Below are positions 1 through 64,000 of a stretch of 64,000 nucleotides of DNA, piece after piece. The stretch is from Bacillus sp. DTU_2020_1000418_1_SI_GHA_SEK_038 (lineage in GTDB: Bacteria > Bacillota > Bacilli > Bacillales > Cytobacillaceae). A program made the translations under genes and the position numbers. The stretch lies in assembly GCF_032341175.1 (NCBI RefSeq), contig NZ_CP135435.1, positions 1,674,001-1,738,000 of the forward strand, in the 5' to 3' direction. A model generated the notes under the pieces. The model was given only the letters and a program-made list of their open reading frames with translations, searched no databases and was not told where the DNA came from. Within the stretch, counting starts at the first letter, position 1. Every line of letters begins with the position of its first letter.

Positions 1-2
1 GT

Positions 3-182
3 TGGGAGCAGCAGCTGCCGTTATTTCTGATGCTACGTGATGTTACACTGTATTCGGTTTTTAATAAAAAAATCGCACCTGAGGATCGCAATGAGCGAAT
101 TATTAGTTTAATTGATGAGATTAAATCTAGAATTGAACAGAAGAAAAGCATTGTAAATATAAATTTTATTGCTTCTAATTAA
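3..182 (+). CDS. C-terminal end of a phosphotransferase-like protein (5' truncated by window)
   Basis: An open frame enters from the left edge and stops at a TAA at 180-182, giving 59 residues. The visible part reads WEQQLPLFLMLRDVTLYSVFNKK and then a charged, helical tail. The pattern LPLFLxLRDxxLY resembles the C-terminal region of aminoglycoside/choline-kinase-like phosphotransferases (APH fold), but the catalytic loop lies outside the window, so this is a guess from a short tail. A strong terminator follows 18 bases after the stop, so this is the last gene of its transcript. Confidence 0.45.
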   Translation, partial: WEQQLPLFLMLRDVTLYSVFNKKIAPEDRNERIISLIDEIKSRIEQKKSIVNINFIASN

Positions 183-199
183 GAAATGTAATAGAAAAG

Positions 200-234
200 G
201 TAAAAGAAGCCAAATGTGGCTTCTTTTACTTTTT
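200..234 (+). terminator. Rho-independent terminator
   Basis: A perfect 12-bp stem (GTAAAAGAAGCC / GGCTTCTTTTAC) with a 6-base loop is followed by a T run. It ends the phosphotransferase-like gene and lies just beyond the 3' end of the opposing kinase gene, so it may work for both. Confidence 0.9.
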
Positions 235-244
235 GGAGTTTCCT

Positions 245-1744
245 TTAGCTTTGACTAGGTAAAATGACATCAACAATTGTTCCTTTATTAACTGAACTAG
301 TTATTTTTATATTTCCTCCAAATGAATGAAGAATTCTTTTGCAAACGACAAGACCAAGTCCTGTCCCGAAATCCTTTGATGTATAGAAGGGCTGAAAGAT
401 TTTTTCAATATCTTCTTCGGGAATTCCTGTTCCCGTATCAGCAATTTGAATATGGCATTTATCTTGCTCTTTGAAAAGTTTAATGGTTAAATGTCCGCCT
501 CTAGTCATTGATTCTAAGGCATTTTTGCTAATATTCAGCAGTACCTGCTTTATTTGGTCTTTTGTGCAATCAACGAGTAGTGGCGTTTTTGAAAGAGTAA
601 GCTCGTATTGAACATTGTTTAAATTAGCCTCTGATAAAATGAGCGGCTCCAATTCCTTCAGGATGTTCCTTATATCGATAATTTCGGTTTTTTGGGCGGT
701 AGGCTTACCAAGAATAAGAAATTCACTGACTATCTCATTTATCCGGCTTATTTCATCATTAATAATGTCAAAATAATATTGATCTTGAGAATTCGTATAT
801 TTTTCACTTAATAGTTGTACAAGTCCTTTTATTCCAGTAAGCGGGTTTCTAATTTCATGCGCTGTACTTGCCGCTAGCGTCCCAACAAGTTCCAGCTTTT
901 GAAGTTCGTTTTCCTTTTTCTCTCTTGCTGCTTCTCTTTTCAACATCATATATTTTATAAATAGGAACAAAATATGAAAAATAAATATAAATCGTAGTAA
1001 ATCAATCGAGACGGTTTTTAAAATATTTCCTTTCTCTCTCTGCGGTATTTTAACTTGAATACTCCATGGCAGCCTGTCAATAGGGAGAAGTACAGAGTTT
1101 TTTGCTGTAAAATTTATTGAGTTATCCGTATTAATACCCATGATGACTGCACCATTTGAATTTATGACTGAAAGCCTCGTATCAGGAGTCAATAGCCTCA
1201 TGATATTCTGCAAATAATCTACCCTTAAATGAGCGATGATAATAAAATCTATTTTCCCGTTCTCATTCATTACTGGCTTTCCGATTCCGATTACTTTCTT
1301 GCCATTTTTCAATACTTCATAATGATTCGAGATTATGATGTCCTTTGTCTCGATAATTTCTTGTACATAATCATGATCAGATAGATTCATATTTGAAAGC
1401 AGTGAATTGGAGCCTGTTATCACTGTTCCGTTTTCGTCAAGTAAATAAATTCCTCCATATCTAGGTTCTTTACTGTGCATTTTTTTCAAAATTGATTCCA
1501 GTTTCAGAGGGGCTTCAATAGCCATCTCAGCGGTGAAAGATAAAATATCAAGTGATGTGACTGTTTCGGCAATAAATTGATCCCAGCTTCTTTGGTGAAC
1601 AGTACCCGTCCAGATTGCTTGTTCCCTGCGTTCAGAATAATCACGATTTATCGTATCATTTAAATTGTAGAGGACACCAATGAGAATGGGGAATATGACA
1701 ATGACTACGTATAATAGAAAATTGTTTTTACGACTTTTCATCAA
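245..1744 (-). CDS. kinD: KinD-type sporulation/biofilm sensor histidine kinase
   Basis: Membrane-bound sensor kinase of 499 residues. One membrane segment lies near residues 8-28, an extracellular Cache-like sensor domain fills about 40-235, and a second segment lies near 245-268. The cytoplasmic part holds the H-box TAHEIRNPLTG with phospho-accepting His296, then an HATPase domain with N (NISKNALES), G1 (DTGTGIP), F (FQPFYTSK) and G2 (GTGLGL) boxes. B. subtilis KinD (506 residues) has this layout and the same N-terminal motif VHQxSW just after the first membrane segment. KinD feeds phosphate into the Spo0F-Spo0B-Spo0A relay. It sits next to mhqR, as kinD does in B. subtilis. The sensor domain is the variable part, so the ligand is unknown. 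Confidence 0.8.
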   Translation of the reverse strand: MMKSRKNNFLLYVVIVIFPILIGVLYNLNDTINRDYSERREQAIWTGTVHQRSWDQFIAETVTSLDILSFTAEMAIEAPLKLESILKKMHSKEPRYGGIYLLDENGTVITGSNSLLSNMNLSDHDYVQEIIETKDIIISNHYEVLKNGKKVIGIGKPVMNENGKIDFIIIAHLRVDYLQNIMRLLTPDTRLSVINSNGAVIMGINTDNSINFTAKNSVLLPIDRLPWSIQVKIPQREKGNILKTVSIDLLRFIFIFHILFLFIKYMMLKREAAREKKENELQKLELVGTLAASTAHEIRNPLTGIKGLVQLLSEKYTNSQDQYYFDIINDEISRINEIVSEFLILGKPTAQKTEIIDIRNILKELEPLILSEANLNNVQYELTLSKTPLLVDCTKDQIKQVLLNISKNALESMTRGGHLTIKLFKEQDKCHIQIADTGTGIPEEDIEKIFQPFYTSKDFGTGLGLVVCKRILHSFGGNIKITSSVNKGTIVDVILPSQS

Positions 1745-1874
1745 ATTAGGACTCCGTCAATATAGTAATAGTTCAATTATATAGTATACCATTATTTTGC
1801 AGAAGAGCTTTAACTTGAAAATCCGTATGACAGAATGGAGAAAATAGATATTTAGGCATCTTAAAATACGAAAA

Positions 1875-1903
1875 TTGACATAGTCCAATAGTTTTTTTAT
1901 AAT
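1875..1903 (+). promoter_or_regulatory. Consensus SigA promoter of mhqR
   Basis: TTGACA (1875-1880), a 17-base spacer and TATAAT (1898-1903) match the vegetative promoter consensus at all 12 positions. It drives mhqR, whose GTG start is 41 bases downstream of the -10 box. Confidence 0.85.
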
Positions 1904-1904
1904 T

Positions 1905-1922
1905 TACTTAGATTTCAAGATA
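1905..1922 (+). promoter_or_regulatory. Candidate MhqR operator (autoregulation)
   Basis: Read on the minus strand, this 18-mer matches about 13 of 18 positions of the published B. subtilis MhqR operator (tATCTcgaAtTCgAGATa, quoted from memory). It lies directly after the -10 box, where a bound repressor would block transcription. The right half is poorly conserved, so this is a candidate only. Confidence 0.4.
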
Positions 1923-1943
1923 ATTATAAAGGATTGGATTAAT

Positions 1944-2381
1944 GTGAATTCGGAACAAAGTAAACAATCATTAAAATTATTCATCGTATTATCAAGAGCC
2001 TATCGCTCAATCAATGAAAATGTAAATAAACTCATTCAAACATATGGGCTAAATCCAACAGAATTTGCCGTCTTAGAGCTTCTTTATCATAAAGGAGATC
2101 AGCCTCTGCAACAAATAGGAGGAAAGATTCTGTTGGCAAGTGGAAGTATTACATATGTTGTGGATAAGCTTGAGCAAAAGGGGTACTTAAGGAGAGTTGC
2201 ATGTCCGAAAGACAGACGGGTTACGTATGGACAAATTACAGAGAAAGGCAAGTCCTTTATTGAGGATATTTTTCCTGATCATGAAGGGCATATACATGCT
2301 TTAATGTCTGAACTTTCCGAGGAAGAAAAGGATACAGCTATTAGCTTGTTGAAAAAGCTCGGATTGTCAATCGGAAAATAA
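1944..2381 (+). CDS. mhqR: MarR-family repressor MhqR
   Basis: Winged-helix regulator of 145 residues. B. subtilis MhqR represses dioxygenases, glyoxalases and azoreductases that detoxify quinones and catechols. The central block LNPTEFAVLELLYHKGDQPL and the recognition region LASGSITYVVDKLEQKGY followed by the wing DRRVTYGQIT are close to B. subtilis MhqR. The start is GTG at 1944, behind AAAGGA. The gene is monocistronic behind a perfect SigA promoter and is divergent from the kinase gene, as in B. subtilis. The usual target genes are not in this window. Confidence 0.9.
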   Translation: MNSEQSKQSLKLFIVLSRAYRSINENVNKLIQTYGLNPTEFAVLELLYHKGDQPLQQIGGKILLASGSITYVVDKLEQKGYLRRVACPKDRRVTYGQITEKGKSFIEDIFPDHEGHIHALMSELSEEEKDTAISLLKKLGLSIGK

Positions 2382-2492
2382 TAAAACGGTCCAATAGGAT
2401 CGTTTTTTTCTTTGCTAAATAGAGGGATTCATTCATATATGTAGAATTATAATAAGGGTTCTGATAACAGAGGAAATAAGGGGGCATTTGAA

Positions 2493-4187
2493 ATGAGTTT
2501 TGAAAATTATACATATACCCGTCCAAATTTAACGGAATTGAGCAAGAAATTTGATGAAGCATTAGCTATCTTTAATGGGGCAAAGTCTGGTGAGGAACAA
2601 ATTTCGGCAATGAAGGAAATTAATGATTTACGCAATGACATAGGAACTATGTTTAACCTTTGTTATATTCGTCATTCTGTTGATACAAATGATGAGTTTT
2701 ATAAGGCAGAACAGGATTATATGGATGAAATCCAGCCGGAAGTGGAGGGCTTTGTAACTAGGTATTACGAGGCTCTTGTCAAATCTGTTTTCCGCAATGA
2801 AATAGAAGAAAAGTTTGGAAATCAGTTATTTGCGCTGGCTGAGGCACAATTAAAGGTGTTTTCCCCAGAAATTGTTCCGCTGCTGCAAAAGGAAAACAAA
2901 CTATCTTCCGACTACACAAAATTAATTGCTTCTGCCAAGATTGATTTTGACGGCGAAGAGCGCACTCTTGCCCAAATGGAGCCATTTACACAGTCTATTG
3001 ACCGCGATGTCCGAAAAACAGCCAGCGAAGCTCGGTTCGGATTTTTAGCAGAAAATGAGGAAGAGCTTGACCGTATTTTTGATGACTTAGTAAAGGTTAG
3101 AACAGAAATTGCCCATAAGCTTGGATATAATAATTTTGTAGAGTTGGCATATTTACGAATGCAAAGAACAGATTATAATGCTGAAATGGTTGCTAAGTTT
3201 CGGGATCAAGTGAAGGAATATATCGTTCCAATTGCAACAAAATTAAAGGAACGCCAAAGAGAACGAATTGGTGTTGATCAGTTGAAGTACTATGACGAAG
3301 GTTTTAACTTTAAAACTGGTAATGCAGCACCAAAAGGGAGCCCAGAATGGATTATCGAAAATGGCCAGAAAATGTATAATGAACTCTCAACAGAAACAGG
3401 GGAGTTTTTCTCATATATGAGAGAAGAGAACTTGATGGATCTTGTTGCGAAGAAAGGAAAAGCAGGGGGCGGATATTGTACATTTATTGAGAATTACAAG
3501 GCCCCATTTATTTTCTCGAATTTCAATGGGACATCCGGGGATATTGATGTACTTACACATGAGGCAGGACATGCATTTCAAGTTTACTCGAGCGGAAAAT
3601 ATGAAATTCCAGAATATTATTGGCCAACCTATGAGGCATGTGAAATTCATTCTATGAGTATGGAATTCTTTACTTGGCCATGGATGGATAAATTTTTTAA
3701 AGAGGATACAGATAAATATAAATTTGCCCACTTGAGCGGTGCTTTATTATTTCTTCCTTACGGTGTGGCTGTTGATGAGTTTCAGCATTGGGTATACGAG
3801 AATAATACAGCTACCCCAAAAGAGAGAAAACAAGCGTGGAGAGAGATTGAAAAGAAATATATGCCTCATAAAGATTACGATGGCAATGAGTATCTAGAAA
3901 ATGGCGGCTTCTGGCAGCGGCAGGCTCATATATATAATTCTCCTTTCTATTATATCGACTATACGTTAGCTCAAATTTGTGCATTCCAATTTTGGAAGCG
4001 ATCAAGGGAAAACCATGAAGATGCTTGGAAGGATTATGTTCATTTATGCAGTTTAGGAGGCAGTCAAGCCTTTACCGGTTTAGTATCTGAGGCGAATCTT
4101 ATTTCACCATTTAAAGATGGTTGTGTAGAATCTGTAGTTGGAGAAATTGAAAGCTGGTTAAATACAATAGATGATAAGAGTCTTTAA
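2493..4187 (+). CDS. M3 family oligoendopeptidase
   Basis: Cytoplasmic zinc metallopeptidase of 564 residues, from a family that degrades short peptides. The zinc motif HEAGH starts at His356, and a downstream Glu ligand is likely within the YEACEIHSMSME block. No signal peptide is visible, and the mostly helical N-terminal half fits the clamp-like M3 fold. It resembles the shorter pz-peptidase/PepF-like M3 proteins of Bacillaceae. It has its own ribosome site (AAATAAGGGGG) and terminator. It is not in the equivalent B. subtilis interval as far as I recall, so it looks like a local insertion between mhqR and clpE. Confidence 0.85.
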   Translation: MSFENYTYTRPNLTELSKKFDEALAIFNGAKSGEEQISAMKEINDLRNDIGTMFNLCYIRHSVDTNDEFYKAEQDYMDEIQPEVEGFVTRYYEALVKSVFRNEIEEKFGNQLFALAEAQLKVFSPEIVPLLQKENKLSSDYTKLIASAKIDFDGEERTLAQMEPFTQSIDRDVRKTASEARFGFLAENEEELDRIFDDLVKVRTEIAHKLGYNNFVELAYLRMQRTDYNAEMVAKFRDQVKEYIVPIATKLKERQRERIGVDQLKYYDEGFNFKTGNAAPKGSPEWIIENGQKMYNELSTETGEFFSYMREENLMDLVAKKGKAGGGYCTFIENYKAPFIFSNFNGTSGDIDVLTHEAGHAFQVYSSGKYEIPEYYWPTYEACEIHSMSMEFFTWPWMDKFFKEDTDKYKFAHLSGALLFLPYGVAVDEFQHWVYENNTATPKERKQAWREIEKKYMPHKDYDGNEYLENGGFWQRQAHIYNSPFYYIDYTLAQICAFQFWKRSRENHEDAWKDYVHLCSLGGSQAFTGLVSEANLISPFKDGCVESVVGEIESWLNTIDDKSL

Positions 4188-4216
4188 TAGCACTAGCTGC
4201 ATTTGTGTTAAAGAGA

Positions 4217-4245
4217 AGGGCCGGAAAAATATCCGGCCTTTTTTA
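4217..4245. terminator. Bidirectional terminator between M3 peptidase and clpE
   Basis: An AAGGGCCGGA / TCCGGCCTT stem is followed by T6 on the plus strand. It separates two convergent genes. Confidence 0.85.
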
Positions 4246-4265
4246 TAGTGCTATTAAGCAGCTAG

Positions 4266-6410
4266 CTATTTTGTTTTTAATATGATTTCATCAGTTTCTA
4301 AAATTGCCTGTAATTGATGCACACCGGGCTGATCAATGATGAAATCAGCTAGCTTATCTTCGAGCTGATCCTGAATAACTCTTCGCAACGGACGTGCTCC
4401 GAAAGCAGGGTTATAGCCTAGCTCGGCAAGCTTTGATTTAGCATCATCGGAAACTGTAAGCTTAATGTTTTGCTCACTTAGGTTTTGATTTAAATCATTG
4501 AGCATAATTTCAACAATTTGTAATAGATGTTCTTTATTAAGTGACTTAAACTCAATGATATTATCAAAACGATTGAGGAATTCTGGTTTAAAGAACTGAC
4601 CAAGAGTATCTAAAATACTTGCTTCCTTCATCGCTTCATTCGTACCAAATCCTACATGAATCTCCCTGTGCTGTACACCAGCATTACTTGTCATAATAAT
4701 GACGGAGTCTTTAAAGCTCACAGTGCGTCCCTGACTATCTGTTAAACGTCCATCCTCAAGAATTTGGAGGAATATATGCTGAACATCAGGATGTGCCTTT
4801 TCAATCTCATCTAGCAGAATAATACTGTATGGGTTAAGGCGAATTTTTTCGGTTAATTGACCCGCTTCTTCATGTCCAACATAACCTGGAGGGGAGCCGA
4901 TAATTTTTGAAATACTATGCTTCTCCATATATTCACTCATATCAAGGCGAATCAGTGCCTCTTTAGAGCCAAATAGTTCTTCAGCAAGTGTTTTAGTTAA
5001 TTCTGTCTTACCGACACCTGTTGGTCCTACAAACAAGAAGGAACCAATTGGACGGTTTTTTGATTTAAGACCGGCTCGGCTTCTGCGGATTGCCTTTGCT
5101 ACCTTAAGAACGGCGTCCTTTTGGCCGATAACTTTTTTAGAGAGATTTGATTCAATGTTTTTCATCTTGATTTGGTCATCTTCTAGAAGTTTTCCAACAG
5201 GAATCCCTGTATTTTTCTCAATGATTTCTTGAATATGGTGGATTTCAACAATTGGACGGGACATATGGTTATTTGCGTTTAATGCCTTCTCCAATTTTAT
5301 TTCTTCATCCCTAAGCTTTGCAGCTTCTTCATAGTTCTCTTCTTGTAGAGCTTTTTCCTTCTGTTTGTTAATTTCCTTCAAGCGGTTTTCAATCTGATCA
5401 GAGGAAGGAAGGTCTGATTTCAAATTAATTTTTGAACCGGCTTCATCCATTAAATCTATTGCCTTATCTGGGAGGAAGCGATCTTGAATATATCGGCTTG
5501 ATAAATATACACAAGCCTTTAAAGCGTCATCTGAATAGGATACCTCATGATAATCTTCATACTTTGATTTAAGGCCATTTAGAATCCCGAGTGCTTCGTC
5601 AGCGGTTGGCTCTAGTACTTGTACCGGCTGGAATCGCCGTTCAAGAGCTGGATCCTTTTCAATTTGACGGTATTCCTTTAATGTAGTTGCACCGACTAAT
5701 TGCAGTTCCCCTCTAGCAAGTGCCGGTTTTAGAATATTTCCTGCATCCATAGAGCCTTCGGCTGAGCCGGCTCCAACGAGTAGATGAATTTCATCGATAA
5801 AGAGAATAATATTTTTTCTTTCTTGCAGTTCATGTATTATTTGTTTCATTCTTTCTTCGAATTGTCCGCGAATGCCGGTATTAGCAACTAGTGAAGCAAC
5901 ATCCAGCAAGTAAACCTCCTTATTAAGGAGTTTCTTTGGAACTTTGCCCTCTGAAATAGAGGCGGCTAATCCTTCGGCAATGGCAGTTTTCCCGACACCA
6001 GGCTCCCCGATTAAAACAGGGTTATTTTTATTCCTTCTATTTAATATTTCAATGACACGGTTAATCTCTTCATCCCTTCCAATCACGGGATCAATTAGTC
6101 CAGCTTTAGCAAGCCCTGTTAGGTTTCTGCCGAATTGGTCAATAAATCCACCGCGGCCAGTTCCTTTGGCGTCCTTTGTAGCAGGATTATTTTTGGGACT
6201 CTGGGCTGAGTTTATATTATTAAATAGCTCCTCAAATGGAAGCTGATTAAAACCTGAAAATCCGCTTAAAGATGGTCCAAAGGAGGAACCAATCTTTGCT
6301 TTTTCATCCTGATAGCAGCTTTGGCAAAGGATTAGGTTTTTTTCATTTCCGTTTACATTTACTTTAAATTGTACATTTGCTTCTTTATCACGACATTTTT
6401 GACAAAGCAT
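4266..6410 (-). CDS. clpE: ATP-dependent Clp protease ATPase subunit ClpE
   Basis: Class I HSP100 unfoldase of 714 residues that works with ClpP on misfolded proteins. The N-terminus carries the ClpE-specific zinc finger with Cys3, Cys6, Cys29 and Cys32. AAA-1 follows with Walker A GEPGVGKT, then a UVR-type coiled segment ([13 protein letters not shown]) and AAA-2 with Walker A GPTGVGKT. The C-terminal block [14 protein letters not shown] is typical of the family. The start is ATG behind GGAGGT. The upstream region is packed with CtsR heptads, so expression should be off until heat or protein stress inactivates CtsR. Confidence 0.95.
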
Positions 6411-6432
6411 ATGGAATACCTCCTATTTATAT

Positions 6433-6488
6433 TTTGACTTTGACTATATTTGATCTTTGACTATATTATACTTTGACCTTCTTTGACT
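6433..6488 (-). promoter_or_regulatory. CtsR operator array of clpE
   Basis: The CtsR site is a direct repeat of (A/G)GTCAAA with a 3-base spacer. On the minus strand 6472-6488 reads AGTCAAA-GAA-GGTCAAA, a full match. A second pair at 6439-6455 has one imperfect heptad (GATCAAA). Further AGTCAAA heptads lie at 6433-6439 and 6456-6462. The array sits 23 to 78 bases upstream of the clpE ATG. Confidence 0.9.
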
Positions 6489-6607
6489 TTCAAGAGGCTT
6501 ATCTTGGATTTTGTTTAGTGAATTATTGGAAGTATTTATGAATAACCGTAGAATGCTCGTCTTAGTTTGTCCTCAGGTTCATATATTGAAGAGAAGGAGG
6601 AGATCTA

Positions 6608-7648
6608 GTGAAGACGAACTGGAGCGCAGCCTTTCAAATAGCTGCTGTATATGTAGGGACTGTTGTTGGGGCAGGCTTTGCAACAGGGAGGGAAATTGTT
6701 GAGTTCTTTTCCCGTTTTGGATTTATTGGATTAGTTTCTATCTTAATGAGTGGCTACATATTTATTTTTCTAGGTTCAAAATTAATGAGGATTGCAGCAC
6801 GTATTGGAGCAACTTCCTATCAGGAATTGAACGAATATTTATTTGGTAGATTTTTTGGTTCTGCCATTAATATATTGATGCTTTTCATGTTGCTTGGGGT
6901 ATGTGCAGTCATGTTGTCTGGTGCAGGGGCAGTATTTGAGGAACAAATAGGACTATCGAAATATACAGGGATTTTCGTCACGATCGGCCTATCCATTGTC
7001 GTTATGATTTTAGGGACGAAGGGAATATTTGCTGTAAATTCTTTTGTCGTTCCAATGATGGTTGCTTTTAGTTTTCTATTATTGTTTATTTCAATGAGAC
7101 TTCCTAATTTTACGGAGCAAATATTGTATATACCTTTTGCAGAAGATGGGTGGAAATCTGTTGTAGCTCCATTTTCATATGCGGCATTGAATTTAAGCTT
7201 GGCACAGGCTGTTTTAGTTCCAATTGCGTCTGAAATTAAGCATGACAAAACCATTAAATGGGGGGGAATACTTGGTGGTGGAGCTTTGACTATTATCCTT
7301 ATTTCAAGTCATTTGACATTAGTTATGCTGCCTGGGCTTGAAACATACGATATTCCCATGGCAGTGATCATGAAAACATTTGCATCATCATTATTTTGGA
7401 TTTATGTTTTTATTATTTATGGGGAAATTTTCACCTCAGTCATTGGAAATGTATTTGGCATTGAGCGCCAGTTGAGGAAGTACATATCCGTTCCTAGTAT
7501 AGTTACGGTATGTATTATTTTTACTGCATGTTACTTTATTAGTTTAATAAACTATGGGACATTATTATCATATTTATATCCGGTCTTTGGTTATATAAGT
7601 ATTATTTTTGTCGTGCTATTATGGATGAAGCCCTTTGAAGTAAAATAA
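6608..7648 (+). CDS. ykvI: YkvI-family multi-pass membrane transporter
   Basis: Integral membrane protein of 346 residues with about ten hydrophobic segments, close to B. subtilis YkvI (about 347 residues). The N-terminus WSAAFQIAAVYVGTVVGAGFATGRE holds the glycine-rich unwound first helix typical of LeuT/APC-like transporters, so a substrate symporter is likely. No substrate can be read from the sequence. The start is GTG at 6608 behind GAAGGAGGA. It follows clpE as in B. subtilis but is divergently oriented and has no CtsR pair facing it. Confidence 0.75.
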   Translation: MKTNWSAAFQIAAVYVGTVVGAGFATGREIVEFFSRFGFIGLVSILMSGYIFIFLGSKLMRIAARIGATSYQELNEYLFGRFFGSAINILMLFMLLGVCAVMLSGAGAVFEEQIGLSKYTGIFVTIGLSIVVMILGTKGIFAVNSFVVPMMVAFSFLLLFISMRLPNFTEQILYIPFAEDGWKSVVAPFSYAALNLSLAQAVLVPIASEIKHDKTIKWGGILGGGALTIILISSHLTLVMLPGLETYDIPMAVIMKTFASSLFWIYVFIIYGEIFTSVIGNVFGIERQLRKYISVPSIVTVCIIFTACYFISLINYGTLLSYLYPVFGYISIIFVVLLWMKPFEVK

Positions 7649-7654
7649 GGGACC

Positions 7655-7760
7655 GTACTAAAAGCAAAGGTGCCAGGCACCACGATTCAATATCTAGTCT
7701 CAAATTAGTAGAGAGTGTCTAGATGCTTGTATGATTGTGGAGTCAGGCACCTTATAGTAC
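7655..7760. repeat. REP/REPIN-like inverted repeat with GGTGCCAGGCACC core
   Basis: Nested inverted repeats: GTACTA (7655-7660) pairs with TAGTAC (7755-7760), and AAGGTGCCAGGCACC (7667-7681) faces GGAGTCAGGCACCTT (7739-7753). Short GTGCCTGGCACC-type elements of this kind are common in Bacillaceae and resemble REP sequences mobilised by RAYT transposases; that link is from general knowledge. It lies between convergent genes and may also end transcription. Confidence 0.65.
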
Positions 7761-7777
7761 AGCCTTAGTGAAAATGA

Positions 7778-8467
7778 TTATTTATTTTTTAAAATTGTCT
7801 TGCCCATTTGCAGGAAGGCATCTTTATAATCTAAATTCTTCTTTGTAAATAGAGACAATTTAATTGGCTGATCAGAATTTTTTATTAAATAGGAAGTAAC
7901 GACATCATCACCATTTGATGCTTCCATGGCAATAGAATCTTTAAAAAACTCATCTCCGCTCGGCACTTCAATGGGATGAATTGTTTCGTCAACTGCTTGA
8001 AGCTGTGCCTTCGTATTTTCTTCCATCATGTCCCATTGTACGTCTTCAGGAAGAAGCTCTATTCGCATAAAGATATGATCATTTTCTGTTAGATAGATAA
8101 CATCTTTGTTAGGCTCTTCGGCTGTAAGCTCAAATTCAGGAAGGACGTACATTGAATATGGCTGGTTGTCACTTGATTTAAGGAATGCTGTTTCTTCCTT
8201 AGCCTCGTCATTTAAAGTATATTGGAGGTTTTGTTCAAGAATACGAACAACCCCCTCATCCTCTTTCGTTTGTTCATCATTCTTCTGTTCAACGGGCTCT
8301 TGCTCCGTATCTGTGTTTTGATTTTCCTGACTTTCCTTATTTATCTCTTCATTTTGAGTTTGATTAGACCCATTTGCATCATCATCTTTGTTTTCACTCG
8401 TACCACATCCTGAAAGAATGAGTCCTAATAATCCAAAAATAAACATCCATTTTTTCAAATGTTTCAC
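7778..8467 (-). CDS. Lipoprotein of unknown function
   Basis: Predicted lipoprotein of 229 residues. The signal peptide ends in lipobox LSGC with Cys21. A low-complexity acidic linker rich in N, Q, E and D covers about residues 25-70, followed by a folded domain of about 150 residues containing motifs YSMYVLPEFELTAEEP and YLIKNSDQPIKLSLF. I do not recognise the family. The linker suggests the domain is held away from the membrane in the wall. It lies downstream of the CPBP protease gene on the same strand. Confidence 0.7.
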   Translation of the reverse strand: MKHLKKWMFIFGLLGLILSGCGTSENKDDDANGSNQTQNEEINKESQENQNTDTEQEPVEQKNDEQTKEDEGVVRILEQNLQYTLNDEAKEETAFLKSSDNQPYSMYVLPEFELTAEEPNKDVIYLTENDHIFMRIELLPEDVQWDMMEENTKAQLQAVDETIHPIEVPSGDEFFKDSIAMEASNGDDVVTSYLIKNSDQPIKLSLFTKKNLDYKDAFLQMGKTILKNK

Positions 8468-8613
8468 TGTTATTCCCCCTAGTAAATGCTAATAAGCTGC
8501 TGTAATTAATTAGACGAAAAGTTAAAATAGGAGTTACATAATTATTCCTACAATATCATTTTCTTATTTAAAGGTACAAATATATTAAGGAAAATGAGTA
8601 AAAGTTCTCATTT

Positions 8614-9225
8614 TTACTTTAATGGAACGATAACAAATAGGAATAAATCAAAAATTAAATGTGAGACAATTAATAAAGGCATACTTTTTTTCCATGTGTA
8701 TAGCCATCCCCAGAAAAGTCCTGCAACTAAAGCGGCAAAGGCAAGAATCCATTGTTCTGAGTATAGATGAACAGATGCATAGAGAATTGCTGAAATTACG
8801 ATTGCTGCTGGGATATTTGTGTATTTTAATATTCTCGTTTGAACGAAACCACGCCAAAATATTTCTTCACCGGGAATAATAATCAAGATGAGAACAATAT
8901 AATGCCAAAGCATCGATGGGGAATACCTCCCATACAGCTTTGAAATATCCTTCATCATGGGAAGATTTAAAAAATCAATCATATGAAATCCAGCCCAAAA
9001 AATTCCAAATAGTAAGAGACCAGAACCGATTCCATACAAGAGATACAGCCCAAACGGGACTTCATCCTTTAATTCTTCGTTTAATATAGAGTGGCTGATT
9101 AAAAATAAAAGGGAAGCTGAAAAGATATACCAGAAAACGGCTTTATCCTGAAAAGTAAAATACATAAGCATATGAGCAATAATGAGCCCAATTATTAGAC
9201 GGTAATCTGCAGTTATTTTCTTCAA
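8614..9225 (-). CDS. CPBP (CAAX/Abi) family intramembrane metalloprotease
   Basis: Integral membrane protein of 203 residues with about six hydrophobic segments. The family motif EExxxR is present as GEEIFWRGF near residue 120, followed by a His motif (ASVHLYSEQW) and a last motif HLIFD. These residues form the glutamate/histidine active site of CAAX prenyl protease-like enzymes. In Gram-positive bacteria such proteins are linked to bacteriocin immunity or peptide processing, but no bacteriocin gene is visible nearby. A hairpin at 8591-8611 separates it from the downstream lipoprotein gene. Confidence 0.8.
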   Translation of the reverse strand: MKKITADYRLIIGLIIAHMLMYFTFQDKAVFWYIFSASLLFLISHSILNEELKDEVPFGLYLLYGIGSGLLLFGIFWAGFHMIDFLNLPMMKDISKLYGRYSPSMLWHYIVLILIIIPGEEIFWRGFVQTRILKYTNIPAAIVISAILYASVHLYSEQWILAFAALVAGLFWGWLYTWKKSMPLLIVSHLIFDLFLFVIVPLK

Positions 9226-9368
9226 ATGTCCAAGCTCCTTTCTGCAAACAAGTCTATTTTAGCAAAAAGAAATCAATAATTGTAATCAAAAAAGGTTTCT
9301 TTTGTTTTTTTGAATATAAATTAGTGAAAATTGCTTAACCTAAGGGTAAGAGAAGGGAGGGAAATACA

Positions 9369-9479
9369 GTGACAAAATCGAAGCGAGAAAAGGATCGGGC
9401 TTGGACAGTCAGAAAGCAAGATCAGAATCCCCATGGAAAAGTAAAGTCCCTAAAGGAGATAGCTCAAGAGAAAGAATAA
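9369..9479 (+). CDS. Small conserved basic protein (36 residues)
   Basis: GTG start at 9369 preceded by AAGGGAGGG at good spacing. The peptide begins MTKSKREKDRAWTVRKQ, contains NPHGKVKSLKE and is rich in Lys and Arg. It resembles a small Bacillaceae family that I recall as DUF6254, but I am not certain of the name. The good ribosome site and a strong terminator 30 bases after the stop support a real gene. Confidence 0.65.
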   Translation: MTKSKREKDRAWTVRKQDQNPHGKVKSLKEIAQEKE

Positions 9480-9508
9480 TATTGAATAAATTTAAAGAGA
9501 AAATAAAA

Positions 9509-9545
9509 TAAAATAAAAAGCAGTAGTAAGCTGCTTTTTATTTTA
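9509..9545. terminator. Terminator after small protein gene
   Basis: A 15-bp perfect stem (TAAAATAAAAAGCAG and its complement) around a 7-base loop has A-rich and T-rich flanks, so it can act in both directions between convergent genes. Confidence 0.85.
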
Positions 9546-9573
9546 TACACTCTCTTTTGTTAAGTATGCGTTT

Positions 9574-9762
9574 TCATAACACAGATTCCTTCACAACTTT
9601 ATAATTTTTATGATTAACTACAGTCCTTTGTTCAAGATCAAGGTCTCGATAATTTCCCATATAGGAAAGATCAACGATTACTGAGTTTTCGTTTACCTTT
9701 TCGACAATTCCCTGCAATCCATCACGGAATTCAATGATATTTCCCACTTCTGCTTTTTTCAA
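9574..9762 (-). CDS. ykvS: YkvS, KOW-like small protein (DUF2187)
   Basis: Protein of 62 residues matching the B. subtilis YkvS family. The pattern VGNIIEFRDGLQGIVEKVNENSVIVDLSY is a small SH3/KOW-like beta barrel: hydrophobic strand, RDGLxG turn, strand. Its function is unknown; KOW-like folds often touch RNA or ribosomal components. Its position between ykvI and ykwC homologues agrees with the B. subtilis order. Confidence 0.75.
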   Translation of the reverse strand: MKKAEVGNIIEFRDGLQGIVEKVNENSVIVDLSYMGNYRDLDLEQRTVVNHKNYKVVKESVL

Positions 9763-10013
9763 AAGCCTCGCCCCTTTTTTGCAAGATTTGAATTAAGAGA
9801 TTAATAACAGTTTGCACTAATTTTTATTTTTCGTAAAGTAATATGTTATTATTTCGTGAAATTCCCTAAATTTCCCTCGGAGTATTGGTTGCGCTTTCAT
9901 TTTCATCGTTTCTGCATACAATCTATAAATCACAATAAAGGATTGAGATTCTCGTGGAAAACATAATAAGATTCATATATTATGAAGGTGTAATAATCTG
10001 ATAAGGGTGCTGA
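9763..10013. other. AT-rich intergenic region
   Basis: About 250 bases between the divergent ykvS and a 65-residue protein gene. It is AT-rich. The only possible coding feature is a 15-codon frame from GTG at 9953, which I do not consider supported. No riboswitch-like structure was recognised. Confidence 0.4.
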
Positions 10014-10211
10014 ATGATGAAGGAAGAACAAATTCATGAAATCTTAGAAAAGTTAAAGAGTGGGGAACTATCGGAATACTATGTAACGAAGGAAGAGTTT
10101 CTTCCAGTACGTAATGTACTTGTCAATAGAGAGGATTTTAAGCAATTTAGAGGTATAGCCCAGCGCGGAGGGGCAGTGCTTTATCGTTACATGGAAAGAG
10201 CTAGAAGTTGA
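10014..10211 (+). CDS. Small conserved hypothetical protein (65 residues)
   Basis: Charged protein of 65 residues with an N-terminal helix (EEQIHEILEKLKSGELSEYYVTKEEF) and a C-terminal segment FRGIAQRGGAVLYRYMERARS. The composition fits a small folded cytoplasmic protein and it looks conserved in Bacillaceae. I do not recognise the family. It is not AbbA, whose sequence is different. ATG codons at 10014 and 10017 are both possible and the ribosome site is weak. Confidence 0.6.
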   Translation: MMKEEQIHEILEKLKSGELSEYYVTKEEFLPVRNVLVNREDFKQFRGIAQRGGAVLYRYMERARS

Positions 10212-10228
10212 AACGAATAGTTGGTAAA

Positions 10229-10262
10229 TGGATGCTTGAGATAACTCGAGTGTCCTTTTTTA
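10229..10262 (+). terminator. Terminator
   Basis: An imperfect stem GGATGCTTGAG / CTCGAGTGTCC is followed by T6. It ends the 65-residue protein gene. Confidence 0.65.
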
Positions 10263-10378
10263 TTCCGTTTGCCTTATCAAATAAAAGGTGAAAATTACTT
10301 TAGTCTCATAGTCTAAAGAGGGATTTATGCACATATTCTTTAACATCTAGATGACATTTGATGGAAGGAGGAATTAAA

Positions 10379-10756
10379 GTGGGAATCAGGCTTATAAAAA
10401 TTTCGTCCATATACTTTGCAGTTGGTGTTTTAATCGGATATTATATGTCAAGCTCTCATTCTTATGTCCTAACACCGGTTCATGTACACATTAATCTGCT
10501 TGGATGGACATCGCTAACATTAGCGGGTATACTTTATCATTTATTCCCGAACCTCGCAGCATCAAAGTTAGCAAAATGGCATTTTTGGCTGCATAATCTT
10601 GGCTTGCCAATTATGATGATTGCATTGGCGATTGTAGTCACTACTCAAAATGAAGCGTTTATACCAGGAACAGCAGTTGGCGCTACCGTCACAGCGATTG
10701 GTATATTGTTATTTGTCTTTAATATCTTAAAGAATTTAAAAGGTAATGAAAGATAA
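10379..10756 (+). CDS. Stand-alone heme-copper oxidase subunit I-like membrane protein
   Basis: Membrane protein of 125 residues with four hydrophobic segments. The stretch HVHINLLGWTSLTLAGILYHLFPNL resembles the helix carrying His ligands in subunit I of heme-copper oxidases and NO reductases (cf. HxHxxxxGW). It is far too short to be a full subunit I, which has about twelve helices. Such short proteins occur in Bacillaceae, and a heme-binding sensor or assembly role is possible but unproven. The start is GTG at 10379, seven bases after AAGGAGG; an upstream ATG at 10358 would overlap this ribosome site. Confidence 0.7.
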   Translation: MGIRLIKISSIYFAVGVLIGYYMSSSHSYVLTPVHVHINLLGWTSLTLAGILYHLFPNLAASKLAKWHFWLHNLGLPIMMIALAIVVTTQNEAFIPGTAVGATVTAIGILLFVFNILKNLKGNER

Positions 10757-10880
10757 CTTTAAATTAATGAAATTAACAAAGAGGCTTCACTTCAACGATT
10801 AATATGTTGTAGAAATGGATCCTCTTTTTATATCCTTTTTGTTCCATTTTCCTTGCATAAAAAGGAGATTCCGTTGTTTT

Positions 10881-11105
10881 GTGACAGTGATTGCTTTAAT
10901 ATCATCATCACCGTTTTTCAAGTGGACAGAAGGACAAAAGTGGTCGGAAAAAATAGAGCAATTCAACAATAACGAGGGTTCCCAAGAAAACACTTTCATT
11001 CCAAGTGAATTGGAGGATGCAGGAAAACAGATTTCTGTAGACATGACTCTTATTGGGACTGTTTTTTTCGCTGTAGGTATAATTTTGCTGTTTATCTATG
11101 TTTAA
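10881..11105 (+). CDS. Hypothetical small membrane protein
   Basis: An open frame ending at 11105 encodes a protein with a C-terminal membrane segment (LIGTVFFAVGIILLFIYV) after a polar stretch (WTEGQKWSEKIEQFNNNEG). The start is uncertain: GTG at 10881 follows AAAGGAG at 10861-10867 by 13 bases, and the frame stays open back to an ATG at 10815. I favour the later start, giving 74 residues. No family was recognised. Confidence 0.45.
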   Translation: MTVIALISSSPFFKWTEGQKWSEKIEQFNNNEGSQENTFIPSELEDAGKQISVDMTLIGTVFFAVGIILLFIYV

Positions 11106-11153
11106 AGAGGTTTTTGCATGTTAATAAGAACGATCGATAAAGTGTTTTACTTA

Positions 11154-11180
11154 CCGGCTATTCCAATGGCTGGTTTTTTT
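11154..11180 (+). terminator. Terminator with G-U paired stem
   Basis: CCGGCTATT and AATGGCTGG form a 9-bp stem with two G-U pairs and a 2-base gap, followed by T7. It ends the transcript of the preceding membrane protein genes. Confidence 0.7.
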
Positions 11181-11241
11181 ATTTACAAAAGGTTTATCTT
11201 TAATCGTTAAAGGCTATGGTAGGAAAAAGGAGGAAAACGCG

Positions 11242-11706
11242 ATGCAACGTCATGTTTATTTTCTATTTTTGCTTATTCTTTTTTCTCTCATGCTGACAGG
11301 CTGTAAGCAAACTGGATCCAGCCAATCGATCGTAAACAGTCATGCGGAGGCCTTGTTAACAAAAAACAATGAACTGCAATTTCGGTTTAAAATTAATGAT
11401 AAAATATTAAGCGGGGAGAAGCTTTACAAAGTTAAAGTAACCATTCATAATGCAAAACTTGCATCTGCACTAGGTACAAGTGAAATTATCTACGGGTCAG
11501 ATGTAAAATTTACCGGCGCGTATATTGAAGTTAATAACCATAGGGATAACTTCATTTTTATGAATCCAATTCCTTTACTTAAAGATCTTCATGTATTTGA
11601 AATTGAAGAAATGATCATGAATGAGGATGCAGTTTCGGTAGAGGTTTTTAATGATAAACAGGTTATTGCAAAAGCTTTTCTAACAAACTTTTCATCACAG
11701 TTATAA
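11242..11706 (+). CDS. Lipoprotein of unknown function
   Basis: Predicted lipoprotein of 154 residues with lipobox LTGC and Cys21. The mature part has alternating hydrophobic strands (LQFRFKINDKIL, LYKVKVTIHN, AYIEVNNHRDNFIFMNPI), suggesting an immunoglobulin-like beta sandwich. It has a strong ribosome site (AAAAAGGAGG) and its own terminator. Family and function were not recognised. Confidence 0.7.
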   Translation: MQRHVYFLFLLILFSLMLTGCKQTGSSQSIVNSHAEALLTKNNELQFRFKINDKILSGEKLYKVKVTIHNAKLASALGTSEIIYGSDVKFTGAYIEVNNHRDNFIFMNPIPLLKDLHVFEIEEMIMNEDAVSVEVFNDKQVIAKAFLTNFSSQL

Positions 11707-11773
11707 TTTTTTTCTTTGTTTAGTTTGTAGCCGTATTGGGAATAATGGTAAAGCGCATGAAACTTGGGGGGGG

Positions 11774-11797
11774 CTAGACTGAATGGTCTAGTCTTTT
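11774..11797 (+). terminator. Terminator
   Basis: CTAGAC and GTCTAG flank a 6-base loop and are followed by TCTTTTT. Confidence 0.7.
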
Positions 11798-11965
11798 TCC
11801 TTTTTTATCTTCATAGTAAATGACGATAGCAACAAAAAAATAGAATGATAGGAAGAATTTAAATTTTAACACAAGAAAAATGCTTTTTAAACTAGACTTG
11901 AAGTAAAATAGAATTAGAAGTGAAATTGGTAATAAATACATATAAACTGTGAGAGGAGTTTAAGG

Positions 11966-12844
11966 ATGGGGTTACGTGAAAATACGGTCATAGGATTTAT
12001 TGGTACTGGGGTCATGGGGAAAAGTATGGCAGGGCATTTGCTTAACGCTGGATATCCATTAATTGTTTATTCGCGGACAAAAACGAAAGCTGAAGATTTA
12101 ATTGCCAAAGGTGCGGAATGGACAAACTCTCCTAAAGATGTTGCAGAAAGGGCAAATATTATTATAACAATGGTTGGCTACCCTGCAGATGTAGCTGAGG
12201 TATATTTAGGTGAAAAGGGAATTATTACAAACGGACAAGAAAATTCATATGTCATCGATATGACAACGTCTACACCAACCCTTGCGAAACGAATATATGA
12301 AGAGGCAAGAGAAAAAGGTATTTTCGCACTTGACGCTCCAGTATCTGGGGGTGACATCGGTGCGAAGGAAGCAAAGCTTTCGATCATGGTTGGCGGAGAT
12401 AAAGAAGCATTTATGGATTTGGAGCCAATCTTCCGTTTAATGGGAACTAATATTGTCTATCAAGGAAAAGCTGGTTCTGGGCAGCATACAAAAATGTGTA
12501 ACCAAATTGCCATTGCCTCGAACATGATTGGGGTATGTGAAGCGATCGTTTATGCAGAAAAGGCTGGTCTTGACCCGGAGACTGTATTGAAAAGCATATC
12601 GACAGGTGCTGCAGGCAGCTGGTCCCTTTCTAATTTGGCACCCAGAATGATAAACGGAAATTTCGATCCTGGTTTTTATATAAAGCATTTCATTAAGGAT
12701 ATGAATATTGCTTTACAAGAAGCCGAGGCAATGGGAATGAAAACTCCAGGCTTGGCATTAGCAAAGGAAATGTATGTACAGCTTGCTGAAGCCGGTGAAG
12801 AAAACCGCGGCACACAAGCACTTTATAAGTATTGGGAGCGGTAA
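11966..12844 (+). CDS. ykwC: NAD(P)-dependent beta-hydroxyacid dehydrogenase YkwC
   Basis: Soluble oxidoreductase of 292 residues in the 3-hydroxyisobutyrate dehydrogenase family. The N-terminal Rossmann motif is GFIGTGVMGKSMAGHLL. The substrate-binding signature is DAPVSGGDIGAKEAKLSIMVGG, and the catalytic lysine lies in GSGQHTKMCNQI. The C-terminal domain is all-helical. Length and order match B. subtilis YkwC. The true substrate is not known from sequence. ATG follows GAGAGGAG at normal spacing. Confidence 0.85.
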   Translation: MGLRENTVIGFIGTGVMGKSMAGHLLNAGYPLIVYSRTKTKAEDLIAKGAEWTNSPKDVAERANIIITMVGYPADVAEVYLGEKGIITNGQENSYVIDMTTSTPTLAKRIYEEAREKGIFALDAPVSGGDIGAKEAKLSIMVGGDKEAFMDLEPIFRLMGTNIVYQGKAGSGQHTKMCNQIAIASNMIGVCEAIVYAEKAGLDPETVLKSISTGAAGSWSLSNLAPRMINGNFDPGFYIKHFIKDMNIALQEAEAMGMKTPGLALAKEMYVQLAEAGEENRGTQALYKYWER

Positions 12845-12875
12845 TGAATAAAGGAACCCTCTTTATTTAATAATA
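12845..12875 (+). promoter_or_regulatory. Candidate SigG (forespore) promoter
   Basis: TGAATA (12845-12850), an 18-base spacer and AATAATA (12869-12875) match the SigG consensus (TGAATA, about 17-18 bases, CATAMTA) at all but one position. It starts right after the ykwC stop and lies 31 bases before the small gene at 12907. AT-rich DNA gives chance matches, so the main support is the kind of protein downstream. Confidence 0.45.
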
Positions 12876-12906
12876 AAGTTGATTGTTATGAAAAGGGGGT
12901 TCTTCT

Positions 12907-13083
12907 ATGGCAAAGAAAACGAAAAAAAATGATCCTCAGCAAAAAAATAAAAAAGGATTCGATTCAGCTGTTTTAGACACGGAATTTGCCCATGAAATGG
13001 GAAGTACCGACACAAATCAGATTCATAAGGATAAAGCAAAAAAGGAAAAAGCACCGAAAAATAATGGAAAATATAAAGGTTAA
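12907..13083 (+). CDS. Small Lys-rich protein, possible gamma-type small acid-soluble spore protein
   Basis: Protein of 58 residues starting MAKKTKKNDPQQ. The centre reads LDTEFAHEM, which resembles the FGTEFASE motif of gamma-type SASPs where the germination protease GPR cuts. The flanks are Gln/Asn/Lys-rich without hydrophobic segments, as in SspE-like proteins, but there is only one repeat unit and far more Lys than usual. The ribosome site AAAAGGGGG is ideal, a SigG-like promoter precedes it and a strong terminator follows. It may instead be an unrelated basic spore or stress protein. Confidence 0.6.
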   Translation: MAKKTKKNDPQQKNKKGFDSAVLDTEFAHEMGSTDTNQIHKDKAKKEKAPKNNGKYKG

Positions 13084-13086
13084 TAA

Positions 13087-13116
13087 AAAAGGTGAGCTTA
13101 AAAAAGCTCACCTTTT
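13087..13116. terminator. Terminator after SASP-like gene
   Basis: A perfect 13-bp stem (AAAAGGTGAGCTT and its complement) has a 4-base loop; the T run forms part of the stem. Confidence 0.85.
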
Positions 13117-13253
13117 CCTAATTAATATCTGTAATTCCATTCAAGAAAATGGTTTTTAGTAGTGTTAAAAATTAGAAATTATTGAGTATAATATAAAATG
13201 CACTTAGAATAATAGATGGTCATTATTGATTAATAAGTTTTGGAGGTAGTACT

Positions 13254-13778
13254 GTGGAAACGATTTTGGATAAACAACCTTATGAAGAAAGGATGGAATA
13301 CGGAGGATTTTGGATTCGATTTGCAGCATATATTATTGACTCCATCATAATAGGAGTGCCATTATTAATCGTTACTTTGATTATTTTTATGCTCTTTTTT
13401 GGGGGCACCGGGGCACTTGATTTATTTTTGGGCGATCCCTATGCAACTGAGCTATCAGATGAAGATGCCTTATTATTCCTTGGTTCTTATTTAGGAGCAC
13501 TCGGAATATCTTTGTTAATTAATATTGTAGGAGCTGTTGCCTACTTTGCTGGTTTACACGCTTCAAAATGGCAGGCAACTGTAGGAAAAAAACTGCTTGG
13601 ATTAAAGGTAACTGATTTAAAAGGAAACAGAATTTCCTTTTGGCGTGCTTTAGGCAGATATTTAGCTATGTCTTTTTTATCAGGAATTCTTTTAATTGGC
13701 TTCATTATTGCTGCCTTTACAGAAAAGAAACAATCCCTTCATGATTTAATTGCAGGTACGACTGTCATAAAAAAATAG
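13254..13778 (+). CDS. RDD family membrane protein
   Basis: Membrane protein of 174 residues. The N-terminal motif GGFWIRFAAYIIDSIIIGVPL contains the R and D of the RDD family, and the third signature is present as KKQSLHDLIAGTTVIKK near the C-terminus. Three or four membrane segments are visible. Some RDD proteins act in sodium/proton exchange or solute transport, but most have no assigned role. The start is GTG at 13254 behind TGGAGG. Confidence 0.85.
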   Translation: METILDKQPYEERMEYGGFWIRFAAYIIDSIIIGVPLLIVTLIIFMLFFGGTGALDLFLGDPYATELSDEDALLFLGSYLGALGISLLINIVGAVAYFAGLHASKWQATVGKKLLGLKVTDLKGNRISFWRALGRYLAMSFLSGILLIGFIIAAFTEKKQSLHDLIAGTTVIKK

Positions 13779-13787
13779 TAAAACTTA

Positions 13788-13820
13788 TGCAAAGAGCAGG
13801 CAGAAAGCCTGCTTTTTGCA
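13788..13820 (+). terminator. Terminator after RDD gene
   Basis: TGCAAAGAGCAGGC and GCCTGCTTTTTGCA form a long stem around AGAAA, ten bases after the stop codon. Confidence 0.85.
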
Positions 13821-13951
13821 TTTCAATAGTGACAAAAGCTATTAGAAAATTATTCACTAAATCTTTTAAATTATTTTTAGAAAAATTTTCTATTCGTGAT
13901 ATAGTAGTAGGTATAATTGTTCATTTTATTAACAGGAAGGGCGAAGTTTGC

Positions 13952-14857
13952 GTGGAACATAAAAAAGGAATATTATTGGAAAGCGGAACAAACGAACTTG
14001 AAATTGTTGAGTTTGGTATTGGGAAAAACAAATTTGGAATCAATGTAATAAAGGTGAAGGAAATAATTAACCCTGTTCCTGTTATTCAAGTACCCCATGC
14101 TCATAAAAATGTCGAGGGCATTATTGAATTGCGGGGAGATGTGCTTCCAGTTGTCAATGTAGCTACCGCATTAGGTTTTCCTGCATCTGAGAATCCCCAG
14201 CAGGACAAATTTATTGTCGCTGAATTTAATAAGCAAAAAATCGTATTCCATGTACATAGCGTGACACAAATTCATCGAATTTCTTGGGATCAAATAGAAA
14301 AGCCATCTGAAATGTATCAAGGTCCTGAGAGCCAGATTATTGGGGTTATTAAGCTTAATGGAGAAATGATCTTATTATTAGACTTTGAAAAAATTGTTGT
14401 GGAAATTAATCCTGAAACGGGGATAAACGTTCAGCAAGTACAAAAGCTGGGGAAACGGGAACGATCTAATAAACGACTAGTTGTGGCAGAGGATTCGCCA
14501 TTACTGCGCAAGCTCCTTTATGATACGTTAAAGGAGGCTGGGTTCGAATATATTGAGTTCTTTGAAAACGGCCGCGATGCACTAAACTATTTGGAAAACA
14601 TAGTTCAAAGTGGAAAGAATATTGTGGACGAAGTTCAGCTTGTGATTACAGATATTGAAATGCCACAGATGGATGGGCATCATTTAACGAAACGAATTAA
14701 GAATAATCATGAATTAACAAAGTTACCTGTCGTTATTTTTTCTTCACTAATTACGGATGATCTTCGCCATAAAGGGCAAATGGTTGGGGCAGATGCACAA
14801 GTAAGTAAGCCTGAGATAGCTGAACTTGTCCTGCTTATTGATAAGATATCTCTATAA
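13952..14857 (+). CDS. cheV: Chemotaxis coupling protein CheV
   Basis: Protein of 301 residues: a CheW-like domain (about 20-155) fused to a response-regulator receiver domain (about 170-298). The receiver has acidic pair AEDSP, phospho-acceptor Asp234 in ITDIEMPQMDG and Lys in VSKPE. CheV couples chemoreceptors to CheA and takes part in adaptation. B. subtilis CheV has 303 residues. The start is GTG at 13952 behind AGGAAGGG; the frame is open further upstream to 13787 but that stretch contains the previous terminator. No clear SigD promoter was found; a TATAAT lies at 13912-13917. Confidence 0.92.
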   Translation: MEHKKGILLESGTNELEIVEFGIGKNKFGINVIKVKEIINPVPVIQVPHAHKNVEGIIELRGDVLPVVNVATALGFPASENPQQDKFIVAEFNKQKIVFHVHSVTQIHRISWDQIEKPSEMYQGPESQIIGVIKLNGEMILLLDFEKIVVEINPETGINVQQVQKLGKRERSNKRLVVAEDSPLLRKLLYDTLKEAGFEYIEFFENGRDALNYLENIVQSGKNIVDEVQLVITDIEMPQMDGHHLTKRIKNNHELTKLPVVIFSSLITDDLRHKGQMVGADAQVSKPEIAELVLLIDKISL

Positions 14858-14871
14858 GGATTTTAAAGAGG

Positions 14872-14912
14872 AAAAGCTAGGCCTCCCTTTTGAGGGACCT
14901 AGCTTTTTTTTA
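14872..14912. terminator. Bidirectional terminator between cheV and ykyB
   Basis: AAAGCTAGG(C)CTCCC pairs with GGGACCTAGCTTT, followed by T8. It overlaps the ykyB stop codon region by a few bases. Confidence 0.85.
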
Positions 14913-15380
14913 AAAATAACTTTCCCCGAGCTTTTTAAATACGGGTTTATTATATGACCGTTTTTTATGTGATGGTGGATCATTTGCTTCCTTAAGTCCT
15001 GTATAAGATATTAGAAGTTTTTTCGCTTGGTTTAAGGAGAGAGTGGATCTTGGGTTGCGAATATGGTCATTTAATTTTCCTAAATGAGGCAGTTGGGCGA
15101 AATCTGCTTTGGATGGCGGTAAATGAAATGAATAATTTCCACACTCAACAAGTACATCTGATTGCTGCTGACTGTATTTAGGATTACCTGAGAAATGAAG
15201 TCCCACCTTATTGGCTTTACCTTCTCTAATAAGCTTTTGTAATGCATCCTGTTTCAGCTTATATAGGAACTTTGGGTTCGTTGCTGTCTTTGCATGGCGA
15301 TTAACGGTGAAGATTGCTTGTGAGAGGTTTTCAACCGTTGGATGTAAATAATGAGGATTGTCGTTCTTTTCCGAGTTCAA
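14910..15380 (-). CDS. ykyB: YkyB family protein
   Basis: Basic protein of 156 residues matching B. subtilis YkyB in size and position next to cheV. Visible blocks include ENLSQAIFTVNRHAKTA, GLHFSGNPKYSQQQSDVLVECGNYSFHLPP and HIRNPRSTLSLNQAKKLL. The function is unknown. The start is TTG at 15378-15380, seven bases after AAAGGAG; the frame extends six codons upstream but those codons are the ribosome site itself. The 5' region carries a palindrome over the likely -10 box. Confidence 0.85.
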   Translation of the reverse strand: MNSEKNDNPHYLHPTVENLSQAIFTVNRHAKTATNPKFLYKLKQDALQKLIREGKANKVGLHFSGNPKYSQQQSDVLVECGNYSFHLPPSKADFAQLPHLGKLNDHIRNPRSTLSLNQAKKLLISYTGLKEANDPPSHKKRSYNKPVFKKLGESYF

Positions 15381-15405
15381 TAGTATGACTCCTTTCAATT
15401 TGTTA

Positions 15406-15428
15406 GGGGTATATTGCTATTATACCCC
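15406..15428 (-). promoter_or_regulatory. Palindrome over the ykyB promoter (candidate operator)
   Basis: GGGGTATA (15406-15413) and TATACCCC (15421-15428) form a perfect 8-bp inverted repeat with a 7-base centre. On the minus strand a TATAAT at 15424-15419 lies within it. A weak -35-like TTTCAT lies about 17 bases upstream. A protein bound here would cover the promoter; the regulator is not identified. Confidence 0.5.
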
Positions 15429-15486
15429 TTTTTTCAAAAAAATGAAATAAAATAGGAAAATAACTCCTAGTAGACTCTATTACGTC

Positions 15487-15531
15487 ATTTATCGCAGATT
15501 AACGGGCTGTAAGGCCCTCGCTTCATCAAGT
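15487..15531 (+). repeat. Short dispersed repeat, copy 1
   Basis: The 20-mer ATTTATCGCAGATTAACGGG recurs exactly at 21571-21590. Similarity continues for another 20 bases or so (TGT-AG, CGCT, AAGT). It resembles dispersed elements known in other Bacillaceae; this attribution is from memory. Confidence 0.65.
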
Positions 15532-15956
15532 CCCCAATGATAGGCCACTATTACTTGTAAAGGAACGATATCTAGCCAATTACCTAAATCGGAAAATACC
15601 TGTGCTCCAAACAGGGGGCGAAAGGGGGGATTTTAAGAGTCTTAAACATGCCTGTTTTCATTTTTTAGCTCTCCTTATTTCCATTAATGGCCTCTCTTCG
15701 CCTTGCCAAAAGCTTATCCCATATAAATAACAAATATAATTTATACATAAATTTTCGAATATTATCAGCAGTATGTATGACAAACAGGAATGTCTTTTTT
15801 GTCATTTTGTATTATAATGAAAAAATATTGGGGAATTTGTAAACAATCTGGACATTTTGTTAAAATTTGATTGTTATGTGGAAATCATTCATGGCATCTC
15901 ATGATGTATACATGACCAAGTTCTTTTAAGGACGGAATAAGTATAAGGATGATTAG
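15532..15956. other. Intergenic region upstream of the GGDEF-EAL gene
   Basis: About 425 bases without a supported gene. The first half is relatively GC-rich with runs such as AGGGGGCGAAAGGGGGG and may be decayed repeat. The second half is AT-rich and holds an inverted repeat ATGACAAA-N13-TTTGTCAT (15777-15805) and a TATAAT (15813-15818). No c-di-GMP riboswitch core was recognised. Confidence 0.4.
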
Positions 15957-18065
15957 ATGAAAAAGATAAAGGAATTATTAACCACACAATTAAATAGTAT
16001 TAATATTACAAATAAGGCTGAAGGCATTATCTTAGATATTATTTTTCAACATATTAAAGATATGGTATTTATCATGAAGGTAGAGCCTGGTCCTAATTTC
16101 ACCTATCTTTTCGCTAATAAACCAGGGATAGAGCATGCTAATTTGCCACTTGACTATATTGGGAAATCATTGGATGAAGTTCTCCCGTTTAAAACTGCTT
16201 ACATATTACAGCAAGAATATTTAAGAATTCTTAGGCAGAAAAAAACAATTGGATTTTCAGATGAGGTTATCCTTCCAGATGGAAGCAAAATGAACGGAGA
16301 GTCGTTTTTGACTCCTGTGTTTGATGAAAATAACGAGGTACGCTATGTTGTATCAGTCACAAGAGATATAACATCAGCAATAATAGAGAAGAAGCGATTA
16401 ATTGAAAGTGAACAGAAATACCGATCCATCGTTGACCATAATTTAGATGGAATTCTGACAGTTAATCTAAATGGCATCATACAGGAGGTCAATCCTGCAG
16501 GAAGTAAATTAACAGGTTTGTCAGAAAAGCAACTGACCAATAGATCAATTTTTGATTTAATTCCTGAACAGGATATTGAAGACATAAAAATGCTTTTTCA
16601 CAAAACTAGGAATGGCTATCCGATTGAAACACTAGATTGCCGTTTTGTTCATCGAAAAGGACATTATTTAACGGTACACTTTAAGACCGCACCAGTTGTT
16701 GTGAACAAAGATATTGTAGGAATATATGTAATAATACGTGATATCTCCGAACAGGCTAAAAATGCAGAAACAATAAAATATATGGCATTTCATGATCAAC
16801 TGACAGGATTATATAATAGAAGAGCATTATTAGGCGACTTGGAGGAGCAAATAACTTCTGCAAAAAAGACAGGAAATGAATTTGCCCTTCTTTCGATTGA
16901 TTTGGATCGGTTTAAATATTTAAATGATACACTTGGACATATTTTAGGAGATGAAATATTAAAGAAAGTTGCAAACAGGCTTTCTGAATTTAAAAGTTGC
17001 ACCGTGTATAGACAGGGTGGGGACGAGTTTATTATTCTTCTTCCTAAAATTGATAGAAATAAAGCTAGCAAATTTGCACAGAATATTTTATCAAAATTCT
17101 CTAAATCCTTTTATTTAAGCTCGCAAGAATACTATATTACACCAAGTATTGGGATCAGTATGTATCCGAATGATGGAAATAACGCAGAAACGCTCATCAA
17201 AAATGCAGATGAAGCATTATTTAGGGTAAAAGAAAAAGGGAAAGCTCATTTTCAATTCTATCGCACAGAAATGAATTCAATCCTAAGAAATGTTGTTGAA
17301 ATGGAAACACTTCTGCGGAAGGCGATTGAACGGGAAGAGCTGTTATTGCATTATCAGCCCCAGATTGATTTAAAAACAATGAGAGTATCTAGTTTTGAGG
17401 CGTTATTACGCTGGGATAATCACACACTTGGGATGATTCCTCCAGGAGAATTTATTCCACTTGCTGAGGATACAGGATTAATCATCCCGATTGGAAACTG
17501 GGTAATTGATACTGCCTGTAAGCAAATTCGTGATTGGTCAGTTAAATATCAACAGGATTTTCGAATTGCTATTAATATTTCTCCTAAACAATTTCAACAG
17601 CATAATTTACTTAAGATCATTCAAAAGTCTATTGAAAAATATCGAATTAGTCCTATGGCTTTGGAAATTGAAATTACAGAAGGAGCTATGCAGGATACAA
17701 AGGATACAGCTCCTATCCTATCAAGATTAAAGGAACTTGGAGTTTCCATATCTGTCGATGATTTTGGAACAGGCTATTCATCATTAAATTATTTAAAGCA
17801 ATTTCCAATTGATGTCTTAAAGATTGATCAGTCTTTTGTCAAGGATGTACTACTGAATGATAAAGATGCAGCTATTACAACGACTATTATCCATTTAGGG
17901 AGAAGCCTAGGGATGGAGGTAATCGCTGAAGGGGTAGAAAACACGGATCAGGCGACATTTTTATTAAATGCCAACTGCCACAAAGCACAAGGATTTTTGT
18001 TTTCAAGACCTCTTCCTGCCGAAGAGATTGAAAATGACTTTCTTAAAGAATACTGCAATAAATAG
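15957..18065 (+). CDS. PAS-PAS-GGDEF-EAL c-di-GMP turnover protein
   Basis: Soluble protein of 702 residues. Two PAS sensor domains occupy about 25-140 and 148-270; their C-terminal parts read VSVTRDIT and IIRDISEQ. A GGDEF diguanylate cyclase domain has an intact GGDEF at 354-358. An EAL phosphodiesterase domain has EAL at 481-483 and the catalytic DDFGTGYSSL block, so both activities look possible. No membrane segment is visible, so signals are cytoplasmic, for example redox, oxygen or a ligand. The arrangement resembles B. subtilis YkoW, but the locus differs. ATG follows AAGGATGA. Confidence 0.88.
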   Translation: MKKIKELLTTQLNSINITNKAEGIILDIIFQHIKDMVFIMKVEPGPNFTYLFANKPGIEHANLPLDYIGKSLDEVLPFKTAYILQQEYLRILRQKKTIGFSDEVILPDGSKMNGESFLTPVFDENNEVRYVVSVTRDITSAIIEKKRLIESEQKYRSIVDHNLDGILTVNLNGIIQEVNPAGSKLTGLSEKQLTNRSIFDLIPEQDIEDIKMLFHKTRNGYPIETLDCRFVHRKGHYLTVHFKTAPVVVNKDIVGIYVIIRDISEQAKNAETIKYMAFHDQLTGLYNRRALLGDLEEQITSAKKTGNEFALLSIDLDRFKYLNDTLGHILGDEILKKVANRLSEFKSCTVYRQGGDEFIILLPKIDRNKASKFAQNILSKFSKSFYLSSQEYYITPSIGISMYPNDGNNAETLIKNADEALFRVKEKGKAHFQFYRTEMNSILRNVVEMETLLRKAIEREELLLHYQPQIDLKTMRVSSFEALLRWDNHTLGMIPPGEFIPLAEDTGLIIPIGNWVIDTACKQIRDWSVKYQQDFRIAINISPKQFQQHNLLKIIQKSIEKYRISPMALEIEITEGAMQDTKDTAPILSRLKELGVSISVDDFGTGYSSLNYLKQFPIDVLKIDQSFVKDVLLNDKDAAITTTIIHLGRSLGMEVIAEGVENTDQATFLLNANCHKAQGFLFSRPLPAEEIENDFLKEYCNK

Positions 18066-18097
18066 AAAAAGGAAAAGCAAATGGCTTTTCCTTTTTC
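18065..18097. terminator. Bidirectional terminator
   Basis: GAAAAAGGAAAAGC and its perfect complement surround a 5-base loop between convergent genes. It overlaps the last base of the GGDEF-EAL gene and of ykuE. Confidence 0.85.
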
Positions 18098-18963
18098 TAT
18101 TCACTAATGAGCGTAAATACTGTCAATTCAGGCTTGGATAAAAAACGGAATGGAAGACGGGTAGTCCCAATTCCGCGATTAACATAGAGTGTTAATGGTG
18201 TATCACCAATTTCATAAAAGCCTTCATGATATTTTTCTGCAAAAGGTGGCTTTACAAGGGCGCCTAAAAAAGGAATCTGGACTTGTCCACCGTGACTGTG
18301 ACCGCTAAGCTGTAGATGGATATTATACTGTGAAGCCTCATCTGCTAAATCGGGAGCATGGGATAAGAGGATTTTAAAAGAATCTTTAGGAACTCCAATT
18401 AAAGATTTCTTGATGTCAGGCTTTCCTAACATGGCATCATCAATTCCAATAATATATAAGCTGCTGCCATCAAGCAGTTTTACCTGCTGATGGCTGTTTT
18501 GCAGCAAAATAATATCAGCCTGCTCAACAATAGATTTATAAATATCTGATCCGTACCCTCCATGATCGTGATTTCCGTATATAGCAAATTTACCAAATGG
18601 GGCTTTAAGATTTTTAAGAAGCGGGATTATCTTATCCCCTTCAGTAAATTTATTGGGTTCGTCCAATAAATCCCCTGTGAAGAAGATAAGATCTGGTTTA
18701 AGCTCATTTATTTGCTGCACAAGAGTCATGAATTGCTTCCTATCATATTGAAAGCCCAAATGAGTATCACTGAACTGAACAATTTTGAAATGATTGAAGC
18801 TTTTTGGAATTGATTTATGACGAATAGGAAAATTATTTATCTCTAAAAGCCTTGGCTCAATATGTCCAGCATAATAATATCCTGCAGCACCTAGACCAGA
18901 AATTGTAAATAATGAGCCGAATACTTTTTTCAAAAAAGACCTTCTCGTAACTTTTTTCGGCAT
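18097..18963 (-). CDS. ykuE: Tat-exported metallophosphoesterase YkuE
   Basis: Protein of 288 residues. The N-terminus has a twin-arginine signal, VTRRSFLKKVF with Arg7-Arg8, then a hydrophobic stretch. The calcineurin-type metal motifs are complete: FSDTHLG, TGDLLD, YGNHDHG, LSHAPD and SGHSHGGQ. B. subtilis YkuE is exported by TatAyCy and stays wall-associated, and this one should behave alike. The substrate is unknown. I place the start at ATG 18963; four codons upstream lead to a TTG that would not add to the signal. Confidence 0.9.
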   Translation of the reverse strand: MPKKVTRRSFLKKVFGSLFTISGLGAAGYYYAGHIEPRLLEINNFPIRHKSIPKSFNHFKIVQFSDTHLGFQYDRKQFMTLVQQINELKPDLIFFTGDLLDEPNKFTEGDKIIPLLKNLKAPFGKFAIYGNHDHGGYGSDIYKSIVEQADIILLQNSHQQVKLLDGSSLYIIGIDDAMLGKPDIKKSLIGVPKDSFKILLSHAPDLADEASQYNIHLQLSGHSHGGQVQIPFLGALVKPPFAEKYHEGFYEIGDTPLTLYVNRGIGTTRLPFRFLSKPELTVFTLISE

Positions 18964-19132
18964 GAATATTACCAACCATTCTAATTCATTTTCATTTTAA
19001 TACATTGATACCTTCTAATACTATCAAACTCTTATCTTAAAAAGAAGCGATTTAAAATGATTTAAGAGTTTAACTTTAACTTGTAGGATCATAAAATTTA
19101 TTAGAAAATTCAATCTACTAGTGGTAAAATAG

Positions 19133-19150
19133 AGAATGAATGTTCATTCA
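19133..19150 (+). promoter_or_regulatory. FadR-type operator of fadH
   Basis: GAATGA-ATGT-TCATTC (19134-19149) followed by A matches the Bacillus FadR (TetR family) operator TGAATGA-nTAn-TCATTCA in both half-sites and in spacing, with one outer base different and a partly different centre. It lies just after a possible -10 (TAAAAT, 19125-19130). Long-chain acyl-CoA would release FadR and switch the gene on. Confidence 0.75.
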
Positions 19151-19168
19151 CTTTTTAGGGGGGATATA

Positions 19169-19933
19169 ATGAAGGAAAAGGTAGTAATTGTTACAGGTGG
19201 TTCAAGTGGTATGGGCAAATACATGGCAAAGCGTTTTGCTGAGGCGAATGCTTTTGTTGTTATAACTGGAAGGTCAAGGGAGCGCCTTGATGAAGCGAAA
19301 TTGGAAATAGAAACATTTCCGGGACAAGTGTTAACTGTTCAAATGGATGTTCGTGAAATAGAACATGTGAAAAATATGGTAGACGAAACGGTAAAAGCCT
19401 TTGGAAGAATCGATTATCTTATTAATAATGCTGCTGGAAACTTTATTTGTCCAGCTGAAAAACTTAGCGTAAATGGCTGGAATTCAGTTATCGATATTGT
19501 CTTAAATGGAACATTCTATTGCTCTAGTGAAATAGGGAAGTACTGGATCGAAAAGGGGATTAAAGGCAGTATCATCAATATGGTGGCCACATATGCATGG
19601 GATGCAGGTGCAGGCGTCATTCATTCAGCTGCAGCGAAAGCTGGCGTATTATCGATGACAAGAACTTTGGCTGTGGAATGGGGAAGAAAATATGGAATAA
19701 GAGTGAATGCAATCGCTCCCGGACCGATTGAACGTACTGGAGGAGCCGAGCGGTTATGGGAATCAGAAGCGGCTGCAGAAAGAACAATTAATAGTGTACC
19801 ATTGGGGAGACTTGGAAAACCTGAGGAAATTGCAGAATTAGCTTATTTTCTATTTTCTGATCATGCAGCATATATTAATGGTGAATGTATTACAATGGAC
19901 GGGGGACAATGGTTAAATCAATTTCCGTTCTAA
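19169..19933 (+). CDS. fadH: 2,4-dienoyl-CoA reductase (SDR family)
   Basis: Short-chain dehydrogenase of 254 residues, the length of B. subtilis FadH (YkuF). The NADP-binding motif is TGGSSGMGKYMA and the NNAAGNF block follows. The usual YxxxK is changed to SAAAK, the Tyr being lost but the Lys kept, as I recall for 2,4-dienoyl-CoA reductases rather than ordinary SDRs. It serves beta-oxidation of unsaturated fatty acids. The start is ATG 19169 behind AGGGGGG; the open frame extends to 19136 but this would cover the operator. The fadG partner of B. subtilis is absent downstream. Confidence 0.88.
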   Translation: MKEKVVIVTGGSSGMGKYMAKRFAEANAFVVITGRSRERLDEAKLEIETFPGQVLTVQMDVREIEHVKNMVDETVKAFGRIDYLINNAAGNFICPAEKLSVNGWNSVIDIVLNGTFYCSSEIGKYWIEKGIKGSIINMVATYAWDAGAGVIHSAAAKAGVLSMTRTLAVEWGRKYGIRVNAIAPGPIERTGGAERLWESEAAAERTINSVPLGRLGKPEEIAELAYFLFSDHAAYINGECITMDGGQWLNQFPF

Positions 19934-19983
19934 AAAAAGAACTAGCAGGAGAAAGGTGTCACTCCTTGCTAGTTCTTTTTTTT
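19932..19983 (+). terminator. Terminator after fadH
   Basis: AAAAAAAGAACTAGCA pairs with TGCTAGTTCTTTTTTT around a GAG/CTC inner stem. Confidence 0.88.
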
Positions 19984-20085
19984 AGTAAAAGTAACTGAAA
20001 AACTTTTTAAATATAGTATACTAAACTTAAGGGGAGAAGACGCTTCCCTTTCTTCAATATTTGGTTGATTAGGAGATGTTTATTC

Positions 20086-21501
20086 GTGAGTACATATCGT
20101 GTTGAAAAGGATTTCTTGGGAGAAAAGCATGTCCCGATTGAGGCTTATTATGGAATACAAACATTAAGAGCTGTTGAGAATTTTCCCATTACAGGATATA
20201 AATTAGACAAAGATTTAATTATTGCGATGGCAATTGTAAAAAAAGCTGCTGCCCTTGCTAACTCAAGTATTGGGCGTTTATATAAAGGAAAAGCAGAGGC
20301 AATTTGCAAAGCAGCAGATGAAATTATTTCAGGTAAATGGCATGATCACTTCATTGTCGATCCTATCCAAGGCGGAGCGGGAACTTCCATTAATATGAAT
20401 GCGAACGAAGTTATCGCAAATAGAGGATTAGAGCTTTTGGGGAAAGAAAAGGGTGAATATTTTCATTTGAATCCAAATATTGATGTTAATATGGCCCAAT
20501 CCACAAACGATGCCTTTCCAACAGCAATTCATCTTTCTGTTTATAGAGCACTAGAAACTTTGTTAACTACCATGAATGAAATGAAGGAAGCTTTTAATCA
20601 AAAGGCGATCGAATTTGATTCTGTTATTAAGATGGGAAGGACTCATTTGCAGGATGCAGTTCCTATTCGTCTTGGGCAGGAATTTAGGGCTTATACGAAT
20701 GTAATTGAACGAGATATTAAAAGAATCGAAAGATCAAAGGAAGCTTTATTAGAAGTAAATATGGGAGCGACTGCTGTAGGAACCGGGCTCAATGCTGATC
20801 CACTTTATATTGAAAAAGTTGTTCAGTATTTAGCTGAGATTTCTGGCATCCCTGTAAAACCAGCCAGCAATCTTGTTGACGCTACACAAAACACGGATAC
20901 CTATGTAGAGGTATCAGCAGCCCTTAAAATCTGTATGGTGAACATGTCAAAAATCGCTAATGACCTGAGATTAATGGCTTCAGGTCCGAGAGCGGGTTTA
21001 TATGAAATTAACTTGCCAGCCCGTCAGCCTGGTTCATCAATTATGCCAGGAAAAGTAAATCCGGTGATGCCGGAAGTCCTTAACCAAATTGCTTTCCAAG
21101 TAATTGGCAATGACCATACAATTTCTCTTGCCTCTGAAGCGGGCCAATTTGAGTTGAATGTTATGGAGCCAGTACTATTATTTAATCTGCTCCAATCCAT
21201 CTCAATCATGAATAATGGCTTCCGTGTATTTACTGACTTCTGTGTATCAGGAATAACAGCTAATGCTGACCGACTTAAAGAGTATGTGGAAAAAAGCGTA
21301 GGATTATTAACTGCTGTCAATCCGCATATCGGATATAATGTCGCTTCCGAAATTGCCAGAGAGTCAATTGTAAATGGGAAATCCATTCGTGAATTATGCC
21401 TGCAATATGATGTGCTAAGTGAAGAAGAATTAGATCTGATTCTAGATCCATATGAAATGACAAAGCCTGGAATCTCTGGTGCATCTTTACTTGATAAGTA
21501 A
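20086..21501 (+). CDS. aspA: Aspartate ammonia-lyase
   Basis: Cytoplasmic lyase of 471 residues converting L-aspartate to fumarate and ammonia. It belongs to the fumarase/aspartase superfamily: signature GSSIMPGKVNP, substrate block NTDTYVEVSAAL and the N-terminal block EKDFLGEKHVPIEAYYGIQTLRA typical of aspartases. GTG at 20086 is the start, nine bases after AGGAGA; codons upstream to 20065 are not needed. In B. subtilis the gene (ansB) sits elsewhere with asparaginase; here it is alone between fadH and ykuI. It supplies fumarate to the TCA cycle. Confidence 0.92.
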   Translation: MSTYRVEKDFLGEKHVPIEAYYGIQTLRAVENFPITGYKLDKDLIIAMAIVKKAAALANSSIGRLYKGKAEAICKAADEIISGKWHDHFIVDPIQGGAGTSINMNANEVIANRGLELLGKEKGEYFHLNPNIDVNMAQSTNDAFPTAIHLSVYRALETLLTTMNEMKEAFNQKAIEFDSVIKMGRTHLQDAVPIRLGQEFRAYTNVIERDIKRIERSKEALLEVNMGATAVGTGLNADPLYIEKVVQYLAEISGIPVKPASNLVDATQNTDTYVEVSAALKICMVNMSKIANDLRLMASGPRAGLYEINLPARQPGSSIMPGKVNPVMPEVLNQIAFQVIGNDHTISLASEAGQFELNVMEPVLLFNLLQSISIMNNGFRVFTDFCVSGITANADRLKEYVEKSVGLLTAVNPHIGYNVASEIARESIVNGKSIRELCLQYDVLSEEELDLILDPYEMTKPGISGASLLDK

Positions 21502-21532
21502 TGTTGTTGCCAATATAATGTAATTAATTTAT

Positions 21533-21570
21533 GGACGAAAATACCGATAGGATTATCGGTATTTTTGTCC
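21533..21570 (+). terminator. Terminator after aspA
   Basis: GGACGAAAATACCGATA pairs with TATCGGTATTTTTGTCC in a nearly perfect 17-bp stem with a 4-base loop. Confidence 0.88.
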
Positions 21571-21612
21571 ATTTATCGCAGATTAACGGGTTGTTAGATT
21601 CCCGCTGATTGA
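21571..21612 (+). repeat. Short dispersed repeat, copy 2
   Basis: Begins with the same 20-mer as 15487-15506 and continues with weaker similarity. It abuts the aspA terminator exactly, which suggests insertion at or capture next to the hairpin. Confidence 0.65.
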
Positions 21613-21665
21613 AGTTTCACTTTATTGAAAAGTATTTGATAAATTTAATACTGGAGGGTATGAAA

Positions 21666-22883
21666 ATGGATGCCCTAGAAATATTAACGGATTTGGATCA
21701 TGTATTTCCATATTTTCAACCGATATTTAGTGCCGATGAACTAAGAGTCACAGGTTATGAGATATTAGGAAGATATAAAGGAGAAAATGGGGTTGTAAGC
21801 TTAGGCCCTATTTTTCTAGATGAAAGCATACCTGAAGAATATAGGCTGGAAATCGATCATACCGTCTTAAGAAAGGCGTTAGAGAAAGCACTTTTATTAG
21901 AGGATGATATTCTTCTTTTTATTAATAAAGATGCAGATTTATTAATGTTTGATAATGCTGAATCTTTTCTGTCCATTTTGTTTGAATATCAAGAGAAGGG
22001 GATAAAACTAAACCGGATCGTACTAGAATCGACTGAGCGTGTCTACAAGGGGGATGTAGAGCATTTAGACCATCTATTAAATTATATTCGGACTTATGAC
22101 ATCAAGATTGCCATTGATAATATGGGGAATGAGAGAAGCCATTTAGATAGAATTGGGCAAATCTCACCGAATATTTTAAAGGTTGATTTAAATGAGCTTC
22201 GGTCTACTGCTTCTGCCCATATATTACATGATATCTTACTTTCTATTTCTTTATTAGCGCGAAAAATTGGGGCCACTTTGCTTTTTAAAAATATTGAAAT
22301 GGTTTATCAGCTTCAATTCGCGTGGAGAAATGGGGGGAGATATTACCAGGGCTATTATTTACAAAAACCATCAGAGGAATTTGTAGAACGCGATATTAAA
22401 AAGGATAAATTAAAGGAAAAATGGCATGAATTTATCTCTTACGAAAAGAAAAAACTCGAAGAATTGTATAATGTTACAGAGAAGTTTAACGAAAGGCTTA
22501 CTCAGTTTCTCCAAACAAAAAATCGCAGAATGCTCGAATATGAGGATTTAATAAAGGAACTTTCTATATCTTTAACAGATGTCGCTTTTCGCTTATATGT
22601 ATGTGATGAAAATGGAATTCAGAAATCAGCCAATATCTTTAAGGAAGATAATAATTGGTTGCTTCAGCCAGAATACCTGCATAAAAACTGGAGCTGGCGA
22701 CCTTATTTTTTCGAGAATATTTTGAAAATGAAAAAGGAAAAGCGAGGTATTTTATCTGATTTATACAGGGATATGGAGACAGGGGAAACAATCCGTACAT
22801 TTTCGTATCCGTTAAATGCGATTGATTATATATTTATTGATCTTTCATATGATTTCCTTTATGAAAATGAAGGATTACTCTAA
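21666..22883 (+). CDS. ykuI: YkuI, degenerate EAL c-di-GMP receptor
   Basis: Protein of 405 residues closely following B. subtilis YkuI (407 residues). An EAL-like domain (about 1-245) is joined by a long helix to a PAS/Cache-like C-terminal domain (about 280-405). The EAL motif is replaced by EILGR, and the catalytic DDFG block reads IDNMGNE with the second Asp lost. This fits a binder of c-di-GMP without hydrolysis, as reported for YkuI. The start is ATG 21666, seven bases after GGAGGG; an ATG two codons earlier is too close to the ribosome site. Confidence 0.92.
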   Translation: MDALEILTDLDHVFPYFQPIFSADELRVTGYEILGRYKGENGVVSLGPIFLDESIPEEYRLEIDHTVLRKALEKALLLEDDILLFINKDADLLMFDNAESFLSILFEYQEKGIKLNRIVLESTERVYKGDVEHLDHLLNYIRTYDIKIAIDNMGNERSHLDRIGQISPNILKVDLNELRSTASAHILHDILLSISLLARKIGATLLFKNIEMVYQLQFAWRNGGRYYQGYYLQKPSEEFVERDIKKDKLKEKWHEFISYEKKKLEELYNVTEKFNERLTQFLQTKNRRMLEYEDLIKELSISLTDVAFRLYVCDENGIQKSANIFKEDNNWLLQPEYLHKNWSWRPYFFENILKMKKEKRGILSDLYRDMETGETIRTFSYPLNAIDYIFIDLSYDFLYENEGLL

Positions 22884-22894
22884 TATAGAATACC

Positions 22895-22921
22895 AAGGCC
22901 TCCTCAAAGGGGGCCTTTTTT
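22895..22921 (+). terminator. Terminator after ykuI
   Basis: AAGGCC(T)CC / GGGGGCCTT stem followed by T-rich DNA. Confidence 0.85.
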
Positions 22922-22980
22922 GTCTAAATTTTGTCTGAAAGAGATACATATTATTTAAAATTTTGCGCGTATTTGATAGG

Positions 22981-23023
22981 TGTGATTCACTTCACTTCAA
23001 TGAGAACCTTTCGCAATTATTAT
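22981..23023 (+). promoter_or_regulatory. Candidate Fnr-dependent class II promoter of the ba3 oxidase cluster
   Basis: TGTGA-TTCACT-TCACT (22981-22996) matches the Fnr/Crp-family box TGTGA-N6-TCACA with one mismatch. A -10-like TATTAT lies at 23018-23023. If transcription starts at 23030, the box centre is at -41.5, the standard place for an activator of this family. No good -35 box is present, as expected for such a promoter. Confidence 0.6.
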
Positions 23024-23057
23024 GTAACTATAAAGAACAAAAGGAGGTAGTGTTCAG

Positions 23058-23198
23058 ATGGGAGCCACAAAACAAGATAATAAATCAAAGGTAGAAGAGC
23101 ATTCACAGAAAGGTACAGCCTTTTCTGTAACCTTAGTCGGGGCAGTCATTCTGATTACTTATTTTGTACTATTTGGTTTATATATGACTAGAGTATAG
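23058..23198 (+). CDS. Cytochrome c oxidase subunit IIa (ba3 type)
   Basis: Membrane protein of 46 residues: a polar N-terminus of about 20 residues and one membrane helix (FSVTLVGAVILITYFVLFGLYM). Size, single helix and position directly before subunit II identify the small subunit IIa of b(o/a)3-type oxidases. ATG at 23058 follows AAAGGAGG. It is the first gene of the oxidase transcript. Confidence 0.8.
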   Translation: MGATKQDNKSKVEEHSQKGTAFSVTLVGAVILITYFVLFGLYMTRV

Positions 23199-23207
23199 GG
23201 GGGGAAA

Positions 23208-23672
23208 ATGATGCATCGTGGAGAAAAAATTTGGCTGACATTGAGTTTTGGAATGATTATGGGCTTCATGCTTATTACTGGTTATCAAGGATTTGCTTTA
23301 GGAATGGCACCACCAAGTCATAATGAACAAATTGACCCGCAAAAGGTAGACGAAACAGCACCTTTTGATCAGCCTGGTATTAAAAAAATTGGTGAAAATG
23401 AATATGAAGTAGTCATGACTTTACAAATATTTAGTTTTACTCCTAGCAATATTGAAATACCTGCAGGATCAACCGTTCATTTCACAATGACGTCTAAAGA
23501 CGTTGTACACGGATTCCAAGTTGCAAATACGAATATTAATGCGATGGTCATGCCTGGACATATTCAAAAGATAACACAAAAATTTGATAAACCGGGTGAT
23601 TATTTAGTGCTATGTAATGAATACTGTGGTGCTGGACACCAATTAATGAGTACTACCATTACAGTTAAATAA
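23208..23672 (+). CDS. Cytochrome c oxidase subunit II with CuA centre (b(o/a)3 type)
   Basis: Protein of 154 residues with one N-terminal membrane anchor and an extracellular cupredoxin domain. The binuclear CuA ligands are complete: His101, Cys136, Cys140, His144 and Met147 (CNEYCGAGHQLM). CuA shows that the oxidase takes electrons from cytochrome c rather than quinol. The short single-anchor form is typical of ba3 oxidases, unlike the two-helix CtaC. It starts nine bases after the subunit IIa gene; both ATGs at 23208 and 23211 are possible. Confidence 0.92.
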   Translation: MMHRGEKIWLTLSFGMIMGFMLITGYQGFALGMAPPSHNEQIDPQKVDETAPFDQPGIKKIGENEYEVVMTLQIFSFTPSNIEIPAGSTVHFTMTSKDVVHGFQVANTNINAMVMPGHIQKITQKFDKPGDYLVLCNEYCGAGHQLMSTTITVK

Positions 23673-23686
23673 AGGGGGGAAGTATA

Positions 23687-25384
23687 GTGGAATCGGTCAT
23701 TCAACAAAAGGGAAAATCAACAGTTTTTAAAGAAAAAGCAAATAAAGTGCTTGGTATAAGCTTAGAGGACGCTAGAATATCGAAATCATATCTATCTGTT
23801 GCATTTATAGCGTTACTTCTTGGCGGATTGTTAGGGTTATTGCAAGGGTTAAATCGTGCTGGTCTTTTAGAATTACCAACATGGTTTAATTATTATCAAG
23901 TATTAACAGCACACGGTTTACTTCTAATTGTCGTGCTATCAGCTTTCTTTACAATTGGGTATTTTTATGCAGGACTTTCACATACATTAGGCGGTCTTCT
24001 TCCAAAAGTTAGAAAGATGGCTTGGATAGGTTTTTGGATGAAGATATTCGGTTTTGTGTTAGTAGTTATACCAATCGTAATGAATGAAGCATCGGTTATG
24101 TTTACCTTCTATCCACCAATGGCAGCTCATCCAGTCTTTTACTTTGGTTTAGTGTTTATCGTATTAGGTGTGTGGATGCTTTCAGCTGGAGCATTTATCA
24201 ATGTTGCGCACTGGAGAAAGATGAACAAAGGGCAGCATGTTCCAATTCTAGCATTCTTTGCTACTGGTGTATTTGTATTATTAGTCGGCGCAACTGCTTT
24301 TGTTGCGGTTGAAGTACTATTTATGATTATTCCATGGTCTCTAGGATGGGTTGATACAATCAATGTTATGGTTGCTCGTACACTATTCTGGGCATTTGGA
24401 CATACGGCAGTTAATATTTGGTATTTAACAGCAGTTTCAGCATGGTACGTCATTGTACCAAAAGTAATTGGAGGAACACGTTTTAATGACTATTTAACTC
24501 GTGTTGTAGTAATTGCATTAGTTATTATGAATATTACTGGTGGATTCCACCATCAAATCGTAGACCCAAGTATTTCAGAACCAGTTAAATTCATGCACGT
24601 ATTCATGAGTTTAGCAATTGGTTTCCCTTCTCTAATGACTGCTTACGCAATGTTTGCGGTATTTGAGCGTACTGGTAGAAGAAAAGGCGGAAAAGGACTT
24701 TTAGGTTGGTTTAAAAAGCTTCCATGGGGAGATGTTCGTTTCTTAGCTCCATTTATCGCAATGGCTGCCTTTGCACCAGCAGGAGCAGGCGGTATTGTTC
24801 AAAGTACGAACCAATTAGACCAAGTTGTTCATAATACAATGTGGGTTGTTGGCCACTTCCATTTAACATTAGGTATGTCCGTAGTTATGACATTCTTTGG
24901 AATTAGTTATTGGTTAGTCCCATATATTTCAAAACGAGTATTAACACCGCAAATGAATAAATTAGGTGTTATTCAAACGATTATTTGGACAATTGGTATG
25001 GTAATTATGTCCTTTTCAATGCACACTGTTGGATTATTTGGTTCACCAAGAAGAACGTCATTTACAACTTATGGCGACTTCTCAGCAACGTTAGGCTGGG
25101 ATCCATATATGACTGCGGTAGGTATTGGTGCATCACTCCTAATGGTCGCAGTAATTATTCAGGTGTATGCAGTATTTAATTTAATGTTCTTTGCTCCTAA
25201 AGGTGAAACAGAATTCCCAATTGCTGAAGTGGAAGAAGGAGAATCTAAAACTCCTTATATGACCGAGCGCTGGGGAGTTTGGGTTGTAGTTATGATCATA
25301 GTTGTTGCTATGGCATATGTATTGCCACTGACTGATATGATTGTAAATGCACCACCAGGTTCACCGCCATTTAAGACTTGGTAA
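23687..25384 (+). CDS. b(o/a)3-type cytochrome c oxidase subunit I
   Basis: Heme-copper oxidase subunit of 565 residues with about thirteen membrane helices. Heme and CuB ligand regions are visible: HGLLLIVV (low-spin heme His), HTAVNIWYLTAVSAWY (CuB His and cross-linked Tyr region), GGFHHQ (CuB His pair) and VGHFHLTLG (heme His pair). It lacks the D- and K-channel pattern of A-type enzymes, as in B-type ba3 oxidases, which have high oxygen affinity. No such cluster is at this place in B. subtilis. Codon use is slightly more regular than in neighbours, fitting high expression. Start: GTG 23687 behind AAGGGGGG. Confidence 0.92.
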   Translation: MESVIQQKGKSTVFKEKANKVLGISLEDARISKSYLSVAFIALLLGGLLGLLQGLNRAGLLELPTWFNYYQVLTAHGLLLIVVLSAFFTIGYFYAGLSHTLGGLLPKVRKMAWIGFWMKIFGFVLVVIPIVMNEASVMFTFYPPMAAHPVFYFGLVFIVLGVWMLSAGAFINVAHWRKMNKGQHVPILAFFATGVFVLLVGATAFVAVEVLFMIIPWSLGWVDTINVMVARTLFWAFGHTAVNIWYLTAVSAWYVIVPKVIGGTRFNDYLTRVVVIALVIMNITGGFHHQIVDPSISEPVKFMHVFMSLAIGFPSLMTAYAMFAVFERTGRRKGGKGLLGWFKKLPWGDVRFLAPFIAMAAFAPAGAGGIVQSTNQLDQVVHNTMWVVGHFHLTLGMSVVMTFFGISYWLVPYISKRVLTPQMNKLGVIQTIIWTIGMVIMSFSMHTVGLFGSPRRTSFTTYGDFSATLGWDPYMTAVGIGASLLMVAVIIQVYAVFNLMFFAPKGETEFPIAEVEEGESKTPYMTERWGVWVVVMIIVVAMAYVLPLTDMIVNAPPGSPPFKTW

Positions 25385-25387
25385 ATA

Positions 25388-25510
25388 GAAAAGCGGAGGC
25401 GCCTTGCTCACCCCCGACAAGCACAAGACGGGCCTTCCGGAAAGGTGTTCTTTACCTTTCTGGGAGGATCGGCTTGTGACCTCGAGGGGGTAGGCGCTGG
25501 AGCTAGACAG
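25388..25510 (+). repeat. Dispersed hairpin repeat, copy 1a (core module, plus orientation)
   Basis: This 123-bp element runs from GAAAAGCGGAGGCGCC to GGCGCTGGAGCTAGACAG. It folds into nested stems: terminal GGCGCC-like ends, CCCCC/GGGGG, and a long arm CACAAG...GGAAAGGT / ACCTTTC...CTTGTG with a 7-base loop. The same core occurs at 47665, 48268 and within 36244 and 61924. Confidence 0.85.
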
Positions 25511-25513
25511 AAC

Positions 25514-25692
25514 GAAAAGCGGAGGCGGCTCGTTCAGCCCCGACAAGTCCACCTCGAGGTCGACAAAACGCGACGTCCTCCCAAAAGCTCCGCTTTTGGT
25601 CGTGCGATGTGTCGCTGAAGTAGCTTTCCTTGTCCTGTCGCATTGTCGACACTAGTACGTCCTGTACATCGGGGCTAGCCGCTGCAGCTGGA
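25514..25692 (+). repeat. Dispersed repeat, copy 1b (module B, core hairpin deleted)
   Basis: A tandem partner of copy 1a that starts with the same GAAAAGCGGAGGCG end but lacks the long core hairpin. It carries module B: GTCGAC, GCGACGTCC, the stem CCAAAAGC-TCC-GCTTTTGG, TGTCGCATTGTCGAC and GTACGTCCTGTACATCGGGG. The right end is degenerate (GCTGCAGCTGGACA). Confidence 0.8.
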
Positions 25693-25707
25693 CATTGATT
25701 GACAATT

Positions 25708-25741
25708 GAGATAGCTCGAAGATAGGGCTATCTCTTTTTTA
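25708..25741 (+). terminator. Terminator after the oxidase genes and repeats
   Basis: GAGATAGC / GCTATCTC stem followed by T6. It separates the oxidase genes from sco. Confidence 0.8.
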
Positions 25742-25786
25742 TAAAAATCAAACAAAAGCAAAATAATGATTTGGGAAGTGATTTCC

Positions 25787-26419
25787 GTGATCAAAAACCG
25801 GCATAATACAATTGCTACCATCCTTGTATTATTGTTTGGCTGTGTGTTGTTTTTTATAGCGACAGATGGATTCCGAGCATTTACGGCAGAAACCGCGAGA
25901 GTGAATCAGCTGATGGAGGAAAAGCCCGTATTCCCTGATGTCACTTTAGAGGATAACAAAGGACGGAAATATCCGATTTCTGAGTTTGAAGATAAGTATA
26001 TATTCATTACATTTCTTTATACATCCTGTGCGACTGTCTGCCCTCAATTAGAAATGAATATGGCTCAAGTTTATGATTTGCTGCCAAGAAAATATATTGG
26101 AGAAGACATTGTTTTTTTGAGTATTAGCTTTGATCCGACTAGAGATGACCCAGCGACATTAGAAACATACAGAGAGGCTTTTAATAGCGATGGGGAAACT
26201 TGGAGGATGGCGAGAATACCTAATCAGGCTGAATTAGACTCTTTGCTGGAGAAGTTTGGCGTAATAGTAATTCCTGATGGGCTTGGGAATTTCACACATA
26301 ATTCAGCATTTTATTTAGTTGATAAAAAAGGCCGTTTAATCGATGTTATGGATTATACGGAGATTGAAGAAGCTGCTGCAAAGGTAACAAGCATTCTTGA
26401 AAATGAAGCGGGGGTGTAA
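25787..26419 (+). CDS. Sco family copper chaperone / thiol protein
   Basis: Membrane-anchored thioredoxin-fold protein of 210 residues. A membrane helix lies near residues 10-28. The copper/thiol site CATVC (Cys81, Cys85) and the distal His171 in THNSAF are all present. Sco proteins deliver copper to CuA of oxidase subunit II, so this probably matures the oxidase encoded just upstream. GTG at 25787 is my preferred start; the frame continues to an ATG at 25766. The next gene begins 3 bases after the stop, so the two are co-transcribed. Confidence 0.88.
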   Translation: MIKNRHNTIATILVLLFGCVLFFIATDGFRAFTAETARVNQLMEEKPVFPDVTLEDNKGRKYPISEFEDKYIFITFLYTSCATVCPQLEMNMAQVYDLLPRKYIGEDIVFLSISFDPTRDDPATLETYREAFNSDGETWRMARIPNQAELDSLLEKFGVIVIPDGLGNFTHNSAFYLVDKKGRLIDVMDYTEIEEAAAKVTSILENEAGV

Positions 26420-26422
26420 TTT

Positions 26423-26980
26423 ATGACACAAGTTTTCTATGCCTTTCTGTTATATATTTTCCTAATGCTTCCCCCTGTTGCTAATTTAGTGGAGTCAATT
26501 ATGATTACGCATATGCATATGCAAATGCCGTTGCTTGTTATCTCAGGATTTTTTATGGCACGCTTTTTTCTAATCCGATTTCCGCGTTTTTTCGAAAAAT
26601 GGAATAGCAATGGTATACCGGGAATTATTTTATTTATGATCATTGTTATATATTGGACAATACCAAGGACAATGGATGAGGCCTTGACGTTACAAAGTGT
26701 AGAGATTTTTAAATTTATCAGTTTACCTTTCTTGGCGGGAGTTCCACTTAGAGATAGTTGGAAAAAGCTCAGTTCGACAGGAAAAAACGTCATTATTATC
26801 ATTTTTACGATTAAGTATTTTGGGATGGGATTTTTATATATTTGGTCACCTGACCAATTATGCAACAATTATTTATTAATTGAACAATTAACCCTTGGTT
26901 GGGGGTTTTTGACGACTGCAATTGCACTGTTAATTTATTTGGTGTACAAACATTTTGTTGATCCTTCGCAATATGAATAG
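26423..26980 (+). CDS. Multi-pass membrane protein linked to the ba3 oxidase cluster
   Basis: Membrane protein of 185 residues with about six hydrophobic segments. Met/His-rich stretches are notable: the first loop reads MITHMHMQMP, and a later segment has WSPDQLCNNYLL. Such residues could bind copper or heme. Coupling to sco (3-base gap) suggests an oxidase assembly role; similar proteins accompany ba3 oxidases in other Bacillaceae as far as I recall. No exact family was assigned. Confidence 0.65.
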   Translation: MTQVFYAFLLYIFLMLPPVANLVESIMITHMHMQMPLLVISGFFMARFFLIRFPRFFEKWNSNGIPGIILFMIIVIYWTIPRTMDEALTLQSVEIFKFISLPFLAGVPLRDSWKKLSSTGKNVIIIIFTIKYFGMGFLYIWSPDQLCNNYLLIEQLTLGWGFLTTAIALLIYLVYKHFVDPSQYE

Positions 26981-27024
26981 AAGGAAGAAGGTGGAATTCA
27001 TTTTTGTAAACCATTGTAAAAGAT

Positions 27025-27073
27025 ACCCATAATCCAAGTGCATTTTTACAGCTTTGGGTTTTGGGTGTTTTTT
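27025..27073 (+). terminator. Terminator of the sco transcript
   Basis: ACCCATAATCCAAG pairs with CTTTGGGTTTTGGGT with few mismatches, followed by GTTTTTT. Confidence 0.75.
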
Positions 27074-27209
27074 GTCTAATGAAGGGGCTTTTAGTGTTTT
27101 AAAGCTTTTTCCTGTCAGAATCTGCAGTTATTTTACGAATAAAACTATCGTTCTATCCCTTTGTTTGTTGATAAAATGAGAATTATTAAGAAATGAAGGG
27201 GATGACAGA

Positions 27210-27866
27210 ATGAACAAGCTATTCATTAAAATTTTTCCAATAATTGTTGCGATAACTTTCACTTTTCCGGCATTAACGAAAGCAGAGGAGACTTTATCCA
27301 ACCGTGATGATGTCTTTGAATTTGTACAAGCTGCCTATCATGCTCAACTATCACTTGGAGAAAAACCTAGGGCAATGGATGAAATTGATAAAATACTGTC
27401 GCCATATTTTACTGAAGAAGCAAAAGGAATTTTTTTAGAAGAAAACCTTTTCTCTGAAAATGGTTTATTTATTACATATGGAACTGATTTTCCATTTTAT
27501 TATATTCCCTACTTTACCTATACTGATGATACGAAGCTTGTCTCTCAGGAAAATGAAATGTACCTTTTTGAGTTTTTCCCTGAGATGGATGAAGGTCCTG
27601 TTTCTTATGAGAGCCATTATGAAGGATTGTTATTAGCATACACTGTTGATGGATGGAGAATAGCTGAATTTCTTTATAATAATATTCCCGAGCAGGTAAT
27701 GCATCCAGAGAAGAAGCAAAAGGACTCACACTCAACCAGCATAGATCGTGAAGCCTATTATCAGAAAATAGTCCAGTCATCATTCCAGGTTGGCTTATGC
27801 ATGAATCCATTAGAGTTTTTAATTAAATATGGCGGTTATTGCTCAACTTTTATAAGTGGAAAATGA
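27210..27866 (+). CDS. Secreted protein of unknown function (possibly DUF3993)
   Basis: Protein of 218 residues with a cleavable signal peptide (cleavage likely after TKA near residue 25). The mature part has a helical start (RDDVFEFVQAAYHAQLSLGEKPR) and beta-rich centre with aromatic residues (LFITYGTDFPFYYIPYFTY). It resembles small Bacillus secreted proteins that I recall as DUF3993, with low certainty. The C-terminal extension contains two Cys residues. It is monocistronic. Confidence 0.6.
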   Translation: MNKLFIKIFPIIVAITFTFPALTKAEETLSNRDDVFEFVQAAYHAQLSLGEKPRAMDEIDKILSPYFTEEAKGIFLEENLFSENGLFITYGTDFPFYYIPYFTYTDDTKLVSQENEMYLFEFFPEMDEGPVSYESHYEGLLLAYTVDGWRIAEFLYNNIPEQVMHPEKKQKDSHSTSIDREAYYQKIVQSSFQVGLCMNPLEFLIKYGGYCSTFISGK

Positions 27867-27915
27867 GCAATTTAACAGAAATAAGTAGTTATTCTTTAAT
27901 CTCTAGTATCTCTTT

Positions 27916-28128
27916 TTACCTTTCTAAATCAAAACCGGTGATAACTTCTTCTCCAATTACGATAGTTGGAGTAGAAAATGATTGGTATTTATTGATTAAT
28001 TCATTTCTTGCCTTTTGATCTTTTTTAATATCTTTTGTGGTAAAAGAAAAGCTGTATTCACTTAAAAATCTTTTCGTTATTTCACAAGGCGGGCAATCCG
28101 GCTGTGTATAAATGGTAATTTCTTTCAT
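27916..28128 (-). CDS. Glutaredoxin / NrdH-like thiol protein
   Basis: Thioredoxin-fold protein of 70 residues with active site Cys12-Pro-Pro-Cys15. The cis-proline region STPTIVIGEEVITGFD is complete. It is a cytoplasmic dithiol reductant whose partner cannot be read from context. It faces the secreted protein gene convergently. Confidence 0.85.
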   Translation of the reverse strand: MKEITIYTQPDCPPCEITKRFLSEYSFSFTTKDIKKDQKARNELINKYQSFSTPTIVIGEEVITGFDLER

Positions 28129-28185
28129 TAAGGCTCCCTCACTTTCATTTCTATATTAGTGTAAAAGACAGGAGAATTTCAATCA

Positions 28186-28347
28186 ATGAAGCTTGAAACA
28201 ATAATGATGACATTCAGTTCATTGCCTTTAACACTTAATTTAGCCGTTTCCCAAAAGAAAAAAGAGAAAAATAATATTTTTTTATTGTACAATCAGCTTA
28301 CATTAATTTATGCTGTTAATATTGGTATGAAGAGGAATGAGACCTGA
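28186..28347 (+). CDS. Possible small protein (53 residues), weakly supported
   Basis: An ATG frame with AGGAG ten bases upstream encodes a peptide with a hydrophobic start (IMMTFSSLPLTLNLAVS), a Lys run (KKKEKNN) and a hydrophobic second half. I do not recognise it. It lies in an AT-rich gap where chance frames are common. Confidence 0.25.
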   Translation: MKLETIMMTFSSLPLTLNLAVSQKKKEKNNIFLLYNQLTLIYAVNIGMKRNET

Positions 28348-28436
28348 ATTTTCGAAATTTAGTTATTTAGGATAGAAACATGCCAAAAGAGAAACCTAAA
28401 TATAATGTTTAAGGTTTTTGTGAAAGGAGAGGGAGC

Positions 28437-28673
28437 ATGTCACAGCTTCAAGGGATATTAACACGTTTAAAAAACTTACAGGAACAATCAACAGGCGGAG
28501 AGCCAATGCAACGTTTTTTTGAGGTGAACGGCGAACGAAAATGTCAGGTAACCTACCAGCCAAAGAGTGAAATGTTTGAGCTGGAGGTCTATAATGAAAA
28601 GGAAAAACCTAAAAGGTATCAATTTGATAATATTGATATGATTACGATTGAAATTTTTGATCTAATTCAATAA
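28437..28673 (+). CDS. ykuJ: YkuJ family protein
   Basis: Protein of 78 residues matching the YkuJ family (79 residues in B. subtilis). It begins MSQLQGILTRLKNLQEQ and continues with beta strands (QRFFEVNGERKCQVTYQPKSEMFELEVY). A structure of the family is known, its function is not. ATG follows GGAGAGGGAG. In B. subtilis ykuK and ykzF follow; here darB is next after a terminator. Confidence 0.88.
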   Translation: MSQLQGILTRLKNLQEQSTGGEPMQRFFEVNGERKCQVTYQPKSEMFELEVYNEKEKPKRYQFDNIDMITIEIFDLIQ

Positions 28674-28680
28674 ACCATCT

Positions 28681-28710
28681 GAAAGGGAGCCAATTAAGGT
28701 TCCCTTTTTC
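28681..28710 (+). terminator. Terminator after ykuJ
   Basis: GAAAGGGAGCC / GGTTCCCTTTTTC stem with a T-rich 3' arm. Confidence 0.8.
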
Positions 28711-28808
28711 AAATCATTTTGAGGATAGTGGAACTTAATAGGAGCAACTAAATGAAAACTGTGATAAACTAAAATAGATTGATAATAATAATTTGAGGGG
28801 TTTCGGCG

Positions 28809-29255
28809 ATGATCAGTCTTTACAGCGGGGAGTTTTTAGAAAATAATATCCGTAATTTTATGATACCTTCAGAACGGGTAGCACATGTGCAAATTGGCAA
28901 TAATTTAGAGCATGCTCTTTTAGTGTTAACAAAAAGCGGCTACACGGCCATTCCTGTACTTGATCCGTATTATAAACTTCATGGCTTAATAAGTACCCCG
29001 TTAATCATGGACTCAATTCTAGGCCTTGAGAGAATTGAATTTGAACAGCTAGAAGAAAAGCGCGTAGAAGAAGTAATGAATCGGAAAATTCCAAGATTAA
29101 ACATTAATTCATCCATCCAGGATTCAGTTGCTTTATTAATCGACAATCCATTCCTATGCGTTGAGAATGAAGATGGTTTTTTTGAAGGAATATTTACACG
29201 AAGAACCATAATGATTGAGTTAAATAAACAAATTCGAAAAAATAGTAAAAACTAA
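28809..29255 (+). CDS. darB: c-di-AMP binding CBS protein DarB (CbpB)
   Basis: Protein of 148 residues made of two CBS domains (about 15-75 and 85-140), matching B. subtilis YkuL/DarB. In B. subtilis, DarB without c-di-AMP stimulates the (p)ppGpp synthetase Rel and pyruvate carboxylase. That is noteworthy since pycA is in this same window. Blocks MIPSERVAHVQIGNNLEHALLVL and YTAIPVLDPYYKLHGLIS are typical. ATG follows GAGGGG. Confidence 0.9.
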   Translation: MISLYSGEFLENNIRNFMIPSERVAHVQIGNNLEHALLVLTKSGYTAIPVLDPYYKLHGLISTPLIMDSILGLERIEFEQLEEKRVEEVMNRKIPRLNINSSIQDSVALLIDNPFLCVENEDGFFEGIFTRRTIMIELNKQIRKNSKN

Positions 29256-29256
29256 T

Positions 29257-29286
29257 GCTCCCTTTTAAGGGAGCTTGATTTTTTTT
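29257..29286 (+). terminator. Terminator after darB
   Basis: GCTCCCTT / AAGGGAGC stem directly after the stop codon, then TTGATTTTTTTT. Confidence 0.88.
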
Positions 29287-29348
29287 ACAGATAAGTACGT
29301 ATACTAAATTAATTATGGGGAGCGAAAAGATTCTAGGAGGATAATTGA

Positions 29349-30872
29349 TTGGAACAGGTTATTGAAAAATCATTCATACATAAAGATAAAAAACAAACAA
29401 GACGACCTTTAGTACTAGCTTCAGTCATGCTAGCTATGTTTATGGGGGCAATAGAGGCAACAATTGTGTCAACTGCAATGCCAGTGATTGTAGGGGATTT
29501 AGGTGGATTTTCTTTATATAGCTGGGTGTTTTCTTCATATTTACTGATGAATGCAGTGACTGTGCTTATTTATGGGAAGCTATCTGATCTATTTGGAAGA
29601 AAACCAATTTTAATTATAGGGATTATCATTTTCTTAATTGGCTCCATATTATGCGGATTTGCGCAGTCCATGAAAATGCTCATCATCTTTAGATTAATTC
29701 AGGGCTTTGGCGCAGGTGCTGTTATGCCGATTGCCACTACAATTGTCGGTGATATTTATACGAAGGAAGAGAGAGCCAAAATCCAAGGGTATTTATCAAG
29801 TGTATGGGGTATATCTGCTATTATGGGTCCAGCTGTCGGAGGAATTTTAGTTGAATATGTTAGCTGGCATTATGTGTTTTGGATTAATATCCCTCTTGGC
29901 ATTTTGGCCATTATTGGGATTGCGAAATTTCTTCATGAAAATATTGAAAAGAAAAAGCCTCAGATTGATTATATAGGTGCCTTTCTTCTGACGGTTTCCA
30001 TTTCATCATTAATGATTGTTCTTGTAGAAGGTGGAGTCAATTGGGCTTGGTCTTCTCCAAAGGCCATTAGCTTAATAGGCATCAGCTTACTAGCTTTCCT
30101 ATTATTTGTTATTCAGGAGAAAAGAACACCAGAACCAATGATGCCTTTCAGTATATGGAAAGAGCGTTCAATCCTTATCGCAAACTTAGCTTCCTTAACG
30201 ACTGGGGTTATTTTAATAGGGATATCGAGCTTTCTTCCGGCATTTGTACAAGGTGTGATGGAGCGCTCGCCCATTGTAGCTGGATTTACGTTAACAACCA
30301 TGTCTATTGGATGGCCACTCGCTTCATGGTCAGCAGGTCGATTATTGTTAAAAATCGGGTTTAGAAGCACATCAATTATCGGTGGTTTATCTCTCATTTT
30401 AGGATGTATTGTGTTTTCTACTCTTTCACCCGAGGCAGGACCGCTTTGGGCTGCATGTGGATCTTTCCTTGTCGGTGTTGGAATGGGCTTAACCTTAACG
30501 ACCTTTATTGTTTCCATCCAGAGTACTGTCAGCTGGCATCAAAGAGGAATAGCAACAGCTGCCAATATGTTTATGAGAAATTTAGGAAATACAATTGGAG
30601 CGGCCTTACTAGGCGGTATACTAAATAATCGCATTATGTTCTACTTTAAGGAAAAAGGGCAAGGGGCTGCAGAAGATTTAACAATTGACTCCACGAATAT
30701 TCTCTTAAATGAAGAGGAAAGAAATAAGCTTGCTGGAGGAGTAAAAGCATTGCTTCAAGATGGCCTTACTTTTTCTTTGCAATCCGTCTATTATACCGTG
30801 CTGATTTTTGCTGTGGTCAGCTTTGTCCTGATTATGTTACTTCCGAAAAAAGAACCAGGCTCTGCAAAGTAA
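29349..30872 (+). CDS. MFS drug exporter, DHA2 (14-helix) family
   Basis: Membrane transporter of 507 residues with about fourteen helices. Motif A is GKLSDLFGRKP, motif C is in MGPAVGGILVEY, and the block GFGAGAVMPIATTIVGDIY is typical of EmrB/QacA-type proton-drug antiporters. The start is TTG 29349, seven bases after TAGGAGG. No regulator gene of its own is adjacent; ccpC downstream has another role. The stop codon sits inside the loop of the terminator hairpin. Confidence 0.88.
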   Translation: MEQVIEKSFIHKDKKQTRRPLVLASVMLAMFMGAIEATIVSTAMPVIVGDLGGFSLYSWVFSSYLLMNAVTVLIYGKLSDLFGRKPILIIGIIIFLIGSILCGFAQSMKMLIIFRLIQGFGAGAVMPIATTIVGDIYTKEERAKIQGYLSSVWGISAIMGPAVGGILVEYVSWHYVFWINIPLGILAIIGIAKFLHENIEKKKPQIDYIGAFLLTVSISSLMIVLVEGGVNWAWSSPKAISLIGISLLAFLLFVIQEKRTPEPMMPFSIWKERSILIANLASLTTGVILIGISSFLPAFVQGVMERSPIVAGFTLTTMSIGWPLASWSAGRLLLKIGFRSTSIIGGLSLILGCIVFSTLSPEAGPLWAACGSFLVGVGMGLTLTTFIVSIQSTVSWHQRGIATAANMFMRNLGNTIGAALLGGILNNRIMFYFKEKGQGAAEDLTIDSTNILLNEEERNKLAGGVKALLQDGLTFSLQSVYYTVLIFAVVSFVLIMLLPKKEPGSAK

Positions 30873-30889
30873 TTGCAGAGCCTTTTTCG
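30858..30889 (+). terminator. Terminator overlapping the MFS stop codon
   Basis: AGGCTCTGCAA / TTGCAGAGCCT perfect stem; the TAA stop (30870-30872) lies in the 5-base loop. T5 follows. Confidence 0.88.
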
Positions 30890-30969
30890 TAATAAAATAA
30901 TTCATCAACAAAAATGAAACTTTAAACTATTTAGGTTATAGTATAAGAAAAAAAGAACGGAGTGAATAT

Positions 30970-31872
30970 ATGTCATCACTTTCTGAGTTTCACTTTCTTT
31001 CTGTCCTTGCTCAGGAAATGAATATGAGGAAGGCTGCAGAGAGATTATTTGTTTCACAGCCCGCTTTATCTCAACGCTTGCAAACGATTGAGAAGGAGTG
31101 GGGAGAAAAATTATTTGTCCGTTCTCAAAAGGGCTTATCTTTAACACCTGCTGGGGAGCTTGTCATAAAATTTATTAATGAGGTTATTACAAAAGAGGAA
31201 AAGGTTAGAGAATCCATCCATGCTCTCAATTCAGAAGTTCATGGTACATTAAAGATAGCTGTTGCATCCATTGTGGGGCAAAATTGGCTTCCACAAGTAT
31301 TAAAGAAATTCGTAACCCGCTACCCCCAAGCAAAAGTTTCCCTCCTGACCGGCTGGAGCAGCGAAATATTAAAATCGATATATGAAGATCAAGTACATAT
31401 TGGAATTATTCGGGGAACACCAGATTGGAAGGGGATAAAAATTCATCTTTTTAAGGACCCGCTTTATTTAGTAGATACTGAAATCACTTCACCTGAACAG
31501 ATCTTAAATACGGATAGGCCATTTATTCAATTTAAAAGTGATTCAAACTATTTTCAGGAAATTCAAGATTGGTGGCTGAGGACATTCAAAACAGCTCCAA
31601 AAAGGACAATAGTTGTTGATCAGATTGAAACATGTAAGCAAATGACATTCAACGGGATAGGTTATGCCATCCTGCCTGCCATTACTTTAAATGGAGCGGA
31701 GAAGAACATATTTAAGGTTCCATTATTGGATGAGCATGATCTTCCCTTACAACGGGATACATGGCTGCTTGGCTATGAATCCGCCTTCCAGCTCAAGCAA
31801 GTACAAGCCTTCGTTGAGTTAATAAAGGAATTTATCGAAGAAGAAGGAAATGAAGATAGGAGCAGTGAATAG
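30970..31872 (+). CDS. ccpC: LysR-family regulator CcpC
   Basis: Regulator of 300 residues: N-terminal winged HTH with RKAAERLFVSQPALSQRLQTIEKEWG and a C-terminal periplasmic-binding-like effector domain (from about 90). It follows B. subtilis CcpC closely, including WSSEILKSIYEDQVHIGIIRG and VDQIETCKQM. CcpC is the citrate-responsive repressor of citZ and citB. The gene lies in the ykuL-ccpC-ykuU order as in B. subtilis, though flavodoxin and dap genes found between in that species are missing here. Confidence 0.93.
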   Translation: MSSLSEFHFLSVLAQEMNMRKAAERLFVSQPALSQRLQTIEKEWGEKLFVRSQKGLSLTPAGELVIKFINEVITKEEKVRESIHALNSEVHGTLKIAVASIVGQNWLPQVLKKFVTRYPQAKVSLLTGWSSEILKSIYEDQVHIGIIRGTPDWKGIKIHLFKDPLYLVDTEITSPEQILNTDRPFIQFKSDSNYFQEIQDWWLRTFKTAPKRTIVVDQIETCKQMTFNGIGYAILPAITLNGAEKNIFKVPLLDEHDLPLQRDTWLLGYESAFQLKQVQAFVELIKEFIEEEGNEDRSSE

Positions 31873-32182
31873 AAGAGTTACGGGGAGCATTTTATTTTAT
31901 TCCGAATGAGATATTTGGTAAAATTATGATGAAACAAAGATATTTAAGATAAGACTGACTTTAATTATTTGATTAAATACTGCAAAATAAGGGTAAAACA
32001 TGTAATGGGTTTTCTATCAAATTAATTAATTTGATTTTTAATAATAGATATTTAATTAAATTAATTACAATTTGACATTGACTTCAAATCTTTAGTCATC
32101 TATACTTGTATTTGTGTACAAGACTTTAAATGAGAAACTGATTAATATATTCTCATTTAATTAATTAATGGAGGGATTACAT
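31873..32182 (+). promoter_or_regulatory. Upstream region of ykuU: promoter and palindrome
   Basis: A 310-base AT-rich region. TTGACT (32078-32083), 17 bases and TATACT (32101-32106) form a good SigA promoter with an A/T-rich UP-like stretch before it. A perfect 20-bp palindrome ATCAAATTAATTAATTTGAT lies at 32016-32035, about 43 bases upstream of the -35 box, and could be an activator or repressor site. Neither a PerR nor a Fur box was recognised. Confidence 0.65.
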
Positions 32183-32731
32183 ATGCCAGAACGCATGGTA
32201 GGTAAACAAGCACCTAGATTTGAAATGGATGCAGTATTAGCAAACAAAGAATTTGGAAAAGTAAGCCTTGAAGAAAATATGAAGAATGATAAGTGGACAG
32301 TTCTTTTCTTCTATCCAATGGACTTTACTTTCGTATGTCCAACTGAAATCACTGCACTTTCAGATCGTTATGATGAGTTTGAAGACTTGGATGCAGAAGT
32401 AATTGGAGTTTCTACAGATACAATTCATACTCACTTAGCTTGGATTAATACTGATCGCAAGAACAACGGGCTTGGTGATTTAAAATATCCATTAGCTGCT
32501 GATACAAATCATGTTGTTTCACGCGATTATGGAGTGTTAATTGAAGAAGAGGGTATCGCACTTCGCGGACTATATATCATCAGCCCAGAAGGCGAATTAA
32601 TGTATTCAGTTGTTAACCACAACAACATTGGCCGTGACGTGGATGAAACACTTCGTGTCCTTCAAGCACTTCAAACTGGCGGACTTTGCCCAGCTAACTG
32701 GAAGCCAGGACAAAGCACATTAAATGTATAA
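32183..32731 (+). CDS. ykuU: 2-Cys peroxiredoxin YkuU
   Basis: Typical 2-Cys peroxiredoxin of 182 residues. The peroxidatic Cys52 is in DFTFVCPTE and the resolving Cys169 in GGLCPANW. It reduces peroxides with electrons from a thioredoxin-like partner, probably YkuV encoded next. The start is ATG 32183, six bases after GGAGGGA; an ATG five codons earlier overlaps that ribosome site. It closely matches the B. subtilis order ykuU-ykuV. Confidence 0.92.
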   Translation: MPERMVGKQAPRFEMDAVLANKEFGKVSLEENMKNDKWTVLFFYPMDFTFVCPTEITALSDRYDEFEDLDAEVIGVSTDTIHTHLAWINTDRKNNGLGDLKYPLAADTNHVVSRDYGVLIEEEGIALRGLYIISPEGELMYSVVNHNNIGRDVDETLRVLQALQTGGLCPANWKPGQSTLNV

Positions 32732-32747
32732 TTAAGAGAATTTTATG

Positions 32748-32777
32748 AAAAGGCCTAACTTGATTGTTAGGTCTTTT
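32748..32777 (+). terminator. Hairpin between ykuU and ykuV
   Basis: AAAAGGCCTAAC / GTTAGGTCTTTT stem. The T tract is inside the arm, so read-through into ykuV is likely. Confidence 0.65.
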
Positions 32778-32822
32778 CTTGAAATATGATCGGATTTTTT
32801 TCTTAATAAGGGGGATAAACCA

Positions 32823-33278
32823 ATGAAATTACGTGAGCAAATGCCTGAGTTAACAGGTGCAACTGAATGGTTAAATGGAGAGGTAACGAAGGCTCAACTT
32901 GTGGGTGAAAAGCCAACTTTAATTCATTTTTGGTCTGTGAGCTGCCATCTTTGTAAAGAAGCTATGCCACATGTTAATAAATTTAGGGATGATTATAAAG
33001 ACCAATTAAATGTTGTTGCGGTTCATATGCCTCGCTCTGAGGACGATTTGGATCTAGAGGCAATCAAAAAAGTAGCTGCAGAGCATGAAATTACACAGCC
33101 TATTTATGTAGACAGTGAGCATAAGTTAAATGAGGCATTCGAAAATCAATACGTCCCAGCTTATTATGTATTTGATAAGGATGGAAGCTTGCGTCATTTC
33201 CAAGCAGGCGGAAGCGGTATGAAAATGCTTGAAAAGCGTGTCAATCGTGTATTAGATGAAATGAATAAAGCAGAATAA
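32823..33278 (+). CDS. ykuV: Thiol-disulfide oxidoreductase YkuV
   Basis: Cytoplasmic thioredoxin-fold protein of 151 residues with active site Cys41-His-Leu-Cys44 and no signal peptide. It follows B. subtilis YkuV nearly throughout (AVHMPRSEDDLD, VPAYYVFDK, QAGGSGMKMLEKRVNRVL). It is expected to reduce YkuU or keep cytosolic thiols reduced. ATG follows AAGGGGGAT. Confidence 0.92.
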   Translation: MKLREQMPELTGATEWLNGEVTKAQLVGEKPTLIHFWSVSCHLCKEAMPHVNKFRDDYKDQLNVVAVHMPRSEDDLDLEAIKKVAAEHEITQPIYVDSEHKLNEAFENQYVPAYYVFDKDGSLRHFQAGGSGMKMLEKRVNRVLDEMNKAE

Positions 33279-33287
33279 AGTGAAAAA

Positions 33288-33319
33288 TGGACCAAGCTCA
33301 AAGTTTGGTTCTTTTTTTT
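33288..33319 (+). terminator. Terminator after ykuV
   Basis: GGACCAAG / TTTGGTTC stem followed by T8. Confidence 0.8.
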
Positions 33320-33364
33320 GAGAATTAGCTCCGTAAAGCTTCATGCTAAAGCAGCGAACAACAC

Positions 33365-33394
33365 TTGACTAATTTCCACAGATAATAATACAAT
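33365..33394 (+). promoter_or_regulatory. Probable SigA promoter of ktrC
   Basis: TTGACT (33365-33370), 18-base spacer, TACAAT (33389-33394). No ydaO-type c-di-AMP riboswitch was seen in the short leader. Confidence 0.6.
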
Positions 33395-33459
33395 AGATAA
33401 ATTATAGCAAGTATGTAAATTATCTGATAAATGATCGTTAAAAAGCTGGAGGAATGATT

Positions 33460-34119
33460 GTGAAAAAGGAATTTGCTGTGATTGGACTTGGGCGTTTTGG
33501 TGGAAGCATCTGCAGGGCTTTGGCAGAGGAAGGCATGGAAGTCATGGCAATTGATGTGGATGAAGATCGTGTTAATGAATTCTCTATGATCGCATCACAT
33601 GCGGTAGTTGGAGATACAACGGACGAAACAGTGATTAAAAGTCTCGGTATTCGAAATTTTGATCATGTCATCGTAGCAATTGGTGATAATATACAGGCAA
33701 GTATTTTAACGACATTAATATTAAAAGAATTGGGAGTAACAAAGATAACCGTTAAAGCCCAAAACGATTATCATGAGAAAGTATTAAGAAAAATTGGTGC
33801 GGATCATGTTGTCCATCCTGAGCGGGATATGGGGAGACGTATAGCTCATAATATCGTTTCTAATAATGTCCTTGATTATTTGGAGCTTTCTGAAGAACAT
33901 AGTATTGTTGAAATTGTAGCGAATGACAAGCTTAGTGGACATACTCTGATTGATTTAGATATACGGGCAAAATATGGAATAAATATTGTAGCAATTAAAA
34001 GAAAAAATGATATCATCGTTTCCCCATTAGCACATGAGGTCATTCAGCTTAATGATATTTTAATTGTTATTGGAGCAGACGTAGATATTAATCGCTTTGA
34101 GAAAAAAGTAATGGGTTAA
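33460..34119 (+). CDS. ktrC: Potassium uptake gating protein KtrC
   Basis: Cytoplasmic regulatory subunit of 219 residues for a Ktr potassium channel. RCK_N domain with Rossmann motif GLGRFGGSICRAL binds ATP/ADP; the RCK_C domain (about 135-219) is where c-di-AMP binds in this family. It matches B. subtilis KtrC (YkqB) closely. The membrane partner (KtrD type) is not in this window. The start is GTG 33460, seven bases after GGAGG; the ATG at 33454 is too close. Confidence 0.92.
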   Translation: MKKEFAVIGLGRFGGSICRALAEEGMEVMAIDVDEDRVNEFSMIASHAVVGDTTDETVIKSLGIRNFDHVIVAIGDNIQASILTTLILKELGVTKITVKAQNDYHEKVLRKIGADHVVHPERDMGRRIAHNIVSNNVLDYLELSEEHSIVEIVANDKLSGHTLIDLDIRAKYGINIVAIKRKNDIIVSPLAHEVIQLNDILIVIGADVDINRFEKKVMG

Positions 34120-34146
34120 TAACAAAAGCTGAAGCTAGACGCAGGC

Positions 34147-34190
34147 AAAAAAAGGCTGTAATTCCATTGAGAATTACAGCCCTTTTTTTA
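34147..34190. terminator. Bidirectional terminator between ktrC and rnjA
   Basis: AAAAAAAGGCTGTAATTC / GAATTACAGCCCTTTTTTT long stem with A and T runs at both ends. Confidence 0.9.
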
Positions 34191-35858
34191 TTATACTTCC
34201 ATAATTATTGGTAAAATCATTGGACGGCGTTTCGTTTTTTCATAAAGGAAAGGCGCTAGTGTATCGGTAATCTCGTTTTTGATTTCTGACCACTGGGTCG
34301 TTTTCCGTTCCATTACCTTGTTTAAATGCTTGTTAATTAATGATTGAGCATCATTAATAAGATCCCCTGATTCTCTCATATAGACGAAGCCGCGTGAGAT
34401 GAGGTCAGGGCCTGCAGATATTTTGAAATCCTTCATATTAATGCTGACAACGACAACTACTAATCCTTCCTCAGAAAGAATTCGGCGATCACGAAGCACG
34501 ATATTGCCGATGTCACCAATTCCGTTTCCGTCAATATAAACCGAACCTGAAGGAATTTTCCCAGCAATTTGTGCTGTATCTTCACTTAGAGCAAGTACTT
34601 CTCCATTATCCATTATAAAGCAGTTTTCATCCTTCACACCGCAATCAACAGCTAGCTTCGCGTGCATCTTTTGCATTCTATATTCACCGTGAATCGGCAT
34701 GAAGAATTTTGGCTTAATTAACCTTAGCATTAACTTTTGCTCTTCTTGACCACCATGTCCTGAAGTGTGAATATCACTTAGCTTTCCATAAATAACCTCT
34801 GCACCAGCACGAGAAAGCATATCTATGGTTCTGCTCACACTAATTGTATTTCCTGGAATAGGTGAAGAGGAGAAGACAACAGTATCGCCTGGGTTAATTT
34901 GAATTTGACGATGAGTCCCATTAGCAATACGTGATAGAGCAGCCATCGGTTCACCTTGACTCCCAGTACATAAAATAGTTACTTGGTTTGATGGCAAGCG
35001 ATTAATTTGCTGTGCATCAATAAATGTGTCCTTAGGCGCCTGAATGTAGCCAAGCTCTTGTCCGATATTTATTGCTGCTTCCATACTGCGTCCAAATACA
35101 GCAATTTTTCTTCCATTTGAAACAGCTGCTTCAGTCACTTGCTGAAGACGGTGAATATTGGAAGCAAAGGTTGCAAAGATCACTCGGCCTTCTACTTTGC
35201 GGAATATGTCATGAATGCTTTCACCAACTCGGCGTTCTGACATTGTAAACTCGGGAATTTCACTATTCGTGCTATCAGATAATAAGCAAAGCACGCCTTC
35301 TTTCCCGATTTCAGCCATCTTTGTTAAGTTGGCAGGTTCACCAACTGGCGTAAAATCAAACTTAAAATCACCTGTATGAACAATTTGACCTGGTGGTGTT
35401 TTTACGACAATCCCGTATGAGTCTGGAATACTATGAGTTGTCCGAAAAAAAGTAACGGACGTTTTTCTAAACTTAATGACATCATCTTCTTTAATTTCAT
35501 GCATTTTAGTTTGTCGCAGTAGTCCGTGCTCTTCTAATTTATTGCGAAGCAAACCAAGTGCAAGCTTACCGCCATAAATAGGAATGTTAACCTCTCTTAA
35601 TAAATAGGGAATTCCGCCAATATGGTCTTCATGTCCGTGCGTGATAAAAAGACCTTTAATTTTGTCTTCATTTTTTACTAAATACGTATAATCAGGTATT
35701 ACATAATCAATGCCAAGGAGTTCGTCTTCAGGAAATTTAATTCCTGCATCAATTAAGATGATTTCATCCTGGAATTGAACAGCATACGTGTTCTTTCCGA
35801 TTTCTCCTAGTCCTCCTAGGGCGAAAACTGCTGTTTGATCATTTTTTACAAATTTCAT
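34191..35858 (-). CDS. rnjA: Ribonuclease J1
   Basis: RNase of 555 residues, the same length as B. subtilis RNase J1. The metallo-beta-lactamase motif is [11 protein letters not shown], followed by a beta-CASP domain (about 210-370) and a C-terminal domain. It degrades RNA 5'-to-3' from monophosphorylated ends and also cuts internally; it is central to mRNA turnover and rRNA maturation. It begins 3 bases after rpoY ends, so both form one operon as in B. subtilis. Confidence 0.96.
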
Positions 35859-35861
35859 AAT

Positions 35862-36074
35862 TTATTCTATCTCCAATACTTTAAAGTCTTCACTTTGTTT
35901 TTCAAATTCTAAAAATTGTCCCTCTAATACGGTGATGAACTCAATATTAAAAGGTTTCTCCGCTAATTTAAGCCGTACATCTCTTTCAGATTCTCCTTCA
36001 ACATAAATAGATTGTGTTTTTTCACGAACAGGTACCTCTTTTTTTGATTCTTGATAAAAAACTTTAAAAATCAT
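35862..36074 (-). CDS. rpoY: RNA polymerase epsilon subunit RpoY
   Basis: Protein of 70 residues, the small Firmicutes-specific epsilon subunit (YkzG). Blocks [20 protein letters not shown] and [17 protein letters not shown] are typical. It binds core RNA polymerase and has a fold like the phage protein Gp2. ATG follows GGAGAGA. It is the first gene of the rpoY-rnjA operon. Confidence 0.93.
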
Positions 36075-36243
36075 TAAAATCTCTCCTTCATCCGAATAAC
36101 TTTTTCTATTATATATAAAATTAACATGATTTACATGTTTTTTCTTATTAAAGAGTAAATTTGTATGTAAATGGTTTTTTAATATAAGTCAACATGATAC
36201 GATAAGGAACGAGCCCTTCGCAAGAATGAAGGGCTCAAGTATA

Positions 36244-36546
36244 AACTGTCTAGCTTCAGCCCCCAGCCCCGATGTACAGGACGTACTAGTGTCGACAATG
36301 CGACAGGACAGGGAAAGCTTCGTCAGCGACACATCGCACGACCAAAAGCGGAGCTTTTGGGAGGATGTCGCGTTTTTGTCGACCTCGAGGTCATAAGCCA
36401 ATCCGTCATGAAGGTTAAAGTGCAACCTTCCTGCCGGCTCGTCTTATGCTTGTCGGACTTGCACAGGATGTGCTGACATCGATGTTCGCCACAGGACGTG
36501 GCGGTCTTTAATCGATGTTCCCTGTCAGGGCGCTTCCGCATTTCTT
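36244..36546 (-). repeat. Dispersed repeat, copy 2 (core plus modules B and C', minus orientation)
   Basis: A 303-bp composite copy. Read on the minus strand it has the left end GCGGAAGCGCC, an extra module C' with hairpins (CCGCCAC-GTCC-TGTGGCG between two ATCGAT sites), the core hairpin, module B, and the right end CTGAAGCTAGACAG. In the core the outer pair CACAAG/CTTGTG of other copies is CATAAG/CTTATG, and GAAAGGT/ACCTTTC is GAAGGTT/AACCTTC: compensatory changes. Confidence 0.85.
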
Positions 36547-36866
36547 TTAAGCTATAGTTTTCTTTCGCAGCATATCTCTCCACTGTTTTAAAAGCTTCTT
36601 TCTTAGCTTCTTTAACATTGTGGATCAACTCCTTACTTTCTATTTTAAACAATCCTTGTCCAAAGTAAAGTATTCAAGGATGGTATTAAAAGATTTAGTT
36701 GTTTTATTATATGACAAATTTAGTTAATCTCTCGTGGATATTTTTGGGCAGCTCATAAAATAGTGAAAGATTCCTCTATTATAAACTTGATTGACAATTA
36801 GCTAAAATGGGTTTAGTGTTTTATTACGCAAATCGAAATTTTTTTTAAATTAGTTTTGAAGTAAGG
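36547..36866. other. Region between repeat copy 2 and the EamA gene
   Basis: About 320 bases. On the minus strand an ATG at 36618 with AAGGAG ten bases upstream opens a 23-codon frame (stop 36547-36549) for a very basic peptide (MLKKLRKK start, about half Lys/Arg). In another frame a longer stretch runs from 36652 into the repeat (KEAKKEAFKTVERYAAKE) and may be the remains of a gene cut by the repeat. Neither is certain. The rest is AT-rich promoter DNA. Confidence 0.35.
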
Positions 36867-37769
36867 ATGAGGAAAATGGGAAAGCTATACAGTGCATTAG
36901 CGATTTTAAGCATCATTTGGGGAACGTCATTTTTATTTATTAAGCTATTGCTGGAAGATTTGGGACCTGCTGGAGTTGTTTTTGGAAGATCCCTTTTTGG
37001 CTTTTTGATTCTAGCCATTTTCGTTCTAATTAAACGGGAAAAAATTCATTACAAAGAGCTTCCATTAACAAAGCTTTTCGTAGTGGGATTACTAAACAAT
37101 ACATTGCCATGGCTGCTTATTTCTATGGGGCAGACGAAGATCTCTTCAAGCTTAGCTTCCATTATTAATGCTACAACACCTATCTGGACACTCCTAATTG
37201 GAACGCTTTTTTTCTCAACGGTTTTAAGAAAAAATCAATGGATCGGTATTGGACTTGGTTTTATTGGAATTTTTATAATATCTGATTTAACATCTGGTGA
37301 CTTACTTTCAGGACATTTTTCGGGAATCCTGTTTTTATTAGGTGCGACTATTTGTTATGGCGCAGGCACACAACTGACAAAGAAAACATTAGGTCAAGTA
37401 TCGAGCTTACATATATCCTTATTTACCTTATTTTCTGCTGCGTTGATTAGTTTTTTCGTGATGTTGTTTTCTTCGCCCGATTCCTTTGCTGCTTTTACGG
37501 AATGGCATGTCATTTTCTCGCTGCTAGGCTTAGGTTCTTTAGGCTCAGGAGTTGCCTATCTGCTATTTTACTATTTAGTAAAAGAAGGAGGCCCGGAATT
37601 TGCTTCCTTGGTAACCTATCTAGTGCCAGGATCAGCCATTTTATGGGGAGCTTTCATATTGGGAGAAAGTATTCATTTTACAATGATTGTTGGCCTGCTA
37701 ATCATTTTTCTTGGTGTTTATATCACCTCCACTAAAGAAAAACAAAAAGAAGGCAAAGCTGCAGCTTAA
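36867..37769 (+). CDS. EamA/DMT family transporter
   Basis: Membrane protein of 300 residues with ten hydrophobic segments in two EamA repeats (about 8-138 and 152-288). The family exports or imports small metabolites such as amino acids or nucleotide derivatives; the substrate is unknown. ATG at 36867 and ATG at 36876 are both possible starts, with AAGG or GAGG as ribosome site. It lies between rpoY and ykrA, where B. subtilis has no such gene, so it is an insertion near repeat copy 2. Confidence 0.85.
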   Translation: MRKMGKLYSALAILSIIWGTSFLFIKLLLEDLGPAGVVFGRSLFGFLILAIFVLIKREKIHYKELPLTKLFVVGLLNNTLPWLLISMGQTKISSSLASIINATTPIWTLLIGTLFFSTVLRKNQWIGIGLGFIGIFIISDLTSGDLLSGHFSGILFLLGATICYGAGTQLTKKTLGQVSSLHISLFTLFSAALISFFVMLFSSPDSFAAFTEWHVIFSLLGLGSLGSGVAYLLFYYLVKEGGPEFASLVTYLVPGSAILWGAFILGESIHFTMIVGLLIIFLGVYITSTKEKQKEGKAAA

Positions 37770-37796
37770 TATGTTTTAGAAGGGAAAGGAACATAA

Positions 37797-38567
37797 TTGA
37801 AAAAAATAGTATTCTTTGATATAGATGGAACATTGTTAGATAGTGATAAACAGCTCCCAAAGTCAACAAAACATGCACTGGAGCAATTAAAGGATAACGG
37901 CGTATTTGTTGCAATTGCAACAGGGCGTGCCCCCTTTATGTTTGACAGGCTGCGCAAAGAGCTGGATATCGATTCCTTTGTAAGCTTTAATGGACAATAT
38001 GTGGTTTTTGAGAATGAAGTCATATTTAAAAATGGTCTGCCATCAGCGGAACTTGAAAAATTAGTGACTTACTCAAGTGAGAGAGGACATTCTCTAGTGT
38101 TTTTAGATGAAAAAGAAATGAAATCTTCAGAACTTGATAACAGACTAATAGAAGAAAGTATCGGAAGTTTGAAATTTCCGTATCCAGAAAAAGATATTGA
38201 GTTTTATAAAAATAAGGAAATCTATCAAGCCTTAGTATTTTCAGAAGAAAAAGAGGATGCGGCTTATGAAAGAGATTTTCCAAACTTCCGTTTTATTCGC
38301 TGGCATCAATTTTCAACAGATGTGTTGCCGGCTGGAGGTTCAAAAGCAGAGGGAATAAAGCTAATGATTAGCAGACTGGGAATTGAAATGAAGAATGTTT
38401 ATGCTTTCGGGGATGGATTAAATGATAAAGAAATGCTTCAATCAGTTGGAACAGGGATTGCTATGGGGAATGCATTAGACGAAGTTAAACTTGCTGCAGA
38501 TGTTACAACAACATCGGTAAATAACAACGGCATTTGGGACGGCTTGAAAAAAGTAGGATTAATTTAG
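37797..38567 (+). CDS. ykrA: Cof-type HAD phosphatase YkrA
   Basis: HAD-superfamily hydrolase of 256 residues. Motif I is FFDIDGTLLD with the nucleophile Asp, motif II is IATGRAP, and motif IV is GDGLNDKEML. A type IIB cap lies between about residues 85 and 185. Such enzymes dephosphorylate sugar phosphates or FMN; the substrate here is not known. TTG start at 37797 behind AAAGGAA. Position before def agrees with B. subtilis ykrA. Confidence 0.88.
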   Translation: MKKIVFFDIDGTLLDSDKQLPKSTKHALEQLKDNGVFVAIATGRAPFMFDRLRKELDIDSFVSFNGQYVVFENEVIFKNGLPSAELEKLVTYSSERGHSLVFLDEKEMKSSELDNRLIEESIGSLKFPYPEKDIEFYKNKEIYQALVFSEEKEDAAYERDFPNFRFIRWHQFSTDVLPAGGSKAEGIKLMISRLGIEMKNVYAFGDGLNDKEMLQSVGTGIAMGNALDEVKLAADVTTTSVNNNGIWDGLKKVGLI

Positions 38568-38580
38568 GGGGAATTAGAGC

Positions 38581-38620
38581 ATAGGAAAAGACTGAACGCT
38601 AATGTTCAGTCTTTTCCTAT
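38581..38620. terminator. Bidirectional terminator between ykrA and def
   Basis: A perfect 17-bp stem (ATAGGAAAAGACTGAAC and its complement) with a 6-base loop between convergent genes. Confidence 0.85.
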
Positions 38621-38647
38621 GGGTCTTAAAATCCAATAGGCATAGTT

Positions 38648-39202
38648 CTATCTTTCGATTGGAATAGCTCCCTCTATTGGCTTAAATGGATCTTCTTTAT
38701 TAATATGATCATAAAACATAATTCCGTTCAGGTGATCAATTTCGTGCTGAAACACGATAGCTAATATCCCTTTTAGCCTTAATTTGACTTCAACTCCATC
38801 AAGGGTAGTTCCTTGAACAGTTATTCTTGCATATCTCGGAACATTTCCAGGAATCGATTCATCAACTGATAAACAGCCTTCCCCGGAAGTTAGGTACGTT
38901 TGTTCAACAGAATGGCTTTTAATTTTTGGATTAAACAGCGCATAATTATGAAGAGTTCCTTTTTCATCCTTAAGGTAAACAGCAATCATCCTTTTTGAAA
39001 TATTGATTTGCGGAGCAGCCAAACCAATGCCTGCACGAAGCCCGTATTTTTCAGCAATCTCTGGGTTCTGACTGTTTATTACATAGTCTAAAAGGCTTTG
39101 AAGTATTCCTTTATCCTCCTCGGAAGGCGGAAGTGCGACTTCTTTTGCAACTTTTCTTAATGTGGGATGCCCATCACGAATAATATCCTTCATCGTTAAC
39201 AT
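38648..39202 (-). CDS. def: Peptide deformylase (YkrB type)
   Basis: Metalloenzyme of 184 residues that removes the N-formyl group from new proteins. All three motifs are present: GIGLAAPQI, EGCLSVDE (metal Cys) and FQHEIDHLNG (metal His pair and catalytic Glu). It has the type 2 insertion and the length of B. subtilis YkrB. The start is ATG 39202, about nine bases after CAGGAG; three extra upstream codons are not needed. Monocistronic. Confidence 0.93.
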   Translation of the reverse strand: MLTMKDIIRDGHPTLRKVAKEVALPPSEEDKGILQSLLDYVINSQNPEIAEKYGLRAGIGLAAPQINISKRMIAVYLKDEKGTLHNYALFNPKIKSHSVEQTYLTSGEGCLSVDESIPGNVPRYARITVQGTTLDGVEVKLRLKGILAIVFQHEIDHLNGIMFYDHINKEDPFKPIEGAIPIER

Positions 39203-39286
39203 TTCCTTCACTCCTGTAGCATAAAATCAATCGGCGAATTATTAATTACTTTATTTAGTCTATCAAAATGAATGAAAAATGTTAAT

Positions 39287-39317
39287 AAAAAGGGAAGGTG
39301 CATTTTTGCACCTTCCC
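39287..39317 (-). terminator. Terminator of the YjcZ-type gene
   Basis: On the minus strand, GGGAAGGTGCA / TGCACCTTCCC stem followed by T5. Confidence 0.88.
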
Positions 39318-39325
39318 CATGAATA

Positions 39326-39463
39326 TTATCTCCAGCAAGCGCAGCCAACGATGATAAGAAGAATGAAAAGCACAACAATCAGCGCGAAGCCTCTGCCGTA
39401 GCCCGCACCTCCAACAAACCCTGGATAGCCGCAGCCATAACCGTATCCGCCATAACCATACAT
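39326..39463 (-). CDS. YjcZ family sporulation protein
   Basis: Protein of 45 residues with a Gly/Tyr-rich N-terminal half ([16 protein letters not shown]) and a C-terminal membrane helix ([19 protein letters not shown]). This layout defines the YjcZ family of small sporulation proteins. ATG follows GGGAGG. A SigK-like promoter lies upstream, fitting late mother-cell expression, and a strong terminator follows. Three Cys residues are unusual. Confidence 0.85.
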
Positions 39464-39525
39464 GAAGGATAACCTCCCTAAAAGTAGATTACCGCCCACA
39501 AATATTTTCTATAGGACGATTAATA

Positions 39526-39553
39526 TAGCCTATGTTTGGAGGATTTTGTTGGT
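39526..39553 (-). promoter_or_regulatory. Candidate SigK promoter of the YjcZ-type gene
   Basis: On the minus strand, AC (39553-39552), 17 bases and CATAGGCTA (39534-39526) match the SigK pattern AC-N16/17-CATAnnnTA. The predicted leader is about 55 bases. Confidence 0.5.
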
Positions 39554-39682
39554 GAAGGCCTTTGCCTATGTCATAAATGAAAAGTATTGGGAATAGATTG
39601 TTAGTGGACAAGCCTTCTAAGTATTGAAAAATGAAAAGGCTGCAGGTATAGTTAAATTGTTCTAATTAAGGAGGTTTAAAGT

Positions 39683-40351
39683 GTGTCGGTACCTATAAAA
39701 AGCTGCCTATTAATTATTTGTATAAGTGCGGTTATGATCATTTCTGGCTGTTTAAGTACTAGCTCACCTGTTGAGAAAATATATGATGTGCTAGAAAGAG
39801 TTGTTGCATCGGAAGAGGTATTTGAAAAGCAGCAGGATCCGTTAGTTGAATTAGAAAAGAAAGAAAAAGAAATTTATGATAAAATAATTTCCCTTGGAAT
39901 GAAGGAAATTGAAGAAGTTTCTATATTGTCAAATGAAGCTGCCAATATCGTTGACCAGAGGCAAGAGCATATGGTGAAGGAAAAGGAAAGCATTAAAGCG
40001 TCTGAAAAGGAGTTTAAATCTTTAGAATCCCTAATTGAAGAAATTGATGAGCCTAAACTAAAAGGATTATCTCAAGATTTATTCGATTGTATGATGGAAA
40101 GATATGCCACCCATGAAGAAATATTTCAACATTACTCTAAAGCGGTTCAATTAGATAAAGATCTTTATGCTATGTTTAAAGAAGAAAGTCTTCAATTGAT
40201 TCAGCTTGAGGATCAAATCAATAAAATTAATGAAGCATATGGAAATATTATTAATGCTAATAAAAAATTTAATGATAAAACAAAGCAATATAATGAATTA
40301 AAATTATCCTTCTATAAAGAATCCGGACTAGACGTTAAAATGAAGGACTAA
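39683..40351 (+). CDS. ykyA: YkyA family lipoprotein
   Basis: Lipoprotein of 222 residues with lipobox ISGC and Cys23. The mature part is almost all helical and highly charged, with coiled-coil stretches (LVELEKKEKEIYDKI, MVKEKESIKASEKEFKSLESLIEE). It matches B. subtilis YkyA in size and place, between def and pdhA. Its function in the cell envelope is unknown. GTG 39683 follows AAGGAGG by eight bases. Confidence 0.85.
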   Translation: MSVPIKSCLLIICISAVMIISGCLSTSSPVEKIYDVLERVVASEEVFEKQQDPLVELEKKEKEIYDKIISLGMKEIEEVSILSNEAANIVDQRQEHMVKEKESIKASEKEFKSLESLIEEIDEPKLKGLSQDLFDCMMERYATHEEIFQHYSKAVQLDKDLYAMFKEESLQLIQLEDQINKINEAYGNIINANKKFNDKTKQYNELKLSFYKESGLDVKMKD

Positions 40352-40354
40352 TGA

Positions 40355-40387
40355 GCAAGGGCAGCATTTACTAAATGCTGCCCTTGC
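40355..40387 (+). terminator. Terminator after ykyA
   Basis: GCAAGGGCAGCATTT / AAATGCTGCCCTTGC perfect stem, 4 bases after the stop codon. Confidence 0.88.
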
Positions 40388-40434
40388 TATATTTTACAAT
40401 ACAATATTAAATTATCCTCTGGAATGATGTGCTA

Positions 40435-40461
40435 TAACACGCTGCTAGTGTTACTTTTTTT
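40435..40461 (+). terminator. Second terminator-like hairpin upstream of pdhA
   Basis: TAACAC / GTGTTA stem with a 7-base loop, then C and T7. It has no gene directly before it except ykyA, whose own terminator is 48 bases upstream, so it could end a short transcript or serve as back-up. Confidence 0.55.
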
Positions 40462-40522
40462 ATAGAACAGCGCATAAAGAATTATAATACAGAATTTCTC
40501 GAAGGGAATTACTTAAAAAACG

Positions 40523-40536
40523 TGAAAACGTTGTAA
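40523..40536 (+). promoter_or_regulatory. CcpA cre site upstream of pdhA
   Basis: TGAAAACGTTGTAA matches the cre consensus TGWNANCGNTNWCA at all but one defined position. It lies about 19 bases upstream of a -35-like TTGACG (40555-40560; spacer 17; TAAACT at 40578-40583). A cre upstream of the promoter suggests activation by CcpA rather than repression. Confidence 0.6.
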
Positions 40537-40604
40537 AAACTTAATATCAAGTAGTTGACGGAAGAAATAATGTGATTTAAACTTAAAATCATTAATAGAA
40601 ATGT

Positions 40605-40635
40605 GTATCAATTTTGTTGCAAATTTAATTGATAC
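40605..40635 (+). promoter_or_regulatory. Inverted repeat in the pdhA promoter region
   Basis: GTATCAATT (40605-40613) and AATTGATAC (40627-40635) are perfect 9-bp arms with a 13-base centre. A second possible promoter (TTGCAA 40617-40622, 17 bases, TAAGAT 40640-40645) overlaps it. A regulator bound here would affect pdh transcription; it is not identified. Confidence 0.5.
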
Positions 40636-40733
40636 AGAATAAGATAGAATATGAGTTAACAACAATAGAAGTTATAAACTGAAGAAAATGGAATCCTAAA
40701 AAAGCAGAAATCCAGGCAATTATTTATTTCTGA

Positions 40734-41987
<1,254 letters not shown>

Positions 41988-41990
41988 GCC

Positions 41991-42968
41991 ATGGCGCAAA
42001 TGACAATGATTCAGGCAATTACTGATGCTTTACGCACAGAGTTGCGAAATGATCCGAATGTATTAGTATTCGGAGAAGATGTGGGCGTGAACGGCGGCGT
42101 ATTCCGTGCTACTGAAGGTCTTCAAAATGAATTCGGCGAAGAACGTGTATTTGATACGCCTTTAGCTGAATCTGGAATCGGCGGCCTTGCGGTTGGTCTT
42201 AGCTTACAAGGCTTCCGACCAGTACCTGAAATACAATTTTTCGGTTTCGTATATGAAGTAATGGATTCTATTTCCGGACAACTGGCGCGCATGCGCTATC
42301 GTTCTGGCGGCAGATATAATGCGCCTGTAACCATTCGTTCACCTTTTGGAGGTGGCGTACATACTCCAGAAATGCATGCTGACAGCTTGGAAGGGCTAAT
42401 GGCTCAACAGCCTGGGTTAAAGGTTGTTATTCCATCAACTCCTTATGATGCAAAAGGTCTTTTAATTTCGGCCATCCGTGATAATGACCCGGTCATTTTC
42501 CTTGAGCATATGAAATTATACCGTTCTTTTCGTCAAGAAGTACCTGAGGAAGAGTACACAATTCCATTAGGTAAAGCTGAAGTGAAACGAGAAGGAAAAG
42601 ACTTGTCGATTATTACTTATGGAGCAATGGTGCATGAAGCATTAAAGGCTGCTGAAGAATTAGAAAAAGAAGGCTATTCTGCAGAGGTAATCGATCTACG
42701 TACAGTATCACCAATTGATATTGAAACTATTATTGCTACTGTTGAAAAAACAGGACGTGCAATTGTCGTTCAAGAGGCTCAAAAGCAGGCTGGTATTGCT
42801 GCTAATGTTGTAGCAGAGATTAATGACCGTGCAATCTTAAGCCTTGAAGCCCCTGTCCTTCGCGTTGCAGCACCGGATACAGTTTTTGCTTTCCCACAAG
42901 CTGAAACGGTTTGGCTTCCAAACTATAAGGATATTATTGAAACGGGTAAGAAAGTTTTAACTTTCTAA
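41991..42968 (+). CDS. pdhB: Pyruvate dehydrogenase E1 beta subunit
   Basis: Subunit of 325 residues forming the E1 heterotetramer with PdhA. It has the pyrimidine-binding transketolase domain ([34 protein letters not shown]) and the C-terminal transketolase domain ([21 protein letters not shown]). Translation is probably coupled to pdhA (3-base gap, ribosome site AAAGGAG inside the end of pdhA). The next gene is separated by a hairpin. Confidence 0.96.
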
Positions 42969-43014
42969 AAGAGTGTAATTACTTTCTTTCGAAGGGGAGA
43001 ATGAGGGAAGGAAT

Positions 43015-43042
43015 AGAAAATCGGTACAAATACCGATTTTCT
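43015..43042 (+). promoter_or_regulatory. Hairpin between pdhB and pdhC (possible partial terminator)
   Basis: AGAAAATCGGTA / TACCGATTTTCT, a perfect 12-bp stem with a 4-base loop, continuing through GGAAGGAA / TTCTTTCC with small bulges. The T tract is weak, so it may lower read-through, be a processing site or stabilise the upstream mRNA. Confidence 0.6.
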
Positions 43043-43095
43043 TCTTTCCAGCTTCTGTCCTTCCTTATATTGTTAGTGTAGGAGGATGATTCTAA

Positions 43096-44394
43096 ATGTC
43101 ATTTCAATTTAAATTGCCTGACATTGGTGAAGGGATCCACGAAGGGGAAATAGTTAAGTGGTTCGTTAAAGCAGGCGATAAAGTACAAGAAGATGATGTA
43201 TTATGCGAAGTTCAGAATGATAAAGCAGTTGTAGAAATTCCTTCACCTGTTAAAGGAACGGTTGAAGAAATATTAGTTGGAGAAGGAACTGTTGCAACTG
43301 TTGGCCAGGTTCTAATTACATTTGATGCGCCTGGATATGAAAATTTAAAATTCAAAGGCGATGAAAATCTAGAGGATGACAAGCCAGCAGACCAAGCCCC
43401 AGAGAAAAAGGATGAAGCTGAAGTAAATAAAGCCGAAATCCAAACAGATGCTAAATCTGACCGCCGGATTATCGCCATGCCTTCCGTTCGAAAATATGCT
43501 CGTGATAAAGGTGTTGATATTCAGCAAGTTGCGGGAAGCGGTAATAATGGAAGGATCTTAAAAACCGACATTGATTCGTTCTTAAGCGGCGGAGTTCAAG
43601 TCCAGCAACCTGTGGCTCCAGAGCAAGAAACAACAGCAGCACCTGTAGAAGCGGAAGCTGCTCCAGTTCAAAAAATTATTCCACAAGGGCAGTACCCTGA
43701 AACTCGTGAAAAAATGAGCGGCATTCGTAAAGCAATTGCAAAAGCGATGGTAAACTCAAAGCATACGGCTCCACATGTTACTTTAATGGATGAAATTGAA
43801 GTGACAAAGCTTGTAGCACATCGTAAGAAGTTCAAAGAAGTTGCTGCAAATAAAGGAATTAAATTAACGTTCCTTCCATATGTAGTGAAGGCATTAACAA
43901 GTGCGTTACGTGAATATCCAGTATTGAATACATCAATTGATGACGCCGCACAAGAAATTATTCAAAAGCATTATTACAATATTGGTATAGCAGCAGACAC
44001 TGAAAAGGGACTTTTAGTACCAGTTGTAAAAGATGCTGATCGTAAATCTATGTTTACTATTTCAAATGAAATTAGTGAGCTTGCTGCAAAAGCGCGTGAT
44101 GGTAAGTTATCTTCAGAAGAAATGAAAGGGGCTTCCTGCACAATTACAAATATTGGATCAGCAGGCGGACAATGGTTTACCCCTGTTATCAATCACCCAG
44201 AAGTTGCTATTTTAGGCATTGGCCGTATTTCAGAAAAGCCAATTGTTAAAGATGGTGAAATTGTTGCAGCTCCAGTACTTACATTATCATTAAGCTTTGA
44301 CCATCGCATCATCGATGGTGCAACAGCGCAAAACGCTTTAAATCATATTAAACGTTTATTAAATGATCCAGAACTATTGTTAATGGAGGCTTAA
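43096..44394 (+). CDS. pdhC: Pyruvate dehydrogenase E2, dihydrolipoamide acetyltransferase
   Basis: Core subunit of 432 residues. One lipoyl domain (1-80) with lipoyl Lys43 in QNDKAVVE. An Ala/Pro/Glu-rich linker, a peripheral subunit-binding domain (about 128-165: [13 protein letters not shown]), a second linker, and the catalytic domain (about 200-432) with HRIIDGA. It transfers the acetyl group to CoA and holds E1 and E3. A single lipoyl domain is usual for Bacillus. ATG 43096 follows TAGGAGG. Confidence 0.96.
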
Positions 44395-44397
44395 AAT

Positions 44398-45807
44398 ATG
44401 GTAGTAGGAGATTTCCCAATCGAAACAGATACAATTGTCATTGGTTCAGGACCTGGCGGGTATGTGGCTGCTATTCGTGCAGCACAGCTTGGCCAGAAAG
44501 TGACTATCGTAGAAAAGGCAAATTTAGGCGGGGTTTGCTTAAATGTTGGGTGTATTCCATCTAAAGCATTGATTGCTGCTGGACACCGTTATGAAACAGC
44601 TAAGCATTCTGATTCAATTGGGATTACAGCTGAGAATGTAACTGTTGATTTTACAAAAGTACAGGAATGGAAAAGCAGTGTAGTTAAGAAATTAACTGGC
44701 GGCGTTGAAGGTTTATTAAAAGGGAATAAAGTTGAAATCGTACGGGGAGAAGCTTATTTCGTTGATGCGAATACACTTCGGGTAATGGATGAAAATTCTG
44801 CTCAAACTTATACTTTTAAGCATGCCATTATTGCAACTGGTTCCCGTCCAATTGAAATTCCGGCATTTAAATATTCCAAGCGAGTTCTTGACTCAACAGG
44901 TGCACTCGCGCTTCAAGAAATCCCTCAGAAAGTCGTTGTTATCGGCGGTGGATACATTGGTACGGAACTTGGCGGGGCATATGCTAATTTCGGTACACAA
45001 GTGACAATTCTTGAGGGTACAGATGAAATTCTAGGCGGATTTGAAAAGCAAATGTCCGCTTTGGTAAAACGTAACCTTAAGAAAAAAGGTGCTGAAATCA
45101 TTACGAAAGCACTTGCTAAAGGTGTAGAAGAAAATGAAAATGGCGTAACTATCAAATTCGAGGTTAAGGGCGAAGAGAAATCCATCGAAGCAGATTATGT
45201 TTTCGTTATGGTAGGACGCCGTCCGAATACAGATGAATTAGGATTAGAACAGGTTGGTATTGAAATGACAGATCGCGGGGTCATTAAAACCGATAAACAA
45301 TGCCGAACGAATATCAGGAATATATATGCTATTGGAGATGTAATCGAAGGCCCTCCACTTGCACATAAAGCATCTTATGAAGGGAAAATTGCAGCTGAGG
45401 CCATTTCAGGACATAATTCTGAAATTGACTATTTAGGCATCCCAGCTGTTGTGTTCTCCGATCCTGAACTTGCTTCAGTTGGTTATACAGAAGCACAAGC
45501 AAAAGAAGAGGGAATTGAAGTTAATGCGTCTAAATTCCCATTTGCTGCTAATGGCCGTGCTCTTGCTCTAGATGCTACTGACGGATTTGTGAAGCTGATC
45601 ACTCGTAAGGAAGACGGCTTAGTGATTGGTGCTCAAATTGCAGGAGCCAGTGCATCTGATATGATTGCTGAATTAGGCTTAGCGATTGAAGCAGGTATGA
45701 CGGCTGAAGATCTTGCTATGACGATTCATGCTCACCCAACATTAGGCGAAATTACAATGGAAGCTGCAGAAGTTGCACTAGGCAGTCCAATCCATATTAT
45801 AAAATAA
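44398..45807 (+). CDS. pdhD: Dihydrolipoamide dehydrogenase (E3)
   Basis: FAD flavoprotein of 469 residues that reoxidises the lipoyl arm and makes NADH. The FAD motif is [10 protein letters not shown], the redox disulfide Cys47-Cys52 is in GGVCLNVGC, the NAD motif is [11 protein letters not shown], and the C-terminal active-site His/Glu lie in HAHPTLGE. It starts 3 bases after pdhC. It may also serve 2-oxoglutarate dehydrogenase. Confidence 0.96.
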
Positions 45808-45811
45808 CTTG

Positions 45812-45852
45812 ATAAGAAAAGTCCTTTTCCGAATGGAAAAGGACTTTTCTTA
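45812..45852. terminator. Terminator of the pdh operon
   Basis: ATAAGAAAAGTCCTTTTCC and its perfect complement form a 19-bp stem with a 4-base loop. Confidence 0.92.
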
Positions 45853-45870
45853 TTGTATATTGGGAATATG

Positions 45871-46260
45871 TTAATTGCTTGTCGACAATTCACCTTTTAA
45901 GGCATTTGATATTGGTTTGATTATCTGTTCTGCCGAAGTATCACCTTTAATTTTAACGATAACTTTTTCTTGATGAATGATTAAGATGGTTGGGCTGCTT
46001 TGGACATCAAATGTTTCATAATATCTTTTGGCTTTGTCGCTTGAGATTATTTTCATATTTTTAATTTCTTCTGGAAATTCCTTCTTTAATTCAATAATCG
46101 CATCATAGTAGGAGGCTTCCTCTTCATAATCCTTCTCATTTGAAAAGAATAAGATTTGCTTACTATTTTTATCAAAAATCAGCTCATCGTGAGGTTTAAA
46201 ATGGTTACATGAGGTAATAAACAAGAAAGAGGCTATGAAAAAAAGCGAAAACACTTTCAT
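45871..46260 (-). CDS. Thioredoxin-like lipoprotein lacking active-site cysteines
   Basis: Lipoprotein of 129 residues with lipobox ITSC and Cys18. The mature part fits a small thioredoxin fold: strand QILFFS, helix, strand KIISS, then VQSSPTILIIHQEKVIVKIKG with the cis-Pro turn. No Cys exists after the lipobox, so it cannot act as a thiol enzyme. A structural or binding role is more likely. Convergent with pdhD. Confidence 0.65.
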   Translation of the reverse strand: MKVFSLFFIASFLFITSCNHFKPHDELIFDKNSKQILFFSNEKDYEEEASYYDAIIELKKEFPEEIKNMKIISSDKAKRYYETFDVQSSPTILIIHQEKVIVKIKGDTSAEQIIKPISNALKGELSTSN

Positions 46261-46508
46261 ATCTGTTCCTCACCTTTTCATTATTTCATTTCAATTACTA
46301 TCGTTTATTTTCCATTTTATAGAGATTAATAAGTATTTTATCATAAAAAATGGATATTTATGACTTGTCACCTAAATGTTACAGAAATGAAAAATAAGAT
46401 GAGCTGCTTCAACATATATTACTTAGACATATATCTTTTGGAGCTTGACTTATAATCAATTTTTGAAAAAAGATAGGGATAAGAAATAACAAATCTGGTG
46501 GTGGAAAA
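46261..46508. other. AT-rich intergenic region
   Basis: About 250 bases between two divergent genes; no supported gene or known RNA structure seen. Confidence 0.4.
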
Positions 46509-46745
46509 ATGAAGGTATATACTGCATTGCTGCTGCAGCTAATAATATGGAGCGGCTACACCTTTATTGAATGGCTCTCAAAATACGATCAGCTTATTTA
46601 TAAAGTGCTGATGTTCTTCGTATTTTTATATTTAGCCATCATCATTGGAAACTACATTGTAAAGTCTGCAAAAAAAACCTTCTTTGTTACGGCACTTAGC
46701 CTGACTTTATATGGATCATTTCATTTCTCAATGGCGTTTATATAA
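46509..46745 (+). CDS. Small membrane protein (78 residues)
   Basis: Three hydrophobic segments with a conserved-looking start MKVYTALLLQLIIWSGYTFIEWLS. I recognise no family. It has its own terminator just after the stop and is convergent with the next membrane protein gene. Confidence 0.6.
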   Translation: MKVYTALLLQLIIWSGYTFIEWLSKYDQLIYKVLMFFVFLYLAIIIGNYIVKSAKKTFFVTALSLTLYGSFHFSMAFI

Positions 46746-46779
46746 GAAAAAGAGCCTAGTTCATTTAGGCTCTTTTTTC
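46746..46779. terminator. Bidirectional terminator
   Basis: AAAAAGAGCCTA / TAGGCTCTTTTT stem right after the stop codon. Its right part overlaps the last codons of the opposing gene. Confidence 0.88.
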
Positions 46780-47102
46780 TGCCGGCCATTGAAAAAATTA
46801 GAAATGATAGTGTAGAGGGAAAAGGTAAATAGAAAAAAGCAAATAAACGTAAATAAAAATGGTGTTACCTTAAAGTTTGTTTCTTTTTCAATAGGAGAGA
46901 CAAACTTAACTTCTAGTGGATATTCATTTTTTGCCTCTGGTAGAGTAACTTGTTGTTCAGCGAATGGAAAAGGACCTCCAAATGATATGCTCTGATTTAA
47001 TTGTGCCGGTCTTTCCTCAAAATATGAATAAAAGATAAATGGGGAGCTTAATGTAATTGCGAGAGCAACAACCCCAAAGAATAATAGTTTATTTCTTAAC
47101 AT
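46761..47102 (-). CDS. Membrane protein of unknown function (113 residues)
   Basis: Two membrane helices, near residues 7-27 and 82-104, flank an extracytoplasmic loop with Pro and charged residues (EERPAQLNQ, AEQQVTLPEAKNEYPLEVKF). No family recognised. Its last residues (NGRQKKEPK) are encoded within the shared terminator. Confidence 0.6.
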   Translation of the reverse strand: MLRNKLLFFGVVALAITLSSPFIFYSYFEERPAQLNQSISFGGPFPFAEQQVTLPEAKNEYPLEVKFVSPIEKETNFKVTPFLFTFICFFLFTFSLYTIISNFFNGRQKKEPK

Positions 47103-47129
47103 AATTCATCACCTCATCATACAGCAAAA

Positions 47130-47158
47130 CAGAAGAACAGCCAGCTGCTGTTCTTCTG
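47130..47158 (-). terminator. Terminator of the DUF1885-like gene
   Basis: CAGAAGAACAGC / GCTGTTCTTCTG perfect stem; on the minus strand it is followed by TTTTGC. Confidence 0.75.
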
Positions 47159-47172
47159 AAAGTATTTTATTC

Positions 47173-47610
47173 TTACTTTCTTGGGTAAAAATACATGACT
47201 CTGCCATTGAATAAATGCAATTCACCTTTAAGTTTCTTTGCAAGGTAGCGGCAAAACTCGTTAGCTTTTCCTTTATCACCATATGTAGCTGTTTCCGGTA
47301 ATGTAACCTGAATATATGATTGTTCACGTTGGGATCCATCTTCGTCCCTAATTGTTTCTTTATCTATTCCTAGTAAAATTGTATGATACCTGTCATTGTT
47401 CGAATGTAGGTAGAACCATTTCCCTTTTCCTTCAGGTTTTTCTTTTATTTCATAAGGAAAAGCGGCTTCATTGTATTTCCAATCAACCTGGTCTCCTGTT
47501 TTCGCCGTAATGTCTTTAAAGTATTGAAATAATTCTTTTACTTCATCTGTCGTAATATGTTCTTTTTCTGATGAAGGCACGAGTTTTATGTATGCATTGC
47601 TTGCCAACAT
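47173..47610 (-). CDS. DUF1885-like protein
   Basis: Soluble protein of about 145 residues. Blocks NAYIKLVPSSEKEHITTDEVKELF and KGKWFYLHSNNDRYHTILLGID suggest an alpha/beta fold; I recall similar Bacillaceae proteins under DUF1885, with moderate confidence. Function unknown. The start is ambiguous: ATG 47610 and TTG 47607 both follow a G-rich ribosome site, and an ATG at 47622 overlaps it. Repeat copy 3 lies 55 bases upstream, where its promoter should be. Confidence 0.65.
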   Translation of the reverse strand: MLASNAYIKLVPSSEKEHITTDEVKELFQYFKDITAKTGDQVDWKYNEAAFPYEIKEKPEGKGKWFYLHSNNDRYHTILLGIDKETIRDEDGSQREQSYIQVTLPETATYGDKGKANEFCRYLAKKLKGELHLFNGRVMYFYPRK

Positions 47611-47664
47611 CCATCCCCCCATTTTTTCAAAAGATAAGAAAGTATAACTTTTCTCGAATTTGAG

Positions 47665-47790
47665 AACTGTCTAGCTCCAGCGCCTACCCCCTCGAGGTCA
47701 CAAGCCAATCCTCCCAGAAAGGTAAAGAACACCTTTCCGAGAGGCTCGTCTTGTGCTTGTCGGTGGTGGGCAAGGCGCTTGCGCTTTTCT
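47665..47790 (-). repeat. Dispersed hairpin repeat, copy 3 (core only, minus orientation)
   Basis: A 126-bp core copy running CTGTCTAGCTCCAGCGCC to GGCGCTTGCGCTTTTCT on the plus strand. It lies between two divergent genes. It is very similar to copies 1a and 4, with most differences in loops or as stem-preserving changes. Confidence 0.88.
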
Positions 47791-47929
47791 TATAATACTT
47801 TCCCTTTTATTCTAGCACTGAATAAAAACGAATGACAGCGTAAACAAAGATTTTTCATAAAAACCTTGTAAAACAATGGAATATAAATTATAATAATATT
47901 CTAAATATTAAATTTAAAGGAGGAGTAAT

Positions 47930-48229
47930 ATGAATCTATTTGAAAAGCTCTATGATGAGCATGAAAATGTGAAGGTGCGATTCGTTGGTTTTACAACAGA
48001 GCAGTCCCGCTATGATTTTGGGATTGTGTATACAAATTTATTTTTCGGAAAACCTCTTGTTGTCTGTATGCAAACTGGCCGCTCAACACTCCTCGACCCT
48101 AAGGACCTCGAAGATGCTGAACATTTACAACACGCCTTTAAAATGGATAATCGCCATCAAGCAGAAGACTTATGTGAATTTTTTAAGCTCACCTTACCAG
48201 CGACTACTTTCCACACCCAATATGAATGA
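47930..48229 (+). CDS. Small conserved protein (DUF3055-like)
   Basis: Protein of 99 residues starting MNLFEKLYDEHENVKVRFVGF. Later blocks are YDFGIVYTNLFFGKPLVVCMQTGRS and a helical C-terminal part. I recall this as DUF3055 of Bacillaceae, with moderate confidence; function unknown. ATG follows AAAGGAGG. A terminator and repeat copy 4 follow. Confidence 0.7.
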   Translation: MNLFEKLYDEHENVKVRFVGFTTEQSRYDFGIVYTNLFFGKPLVVCMQTGRSTLLDPKDLEDAEHLQHAFKMDNRHQAEDLCEFFKLTLPATTFHTQYE

Positions 48230-48234
48230 GAAGA

Positions 48235-48262
48235 ACAGGCTGAAATTAGCCTGTTTTATTCT
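48235..48262 (+). terminator. Terminator
   Basis: AACAGGCT / AGCCTGTT stem followed by TTATTCTT, six bases after the stop codon. Confidence 0.8.
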
Positions 48263-48267
48263 TGTGT

Positions 48268-48392
48268 ACTGTCTAGCTTCAGCGCCTACCCCCTCGAGGT
48301 CACAAGCCAATCCTCCCAGAAAGGTAAAGTACACCTTTCCGTGAGGCTCGTCTTGTGCTTGTCGGGGGTGGGCAAGGCGCTTCCGCTTTTCT
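48268..48392 (-). repeat. Dispersed hairpin repeat, copy 4 (core only, minus orientation)
   Basis: A 125-bp core copy, same orientation as copy 3 about 600 bases upstream and nearly identical to it. It ends three bases before the first CcpN box of the SR1 promoter. Confidence 0.88.
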
Positions 48393-48395
48393 CAA

Positions 48396-48443
48396 TGTGT
48401 CATACAATTAACCCTTGTAAAAATAAATGTGTTATATTATTAT
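48396..48443 (+). promoter_or_regulatory. SR1 promoter with two CcpN boxes
   Basis: The CcpN consensus TRTGHYATAYW is matched fully by TGTGTCATACA (48396-48406) and by TGTGTTATATT (48428-48438). The second overlaps the -10 (TATTAT, 48438-48443), with TTGTAA at 48415-48420 as -35 (spacer 17). CcpN represses SR1, gapB and pckA in B. subtilis when glycolysis runs. Confidence 0.8.
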
Positions 48444-48449
48444 GTAATT

Positions 48450-48681
48450 AATGATGATAGAGCGTTTTCAAATTGATTACAAAGGGGAACGAAAGAATGG
48501 GTACAATTGTATGCCAGGCATGTAATTCTACAATTGATTATTTCGAGGATGAGAAAGTAACAGTCCTATACTCCAAAGCAGATTGCAGCTGCTGTGAAGA
48601 AAGCCATCATAAAGATGAAGTAAAATAATAAAATATGTATATAAATAAACCTTCCCAAATGTAAATTTGGGAAGGTTTTTC
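48450..48681 (+). ncRNA. sr1: SR1-like dual-function regulatory RNA
   Basis: Predicted RNA of about 230 bases from a start near 48450 to the terminator AACCTTCCCAAAT / ATTTGGGAAGGTT with T5 (48648-48678). It encodes SR1P and lies upstream of speA between the pdh region and speA, as SR1 does in B. subtilis. There SR1 also pairs with ahrC mRNA to block translation of the arginine regulator. The pairing region was not checked here. Confidence 0.75.
48497..48628 (+). CDS. sr1P: GapA-binding peptide SR1P
   Basis: Peptide of 43 residues starting MGTIVCQACNSTIDYFEDEKVTVLY, the hallmark of SR1P. Two Cys pairs (CQAC and CSCC) suggest a zinc knuckle. In B. subtilis SR1P binds GapA and promotes its interaction with RNase J1, which links it to rnjA in this window. 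ATG 48497 follows AAAGGGG by nine bases. Confidence 0.9.
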   Translation: MGTIVCQACNSTIDYFEDEKVTVLYSKADCSCCEESHHKDEVK

Positions 48682-48694
48682 TTATAAATTGTAT

Positions 48695-50164
48695 TTAGCG
48701 GATAGCTTTATACTCTTTAATTACTCGAAGGTATTTAAAATCATAATCTTCTGGTCCTTGAACAGGAAGTCCAGCTTCCATATTTGTTTTTATATACGTT
48801 AGATTTTCTTTCGTAATGATTTCTCCCGGAATAAAAATTGGAATACCAGGAGGATAGACCATGATAAATTCTGCAATGATTCTTCCTTCTGATTCATCAA
48901 AAGGTACTAGTTCAGTTTCAGCATAGAATGCATCGCGAGGAGAAAGGGCTAACACAGGAATATCAGGCAGTAATACTTGTGTATCACGCTTTTCCGTTAA
49001 ACCATGTCTTTCCCTTGATAATTCTTGCAGTGCCTTTACCAACATATCTCCTTCGTATTCAGTATCCCCAGGTGTGATAATACAAAGGATGTTGTATAGG
49101 TCAGACATTTCGACTTCAATATTGTATTTTTCTCGAAGCCACTTCTCTACATCAAACCCATTTAACCCGAGATCCTTTACTGAAATAATCAGCTTTGTTG
49201 GATCATAGCCATGTGCAGCATCGGTCTCAAGGATTTCTTCTCCAACACAGTATACATGCTCAATTTCATTTATGCGATGGCGGATGGATTGCGAAAGTTC
49301 TATTGTTTTATCGATCAATTCTTTTCCTTCAGTAACTAGGCTTCTCCTTGCTACGTCCAAGGATGCAAGCAATAAATATGAAGTCGATGTTGTTGTAAGC
49401 ATACTTAGAATCGTTTGTACCCTTTTGGCTGAAACAAGGTTTCCACGCATATTCAAAATAGAGCTTTGTGTCATCGATCCACCAAGCTTATGAACGCTTG
49501 TTGCTGCTAAATCAGCACCTGCTTGCATAGCGGATAGTGGTAATTCATCATGGAAATGAATATGTACACCGTGCGCCTCGTCTACAAGAACAGGTACATT
49601 ATAGGAATGCGCAATTTCAACAATTTTCTTCAAGTCAGCCGAAATCCCAAAATAGGTTGGATTGATCACAAGAATTCCTTTTGCATCAGGATGCTGTTCA
49701 AGAGCCCTCGAGACAGACTCGGTAGTTATTCCATGAGAGATCCCTAGATTTTTATCGATTTCAGGATGAATAAATATCGGGGTTGCACCCGAAAAAACAA
49801 TAGCTGACATGACTGACTTATGAACATTTCTTGGAACAATGATTTTTTCGCCAGGTCCACAAACGGCCATGACCATTGTCATGATTGCCCCGCTTGTTCC
49901 TTGTACAGAGAAGAAGGTTCGGTCAGCACCAAAAGCTTCAGCAGCTAAATCTTGAGCATCTTTAATCATGCCCTTAGGCTGGTGAAGATCATCTAGAGGA
50001 CCAATATTAATAAGGTCTATTGAAAGCGCGTTGTGGCCAATGAATTCTCTAAATTCGGAATCAATTCCCGCTCCTTTTTTATGGCCAGGTATATGAAATT
50101 GAATTGGATTTTTTTTAGCATGTTCAAGTAAGCCGCTGAATAACGGTGTTTCTAATTGTGACAA
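48695..50164 (-). CDS. speA: Arginine decarboxylase SpeA
   Basis: PLP enzyme of 489 residues making agmatine for polyamine synthesis. The fold-type I decarboxylase signature is SVHKLGGSMTQSS with the PLP Lys, and substrate block FHIPGHKKGAG lies at the N-terminus. It matches B. subtilis SpeA in length (490). The start is TTG 50164, nine bases after GAGGTG; sixteen more codons are open upstream but lack a ribosome site. It shares the SR1 terminator from the other side. Confidence 0.94.
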   Translation of the reverse strand: MSQLETPLFSGLLEHAKKNPIQFHIPGHKKGAGIDSEFREFIGHNALSIDLINIGPLDDLHQPKGMIKDAQDLAAEAFGADRTFFSVQGTSGAIMTMVMAVCGPGEKIIVPRNVHKSVMSAIVFSGATPIFIHPEIDKNLGISHGITTESVSRALEQHPDAKGILVINPTYFGISADLKKIVEIAHSYNVPVLVDEAHGVHIHFHDELPLSAMQAGADLAATSVHKLGGSMTQSSILNMRGNLVSAKRVQTILSMLTTTSTSYLLLASLDVARRSLVTEGKELIDKTIELSQSIRHRINEIEHVYCVGEEILETDAAHGYDPTKLIISVKDLGLNGFDVEKWLREKYNIEVEMSDLYNILCIITPGDTEYEGDMLVKALQELSRERHGLTEKRDTQVLLPDIPVLALSPRDAFYAETELVPFDESEGRIIAEFIMVYPPGIPIFIPGEIITKENLTYIKTNMEAGLPVQGPEDYDFKYLRVIKEYKAIR

Positions 50165-50390
50165 TGTATTTCCACACCTCTTTAATAATAATTTTGCATC
50201 ACAAAAAGTCATAAAACATTTGAATTATAGCACTATTCCCTTTCTTTGCATAGAAAATTTGATGAGTATTGAATGATTTATTTTTTCATGTGATATTTAT
50301 ATAATCTTCTTTAGTTTTAGATGTTAACAGGAAAATATGACAGTAAAATAGAAGTTATCATATATATGGGTTTGAAGGAGGCTTATTTAT

Positions 50391-51350
50391 ATGAATTGGA
50401 ATACAAGAGTAACTGAATTATTAAACATTAAATACCCAATCATCCAGGGAGGGCTTGCTCATCTTGCTTACTCAGAATTAGCAGCTGCTGTTTCGAATGC
50501 TGGAGGTCTAGGACAAGTAACGGCGATGTCATTAGAAAGTCCGGATGCTTTAAGAGAGGAAATACGTAAAGTTAAGAAAATGACAGAACAGCCTTTTGGA
50601 GTTAATTTTGCTATTGGACAGCATGGCAGGCCATTTTCACACTATTTAGATGTGGCCATTGAAGAAGAGGTTCCAGTTATATCAATGACTGGAGGAAACC
50701 CAGCACCAATTTTTGAGCAATTAAAAGGGGTAAATGTGAAAAAACTAGTTCTAGTTGCTGCAAAAAGGCAGGCAATAAAAGCTGAAGAACTTGGTGCTGA
50801 TGCCGTAATGGTTGTCGGACAAGAGGGGGGAGGACATTTAGGCCGAGATGATATTGGGACCTTCGTATTAACCCCGCAAGTCGTAGATGCTGTTTCTATC
50901 CCTGTAATTGCATCAGGGGGGATTGGGGATGGCAGGGGGCTTATGGCAGCCCTTAGCCTTGGTGCGGAAGGCATCGAAATGGGGACTAGATTTATTGCGA
51001 CAGAGGAGTGTATCCATGCATCAGAGGTCTATAAAAAAAGGCTTGTCGAAGGAAGTGAAAACGATACTGTAGTTATAAAAAAAACAATCGGGGCTCCAGC
51101 TAGAGTCATTTCAAATTCTTGGACAGAGAAAATTCTTGCTATTGAGGAGCAAAATGGCGGCTATGAGCAATTGAAAGACTACATTAGCGGGAAGGCTAAT
51201 AAAAAGTATATATACGAAGGGAAGGAGGAAGAGGGATTTGCTTGGGCAGGGCAAGTAATGGGACTAATTAAAGATGTTCCAACTGTACAGGAACTATTTA
51301 ATCGAATGATCTCGGAGGGAGAGAGTATTCGTAATAAATGGACAATGTAA
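50391..51350 (+). CDS. Nitronate monooxygenase-like flavoprotein
   Basis: TIM-barrel FMN protein of 319 residues in the NMO/FabK family. It begins with YPIIQGGLAHLAYSELAAAVSNAGGLG; the FMN phosphate motif is ASGGIGDGRGL followed by GTRF, and GQEGGGHLGRD holds the catalytic His region. Such proteins oxidise nitronates or act as enoyl-ACP reductases; the lack of fatty-acid genes nearby favours the first. ATG 50391 follows GAAGGAGG. Confidence 0.82.
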   Translation: MNWNTRVTELLNIKYPIIQGGLAHLAYSELAAAVSNAGGLGQVTAMSLESPDALREEIRKVKKMTEQPFGVNFAIGQHGRPFSHYLDVAIEEEVPVISMTGGNPAPIFEQLKGVNVKKLVLVAAKRQAIKAEELGADAVMVVGQEGGGHLGRDDIGTFVLTPQVVDAVSIPVIASGGIGDGRGLMAALSLGAEGIEMGTRFIATEECIHASEVYKKRLVEGSENDTVVIKKTIGAPARVISNSWTEKILAIEEQNGGYEQLKDYISGKANKKYIYEGKEEEGFAWAGQVMGLIKDVPTVQELFNRMISEGESIRNKWTM

Positions 51351-51384
51351 TACATAAATAATGTTTAATTAAAGAGGTGCAGAG

Positions 51385-51660
51385 ATGGAATACCAATACC
51401 CAATTGACCCTGATTGGACAACAGATGAAATAATTGATGTCATACAATACTTTCAGCTTGTAGAGCTCAGCTATGGAAAAGGTGTAAATCGTGAAAAATA
51501 CTTAGCTGCCTATAGAAGATTTAAAGAAATTGTTCCAGGTAAAGCACAAGAAAGAAATATTTGTAATGAGTTTGAAGAGGTAAGCGGCTTTTCAGCATAT
51601 CATACATTAAAGACTGTGAAAGAGGCAGAAGCAGGTAAAGAAGTTAAAATGAAGAAGTGA
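51385..51660 (+). CDS. yktA: YktA, UPF0223 family protein
   Basis: Helical protein of 91 residues. Blocks MEYQYPIDPDWTTDEIIDVIQYF and KYLAAYRRFKEIVPGKAQE match B. subtilis YktA. Function unknown. It lies 34 bases after the monooxygenase gene on the same strand and may share its transcript. RBS AAAGAGGTG. Confidence 0.9.
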   Translation: MEYQYPIDPDWTTDEIIDVIQYFQLVELSYGKGVNREKYLAAYRRFKEIVPGKAQERNICNEFEEVSGFSAYHTLKTVKEAEAGKEVKMKK

Positions 51661-51731
51661 AGAATGTAAAATATGGCATGTGGCCGCCTAAAAATTAATA
51701 GGGGCCACTGCCTATATTCTCTCTCTTTTGT

Positions 51732-52352
51732 TTAAAACATTTTATACAAGGGTAATAATGTTTTAAACACAGATTCTGCATGTTCAAGAAAAGCTTGAGG
51801 ATCCATTTCAATTGCTTCTTTGCTAGGAATATGTACACCGCATAAAATCTCTGCTTTTTTCACTTTTTGTAAACGAATAAACATGGACTGCAAATCTTCT
51901 TTAGCCAATTCTCCATGTACATTCGCCATTGGTTTAGTGTGATCAGTTGACCAAACAAAGTGATTAGGAATATGTTTATAGATTTTATTTAAGTTCATTT
52001 CTAATTTTTTACCGAAGTCATCTTTATTAGGAGCTTCATATATAAGGGCAAACCAGATGAAAACATGTGTTTCCCACAGTCCAATTTGAAAATGCGGCAG
52101 CATTTTATAGCCCCTCGGATTACTCGCATAAGCAACCCAGGTGTCCTTCGGAGGATTTACTGTCCGGCGTGCATGTTTGGCTACATGGGGATAAATTTCA
52201 TCACCTGTCTCAATGGTGAGCATTGGAGCAAAATATTTACCTAATTCCTCAAGTTTTGGGCGGATACTAGTAATTAAGGCTTCCATTCGCTCCTCTAGTC
52301 CTTCGATCTTAAAAACATCAAAATCTGTATTCGTAAATCCTGAAAATGACAT
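51732..52352 (-). CDS. yktB: YktB, UPF0637 family protein
   Basis: Protein of 206 residues matching the YktB family: MSFSGFTNTDFDVFKIEGLEERM, PKDTWVAYASNPRGYKMLPHFQIG and NHFVWSTDHTKP. Structures of the family are known but the function is not. ATG 52352 lies six bases after GAGGAGG; five more upstream codons overlap the ribosome site. Convergent with yktA. Confidence 0.9.
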   Translation of the reverse strand: MSFSGFTNTDFDVFKIEGLEERMEALITSIRPKLEELGKYFAPMLTIETGDEIYPHVAKHARRTVNPPKDTWVAYASNPRGYKMLPHFQIGLWETHVFIWFALIYEAPNKDDFGKKLEMNLNKIYKHIPNHFVWSTDHTKPMANVHGELAKEDLQSMFIRLQKVKKAEILCGVHIPSKEAIEMDPQAFLEHAESVFKTLLPLYKMF

Positions 52353-52588
52353 TTGCAACCTCCTCAAACTTAAACTAATTTATCAGCTAATAAATATAAT
52401 CAATTTCAAAAATATATATTCTGAAATATTGTAGCATACCTGTTCACAAACAAAAACCGCTATCTTGCGGGATATTTGTAACTATAGGTATTCACACATA
52501 TTTGTTGCAACTGACTTAATTTCCTCATATTATATATAAATAAATAGTCAGAAAATTTAAATTAGATTTTTGGAAAGGGGTGATTTTT
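52353..52588. other. Divergent intergenic region
   Basis: About 235 AT-rich bases between yktB and the next small gene; no known element identified. Confidence 0.4.
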
Positions 52589-52783
52589 GTGAAACAACTG
52601 ATGAACACTGTTAAAAATAAAGCTAGCGAAAGAGAGCGTACTGCAGTTCTCCGATTAGAATTAGATTACGAGCTAGCAACACTATTTGATGCAATGAATG
52701 ATAAAAATGAAGATTTACAATTGAAAAGTAAACAAAAACTTGAAAAAATCAGACAAGAGCTTTTACGCCTTAGAGCACTTTAA
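52589..52783 (+). CDS. Small helical protein (64 residues, YkzI-like)
   Basis: Highly charged, helical protein: LMNTVKNKASERERTAVLRLELDYELATLF and then a Lys/Glu-rich helix ending QELLRLRAL. It probably corresponds to B. subtilis ykzI, which lies between yktB and yktC, but I cannot confirm the sequence match. GTG 52589 follows AAAGGGGTGA by seven bases; an earlier in-frame GTG at 52580 overlaps the ribosome site. Confidence 0.7.
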   Translation: MKQLMNTVKNKASERERTAVLRLELDYELATLFDAMNDKNEDLQLKSKQKLEKIRQELLRLRAL

Positions 52784-52855
52784 CTAAGTGTTCGAATGAA
52801 AGAGGTAAAGGGGAAAGAAAATAGAAAATGTATATTGAAATAGGACTTAACCAAT

Positions 52856-52902
52856 AACAACGAACTCCTTCACAAAATTTGGGAGTTCGTTTTGTTGTTT
52901 TT
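52856..52902 (+). terminator. Terminator
   Basis: AACAACGAACTCC / GGGAGTTCGTTTTGTTGTT stem followed by T6. Confidence 0.85.
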
Positions 52903-53056
52903 TACAATAAGCGATTAAGTTTATAAATACGGTGAAAGGATAAAGCTTGAAGTGTCAATCTCATTCAATTAAGCTATTGTTATTTAAAGATGATTTATAA
53001 ATATCCTCTTTAGGTGAACTGAAGAGTAAGTTGAATGGTGCGGAGGTGTAACCACG

Positions 53057-53854
53057 ATGAATTGGACAGAAATTAAGAATTGTGCAATGGAATGGACTAA
53101 AGAAGCCGGTGAAAATATCAAAGCGTCTTTTAGTAAAAACCTAGTCATTCAAACAAAAACGAATGCAAATGATTTAGTAACAGATATTGATAAAAGTACA
53201 GAACAATTCTTTATTAAGAAAATAAAGGAAGGTTTCCCCACACATAAAATTCTAGGCGAAGAAGGTCTTGGTGACAAAATAAATAATTTAGACGGAGTAG
53301 TTTGGATTATTGACCCAATAGATGGGACAATGAATTTTATCCATCAGCAAAGGAATTTTGCAATTTCCATTGGAATATATGAGGACGGTATAGGTAAGAT
53401 TGGCCTCATTTATGATGTTGTTCATGATGAGCTTTACCATGCTATAAAAGGGAGCGGGGTTTTTCTAAATGATTTAGCATTGCCTCCGCTTGAGCCAGTG
53501 TCTATTTCGGAAGCCATAATTGGAATAAATGCGACTTGGGTTACTGAAAATAAACGGGTTGATCCGGCTCTGTTATCACCAATAGTTAAGGAGGCCCGAG
53601 GAACTCGCTCCTACGGCTCTGCTGCTTTGGAAATGGCGTATATTGCTTCAGGCAGGATAGATGCCTATATTACATTGCGTCTTGCACCATGGGATATAGC
53701 AGCTGGTATTATTTTGGTCGAAGAGCTAGGAGGGATTGCAACGACATTAAAGGGCGAAGCTTTAAGCCTCCTTGAGAATAATACTGTGTTTATTTCGAAG
53801 CCAGGTCTTCATCAGGAAATTATGTCGAAGTATTTAAATAATGGTAATTGGTGA
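53057..53854 (+). CDS. suhB: Inositol-1-monophosphatase family protein (YktC/SuhB)
   Basis: Mg-dependent phosphatase of 265 residues. Metal-binding motifs are complete: LGEEG, WIIDPIDGTMNF and APWDIAAG. It hydrolyses inositol monophosphate or similar sugar phosphates. B. subtilis has yktC at the same place. ATG 53057 follows GGAGGTG. Confidence 0.9.
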   Translation: MNWTEIKNCAMEWTKEAGENIKASFSKNLVIQTKTNANDLVTDIDKSTEQFFIKKIKEGFPTHKILGEEGLGDKINNLDGVVWIIDPIDGTMNFIHQQRNFAISIGIYEDGIGKIGLIYDVVHDELYHAIKGSGVFLNDLALPPLEPVSISEAIIGINATWVTENKRVDPALLSPIVKEARGTRSYGSAALEMAYIASGRIDAYITLRLAPWDIAAGIILVEELGGIATTLKGEALSLLENNTVFISKPGLHQEIMSKYLNNGNW

Positions 53855-53857
53855 AAA

Positions 53858-53892
53858 GGACCGTCCAAAAGATTTGGCGGTCGTTTTTTTTC
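53858..53892. terminator. Bidirectional terminator between suhB and ylaF
   Basis: GGACCGTCCAAA / TTTGGCGGTC stem followed by T8 on the plus strand. Confidence 0.85.
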
Positions 53893-53893
53893 A

Positions 53894-54079
53894 TTATAAA
53901 AGTCCGTTTTCTCTCATTTTTTTCTTTGTTTTAAATCCAAAACCCATTGTGAAAATTAATAATAAGATTGCTCCCAAAATCCCTACAACACTTTTTTCAG
54001 CAATTGCAACTCCAATTCCCATCATGCATAGTGCGGCCGCAATCGCAAAAGCTAATAATGGCCATTTGATTTGTTTCAT
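53894..54079 (-). CDS. ylaF: YlaF, small membrane protein (DUF5325)
   Basis: Two membrane helices (about 6-27 and 32-50) with a Lys-rich C-terminus (FKTKKKMRENG); 61 residues, as in B. subtilis YlaF. The block GVAIAEKSVVGILGAILL is conserved. Function unknown. ATG follows GGGAGGT. Divergent from typA. Confidence 0.9.
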   Translation of the reverse strand: MKQIKWPLLAFAIAAALCMMGIGVAIAEKSVVGILGAILLLIFTMGFGFKTKKKMRENGLL

Positions 54080-54258
54080 TTTATGTAACCTCCCATTCTG
54101 GGTGTTTATTTTGCCTTGTGTAAAAACATTGTCTACAAAATATTATTTTACACAAAAATGATTTAAGTTTCCACTTTATTTATGATATAATGTTTCAGTT
54201 ATAGATTTGGAAAATTAAAATTGATGTTAACTGTTAAATACAGGTAGGAGGAACTTCC

Positions 54259-56097
54259 TTGAAACTTAGAGAAGACATTCGAAATATTGCTATCATCGCT
54301 CACGTTGACCATGGCAAAACAACAATGGTTGACCAGCTGCTTAAACAGGCTGGTACTTTTAGATCTAATGAGCATGTTGAAGAACGTGCAATGGATTCAG
54401 GTGACATTGAAAGAGAACGCGGAATTACTATTTTAGCAAAAAATACCGCGATTCAGTATAAAGATACAAAAATTAACATTCTTGATACACCAGGACACGC
54501 TGATTTTGGCGGTGAGGTAGAGCGTATCATGAAAATGGTTGATGGTGTTCTGCTTATCGTTGATGCTTATGAAGGCTGCATGCCGCAAACACGCTTTGTT
54601 CTTAAAAAAGCATTAGAGCAAAATTTAACACCGATTGTTGTAGTCAATAAAATTGACCGTGATTTTGCCCGTCCAGAGGAAGTAATTGATGAGGTATTGG
54701 ATTTATTTATTGAGCTGGAAGCAACAGAAGATCAGCTTGAATTTCCGATTATTTACGCATCGGGTATAAATGGAACAGCAAGTACAGATCCATCGAAACA
54801 AGATGAAAACATGCAGGCGCTATATGATGCAATTGTTAATCATATTCCTGCACCAGTAGACAACCGTGAAGAACCGTTGCAATTTCAAGTAGCTTTACTT
54901 GATTATAATGATTATGTAGGTAGAATTGGTATTGGACGAGTATTCCGTGGAACAATTAAAGTTGGCCAACAAGTGGCCTTAATGAAACTGGACGGTTCTA
55001 TAAAGCAATTTCGAGTAACGAAAATCTTTGGATTCTTCGGACTGAAACGTCAGGAAATTGATGAGGCTTGTGCCGGAGATTTAATTGCCCTTTCAGGTAT
55101 GGAAGATATTAATGTCGGTGAAACAGTATGCCCTGTTGAACACCAAGAGGCTTTACCTGTTCTTCGTATCGATGAACCAACATTGCAAATGACGTTTCTT
55201 GTGAATAACAGTCCATTTGCCGGTAGAGAAGGAAAATATCTTACTGCTAGAAAAGTGGAAGAAAGACTACGTTCACAACTGCAGACGGATGTAAGTCTCC
55301 GTGTTGATAATACAGATTCACCAGATGCTTGGATTGTATCCGGACGTGGAGAATTGCATCTTTCGATTTTGATTGAAAATATGCGCCGTGAAGGATTTGA
55401 ACTACAAGTGTCTAAGCCCGAGGTCATTGTAAGGGAAATTGATGGAGTCCGCTGTGAGCCTGTTGAACGTGTGCAAATAGATGTACCTGAAGAGCATACA
55501 GGGTCCATTATGGAATCCATTGGAGCTAGAAAAGGCGAAATGATCGATATGATTAATAATGGAAATGGTCAAGTGCGCTTAATCTTTAATGTGCCTGCCC
55601 GTGGACTAATTGGCTATACTACTGAATTCCTAACTTTGACACGCGGTTATGGAATTATTAATCATACTTTTGATAGCTATCAGCCAATGGCACAAGGTCA
55701 GGTTGGAGGCAGACGCCAAGGTGTTCTAGTCTCTATGGAAAGCGGAAAATCTTCAACTTATGGCATTATGCAGGTAGAAGATCGTGGAACGATATTTGTC
55801 GAGCCAGGTACTGAAATTTATGAAGGTATGATTGTTGGGGAGCATAATCGCGAAAGTGACCTCACAGTTAATATTACGAAAGTTAAACAAGCTACAAACG
55901 TCCGTTCTGCAACGAAAGATCAAACGACAACGATGAAGAAGCCGCGTATAATGACGCTTGAAGAAGCTTTAGAATATTTGAATGAAGATGAATATTGTGA
56001 AGTTACACCAGAATCAATTCGTTTACGTAAAAAAATCCTTGATAAAAATGAACGTGAAAGAATGGCTAAAAAGAAAAAATATGCTGAAATGAGCTAA
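54259..56097 (+). CDS. typA: Ribosome-associated GTPase TypA/BipA
   Basis: Translational GTPase of 612 residues. G1 is [10 protein letters not shown]3 [11 protein letters not shown]4 NKID. Domains II, III and V resemble EF-G, and the C-terminal domain is BipA-specific. It acts in 50S assembly and stress or cold adaptation. TTG start at 54259 behind TAGGAGG. The gene keeps its usual place before ylaH. Confidence 0.95.
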
Positions 56098-56121
56098 AAA
56101 ACTTTTAAGGGGGAGAAGAAA

Positions 56122-56439
56122 ATGGTTGATATAAATGAACGGCTGTCTTTTTTCGCTGCTTTATTTAAAGTGCAAGAAAATTCAAGCTTAGGAATGTGGA
56201 TGTTATATTTGACCATTATATTGCTCTGTATTATTGTATTTAAATTAGGTTTTGCGAAAAAATTGCCGTTAGCAAAATCGGCTATTATCTATCTCTTTCT
56301 TATTCTAGGGTGTACAGTTCTAACCTTTTTTGCAGTGTTTCTTCCAATAACTGAAGGATTAGTTGTTGCAGCATTAATCTTAATCATCTACAAAATCCGT
56401 CTTCATCAGTCAAAAAAGCAAGAAGGAAAACAGATGTAG
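56122..56439 (+). CDS. ylaH: YlaH family membrane protein
   Basis: Three membrane helices in 105 residues ([47 protein letters not shown]) and a basic C-terminus. It matches B. subtilis YlaH in size and place directly after typA (24 bases), so it is probably co-transcribed. Function unknown. Confidence 0.88.
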
Positions 56440-56454
56440 GATGGAGTGGATAAT

Positions 56455-56745
56455 ATGAGATCTTTACAGGATAATTTGTATAATTGGCTAACGATTAAAG
56501 TTGTCAGTTTGGAACGGCCTGATGATACGGCAGCAGCTGATACAGTAAAAATGTTTGAGGAAATGCTAATTGATGAACACCGACTTTCAAATATTGAGAT
56601 TGAGACAGATGAAATGATGTACTATGTTCACTTTGATCAAGACGGAGAAAGAAAAAAATCCCGTTTCCCAAGAGAACTTATTGAAGTCATGCTGAATCAG
56701 ATAAAATCGGAACCTGAAAAATATGTAAACTACCCGGATGAGTAG
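56455..56745 (+). CDS. Hypothetical protein downstream of ylaH
   Basis: Acidic soluble protein of 96 residues: a helix (MRSLQDNLYNWLTIKVVSLERPDD), then EMMYYVHFDQDGERKKSRFPRELIEVMLNQIKSEPEKYVNYP. The alpha/beta pattern suggests a small globular domain. No family recognised. ATG 56455, eight bases after GGAG, is preferred over an in-frame GTG at 56446. It probably ends the typA-ylaH transcript, closed by a hairpin at 56757-56789. Confidence 0.75.
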   Translation: MRSLQDNLYNWLTIKVVSLERPDDTAAADTVKMFEEMLIDEHRLSNIEIETDEMMYYVHFDQDGERKKSRFPRELIEVMLNQIKSEPEKYVNYPDE

Positions 56746-56756
56746 GATTTAAATGA

Positions 56757-56789
56757 CAAAAGAGGGGGGCTATGTGCCTCCCTCTTTTG
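56757..56789. terminator. Terminator hairpin before repeat copy 5
   Basis: CAAAAGAGGGGGGC / GCCTCCCTCTTTTG stem with a 5-base loop. A-rich on the left and T-rich on the right arm. Confidence 0.75.
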
Positions 56790-56792
56790 AAT

Positions 56793-56866
56793 TGTCTAGC
56801 TCCAGTGCCTTCCCCCAACGTACAGGACGTACTAGTGTCGACAATGCGACAGGGGATCGCGTTTTT
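56793..56866 (-). repeat. Dispersed repeat, copy 5 (truncated, minus orientation)
   Basis: Keeps the right end (TTGTCTAGCTCCAGTGCC on the plus strand) and the outer part of module B (GTACAGGACGTACTAGTGTCGACAATGCGACAGG in two stretches), then jumps to TCGCGTTTTT. The B centre, the core hairpin and the left end are gone. It reaches to within five bases of the ylaI stop codon. Confidence 0.8.
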
Positions 56867-56870
56867 CTTG

Positions 56871-57071
56871 TTACCATTCTTCTTCTTTCACTTTGCTTTG
56901 GTATAATTTAAAGTTGCCGGTTTCCATTCTTTTTTGTGTATTTGCTGTTATTCTAGCTTCGCAATCCTTGCACATATAAGTATGTATCGGCCTGTTTCTA
57001 AGTCTTTTTGCTTGAAAAGATTGATCTTCAATGGATTCAATTTTATCACATAAAACACATTTGACTCTCAT
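56871..57071 (-). CDS. ylaI: YlaI, zinc-ribbon protein (DUF2197)
   Basis: Protein of 66 residues with two Cys pairs, CVLC (near residue 5) and CKDC (near 35), forming a zinc ribbon; the stretch AKRLRNRPIHTYMC is typical of YlaI. Function unknown; the basic surface may bind nucleic acid. Its 3' flank is repeat copy 5. Confidence 0.88.
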   Translation of the reverse strand: MRVKCVLCDKIESIEDQSFQAKRLRNRPIHTYMCKDCEARITANTQKRMETGNFKLYQSKVKEEEW

Positions 57072-57270
57072 AGCGTACTCCTCAAATAAATTTTCATAAT
57101 GCTTTAACGATGTTCATGCAATTCTTATTCGTTGGTAAGTTTATTAATACCTATTATAATTATATATGATGTGTATCCTTAATTCGACTTCTTTTCGAGT
57201 GTTAATAATATGTATCTGTTGAAAGTTAAGGATGGGCATAATATGATGTAGAATGAAAGGAGGGATTAGT

Positions 57271-57726
57271 ATGGCAAATCAAGTAGAACCTAAATTAATT
57301 AAACCACTTTTTGATGCTCTTCAGCAAGAAAGGTTTGTCACGTTAGCGACAATTGATTACGAAACGGGCGGACCAAATGTTAGCGCCATTTCATGGGTAC
57401 TGGCTAAAGATGAAGGGGCCATTCTTTTTGCGGTTGATAATCGTTCAAGAATTGTTCAAAACATTAAAGAGAACAAAAAGGCAGTATTAAATTTAATAGC
57501 AAATGAATCTACATATTCCATAACAGGAGATGTTACTGTTAAGGAGGAAAAGCTTGATGGCGTTCCATTAAAGCTTGCTCTTTTAGAGCTGTCTATTCAT
57601 GAAGTGAGAGATGTCATGTTCTACGGTTCAAAGATTGTTTCTGAGCCTCAATATGACAAAACATATGATAAAGATGCAGCTGCACGCCTAGATAAACAGG
57701 TAATGGATGCAATGAAAAAGGCCTAG
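57271..57726 (+). CDS. Pyridoxamine 5'-phosphate oxidase family protein
   Basis: Split-barrel flavin-binding protein of 151 residues. Blocks RFVTLATIDYETGGPNVSAISWVLA and ILFAVDNRSRIVQNIKENKKAVLNLI fit the PNPOx-like fold, probably binding FMN, heme or F420-like cofactor; the reaction is unknown. ATG 57271 follows AAAGGAGGG by five bases; six upstream codons overlap the ribosome site. Confidence 0.85.
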   Translation: MANQVEPKLIKPLFDALQQERFVTLATIDYETGGPNVSAISWVLAKDEGAILFAVDNRSRIVQNIKENKKAVLNLIANESTYSITGDVTVKEEKLDGVPLKLALLELSIHEVRDVMFYGSKIVSEPQYDKTYDKDAAARLDKQVMDAMKKA

Positions 57727-57751
57727 TCGAGTGACTAGCCTTTTTTGCATT
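57716..57751 (+). terminator. Terminator
   Basis: AAAAGGCCTAGTC / GACTAGCCTTTTTT stem overlapping the stop codon region. Confidence 0.85.
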
Positions 57752-57799
57752 TTATGAAATGTTGACTATGTCTATCGATCGATCTGCCCTCTGTTTTAC

Positions 57800-58399
57800 T
57801 TAATCATGCTTATCTTTATAATGATTAGACTGCTCTTCCTGTTGCTTTTCAAGTTTTTGTTTTTCTGGATTATTTAAATTCTTTTTCTGATCTTCTGGAC
57901 CATCTTTTGGATTTGGATCAATAATATCTGCAGGAATTTCTGGCATTAATCGGCCGGTAATATCTGCTAACTCATTCATAATTCCCTGAATAGGCTTCCC
58001 AACTTGAATATCTTCTGAAATTTCTCTTAAACGTGCAGTTATATCAGGGTCAGCAATGATAATGGCCCTAGCTCCATCAGGATCGTTTTTTAAGCTCTCT
58101 GCTACTGAATATTTAATGGCACCTACCTCAGATCTCTCCAGGTTTTTGTTAACATCAATTCCAACTATTGCATATCGGCCCAAAACAACCGCAGTTGCAT
58201 CGTTTACATTAGGAATGCTCGTGGCGAGATTTACGAGCCGCTGGGAGATTTGCTGCCCGGTTGTTCGATCAACCTCTTGTATCGTACTGTTTTTGACATT
58301 TACTAAATTTTGATTTTGATTTTCTTGGCTTTGATTATTGTTGATCCCGCATCCCGCTATCAGCACGACAGCAAGTCCGATAAATAGCTGCTTTTTCAA
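57800..58399 (-). CDS. ylaJ: YhcN/YlaJ family sporulation lipoprotein
   Basis: Lipoprotein of 199 residues with lipobox IAGC and Cys17. An Asn/Gln-rich linker follows, then the YhcN/YlaJ domain (about 45-150: LATSIPNVNDATAVVLGRYAIVGIDVNKNL) and a Lys/Gln/Glu-rich tail. In B. subtilis the family is made in the forespore and ends up in the inner spore membrane. TTG start at 58399 follows AGGAG by ten bases. Divergent from ylaK. Confidence 0.88.
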   Translation of the reverse strand: MKKQLFIGLAVVLIAGCGINNNQSQENQNQNLVNVKNSTIQEVDRTTGQQISQRLVNLATSIPNVNDATAVVLGRYAIVGIDVNKNLERSEVGAIKYSVAESLKNDPDGARAIIIADPDITARLREISEDIQVGKPIQGIMNELADITGRLMPEIPADIIDPNPKDGPEDQKKNLNNPEKQKLEKQQEEQSNHYKDKHD

Positions 58400-58599
58400 T
58401 TTTCACCATCTCCTATACTTAGGCTTTAGCCTCCAATGCTTTAGGCAATTTAATTCAGAAGCTAAAGCATTATTAAAGGAATCATTAACGGTTATTGTGC
58501 AAAATTTCGTCTATCTTTATACGGTAAAACATATATTTTACCAAAGTTCCATTCGTTCCACTGTTTAATAGAGACCTAAGAGGAGCAGGAGGCATTAGA

Positions 58600-59928
58600 T
58601 TGAGTAAAATATACGTGTTAGATACAAATGTCTTGTTACAAGATCCGCATTCGATTTTTTCCTTTGAAGAAAATGAAGTGGTTATTCCAGCCGTGGTACT
58701 AGAGGAAGTTGATTCGAAGAAAAGATACATGGACGAGATTGGCAGGAATGCAAGACACGTATCAAGGCTGATTGACAGCTTTAGAGGTACAGGAAAACTT
58801 CATGAACGAATTCCTCTTGAAAATGGCGGAAGCTTGCGAATTGAATTAAACCATCGTTCATTTCAACAGTTACAGGATATTTTTATTGAAAAGACGAATG
58901 ATAACCGAATATTGGCTGTTGCAAAAAATTTATCTTTAGAGGAAGAAGCAAAGGAAGATGGAAAAACAGTCATAATCGTAAGTAAGGATGCACTCGTAAG
59001 GGTTAAAGCAGATGCAATCGGTCTAATTAGTGAAGATTACCTTAGTGATCGGGTTATTGAGAATGATCACGTATATACTGGATTTTTGGAAGTATATATC
59101 GCGAAGGATACGTTGAACCGTTTTTATGAGAAGGGTGAACTTCACATTTCAGAGGTGGTCACTTTTCCAGTATTCCCTAACCAATTTCTTGTAATGAAAG
59201 ATGCATTAGGATCATCTTCGTCAGCCTTAGGAATTGTTGATAAAACGAGAAAAAAAATTAAGAAACTTATATTTGATTATGACCATATATGGGGAATTAA
59301 ACCGAGAAATGTTCAGCAAACGATTGCCATGGAGCTTCTTTTAAGAAAGGATTTACCCCTGGTTACCTTAACAGGGAAGGCAGGAACGGGAAAAACACTT
59401 ATTGCCCTTGCCTCTGGACTTATGCAGACTGAAGATTATGGATATTATAAAAAGCTGCTTGTAGCCCGCCCGATTGTACCAGTTGGAAAGGATCTAGGCT
59501 TTCTTCCTGGTGAAAAAGAGGAAAAGCTTAGGCCGTGGATGCAGCCGATTTTTGATAACCTGGAATATTTATTTAATGTTAAAAAGCCTGGGGAATTGGA
59601 TGCGATTTTGGCAGGGATGGGCTCTATTGAAGTTGAGGCATTAACTTATATTAGGGGGAGAAGCATTCCAGATCAATACATCATCATTGACGAAGCACAA
59701 AACTTGACGAAACACGAGGTCAAAACGATTCTTACACGCGTAGGAGAGGGAAGTAAAATAGTGTTAATGGGAGATCCTGAACAAATTGATCACCCATATT
59801 TGGATGCTTATAATAATGGATTAACATACGTGGTAGAGAGGTTCAAGGACCAAACAATCGCGGGTCATGTTAAGCTGATTAAAGGAGAAAGATCTGGACT
59901 TGCACAATTAGCAGCTGATTTATTATAG
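58600..59928 (+). CDS. ylaK: PhoH2-type PIN-PhoH ATPase YlaK
   Basis: Protein of 442 residues: an N-terminal PIN ribonuclease domain (YVLDTNVLLQDP with the first acidic residue) and a C-terminal PhoH ATPase/helicase domain with Walker A GKAGTGKT and Walker B YIIIDEAQNL. PhoH2 proteins unwind and cut RNA. In mycobacteria they are paired with an antitoxin-like gene; none is adjacent here. TTG start at 58600 behind AGGAGG. Confidence 0.92.
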   Translation: MSKIYVLDTNVLLQDPHSIFSFEENEVVIPAVVLEEVDSKKRYMDEIGRNARHVSRLIDSFRGTGKLHERIPLENGGSLRIELNHRSFQQLQDIFIEKTNDNRILAVAKNLSLEEEAKEDGKTVIIVSKDALVRVKADAIGLISEDYLSDRVIENDHVYTGFLEVYIAKDTLNRFYEKGELHISEVVTFPVFPNQFLVMKDALGSSSSALGIVDKTRKKIKKLIFDYDHIWGIKPRNVQQTIAMELLLRKDLPLVTLTGKAGTGKTLIALASGLMQTEDYGYYKKLLVARPIVPVGKDLGFLPGEKEEKLRPWMQPIFDNLEYLFNVKKPGELDAILAGMGSIEVEALTYIRGRSIPDQYIIIDEAQNLTKHEVKTILTRVGEGSKIVLMGDPEQIDHPYLDAYNNGLTYVVERFKDQTIAGHVKLIKGERSGLAQLAADLL

Positions 59929-59939
59929 CACCAGCATGA

Positions 59940-59965
59940 AAAAGGGGCGGAATTATCGCCCCTTC
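59940..59965. terminator. Bidirectional terminator
   Basis: AAAGGGGCG / CGCCCCTT stem between convergent ylaK and ylaL. Confidence 0.8.
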
Positions 59966-59973
59966 CGCAGGGA

Positions 59974-60474
59974 TTACCTGATCTTCAAAGCCTTAACTTT
60001 TTTTATTGGGTTATCTTTATTTCTTCCATCTCCATAATAAACATAAACCGGACCATCCTCTTTTAAAGGCTTGCCATTAATGGAAAAGCCAAGAACTAGC
60101 TCCATGCCCTCATGAAGGGGCATACTTATCTCTCCTTCTTCTTCACTTACAATAATGAGTGTGGCCGCATCTCTTTCAGGTTCTGCATTTTGGATAAATG
60201 GTTTTAAAGGGATGCCAAAAGTTCCATTCAATACTTTTTCCTTTTCAAATTTCTTCTCAGTTTTTAAAGTCGGAGGATAAATCGCGCCTTCCATAATTTC
60301 TCTATCCCAATGCTTGGAGATTGATTTTGTGTATTCTTCAAGAGCGTCATGAATTTCTTTATCCGTGTCAAAAAAAGACAGCAAATCAACTCGCCGATCA
60401 TCAAATATCCAAACCCCAGGATCAAGTGTAATCGAATATTTAACATTCCCGCTTAACGAAATAATATTTTCCAT
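59974..60474 (-). CDS. ylaL: YlaL family protein
   Basis: Soluble protein of 166 residues in the place of B. subtilis ylaL. It has a beta-rich start (IISLSGNVKYSITLDPGVWIFDDRRVDL) and a C-terminal half with IIVSEEEGEISMPLHEGMELVLGFSINGKPL. I do not know the function. ATG follows TAGGAGG. Confidence 0.75.
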   Translation of the reverse strand: MENIISLSGNVKYSITLDPGVWIFDDRRVDLLSFFDTDKEIHDALEEYTKSISKHWDREIMEGAIYPPTLKTEKKFEKEKVLNGTFGIPLKPFIQNAEPERDAATLIIVSEEEGEISMPLHEGMELVLGFSINGKPLKEDGPVYVYYGDGRNKDNPIKKVKALKIR

Positions 60475-60620
60475 TAATAATTCCTCCTAAAAAGGGCAAA
60501 AAACTTATTTACAAACGTAAGTATACAGATTATTGATGGAATTGTCATACTTTCACCGAAATGATAAAATGGAAATTCCAGCATCAACCAAAATATCACC
60601 AATGTTTGGGGGAAGTTCCG

Positions 60621-61550
60621 TTGGCATGCCGAACAAATGAAGACTTACAAAGAATTATAAATAAAGTTTTGTCATTAACAGAGGAAGGAAAGGTAGCGGA
60701 TTATATTCCAGCGCTCGCCAAGGCAAATAAGAATGATTTATCAGTTGCCATCTTTAAAAGGAATAATGAATGTCTCTATGCTGGTACTTACACGAAACGA
60801 TTTACGTTGCAGAGCATCTCTAAGGTCCTTGTATTGGCACTTGCCTTACAAGACAGAGGTGTTGATTATGTGTTTGAAAGAGTCGGAATGGAGCCGACTG
60901 GGGATCCTTTTAATTCTATTTCAAAGCTTGAAACCTCTATTCCATCAAAGCCATTAAATCCGATGATCAATGCTGGTGCTCTTGCTGTTACAAATATGAT
61001 AAAAGGGGAAAATGAAGCTGAAAGATGGGAGAGAATCCTTCGTTTTGTCCAATGTTTAGGGAACAAGAAGGATCTTACATATGACGAGGAAGTGGCGGCA
61101 TCTGAGCTGGACACCGCATGGCTCAATCGATCACTATGCTATTTTATGAAGCAGCATAAAGTGATTGAAGGAGATATTGAAGATTTAATGATGCTCTATA
61201 CTAAACAATGTGCCATCGAAATGAATTGTTTTGAATTATCTAGGATAGGAGCGGTTTTTGCCTTAAATGGACTTGACCCTGAAACAGGTGAAAGGCTTTT
61301 GCCTTTAGAAATTGCAAGGATTTGCAAAACCTTTATGGTCACTTGCGGAATGTATAATGCTTCAGGCGAATTCGCTATAAAAGTAGGAATTCCAGCGAAG
61401 AGTGGAGTTTCCGGAGGCATTCTTGCTGTCGTTCCTGAGAAATACGGGATAGGTATATTCGGTCCTTCATTAGATGAAAAAGGAAACAGCATTGCAGGCA
61501 TTAAGCTGTTAGAGGAACTCGCCGTGCAATATGATTTTAGTATATTTTAA
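60621..61550 (+). CDS. glsA: Glutaminase GlsA (YlaM type)
   Basis: Enzyme of 309 residues hydrolysing glutamine to glutamate and ammonia, with a beta-lactamase-like fold. The catalytic Ser is in LQSISK (SxxK), and the blocks KPLNPMINAGAL and CGMYNASGEFA are typical. TTG 60621 behind GGGGGAAG is the start, giving exactly the length of B. subtilis YlaM; the frame is open 20 codons further to an ATG at 60561 that lacks a ribosome site. Confidence 0.93.
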   Translation: MACRTNEDLQRIINKVLSLTEEGKVADYIPALAKANKNDLSVAIFKRNNECLYAGTYTKRFTLQSISKVLVLALALQDRGVDYVFERVGMEPTGDPFNSISKLETSIPSKPLNPMINAGALAVTNMIKGENEAERWERILRFVQCLGNKKDLTYDEEVAASELDTAWLNRSLCYFMKQHKVIEGDIEDLMMLYTKQCAIEMNCFELSRIGAVFALNGLDPETGERLLPLEIARICKTFMVTCGMYNASGEFAIKVGIPAKSGVSGGILAVVPEKYGIGIFGPSLDEKGNSIAGIKLLEELAVQYDFSIF

Positions 61551-61640
61551 AAGTATTCAATCCTTATTATTCTTGCTTTTTTATCATCTAACGTATAAAA
61601 TTTATAGATAGGATAATCGCTCGGAAATGGGGGATTGAAG

Positions 61641-61922
61641 TTGGCTTCAGAAATGATTATAGACCATAAGGAAAGAGCAAATGCCCTATTAAAGGCTGAC
61701 GCTGCTAAAATATTGAAATTAATTAAAGTGCAGATGGACAATCTTACCATGCCGCAATGCCCTCTATATGAAGAGGTGCTTGATACACAAATGTTTGGGT
61801 TGTCACGGGAAATAGATTTTGCGGTCCGTCTTGGCCTAATTGAACAGAAGGACGGAAAGGCAATTCTGGCTGAATTAGAAAAGGAACTTTCTATTCTGCA
61901 TGATGCTTCAGTAAGGAAATAA
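61641..61922 (+). CDS. ylaN: YlaN, essential iron-homeostasis protein
   Basis: Helical protein of 93 residues with the almost invariant block [40 protein letters not shown]. In B. subtilis and staphylococci YlaN binds iron and relieves Fur repression, and it becomes essential when iron is low. TTG 61641 follows GGGGGA by six bases; a TTG two codons earlier is too close. Repeat copy 6 starts one base after the stop codon. Confidence 0.92.
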
Positions 61923-61923
61923 A

Positions 61924-62222
61924 AAGAAATGCGGAAGCGCCTTCGGAACAATCAAAGGACAATTGTTCCTGCGATGAATACTCGCAGAAGCTATCCTTTG
62001 TGCTCACCCCCGACAAGCACAAGTCGAGCCTCCCGGAAAGGTGTGCTCTTTACCTTTCTGGGAGGATTGGCTTGTGACCTCGAGGTCGACAAAAACGCGA
62101 CGTCCTCCCAAAAGCTCCGCTTTTGGTCGTGCGATGATTACGCTTCCGAAGTCTTCCTTGTCCTGTCGCATTGTCGACACTTGTACGTCCAGTACATCGG
62201 GGGTAGGCGCTAAAGCTAGATA
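61924..62222 (+). repeat. Dispersed repeat, copy 6 (core plus modules B and C, plus orientation)
   Basis: A 299-bp composite. Left end AATGCGGAAGCGCC, an extra module C (hairpin GGAACAAT / ATTGTTCC), the core hairpin with CACAAG/CTTGTG, module B starting at CTCGAGGTCGAC and ending at GTACATCGGGGGTAGGCGC, and right end TAAAGCTAGATAG. Same module order as copy 2 on the opposite strand, but module C differs from C'. Confidence 0.85.
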
Positions 62223-62225
62223 GCC

Positions 62226-62268
62226 AAAAAAACTCAAACATTCTGAATAGATTGTTTGAGTTTTTTTA
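62226..62268 (+). terminator. Terminator after ylaN and repeat copy 6
   Basis: AAAAAAACTCAAACA / TTGTTTGAGTTTTTTT stem immediately after the repeat, probably the original ylaN terminator pushed downstream. Confidence 0.88.
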
Positions 62269-62469
62269 TCATTAAATTAGTATAACTAAAGCTTCTTTTG
62301 CAGACAGAAAAACGATTATATTGTATAAAAATATTTTAATTAGTATAACATAATTATAGATTTTTTATAAATAGTATGTTACATTAAAAACAACTTTTCT
62401 TCGATGCAGGATGTTGTAATGCTTTAGTCGAATAAAATACTCTACATAGAAGATAAGGGAAGAGGCTGA

Positions 62470-63672
62470 ATGTTAAAAAAAATCTTAAAATCATATGATT
62501 ACTCTTTAGTTATTGCGGTTGTGCTTTTATCGGTTTTTGGCCTGATCATGATTTATAGTGCAAGTATGGTTACAGCTGTACAGCGCTGGGGATATCCAAG
62601 CGATTTTTTTTATGATAAGCAAAAGCTGCATCTTATTTTATCAGCAATTGCATTTACGTTTATGGCGATTTTTCCGTATAAAGCGATGTTAAGCAATAAA
62701 ATTCTAGTACCAATGGTTTTCCTTTCATTAGCCGGCTTATTTGCTATCTATCTTTTTGGACATGCCACCAATAATGCTCAAAGCTGGTTTAAATTTGGCA
62801 CCAGAAGTATTCAGCCTTCTGAATTTGTAAAACTCACAGTTATTATTTATCTATCAGCTGTTTATGCAAAGAAACAATCCTATATAAACGAGTTTAATAA
62901 GGGAGTAGTTCCCCCGCTTGCTTATTTGTTTCTAGCTTGCTTATTTGTAGCTATTCAGCCTGACTTTGGTACTGCCGCTATCATTTTTGCTATAGCAGCT
63001 GTAATTATTTTTTCTTCGGGAATGAGCTATAAGAATGTCTTGAAGCTTGGTACTATTGGAGTCTTAATTGTGGCACCTCTTGTCCTTATCATGAAGGATA
63101 AGATTTTTACAAAAGTACGTATGGGGCGTATTGAAGCATTCCAAGATCCATTTCAAACTGACTTTGGCTACCATTTAGTAAATTCATATCTAGCACTTGG
63201 TGCTGGAGGAATTAAAGGTTTAGGACTCGGCCAAAGCATTCAAAAGCTAGGATATTTACCAGAGTCCCATACTGACTTTATTATGGCCGTTATTGCTGAA
63301 GAACTTGGTGCTTTTGGTGTTTGTTTCGTATTACTCCTAATTGGATATATTGTTCTTCGAGGATTGTATATAGGGCTAAAATGCATGGATCCTTTTGGCA
63401 GTTTACTAGCAATAGGGATTTCTAGTATGATAGGAATTCAATCTTTTGTTAATCTAGCGGGAATATCAGGTGTTATTCCTTTAACTGGGGTTCCGCTTCC
63501 CTTTATAAGCTACGGAGGATCATCTATTTTGCAGCTTTCCTTAGCAATGGGGATTCTTGTCAATATTTCGATGTTTGTTACTTATGAACAAAAGTATAAA
63601 GGCACTGCAGAGAAAGAGCAGCAGAAGCCATACAGAAATATTCCTAATCAAATCTATAATTATCGTAAATAA
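62470..63672 (+). CDS. ftsW: Septal peptidoglycan glycosyltransferase FtsW
   Basis: SEDS-family membrane enzyme of 400 residues with ten helices. The SEDS signatures are RSIQPSEFVKLTVI, QPDFGTAAII (catalytic Asp), YLPESHTDFIMAVIAEELG and PLTGVPLPFISYGGSS. It polymerises glycan at the septum with a class B PBP. It precedes pycA as in B. subtilis. ATG 62470 follows AAGGGAAGAGG. Confidence 0.95.
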   Translation: MLKKILKSYDYSLVIAVVLLSVFGLIMIYSASMVTAVQRWGYPSDFFYDKQKLHLILSAIAFTFMAIFPYKAMLSNKILVPMVFLSLAGLFAIYLFGHATNNAQSWFKFGTRSIQPSEFVKLTVIIYLSAVYAKKQSYINEFNKGVVPPLAYLFLACLFVAIQPDFGTAAIIFAIAAVIIFSSGMSYKNVLKLGTIGVLIVAPLVLIMKDKIFTKVRMGRIEAFQDPFQTDFGYHLVNSYLALGAGGIKGLGLGQSIQKLGYLPESHTDFIMAVIAEELGAFGVCFVLLLIGYIVLRGLYIGLKCMDPFGSLLAIGISSMIGIQSFVNLAGISGVIPLTGVPLPFISYGGSSILQLSLAMGILVNISMFVTYEQKYKGTAEKEQQKPYRNIPNQIYNYRK

Positions 63673-63781
63673 GTGTCAGTTTAACTGCACTTGTTAATAA
63701 ATTACTGCTGACGGCTATGCAAAGGCCGCAGCATAGATTCAATTTCCAGAAAAATCAAATAGTAAAGAAGAGGTGTTTTTC

Positions 63782-64000
63782 TTGAACCGTCGTATTAACA
63801 AAGTGTTAGTAGCTAATAGAGGTGAGATTGCTATCCGGGTATTTAGAGCATGTACTGAATTAAATATCCGTACAGTAGCCATATATTCGAAAGAGGACTC
63901 TGGATCCTATCATCGATATAAGGCAGATGAAGCCTATTTAATAGGAGAAGGGAAAAAACCAATCGATGCCTATCTTGATATCGATGGAATAATCGAAATT
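63782..64000 (+). CDS. pycA: Pyruvate carboxylase, N-terminal part (runs off window)
   Basis: The first 73 residues of a biotin carboxylase domain: [35 protein letters not shown] and [21 protein letters not shown]. Length cannot be judged. Its place after ftsW identifies pycA, the ATP- and biotin-dependent enzyme that makes oxaloacetate; DarB regulates it in B. subtilis. TTG start 63782 follows AAGAGGTG. Confidence 0.92.

What the first reader, a model, noticed from the sequence alone, without database searches (positions are those of the whole stretch)
25388..62222. Dispersed hairpin repeat family with compensatory base changes in the core
Seven copies (25388-25510, 25514-25692, 36244-36546, 47665-47790, 48268-48392, 56793-56866, 61924-62222) share ends GAAAAGCGGAAGCGCC and GGCGCTGGAGCTAGACAG. 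The core folds into nested stems. The outer pair CACAAG/CTTGTG in copies 1a, 3, 4 and 6 becomes CATAAG/CTTATG in copy 2, and GAAAGGT/ACCTTTC becomes GAAGGTT/AACCTTC, so pairing is kept while sequence changes. This argues for selection on a structured RNA or on a DNA hairpin recognised by a protein. It encodes no protein, so it would be a non-autonomous mobile element or an unnamed structured RNA.
Basis: partly seen in the sequence, partly recalled or inferred. Interest (0 to 1): 0.75.

Follow-up and report, generated by a model that had tools for sequence, protein, structure and literature searches.

The report
Mobile hairpin repeats tracking DNA replication
A short, hairpin-forming DNA repeat found in many relatives of Bacillus is present in dozens of copies in this genome, keeps its fold while its letters change, has a copy at a spot that is empty in eleven related species, and mostly points one way relative to DNA replication in the two genomes examined closely, so it likely spreads as folded single-stranded DNA at the replication fork by an enzyme still to be found.

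Summary
The repeat is real. The host genome has 92 left-end and 73 right-end matches, and 29 contiguous copies show strong compensatory change (19 pairs, 92 cells, 98.1% paired, 0 of 500 shuffles). The copies are modular: a shared outer shell carries exchangeable inner hairpin modules. One module is the Rfam family Bacillaceae-1 RNA (window 36460-36527), so the RNA is not wholly unnamed. The shell occurs across Bacillaceae and relatives. Copy 47667-47789 is absent from the orthologous gap in 11 of 11 aligned congeners. No Y1 (RAYT/IS200) transposase is found in the host, and 20 RAYT-length genes elsewhere have no copy within about 2 kb.

The new observation is that orientation follows replication: 89 of 115 loci in two genomes carry the same strand in leading-strand sense, including 31 of 40 where gene direction is neutral. 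The strand with the better-kept fold is the other one, usually antisense to neighbouring genes. I therefore favour a DNA-level mobile hairpin moved at replication forks over a structured RNA; the mobilising enzyme is unknown. A published prediction that the reverse complement of Bacillaceae-1 binds CsrA stays open (PMC4333381).

The parts
25388..25510 (+). repeat copy, shell plus nested-stem core M1 (123 nt)
25514..25695 (+). second copy in tandem, 3 nt further on; shell with Bacillaceae-1-like twin-hairpin module interrupted by an inserted hairpin module; no M1 core
36246..36544 (-). composite copy: shell, Bacillaceae-1 module, M1 core (CATAAG/CTTATG form), second Bacillaceae-1-like module with an insertion in its loop
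36460..36527 (-). Rfam RF01690 Bacillaceae-1, 67.4 bits (gathering 35)
47667..47789 (-). repeat copy, shell plus M1; missing at the orthologous site in 11 aligned congeners
47625..47666 (-). 3' tail of this copy (outer limit approximate): mini-hairpin TTCTC..GAGAA and TTATACTTTCTTATC box
48269..48391 (-). repeat copy, shell plus M1, beside the SR1 sRNA gene; not seen in 11 aligned congeners, which have other sequence there
56793..56866 (-). truncated copy: right end and Bacillaceae-1-like hairpins only
61926..62222 (+). composite copy: shell, 5' inserted hairpin module, M1, Bacillaceae-1-like module with loop insertion

Best explanation
These are copies of a modular, non-coding, hairpin-forming DNA repeat that occurs in many Bacillaceae and relatives, has a copy here at a site that is empty in 11 aligned related species, and lies with the same strand in leading-strand sense at 89 of 115 loci in two genomes; it likely moves as a folded single strand captured at the replication fork by an enzyme not yet identified. 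Shown: the modular anatomy; the covarying fold; the empty site; the orientation bias, including 31 of 40 loci where the two flanking genes point in opposite directions; and that the strand with the better-kept fold (GAAAAGCG..CTAGACA) is mostly the leading-strand template and mostly antisense to its neighbours. Inferred: that the copy was gained rather than lost elsewhere, that the fold is selected as single-stranded DNA rather than RNA, that insertion itself sets the orientation, and that the twin hairpins with RTCCT loops and the 3' tail box are recognition sites. Untested: the mobilising protein.
For: Covariation, G000: 19 pairs and 92 cells changed on both sides, 0 of 500 shuffles; other species: 56 top-scoring matches, aligned to the model, keep the fold with many pair swaps (1683 Watson-Crick, 86 GU, 30 AC, 120 other cells). 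Strand of the fold: G.U on the shell-plus strand against A.C is 137:20 over 61 copies (95 of the 137 in two GU-consensus columns) and 86:30 over the 56 other-species matches, 44:27 there without GU-consensus columns; an internal loop GNA/GNA is kept (111 of 122 and 118 of 122 sides, N free); the predicted DNA fold is more stable on that strand in 55 of 57 copies. Orientation with replication: G000 left ends 27-/12+ on one arm and 16-/37+ on the other, p=3e-4, right ends 24-/8+ and 10-/31+, p=2e-5; merged loci 39 of 50 in G080 and 50 of 65 in G000, together 89 of 115, p=3e-9; convergent plus divergent gene pairs 31 of 40, p=7e-4; G080 arms agree with the GC skew of most fetched loci. Mobility: site empty in 11 of 11 aligned congeners; head-to-tail copies; complete second copies nested in the core in L219, L224, L231, L234, L246 (read by eye). 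3' tail box in 52 of 238 right ends against 16 reversed and 1-5 shuffled. No conserved sequence upstream of the 5' end beyond TAATAA in the 20 nt looked at.
Against: No transposase is identified; Y1_Tnp is absent from the host, so movement may be extinct there. In two further genomes, read from truncated hit lists, the trend is the same but not significant (G115 13:5, p=0.10; G009 22:14, p=0.24). Few tandem loci have genes on the lagging strand: 6 of 7 follow replication over both genomes (p=0.13), of which G000 gives only 2 of 3, though looser gene calls gave 6 of 7 in G000. Ori and ter in G000 were placed by half-length, in line with rRNA direction, not by a skew plot. G.U and GNA/GNA pairs occur in RNA too, so the fold data fix the strand, not the molecule, and G.U against A.C outside consensus columns is modest; for the Bacillaceae-1 module it is 11:6, inconclusive. 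Bacillaceae-1 lies in the transcribed sense between two tRNA genes in L055. The nested copies could descend from one ancestral event. Direct repeats at the borders show no overall excess (92 against 91.5 for 4 letters), but 11 copies have four flanking letters repeated flush with CTAGACA, against at most 10 in 100 re-pairings, so a very short duplication is not excluded.
Confidence: 0.5

Rival explanations
1. The element is mobile, but the orientation bias arises by loss: copies whose stable strand lies on the lagging-strand template fold and are deleted by replication slippage, leaving the opposite orientation.
For: The strand predicted more stable (55 of 57 copies by DNA parameters) is the leading-strand template at 89 of 115 loci, as this model predicts.
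Against: Imperfect hairpins of this length are not known to me to be strongly unstable (recalled); tandem arrays persist.
Confidence: 0.2
2. A structured RNA or 3'-UTR/terminator element: the strand read with the neighbouring genes folds, ends in CGCTTTTCTTATTA and affects termination or mRNA stability.
For: With tandem genes the shell-minus strand is co-transcribed in 90 against 35 loci, p=9e-7; divergent gene pairs are the rarest setting, 15 against 31 convergent (ORFs of 100 codons, 600 bp limit; 39 of 210 set aside). T-rich end with TAATAA flank.
Against: The better-kept fold is on the other strand. Where gene direction is neutral the bias remains, 31 of 40, and with lagging-strand genes 6 of 7 still follow replication, so gene co-orientation looks secondary.
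Confidence: 0.17
3. The Bacillaceae-1 module is a CsrA-binding RNA read from its reverse complement (two CAGGAY hairpins), and the repeats spread such sites.
For: Predicted from motif models in PMC4333381 (passages read), which also says the discoverers were not confident of the strand. Host has csrA. 95 of the 97 Bacillaceae-1 genomes have CsrA. In G000 that strand is in leading-strand sense for 18 of 25 hits (counts).
Against: CsrA is in 189 of 199 genomes, so the association is not significant (p=0.10). Two genomes with 5 and 6 Bacillaceae-1 hits lack CsrA (G052, G053; G053 has 7% contamination). The module occurs inverted in some shells and in the opposite sense in a tRNA operon. Most shells typed lack the module.
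Confidence: 0.1
4. REP/REPIN-type repeats moved by a RAYT or IS200/IS605 Y1 transposase.
For: Hairpin, intergenic, orientation tied to replication as reviewed for IS200/IS605 (PMC5371812, passages read); 17 of 27 searched genomes have Y1_Tnp.
Against: None in the host or in G199, G203, G204, G209, all four of which hold blastn matches to the repeat; no copies within about 2 kb of 20 RAYT-length genes.
Confidence: 0.06

Closest known systems
Bacillaceae-1 RNA, Rfam RF01690 (listed in PMC2864571, table passage read)
   Same: A module inside some copies, including window 36460-36527, matches it over its whole length; found in 97 of 199 genomes of the order.
   Different: Here it is one exchangeable part of a larger repeat with mobile behaviour, occurs in both orientations within the shell, and also sits in a second shell and between tRNA genes.
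IS200/IS605-type and REP/RAYT elements
   Same: Single-strand hairpins and orientation tied to replication (review PMC5371812, passages; further details recalled).
   Different: No Y1 transposase in the host and no copies beside 20 RAYT-length genes elsewhere.
BOX, RUP, ERIC and bcr1 dispersed stem-loop repeats (named in PMC2267715 and PMC3733652, passages read; details recalled)
   Same: Short, mostly intergenic, non-coding, folded, multi-copy; BOX is modular (recalled).
   Different: Sequences were not compared. This family spans many genera, whereas the bcr1 paper, seen only as a reference title, calls bcr1 specific to the B. cereus group.
Bhal-1 and Bhal-2 stem-loop families of B. halodurans (PMC2267715 table)
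   Same: Intergenic stem-loop repeats in a Bacillaceae member, 36 and 50 copies.
   Different: Sequences are not in the passages read, so identity could not be tested; they may be fragments of the same family. Bhal-2 is noted there as containing CRISPR repeats.

Membership tests
Bacillaceae-1 RNA (RF01690) | Covariance-model match above gathering score | tested here: met
   Module at 36460-36527, 67.4 bits against 35; 19 of 25 genome hits over the cut-off. In the window scan the shell and M1 core gave no Rfam match.
Bacillaceae-1 RNA (RF01690) | It is a transcribed sRNA | not testable with these tools
   No expression data; co-linear with tRNAs at L055 901-966.
REP/REPIN with RAYT | Y1 transposase gene in the genome | tested here: not met
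   0 matches to PF01797 in G000.
REP/REPIN with RAYT | RAYT gene flanked by the repeats | tested here: not met
   20 regions of 4.4-6.3 kb, 19 of them around 20 RAYT-length genes (178-288 codons; at least two more of that length, in G033 and G171, not fetched): no right end, no left end at 2 mismatches, no R1 match; only scattered 3-mismatch left ends and one 2-mismatch tail box in L334.
IS200/IS605-derived element | Orientation bias relative to replication | tested here: met
   89 of 115 loci.
IS200/IS605-derived element | Ends matching a Y1 insertion sequence | not tested
   No reference ends were compared; one IS200-length gene region (G080, L352) has no shell ends.
MITE moved by a DDE transposase | Target-site duplication | tested here: inconclusive
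   No overall excess of direct repeats over re-paired flanks for k=4-7 in 210 copies; 11 flush four-letter matches against at most 10 in 100 re-pairings.
MITE moved by a DDE transposase | Terminal inverted repeats | tested here: inconclusive
   Only AGCnnnAGCGCC near both ends (by eye); no inverted partner of the 3' tail box was seen at the 5' end (flank logo).
CsrA-sequestering sRNA | Paired GGA-loop hairpins on one strand | tested here: met
   Sequence of the window module on its reverse complement and of genome copies; reported before in PMC4333381. One search selected sequences by this pattern, so it is no test. Bacillaceae-1 modules only.
CsrA-sequestering sRNA | CsrA in every genome with the module | tested here: not met
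   G052 and G053 lack it, 2 of 97.

The most novel reading that the evidence does not exclude
The shell, its exchangeable modules and Bacillaceae-1 'RNA' are parts of a new, order-wide class of fork-captured single-stranded DNA hairpin elements that does not use a Y1 HUH transposase; the twin RTCCT-loop hairpins are the enzyme's recognition module, and a family catalogued as a small RNA is in truth mainly mobile DNA.
Probability: 0.2. Interest if true: 0.85.

Novelty: new variant of a known kind. Interest (0 to 1): 0.6.

Why it matters
About half of the sampled genomes of the order carry Bacillaceae-1 hairpins (97 of 199), catalogued as a small RNA without a known function. Tying the module to a mobile, replication-oriented repeat changes what experiments should ask, and gives many natural insertions for studying how hairpins enter or survive at replication forks. 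It would also point to an unknown mobilising enzyme that can be sought by genome comparison.

Tried and rejected
RAYT/IS200 mobiliser: rejected for the host and as a neighbour elsewhere (Rfam scan of the same regions gave no Bacillaceae-1). Plasmid or phage carriage of a 126-nt copy: no blastn match in either collection; the exact right end hit 11 viral contigs, none with a left end in reach, and L252 may be a real fragment cut by its contig edge. Autonomous element with these ends: 3 long left-right spans in the fetched loci, not followed by a family search. Target duplication: no overall signal, see the caveat under evidence against. Gene-direction bias as the main effect: first seen, then found secondary to replication. 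CsrA sponge: I first thought of it from recalled CsrB motifs, then found it published. A promoter in the 3' tail was considered by eye and dropped because its spacing from the shell varies. Literature: searches returned no paper in the held library that I recognised as describing the shell; one search asked for four of five terms and is weak; six end sequences gave three papers of unrelated title (listing only); no supplementary file was opened (the session allows none).

Rows dropped: L314 (G208, the twelfth congener) left out of the empty-site alignment because its contig starts at the site; loci without an ORF on both sides in reach were set aside (counts printed there); six such loci are kept in the totals and left out of the gene classes; one search uses G000 copies with both ends only, merges tandem copies, and leaves out one opposite-strand duplicate among the 73 G080 hits. 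Searches list part of their matches only. One search used a structure typed out of register and is superseded.
Full report
OBSERVATION. The window is G000:C1:1674001-1738000 of an unnamed 4.47 Mb genome. One (56793-56866) is a fragment with no left-end match, and the nested-stem core is in five of the seven. Genome-wide, the left end has 92 matches with up to 2 mismatches and the right end 73 (controls 2 and 0); 60 pair within 500 bp, 32 left and 13 right ends stand alone, and some lone left ends are probably chance. With looser end patterns, 68 distinct two-ended copies were typed in G000.

ANATOMY. A copy is an outer shell, GAAAAGCGNAAGCGCC ... GGCGCTGNAGCTAGACA, around inner modules. B1 is Rfam Bacillaceae-1 or a divergent form of it, two hairpins with RTCCT loops; it may lie 5' or 3' of M1, and is inverted in at least three copies (379703, 3460046, 3294177; by eye; the pattern typing finds two inverted cases in G000 and one elsewhere). 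X is a short hairpin module inserted near the 5' end or inside a B1 loop. M4 is an element of about 150 nt, with conserved GAGATAAAGGAAACACG and GATGTTGACTTATCG; Rfam scans of 12 loci holding it gave no match to it. By pattern typing, M4 is in 36 of 142 other-species elements, 2 of 68 in G000 and 3 of 15 typed in G080 (40 of the 142 and 7 of the 15 fell in 'other'). Some copies also have a 3' tail, a spacer of roughly 8-23 nt that can form a mini-hairpin, then TTATACTTTCTTATC, found in 52 of 238 right ends against 16 in reversed and 1-5 in shuffled tails. Minimal shells of 28, 46 and 72 nt exist.

FOLD. On 29 contiguous copies the consensus structure has 98.1% of cells paired, 19 pairs changed on both sides and 92 such cells; none of 500 shuffles reaches these and sliding the partner by 1-3 columns gives 3-7 pairs. 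The CCCC/GGGG tier is GGGG/CCCC in several copies. In other species the fold is kept with different stems (that alignment was fitted to the model). The fold is better kept on the GAAAAGCG strand: G.U exceeds A.C 137:20 in G000 (95 of the 137 in two GU-consensus columns) and 86:30 elsewhere, 44:27 without GU-consensus columns; the loop GNA/GNA is kept in 111 and 118 of 122 elements; that strand is predicted more stable in 55 of 57 copies by DNA and 51 of 57 by RNA parameters. For the B1 module alone the strand test is inconclusive, 11:6 over 37 sequences.

DISTRIBUTION AND MOVEMENT. Of 20 genomes chosen and searched with the M1 model, 15 have matches, up to 85. The copy at 47667-47789 is an insertion relative to 11 of 11 aligned congeners; the copy at 48269 is also not seen there, but the congeners have other sequence in its place. 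Copies form head-to-tail arrays, and five loci show a complete second copy nested in M1 at the corresponding place (read by eye). Direct repeats at the borders show no overall excess, with a slight excess of flush four-letter matches (11 against at most 10 in 100 re-pairings).

ORIENTATION. Copies first seemed to prefer one sense relative to genes (tandem pairs 90 against 35). Position on the chromosome explains this better. In G000 the shell-minus strand is in leading-strand sense at 50 of 65 merged loci, in G080 (another family of the order) at 39 of 50. Where flanking genes are convergent or divergent, so that gene direction is neutral, it is 31 of 40 (p=7e-4); where tandem genes are on the lagging strand, 6 of 7 follow replication and not the genes (2 of 3 in G000, 4 of 4 in G080). 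Two further genomes, from truncated lists, show the same trend without significance (13:5 and 22:14).

MECHANISM. The strand whose fold is better kept is therefore usually the leading-strand template and antisense to neighbouring genes, and no conserved sequence other than TAATAA was seen in the 20 nt upstream of its start. That fits selection on single-stranded DNA better than on an mRNA element. I infer that the element enters at replication forks as folded single strands. An alternative is that both orientations insert and one is lost by slippage. Y1 transposases were the obvious candidates and are not supported.

KNOWN AND NEW. Bacillaceae-1 is listed as a structured RNA (PMC2864571, table passage). 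PMC4333381 (passages) proposed that its reverse complement binds CsrA and says its discoverers were not confident of the strand. In my sample 95 of 97 Bacillaceae-1 genomes have CsrA, but so do 94 of 102 others, and two genomes have the module without CsrA. BSGatlas lists 8 Bacillaceae-1 structures in B. subtilis absent from earlier annotation (PMC8208703, passage). I found no paper in the held library that I recognised as describing the shell. New here, as far as those searches go: the shell, its exchange of modules, the placing of Bacillaceae-1 inside a mobile repeat, and the replication-linked orientation.

Noticed in passing
window 48447-48584 (+): SR1 dual-function sRNA (RF02376, 45.6 bits against gathering 45) directly beside the repeat copy 48269-48391; a short ORF there starts MGTIVCQACNSTIDYFEDEK (read off), which resembles SR1P as I recall it.
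   Followed up: no
window 15486-15531, 21570-21615, 24731-24760; G000 506977, 1824174, 3439417, 4074566: A second dispersed shell (TATCGCAGATTAACGGGCTGTAAG...) of different sequence; elsewhere in the genome it also encloses Bacillaceae-1 modules. The window places share its start only.
   Followed up: partly
L126, L095, L136, L139, L180 and other loci: Module M4 inside the same shell, with conserved GAGATAAAGGAAACACG and GATGTTGACTTATCG, 24 distinct sequences aligned, 38 predicted pairs (13 with two or more Watson-Crick types), no Rfam match in 12 loci scanned.
   Followed up: partly
L055 901-966: A Bacillaceae-1 module lies between two tRNA genes downstream of rRNA genes, on the strand of the tRNAs.
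   Followed up: partly
L219, L224, L231, L234, L246: Complete second repeat copies nested at the corresponding point of the M1 core, similar to each other and in the same orientation as the outer copy (by eye).
   Followed up: partly
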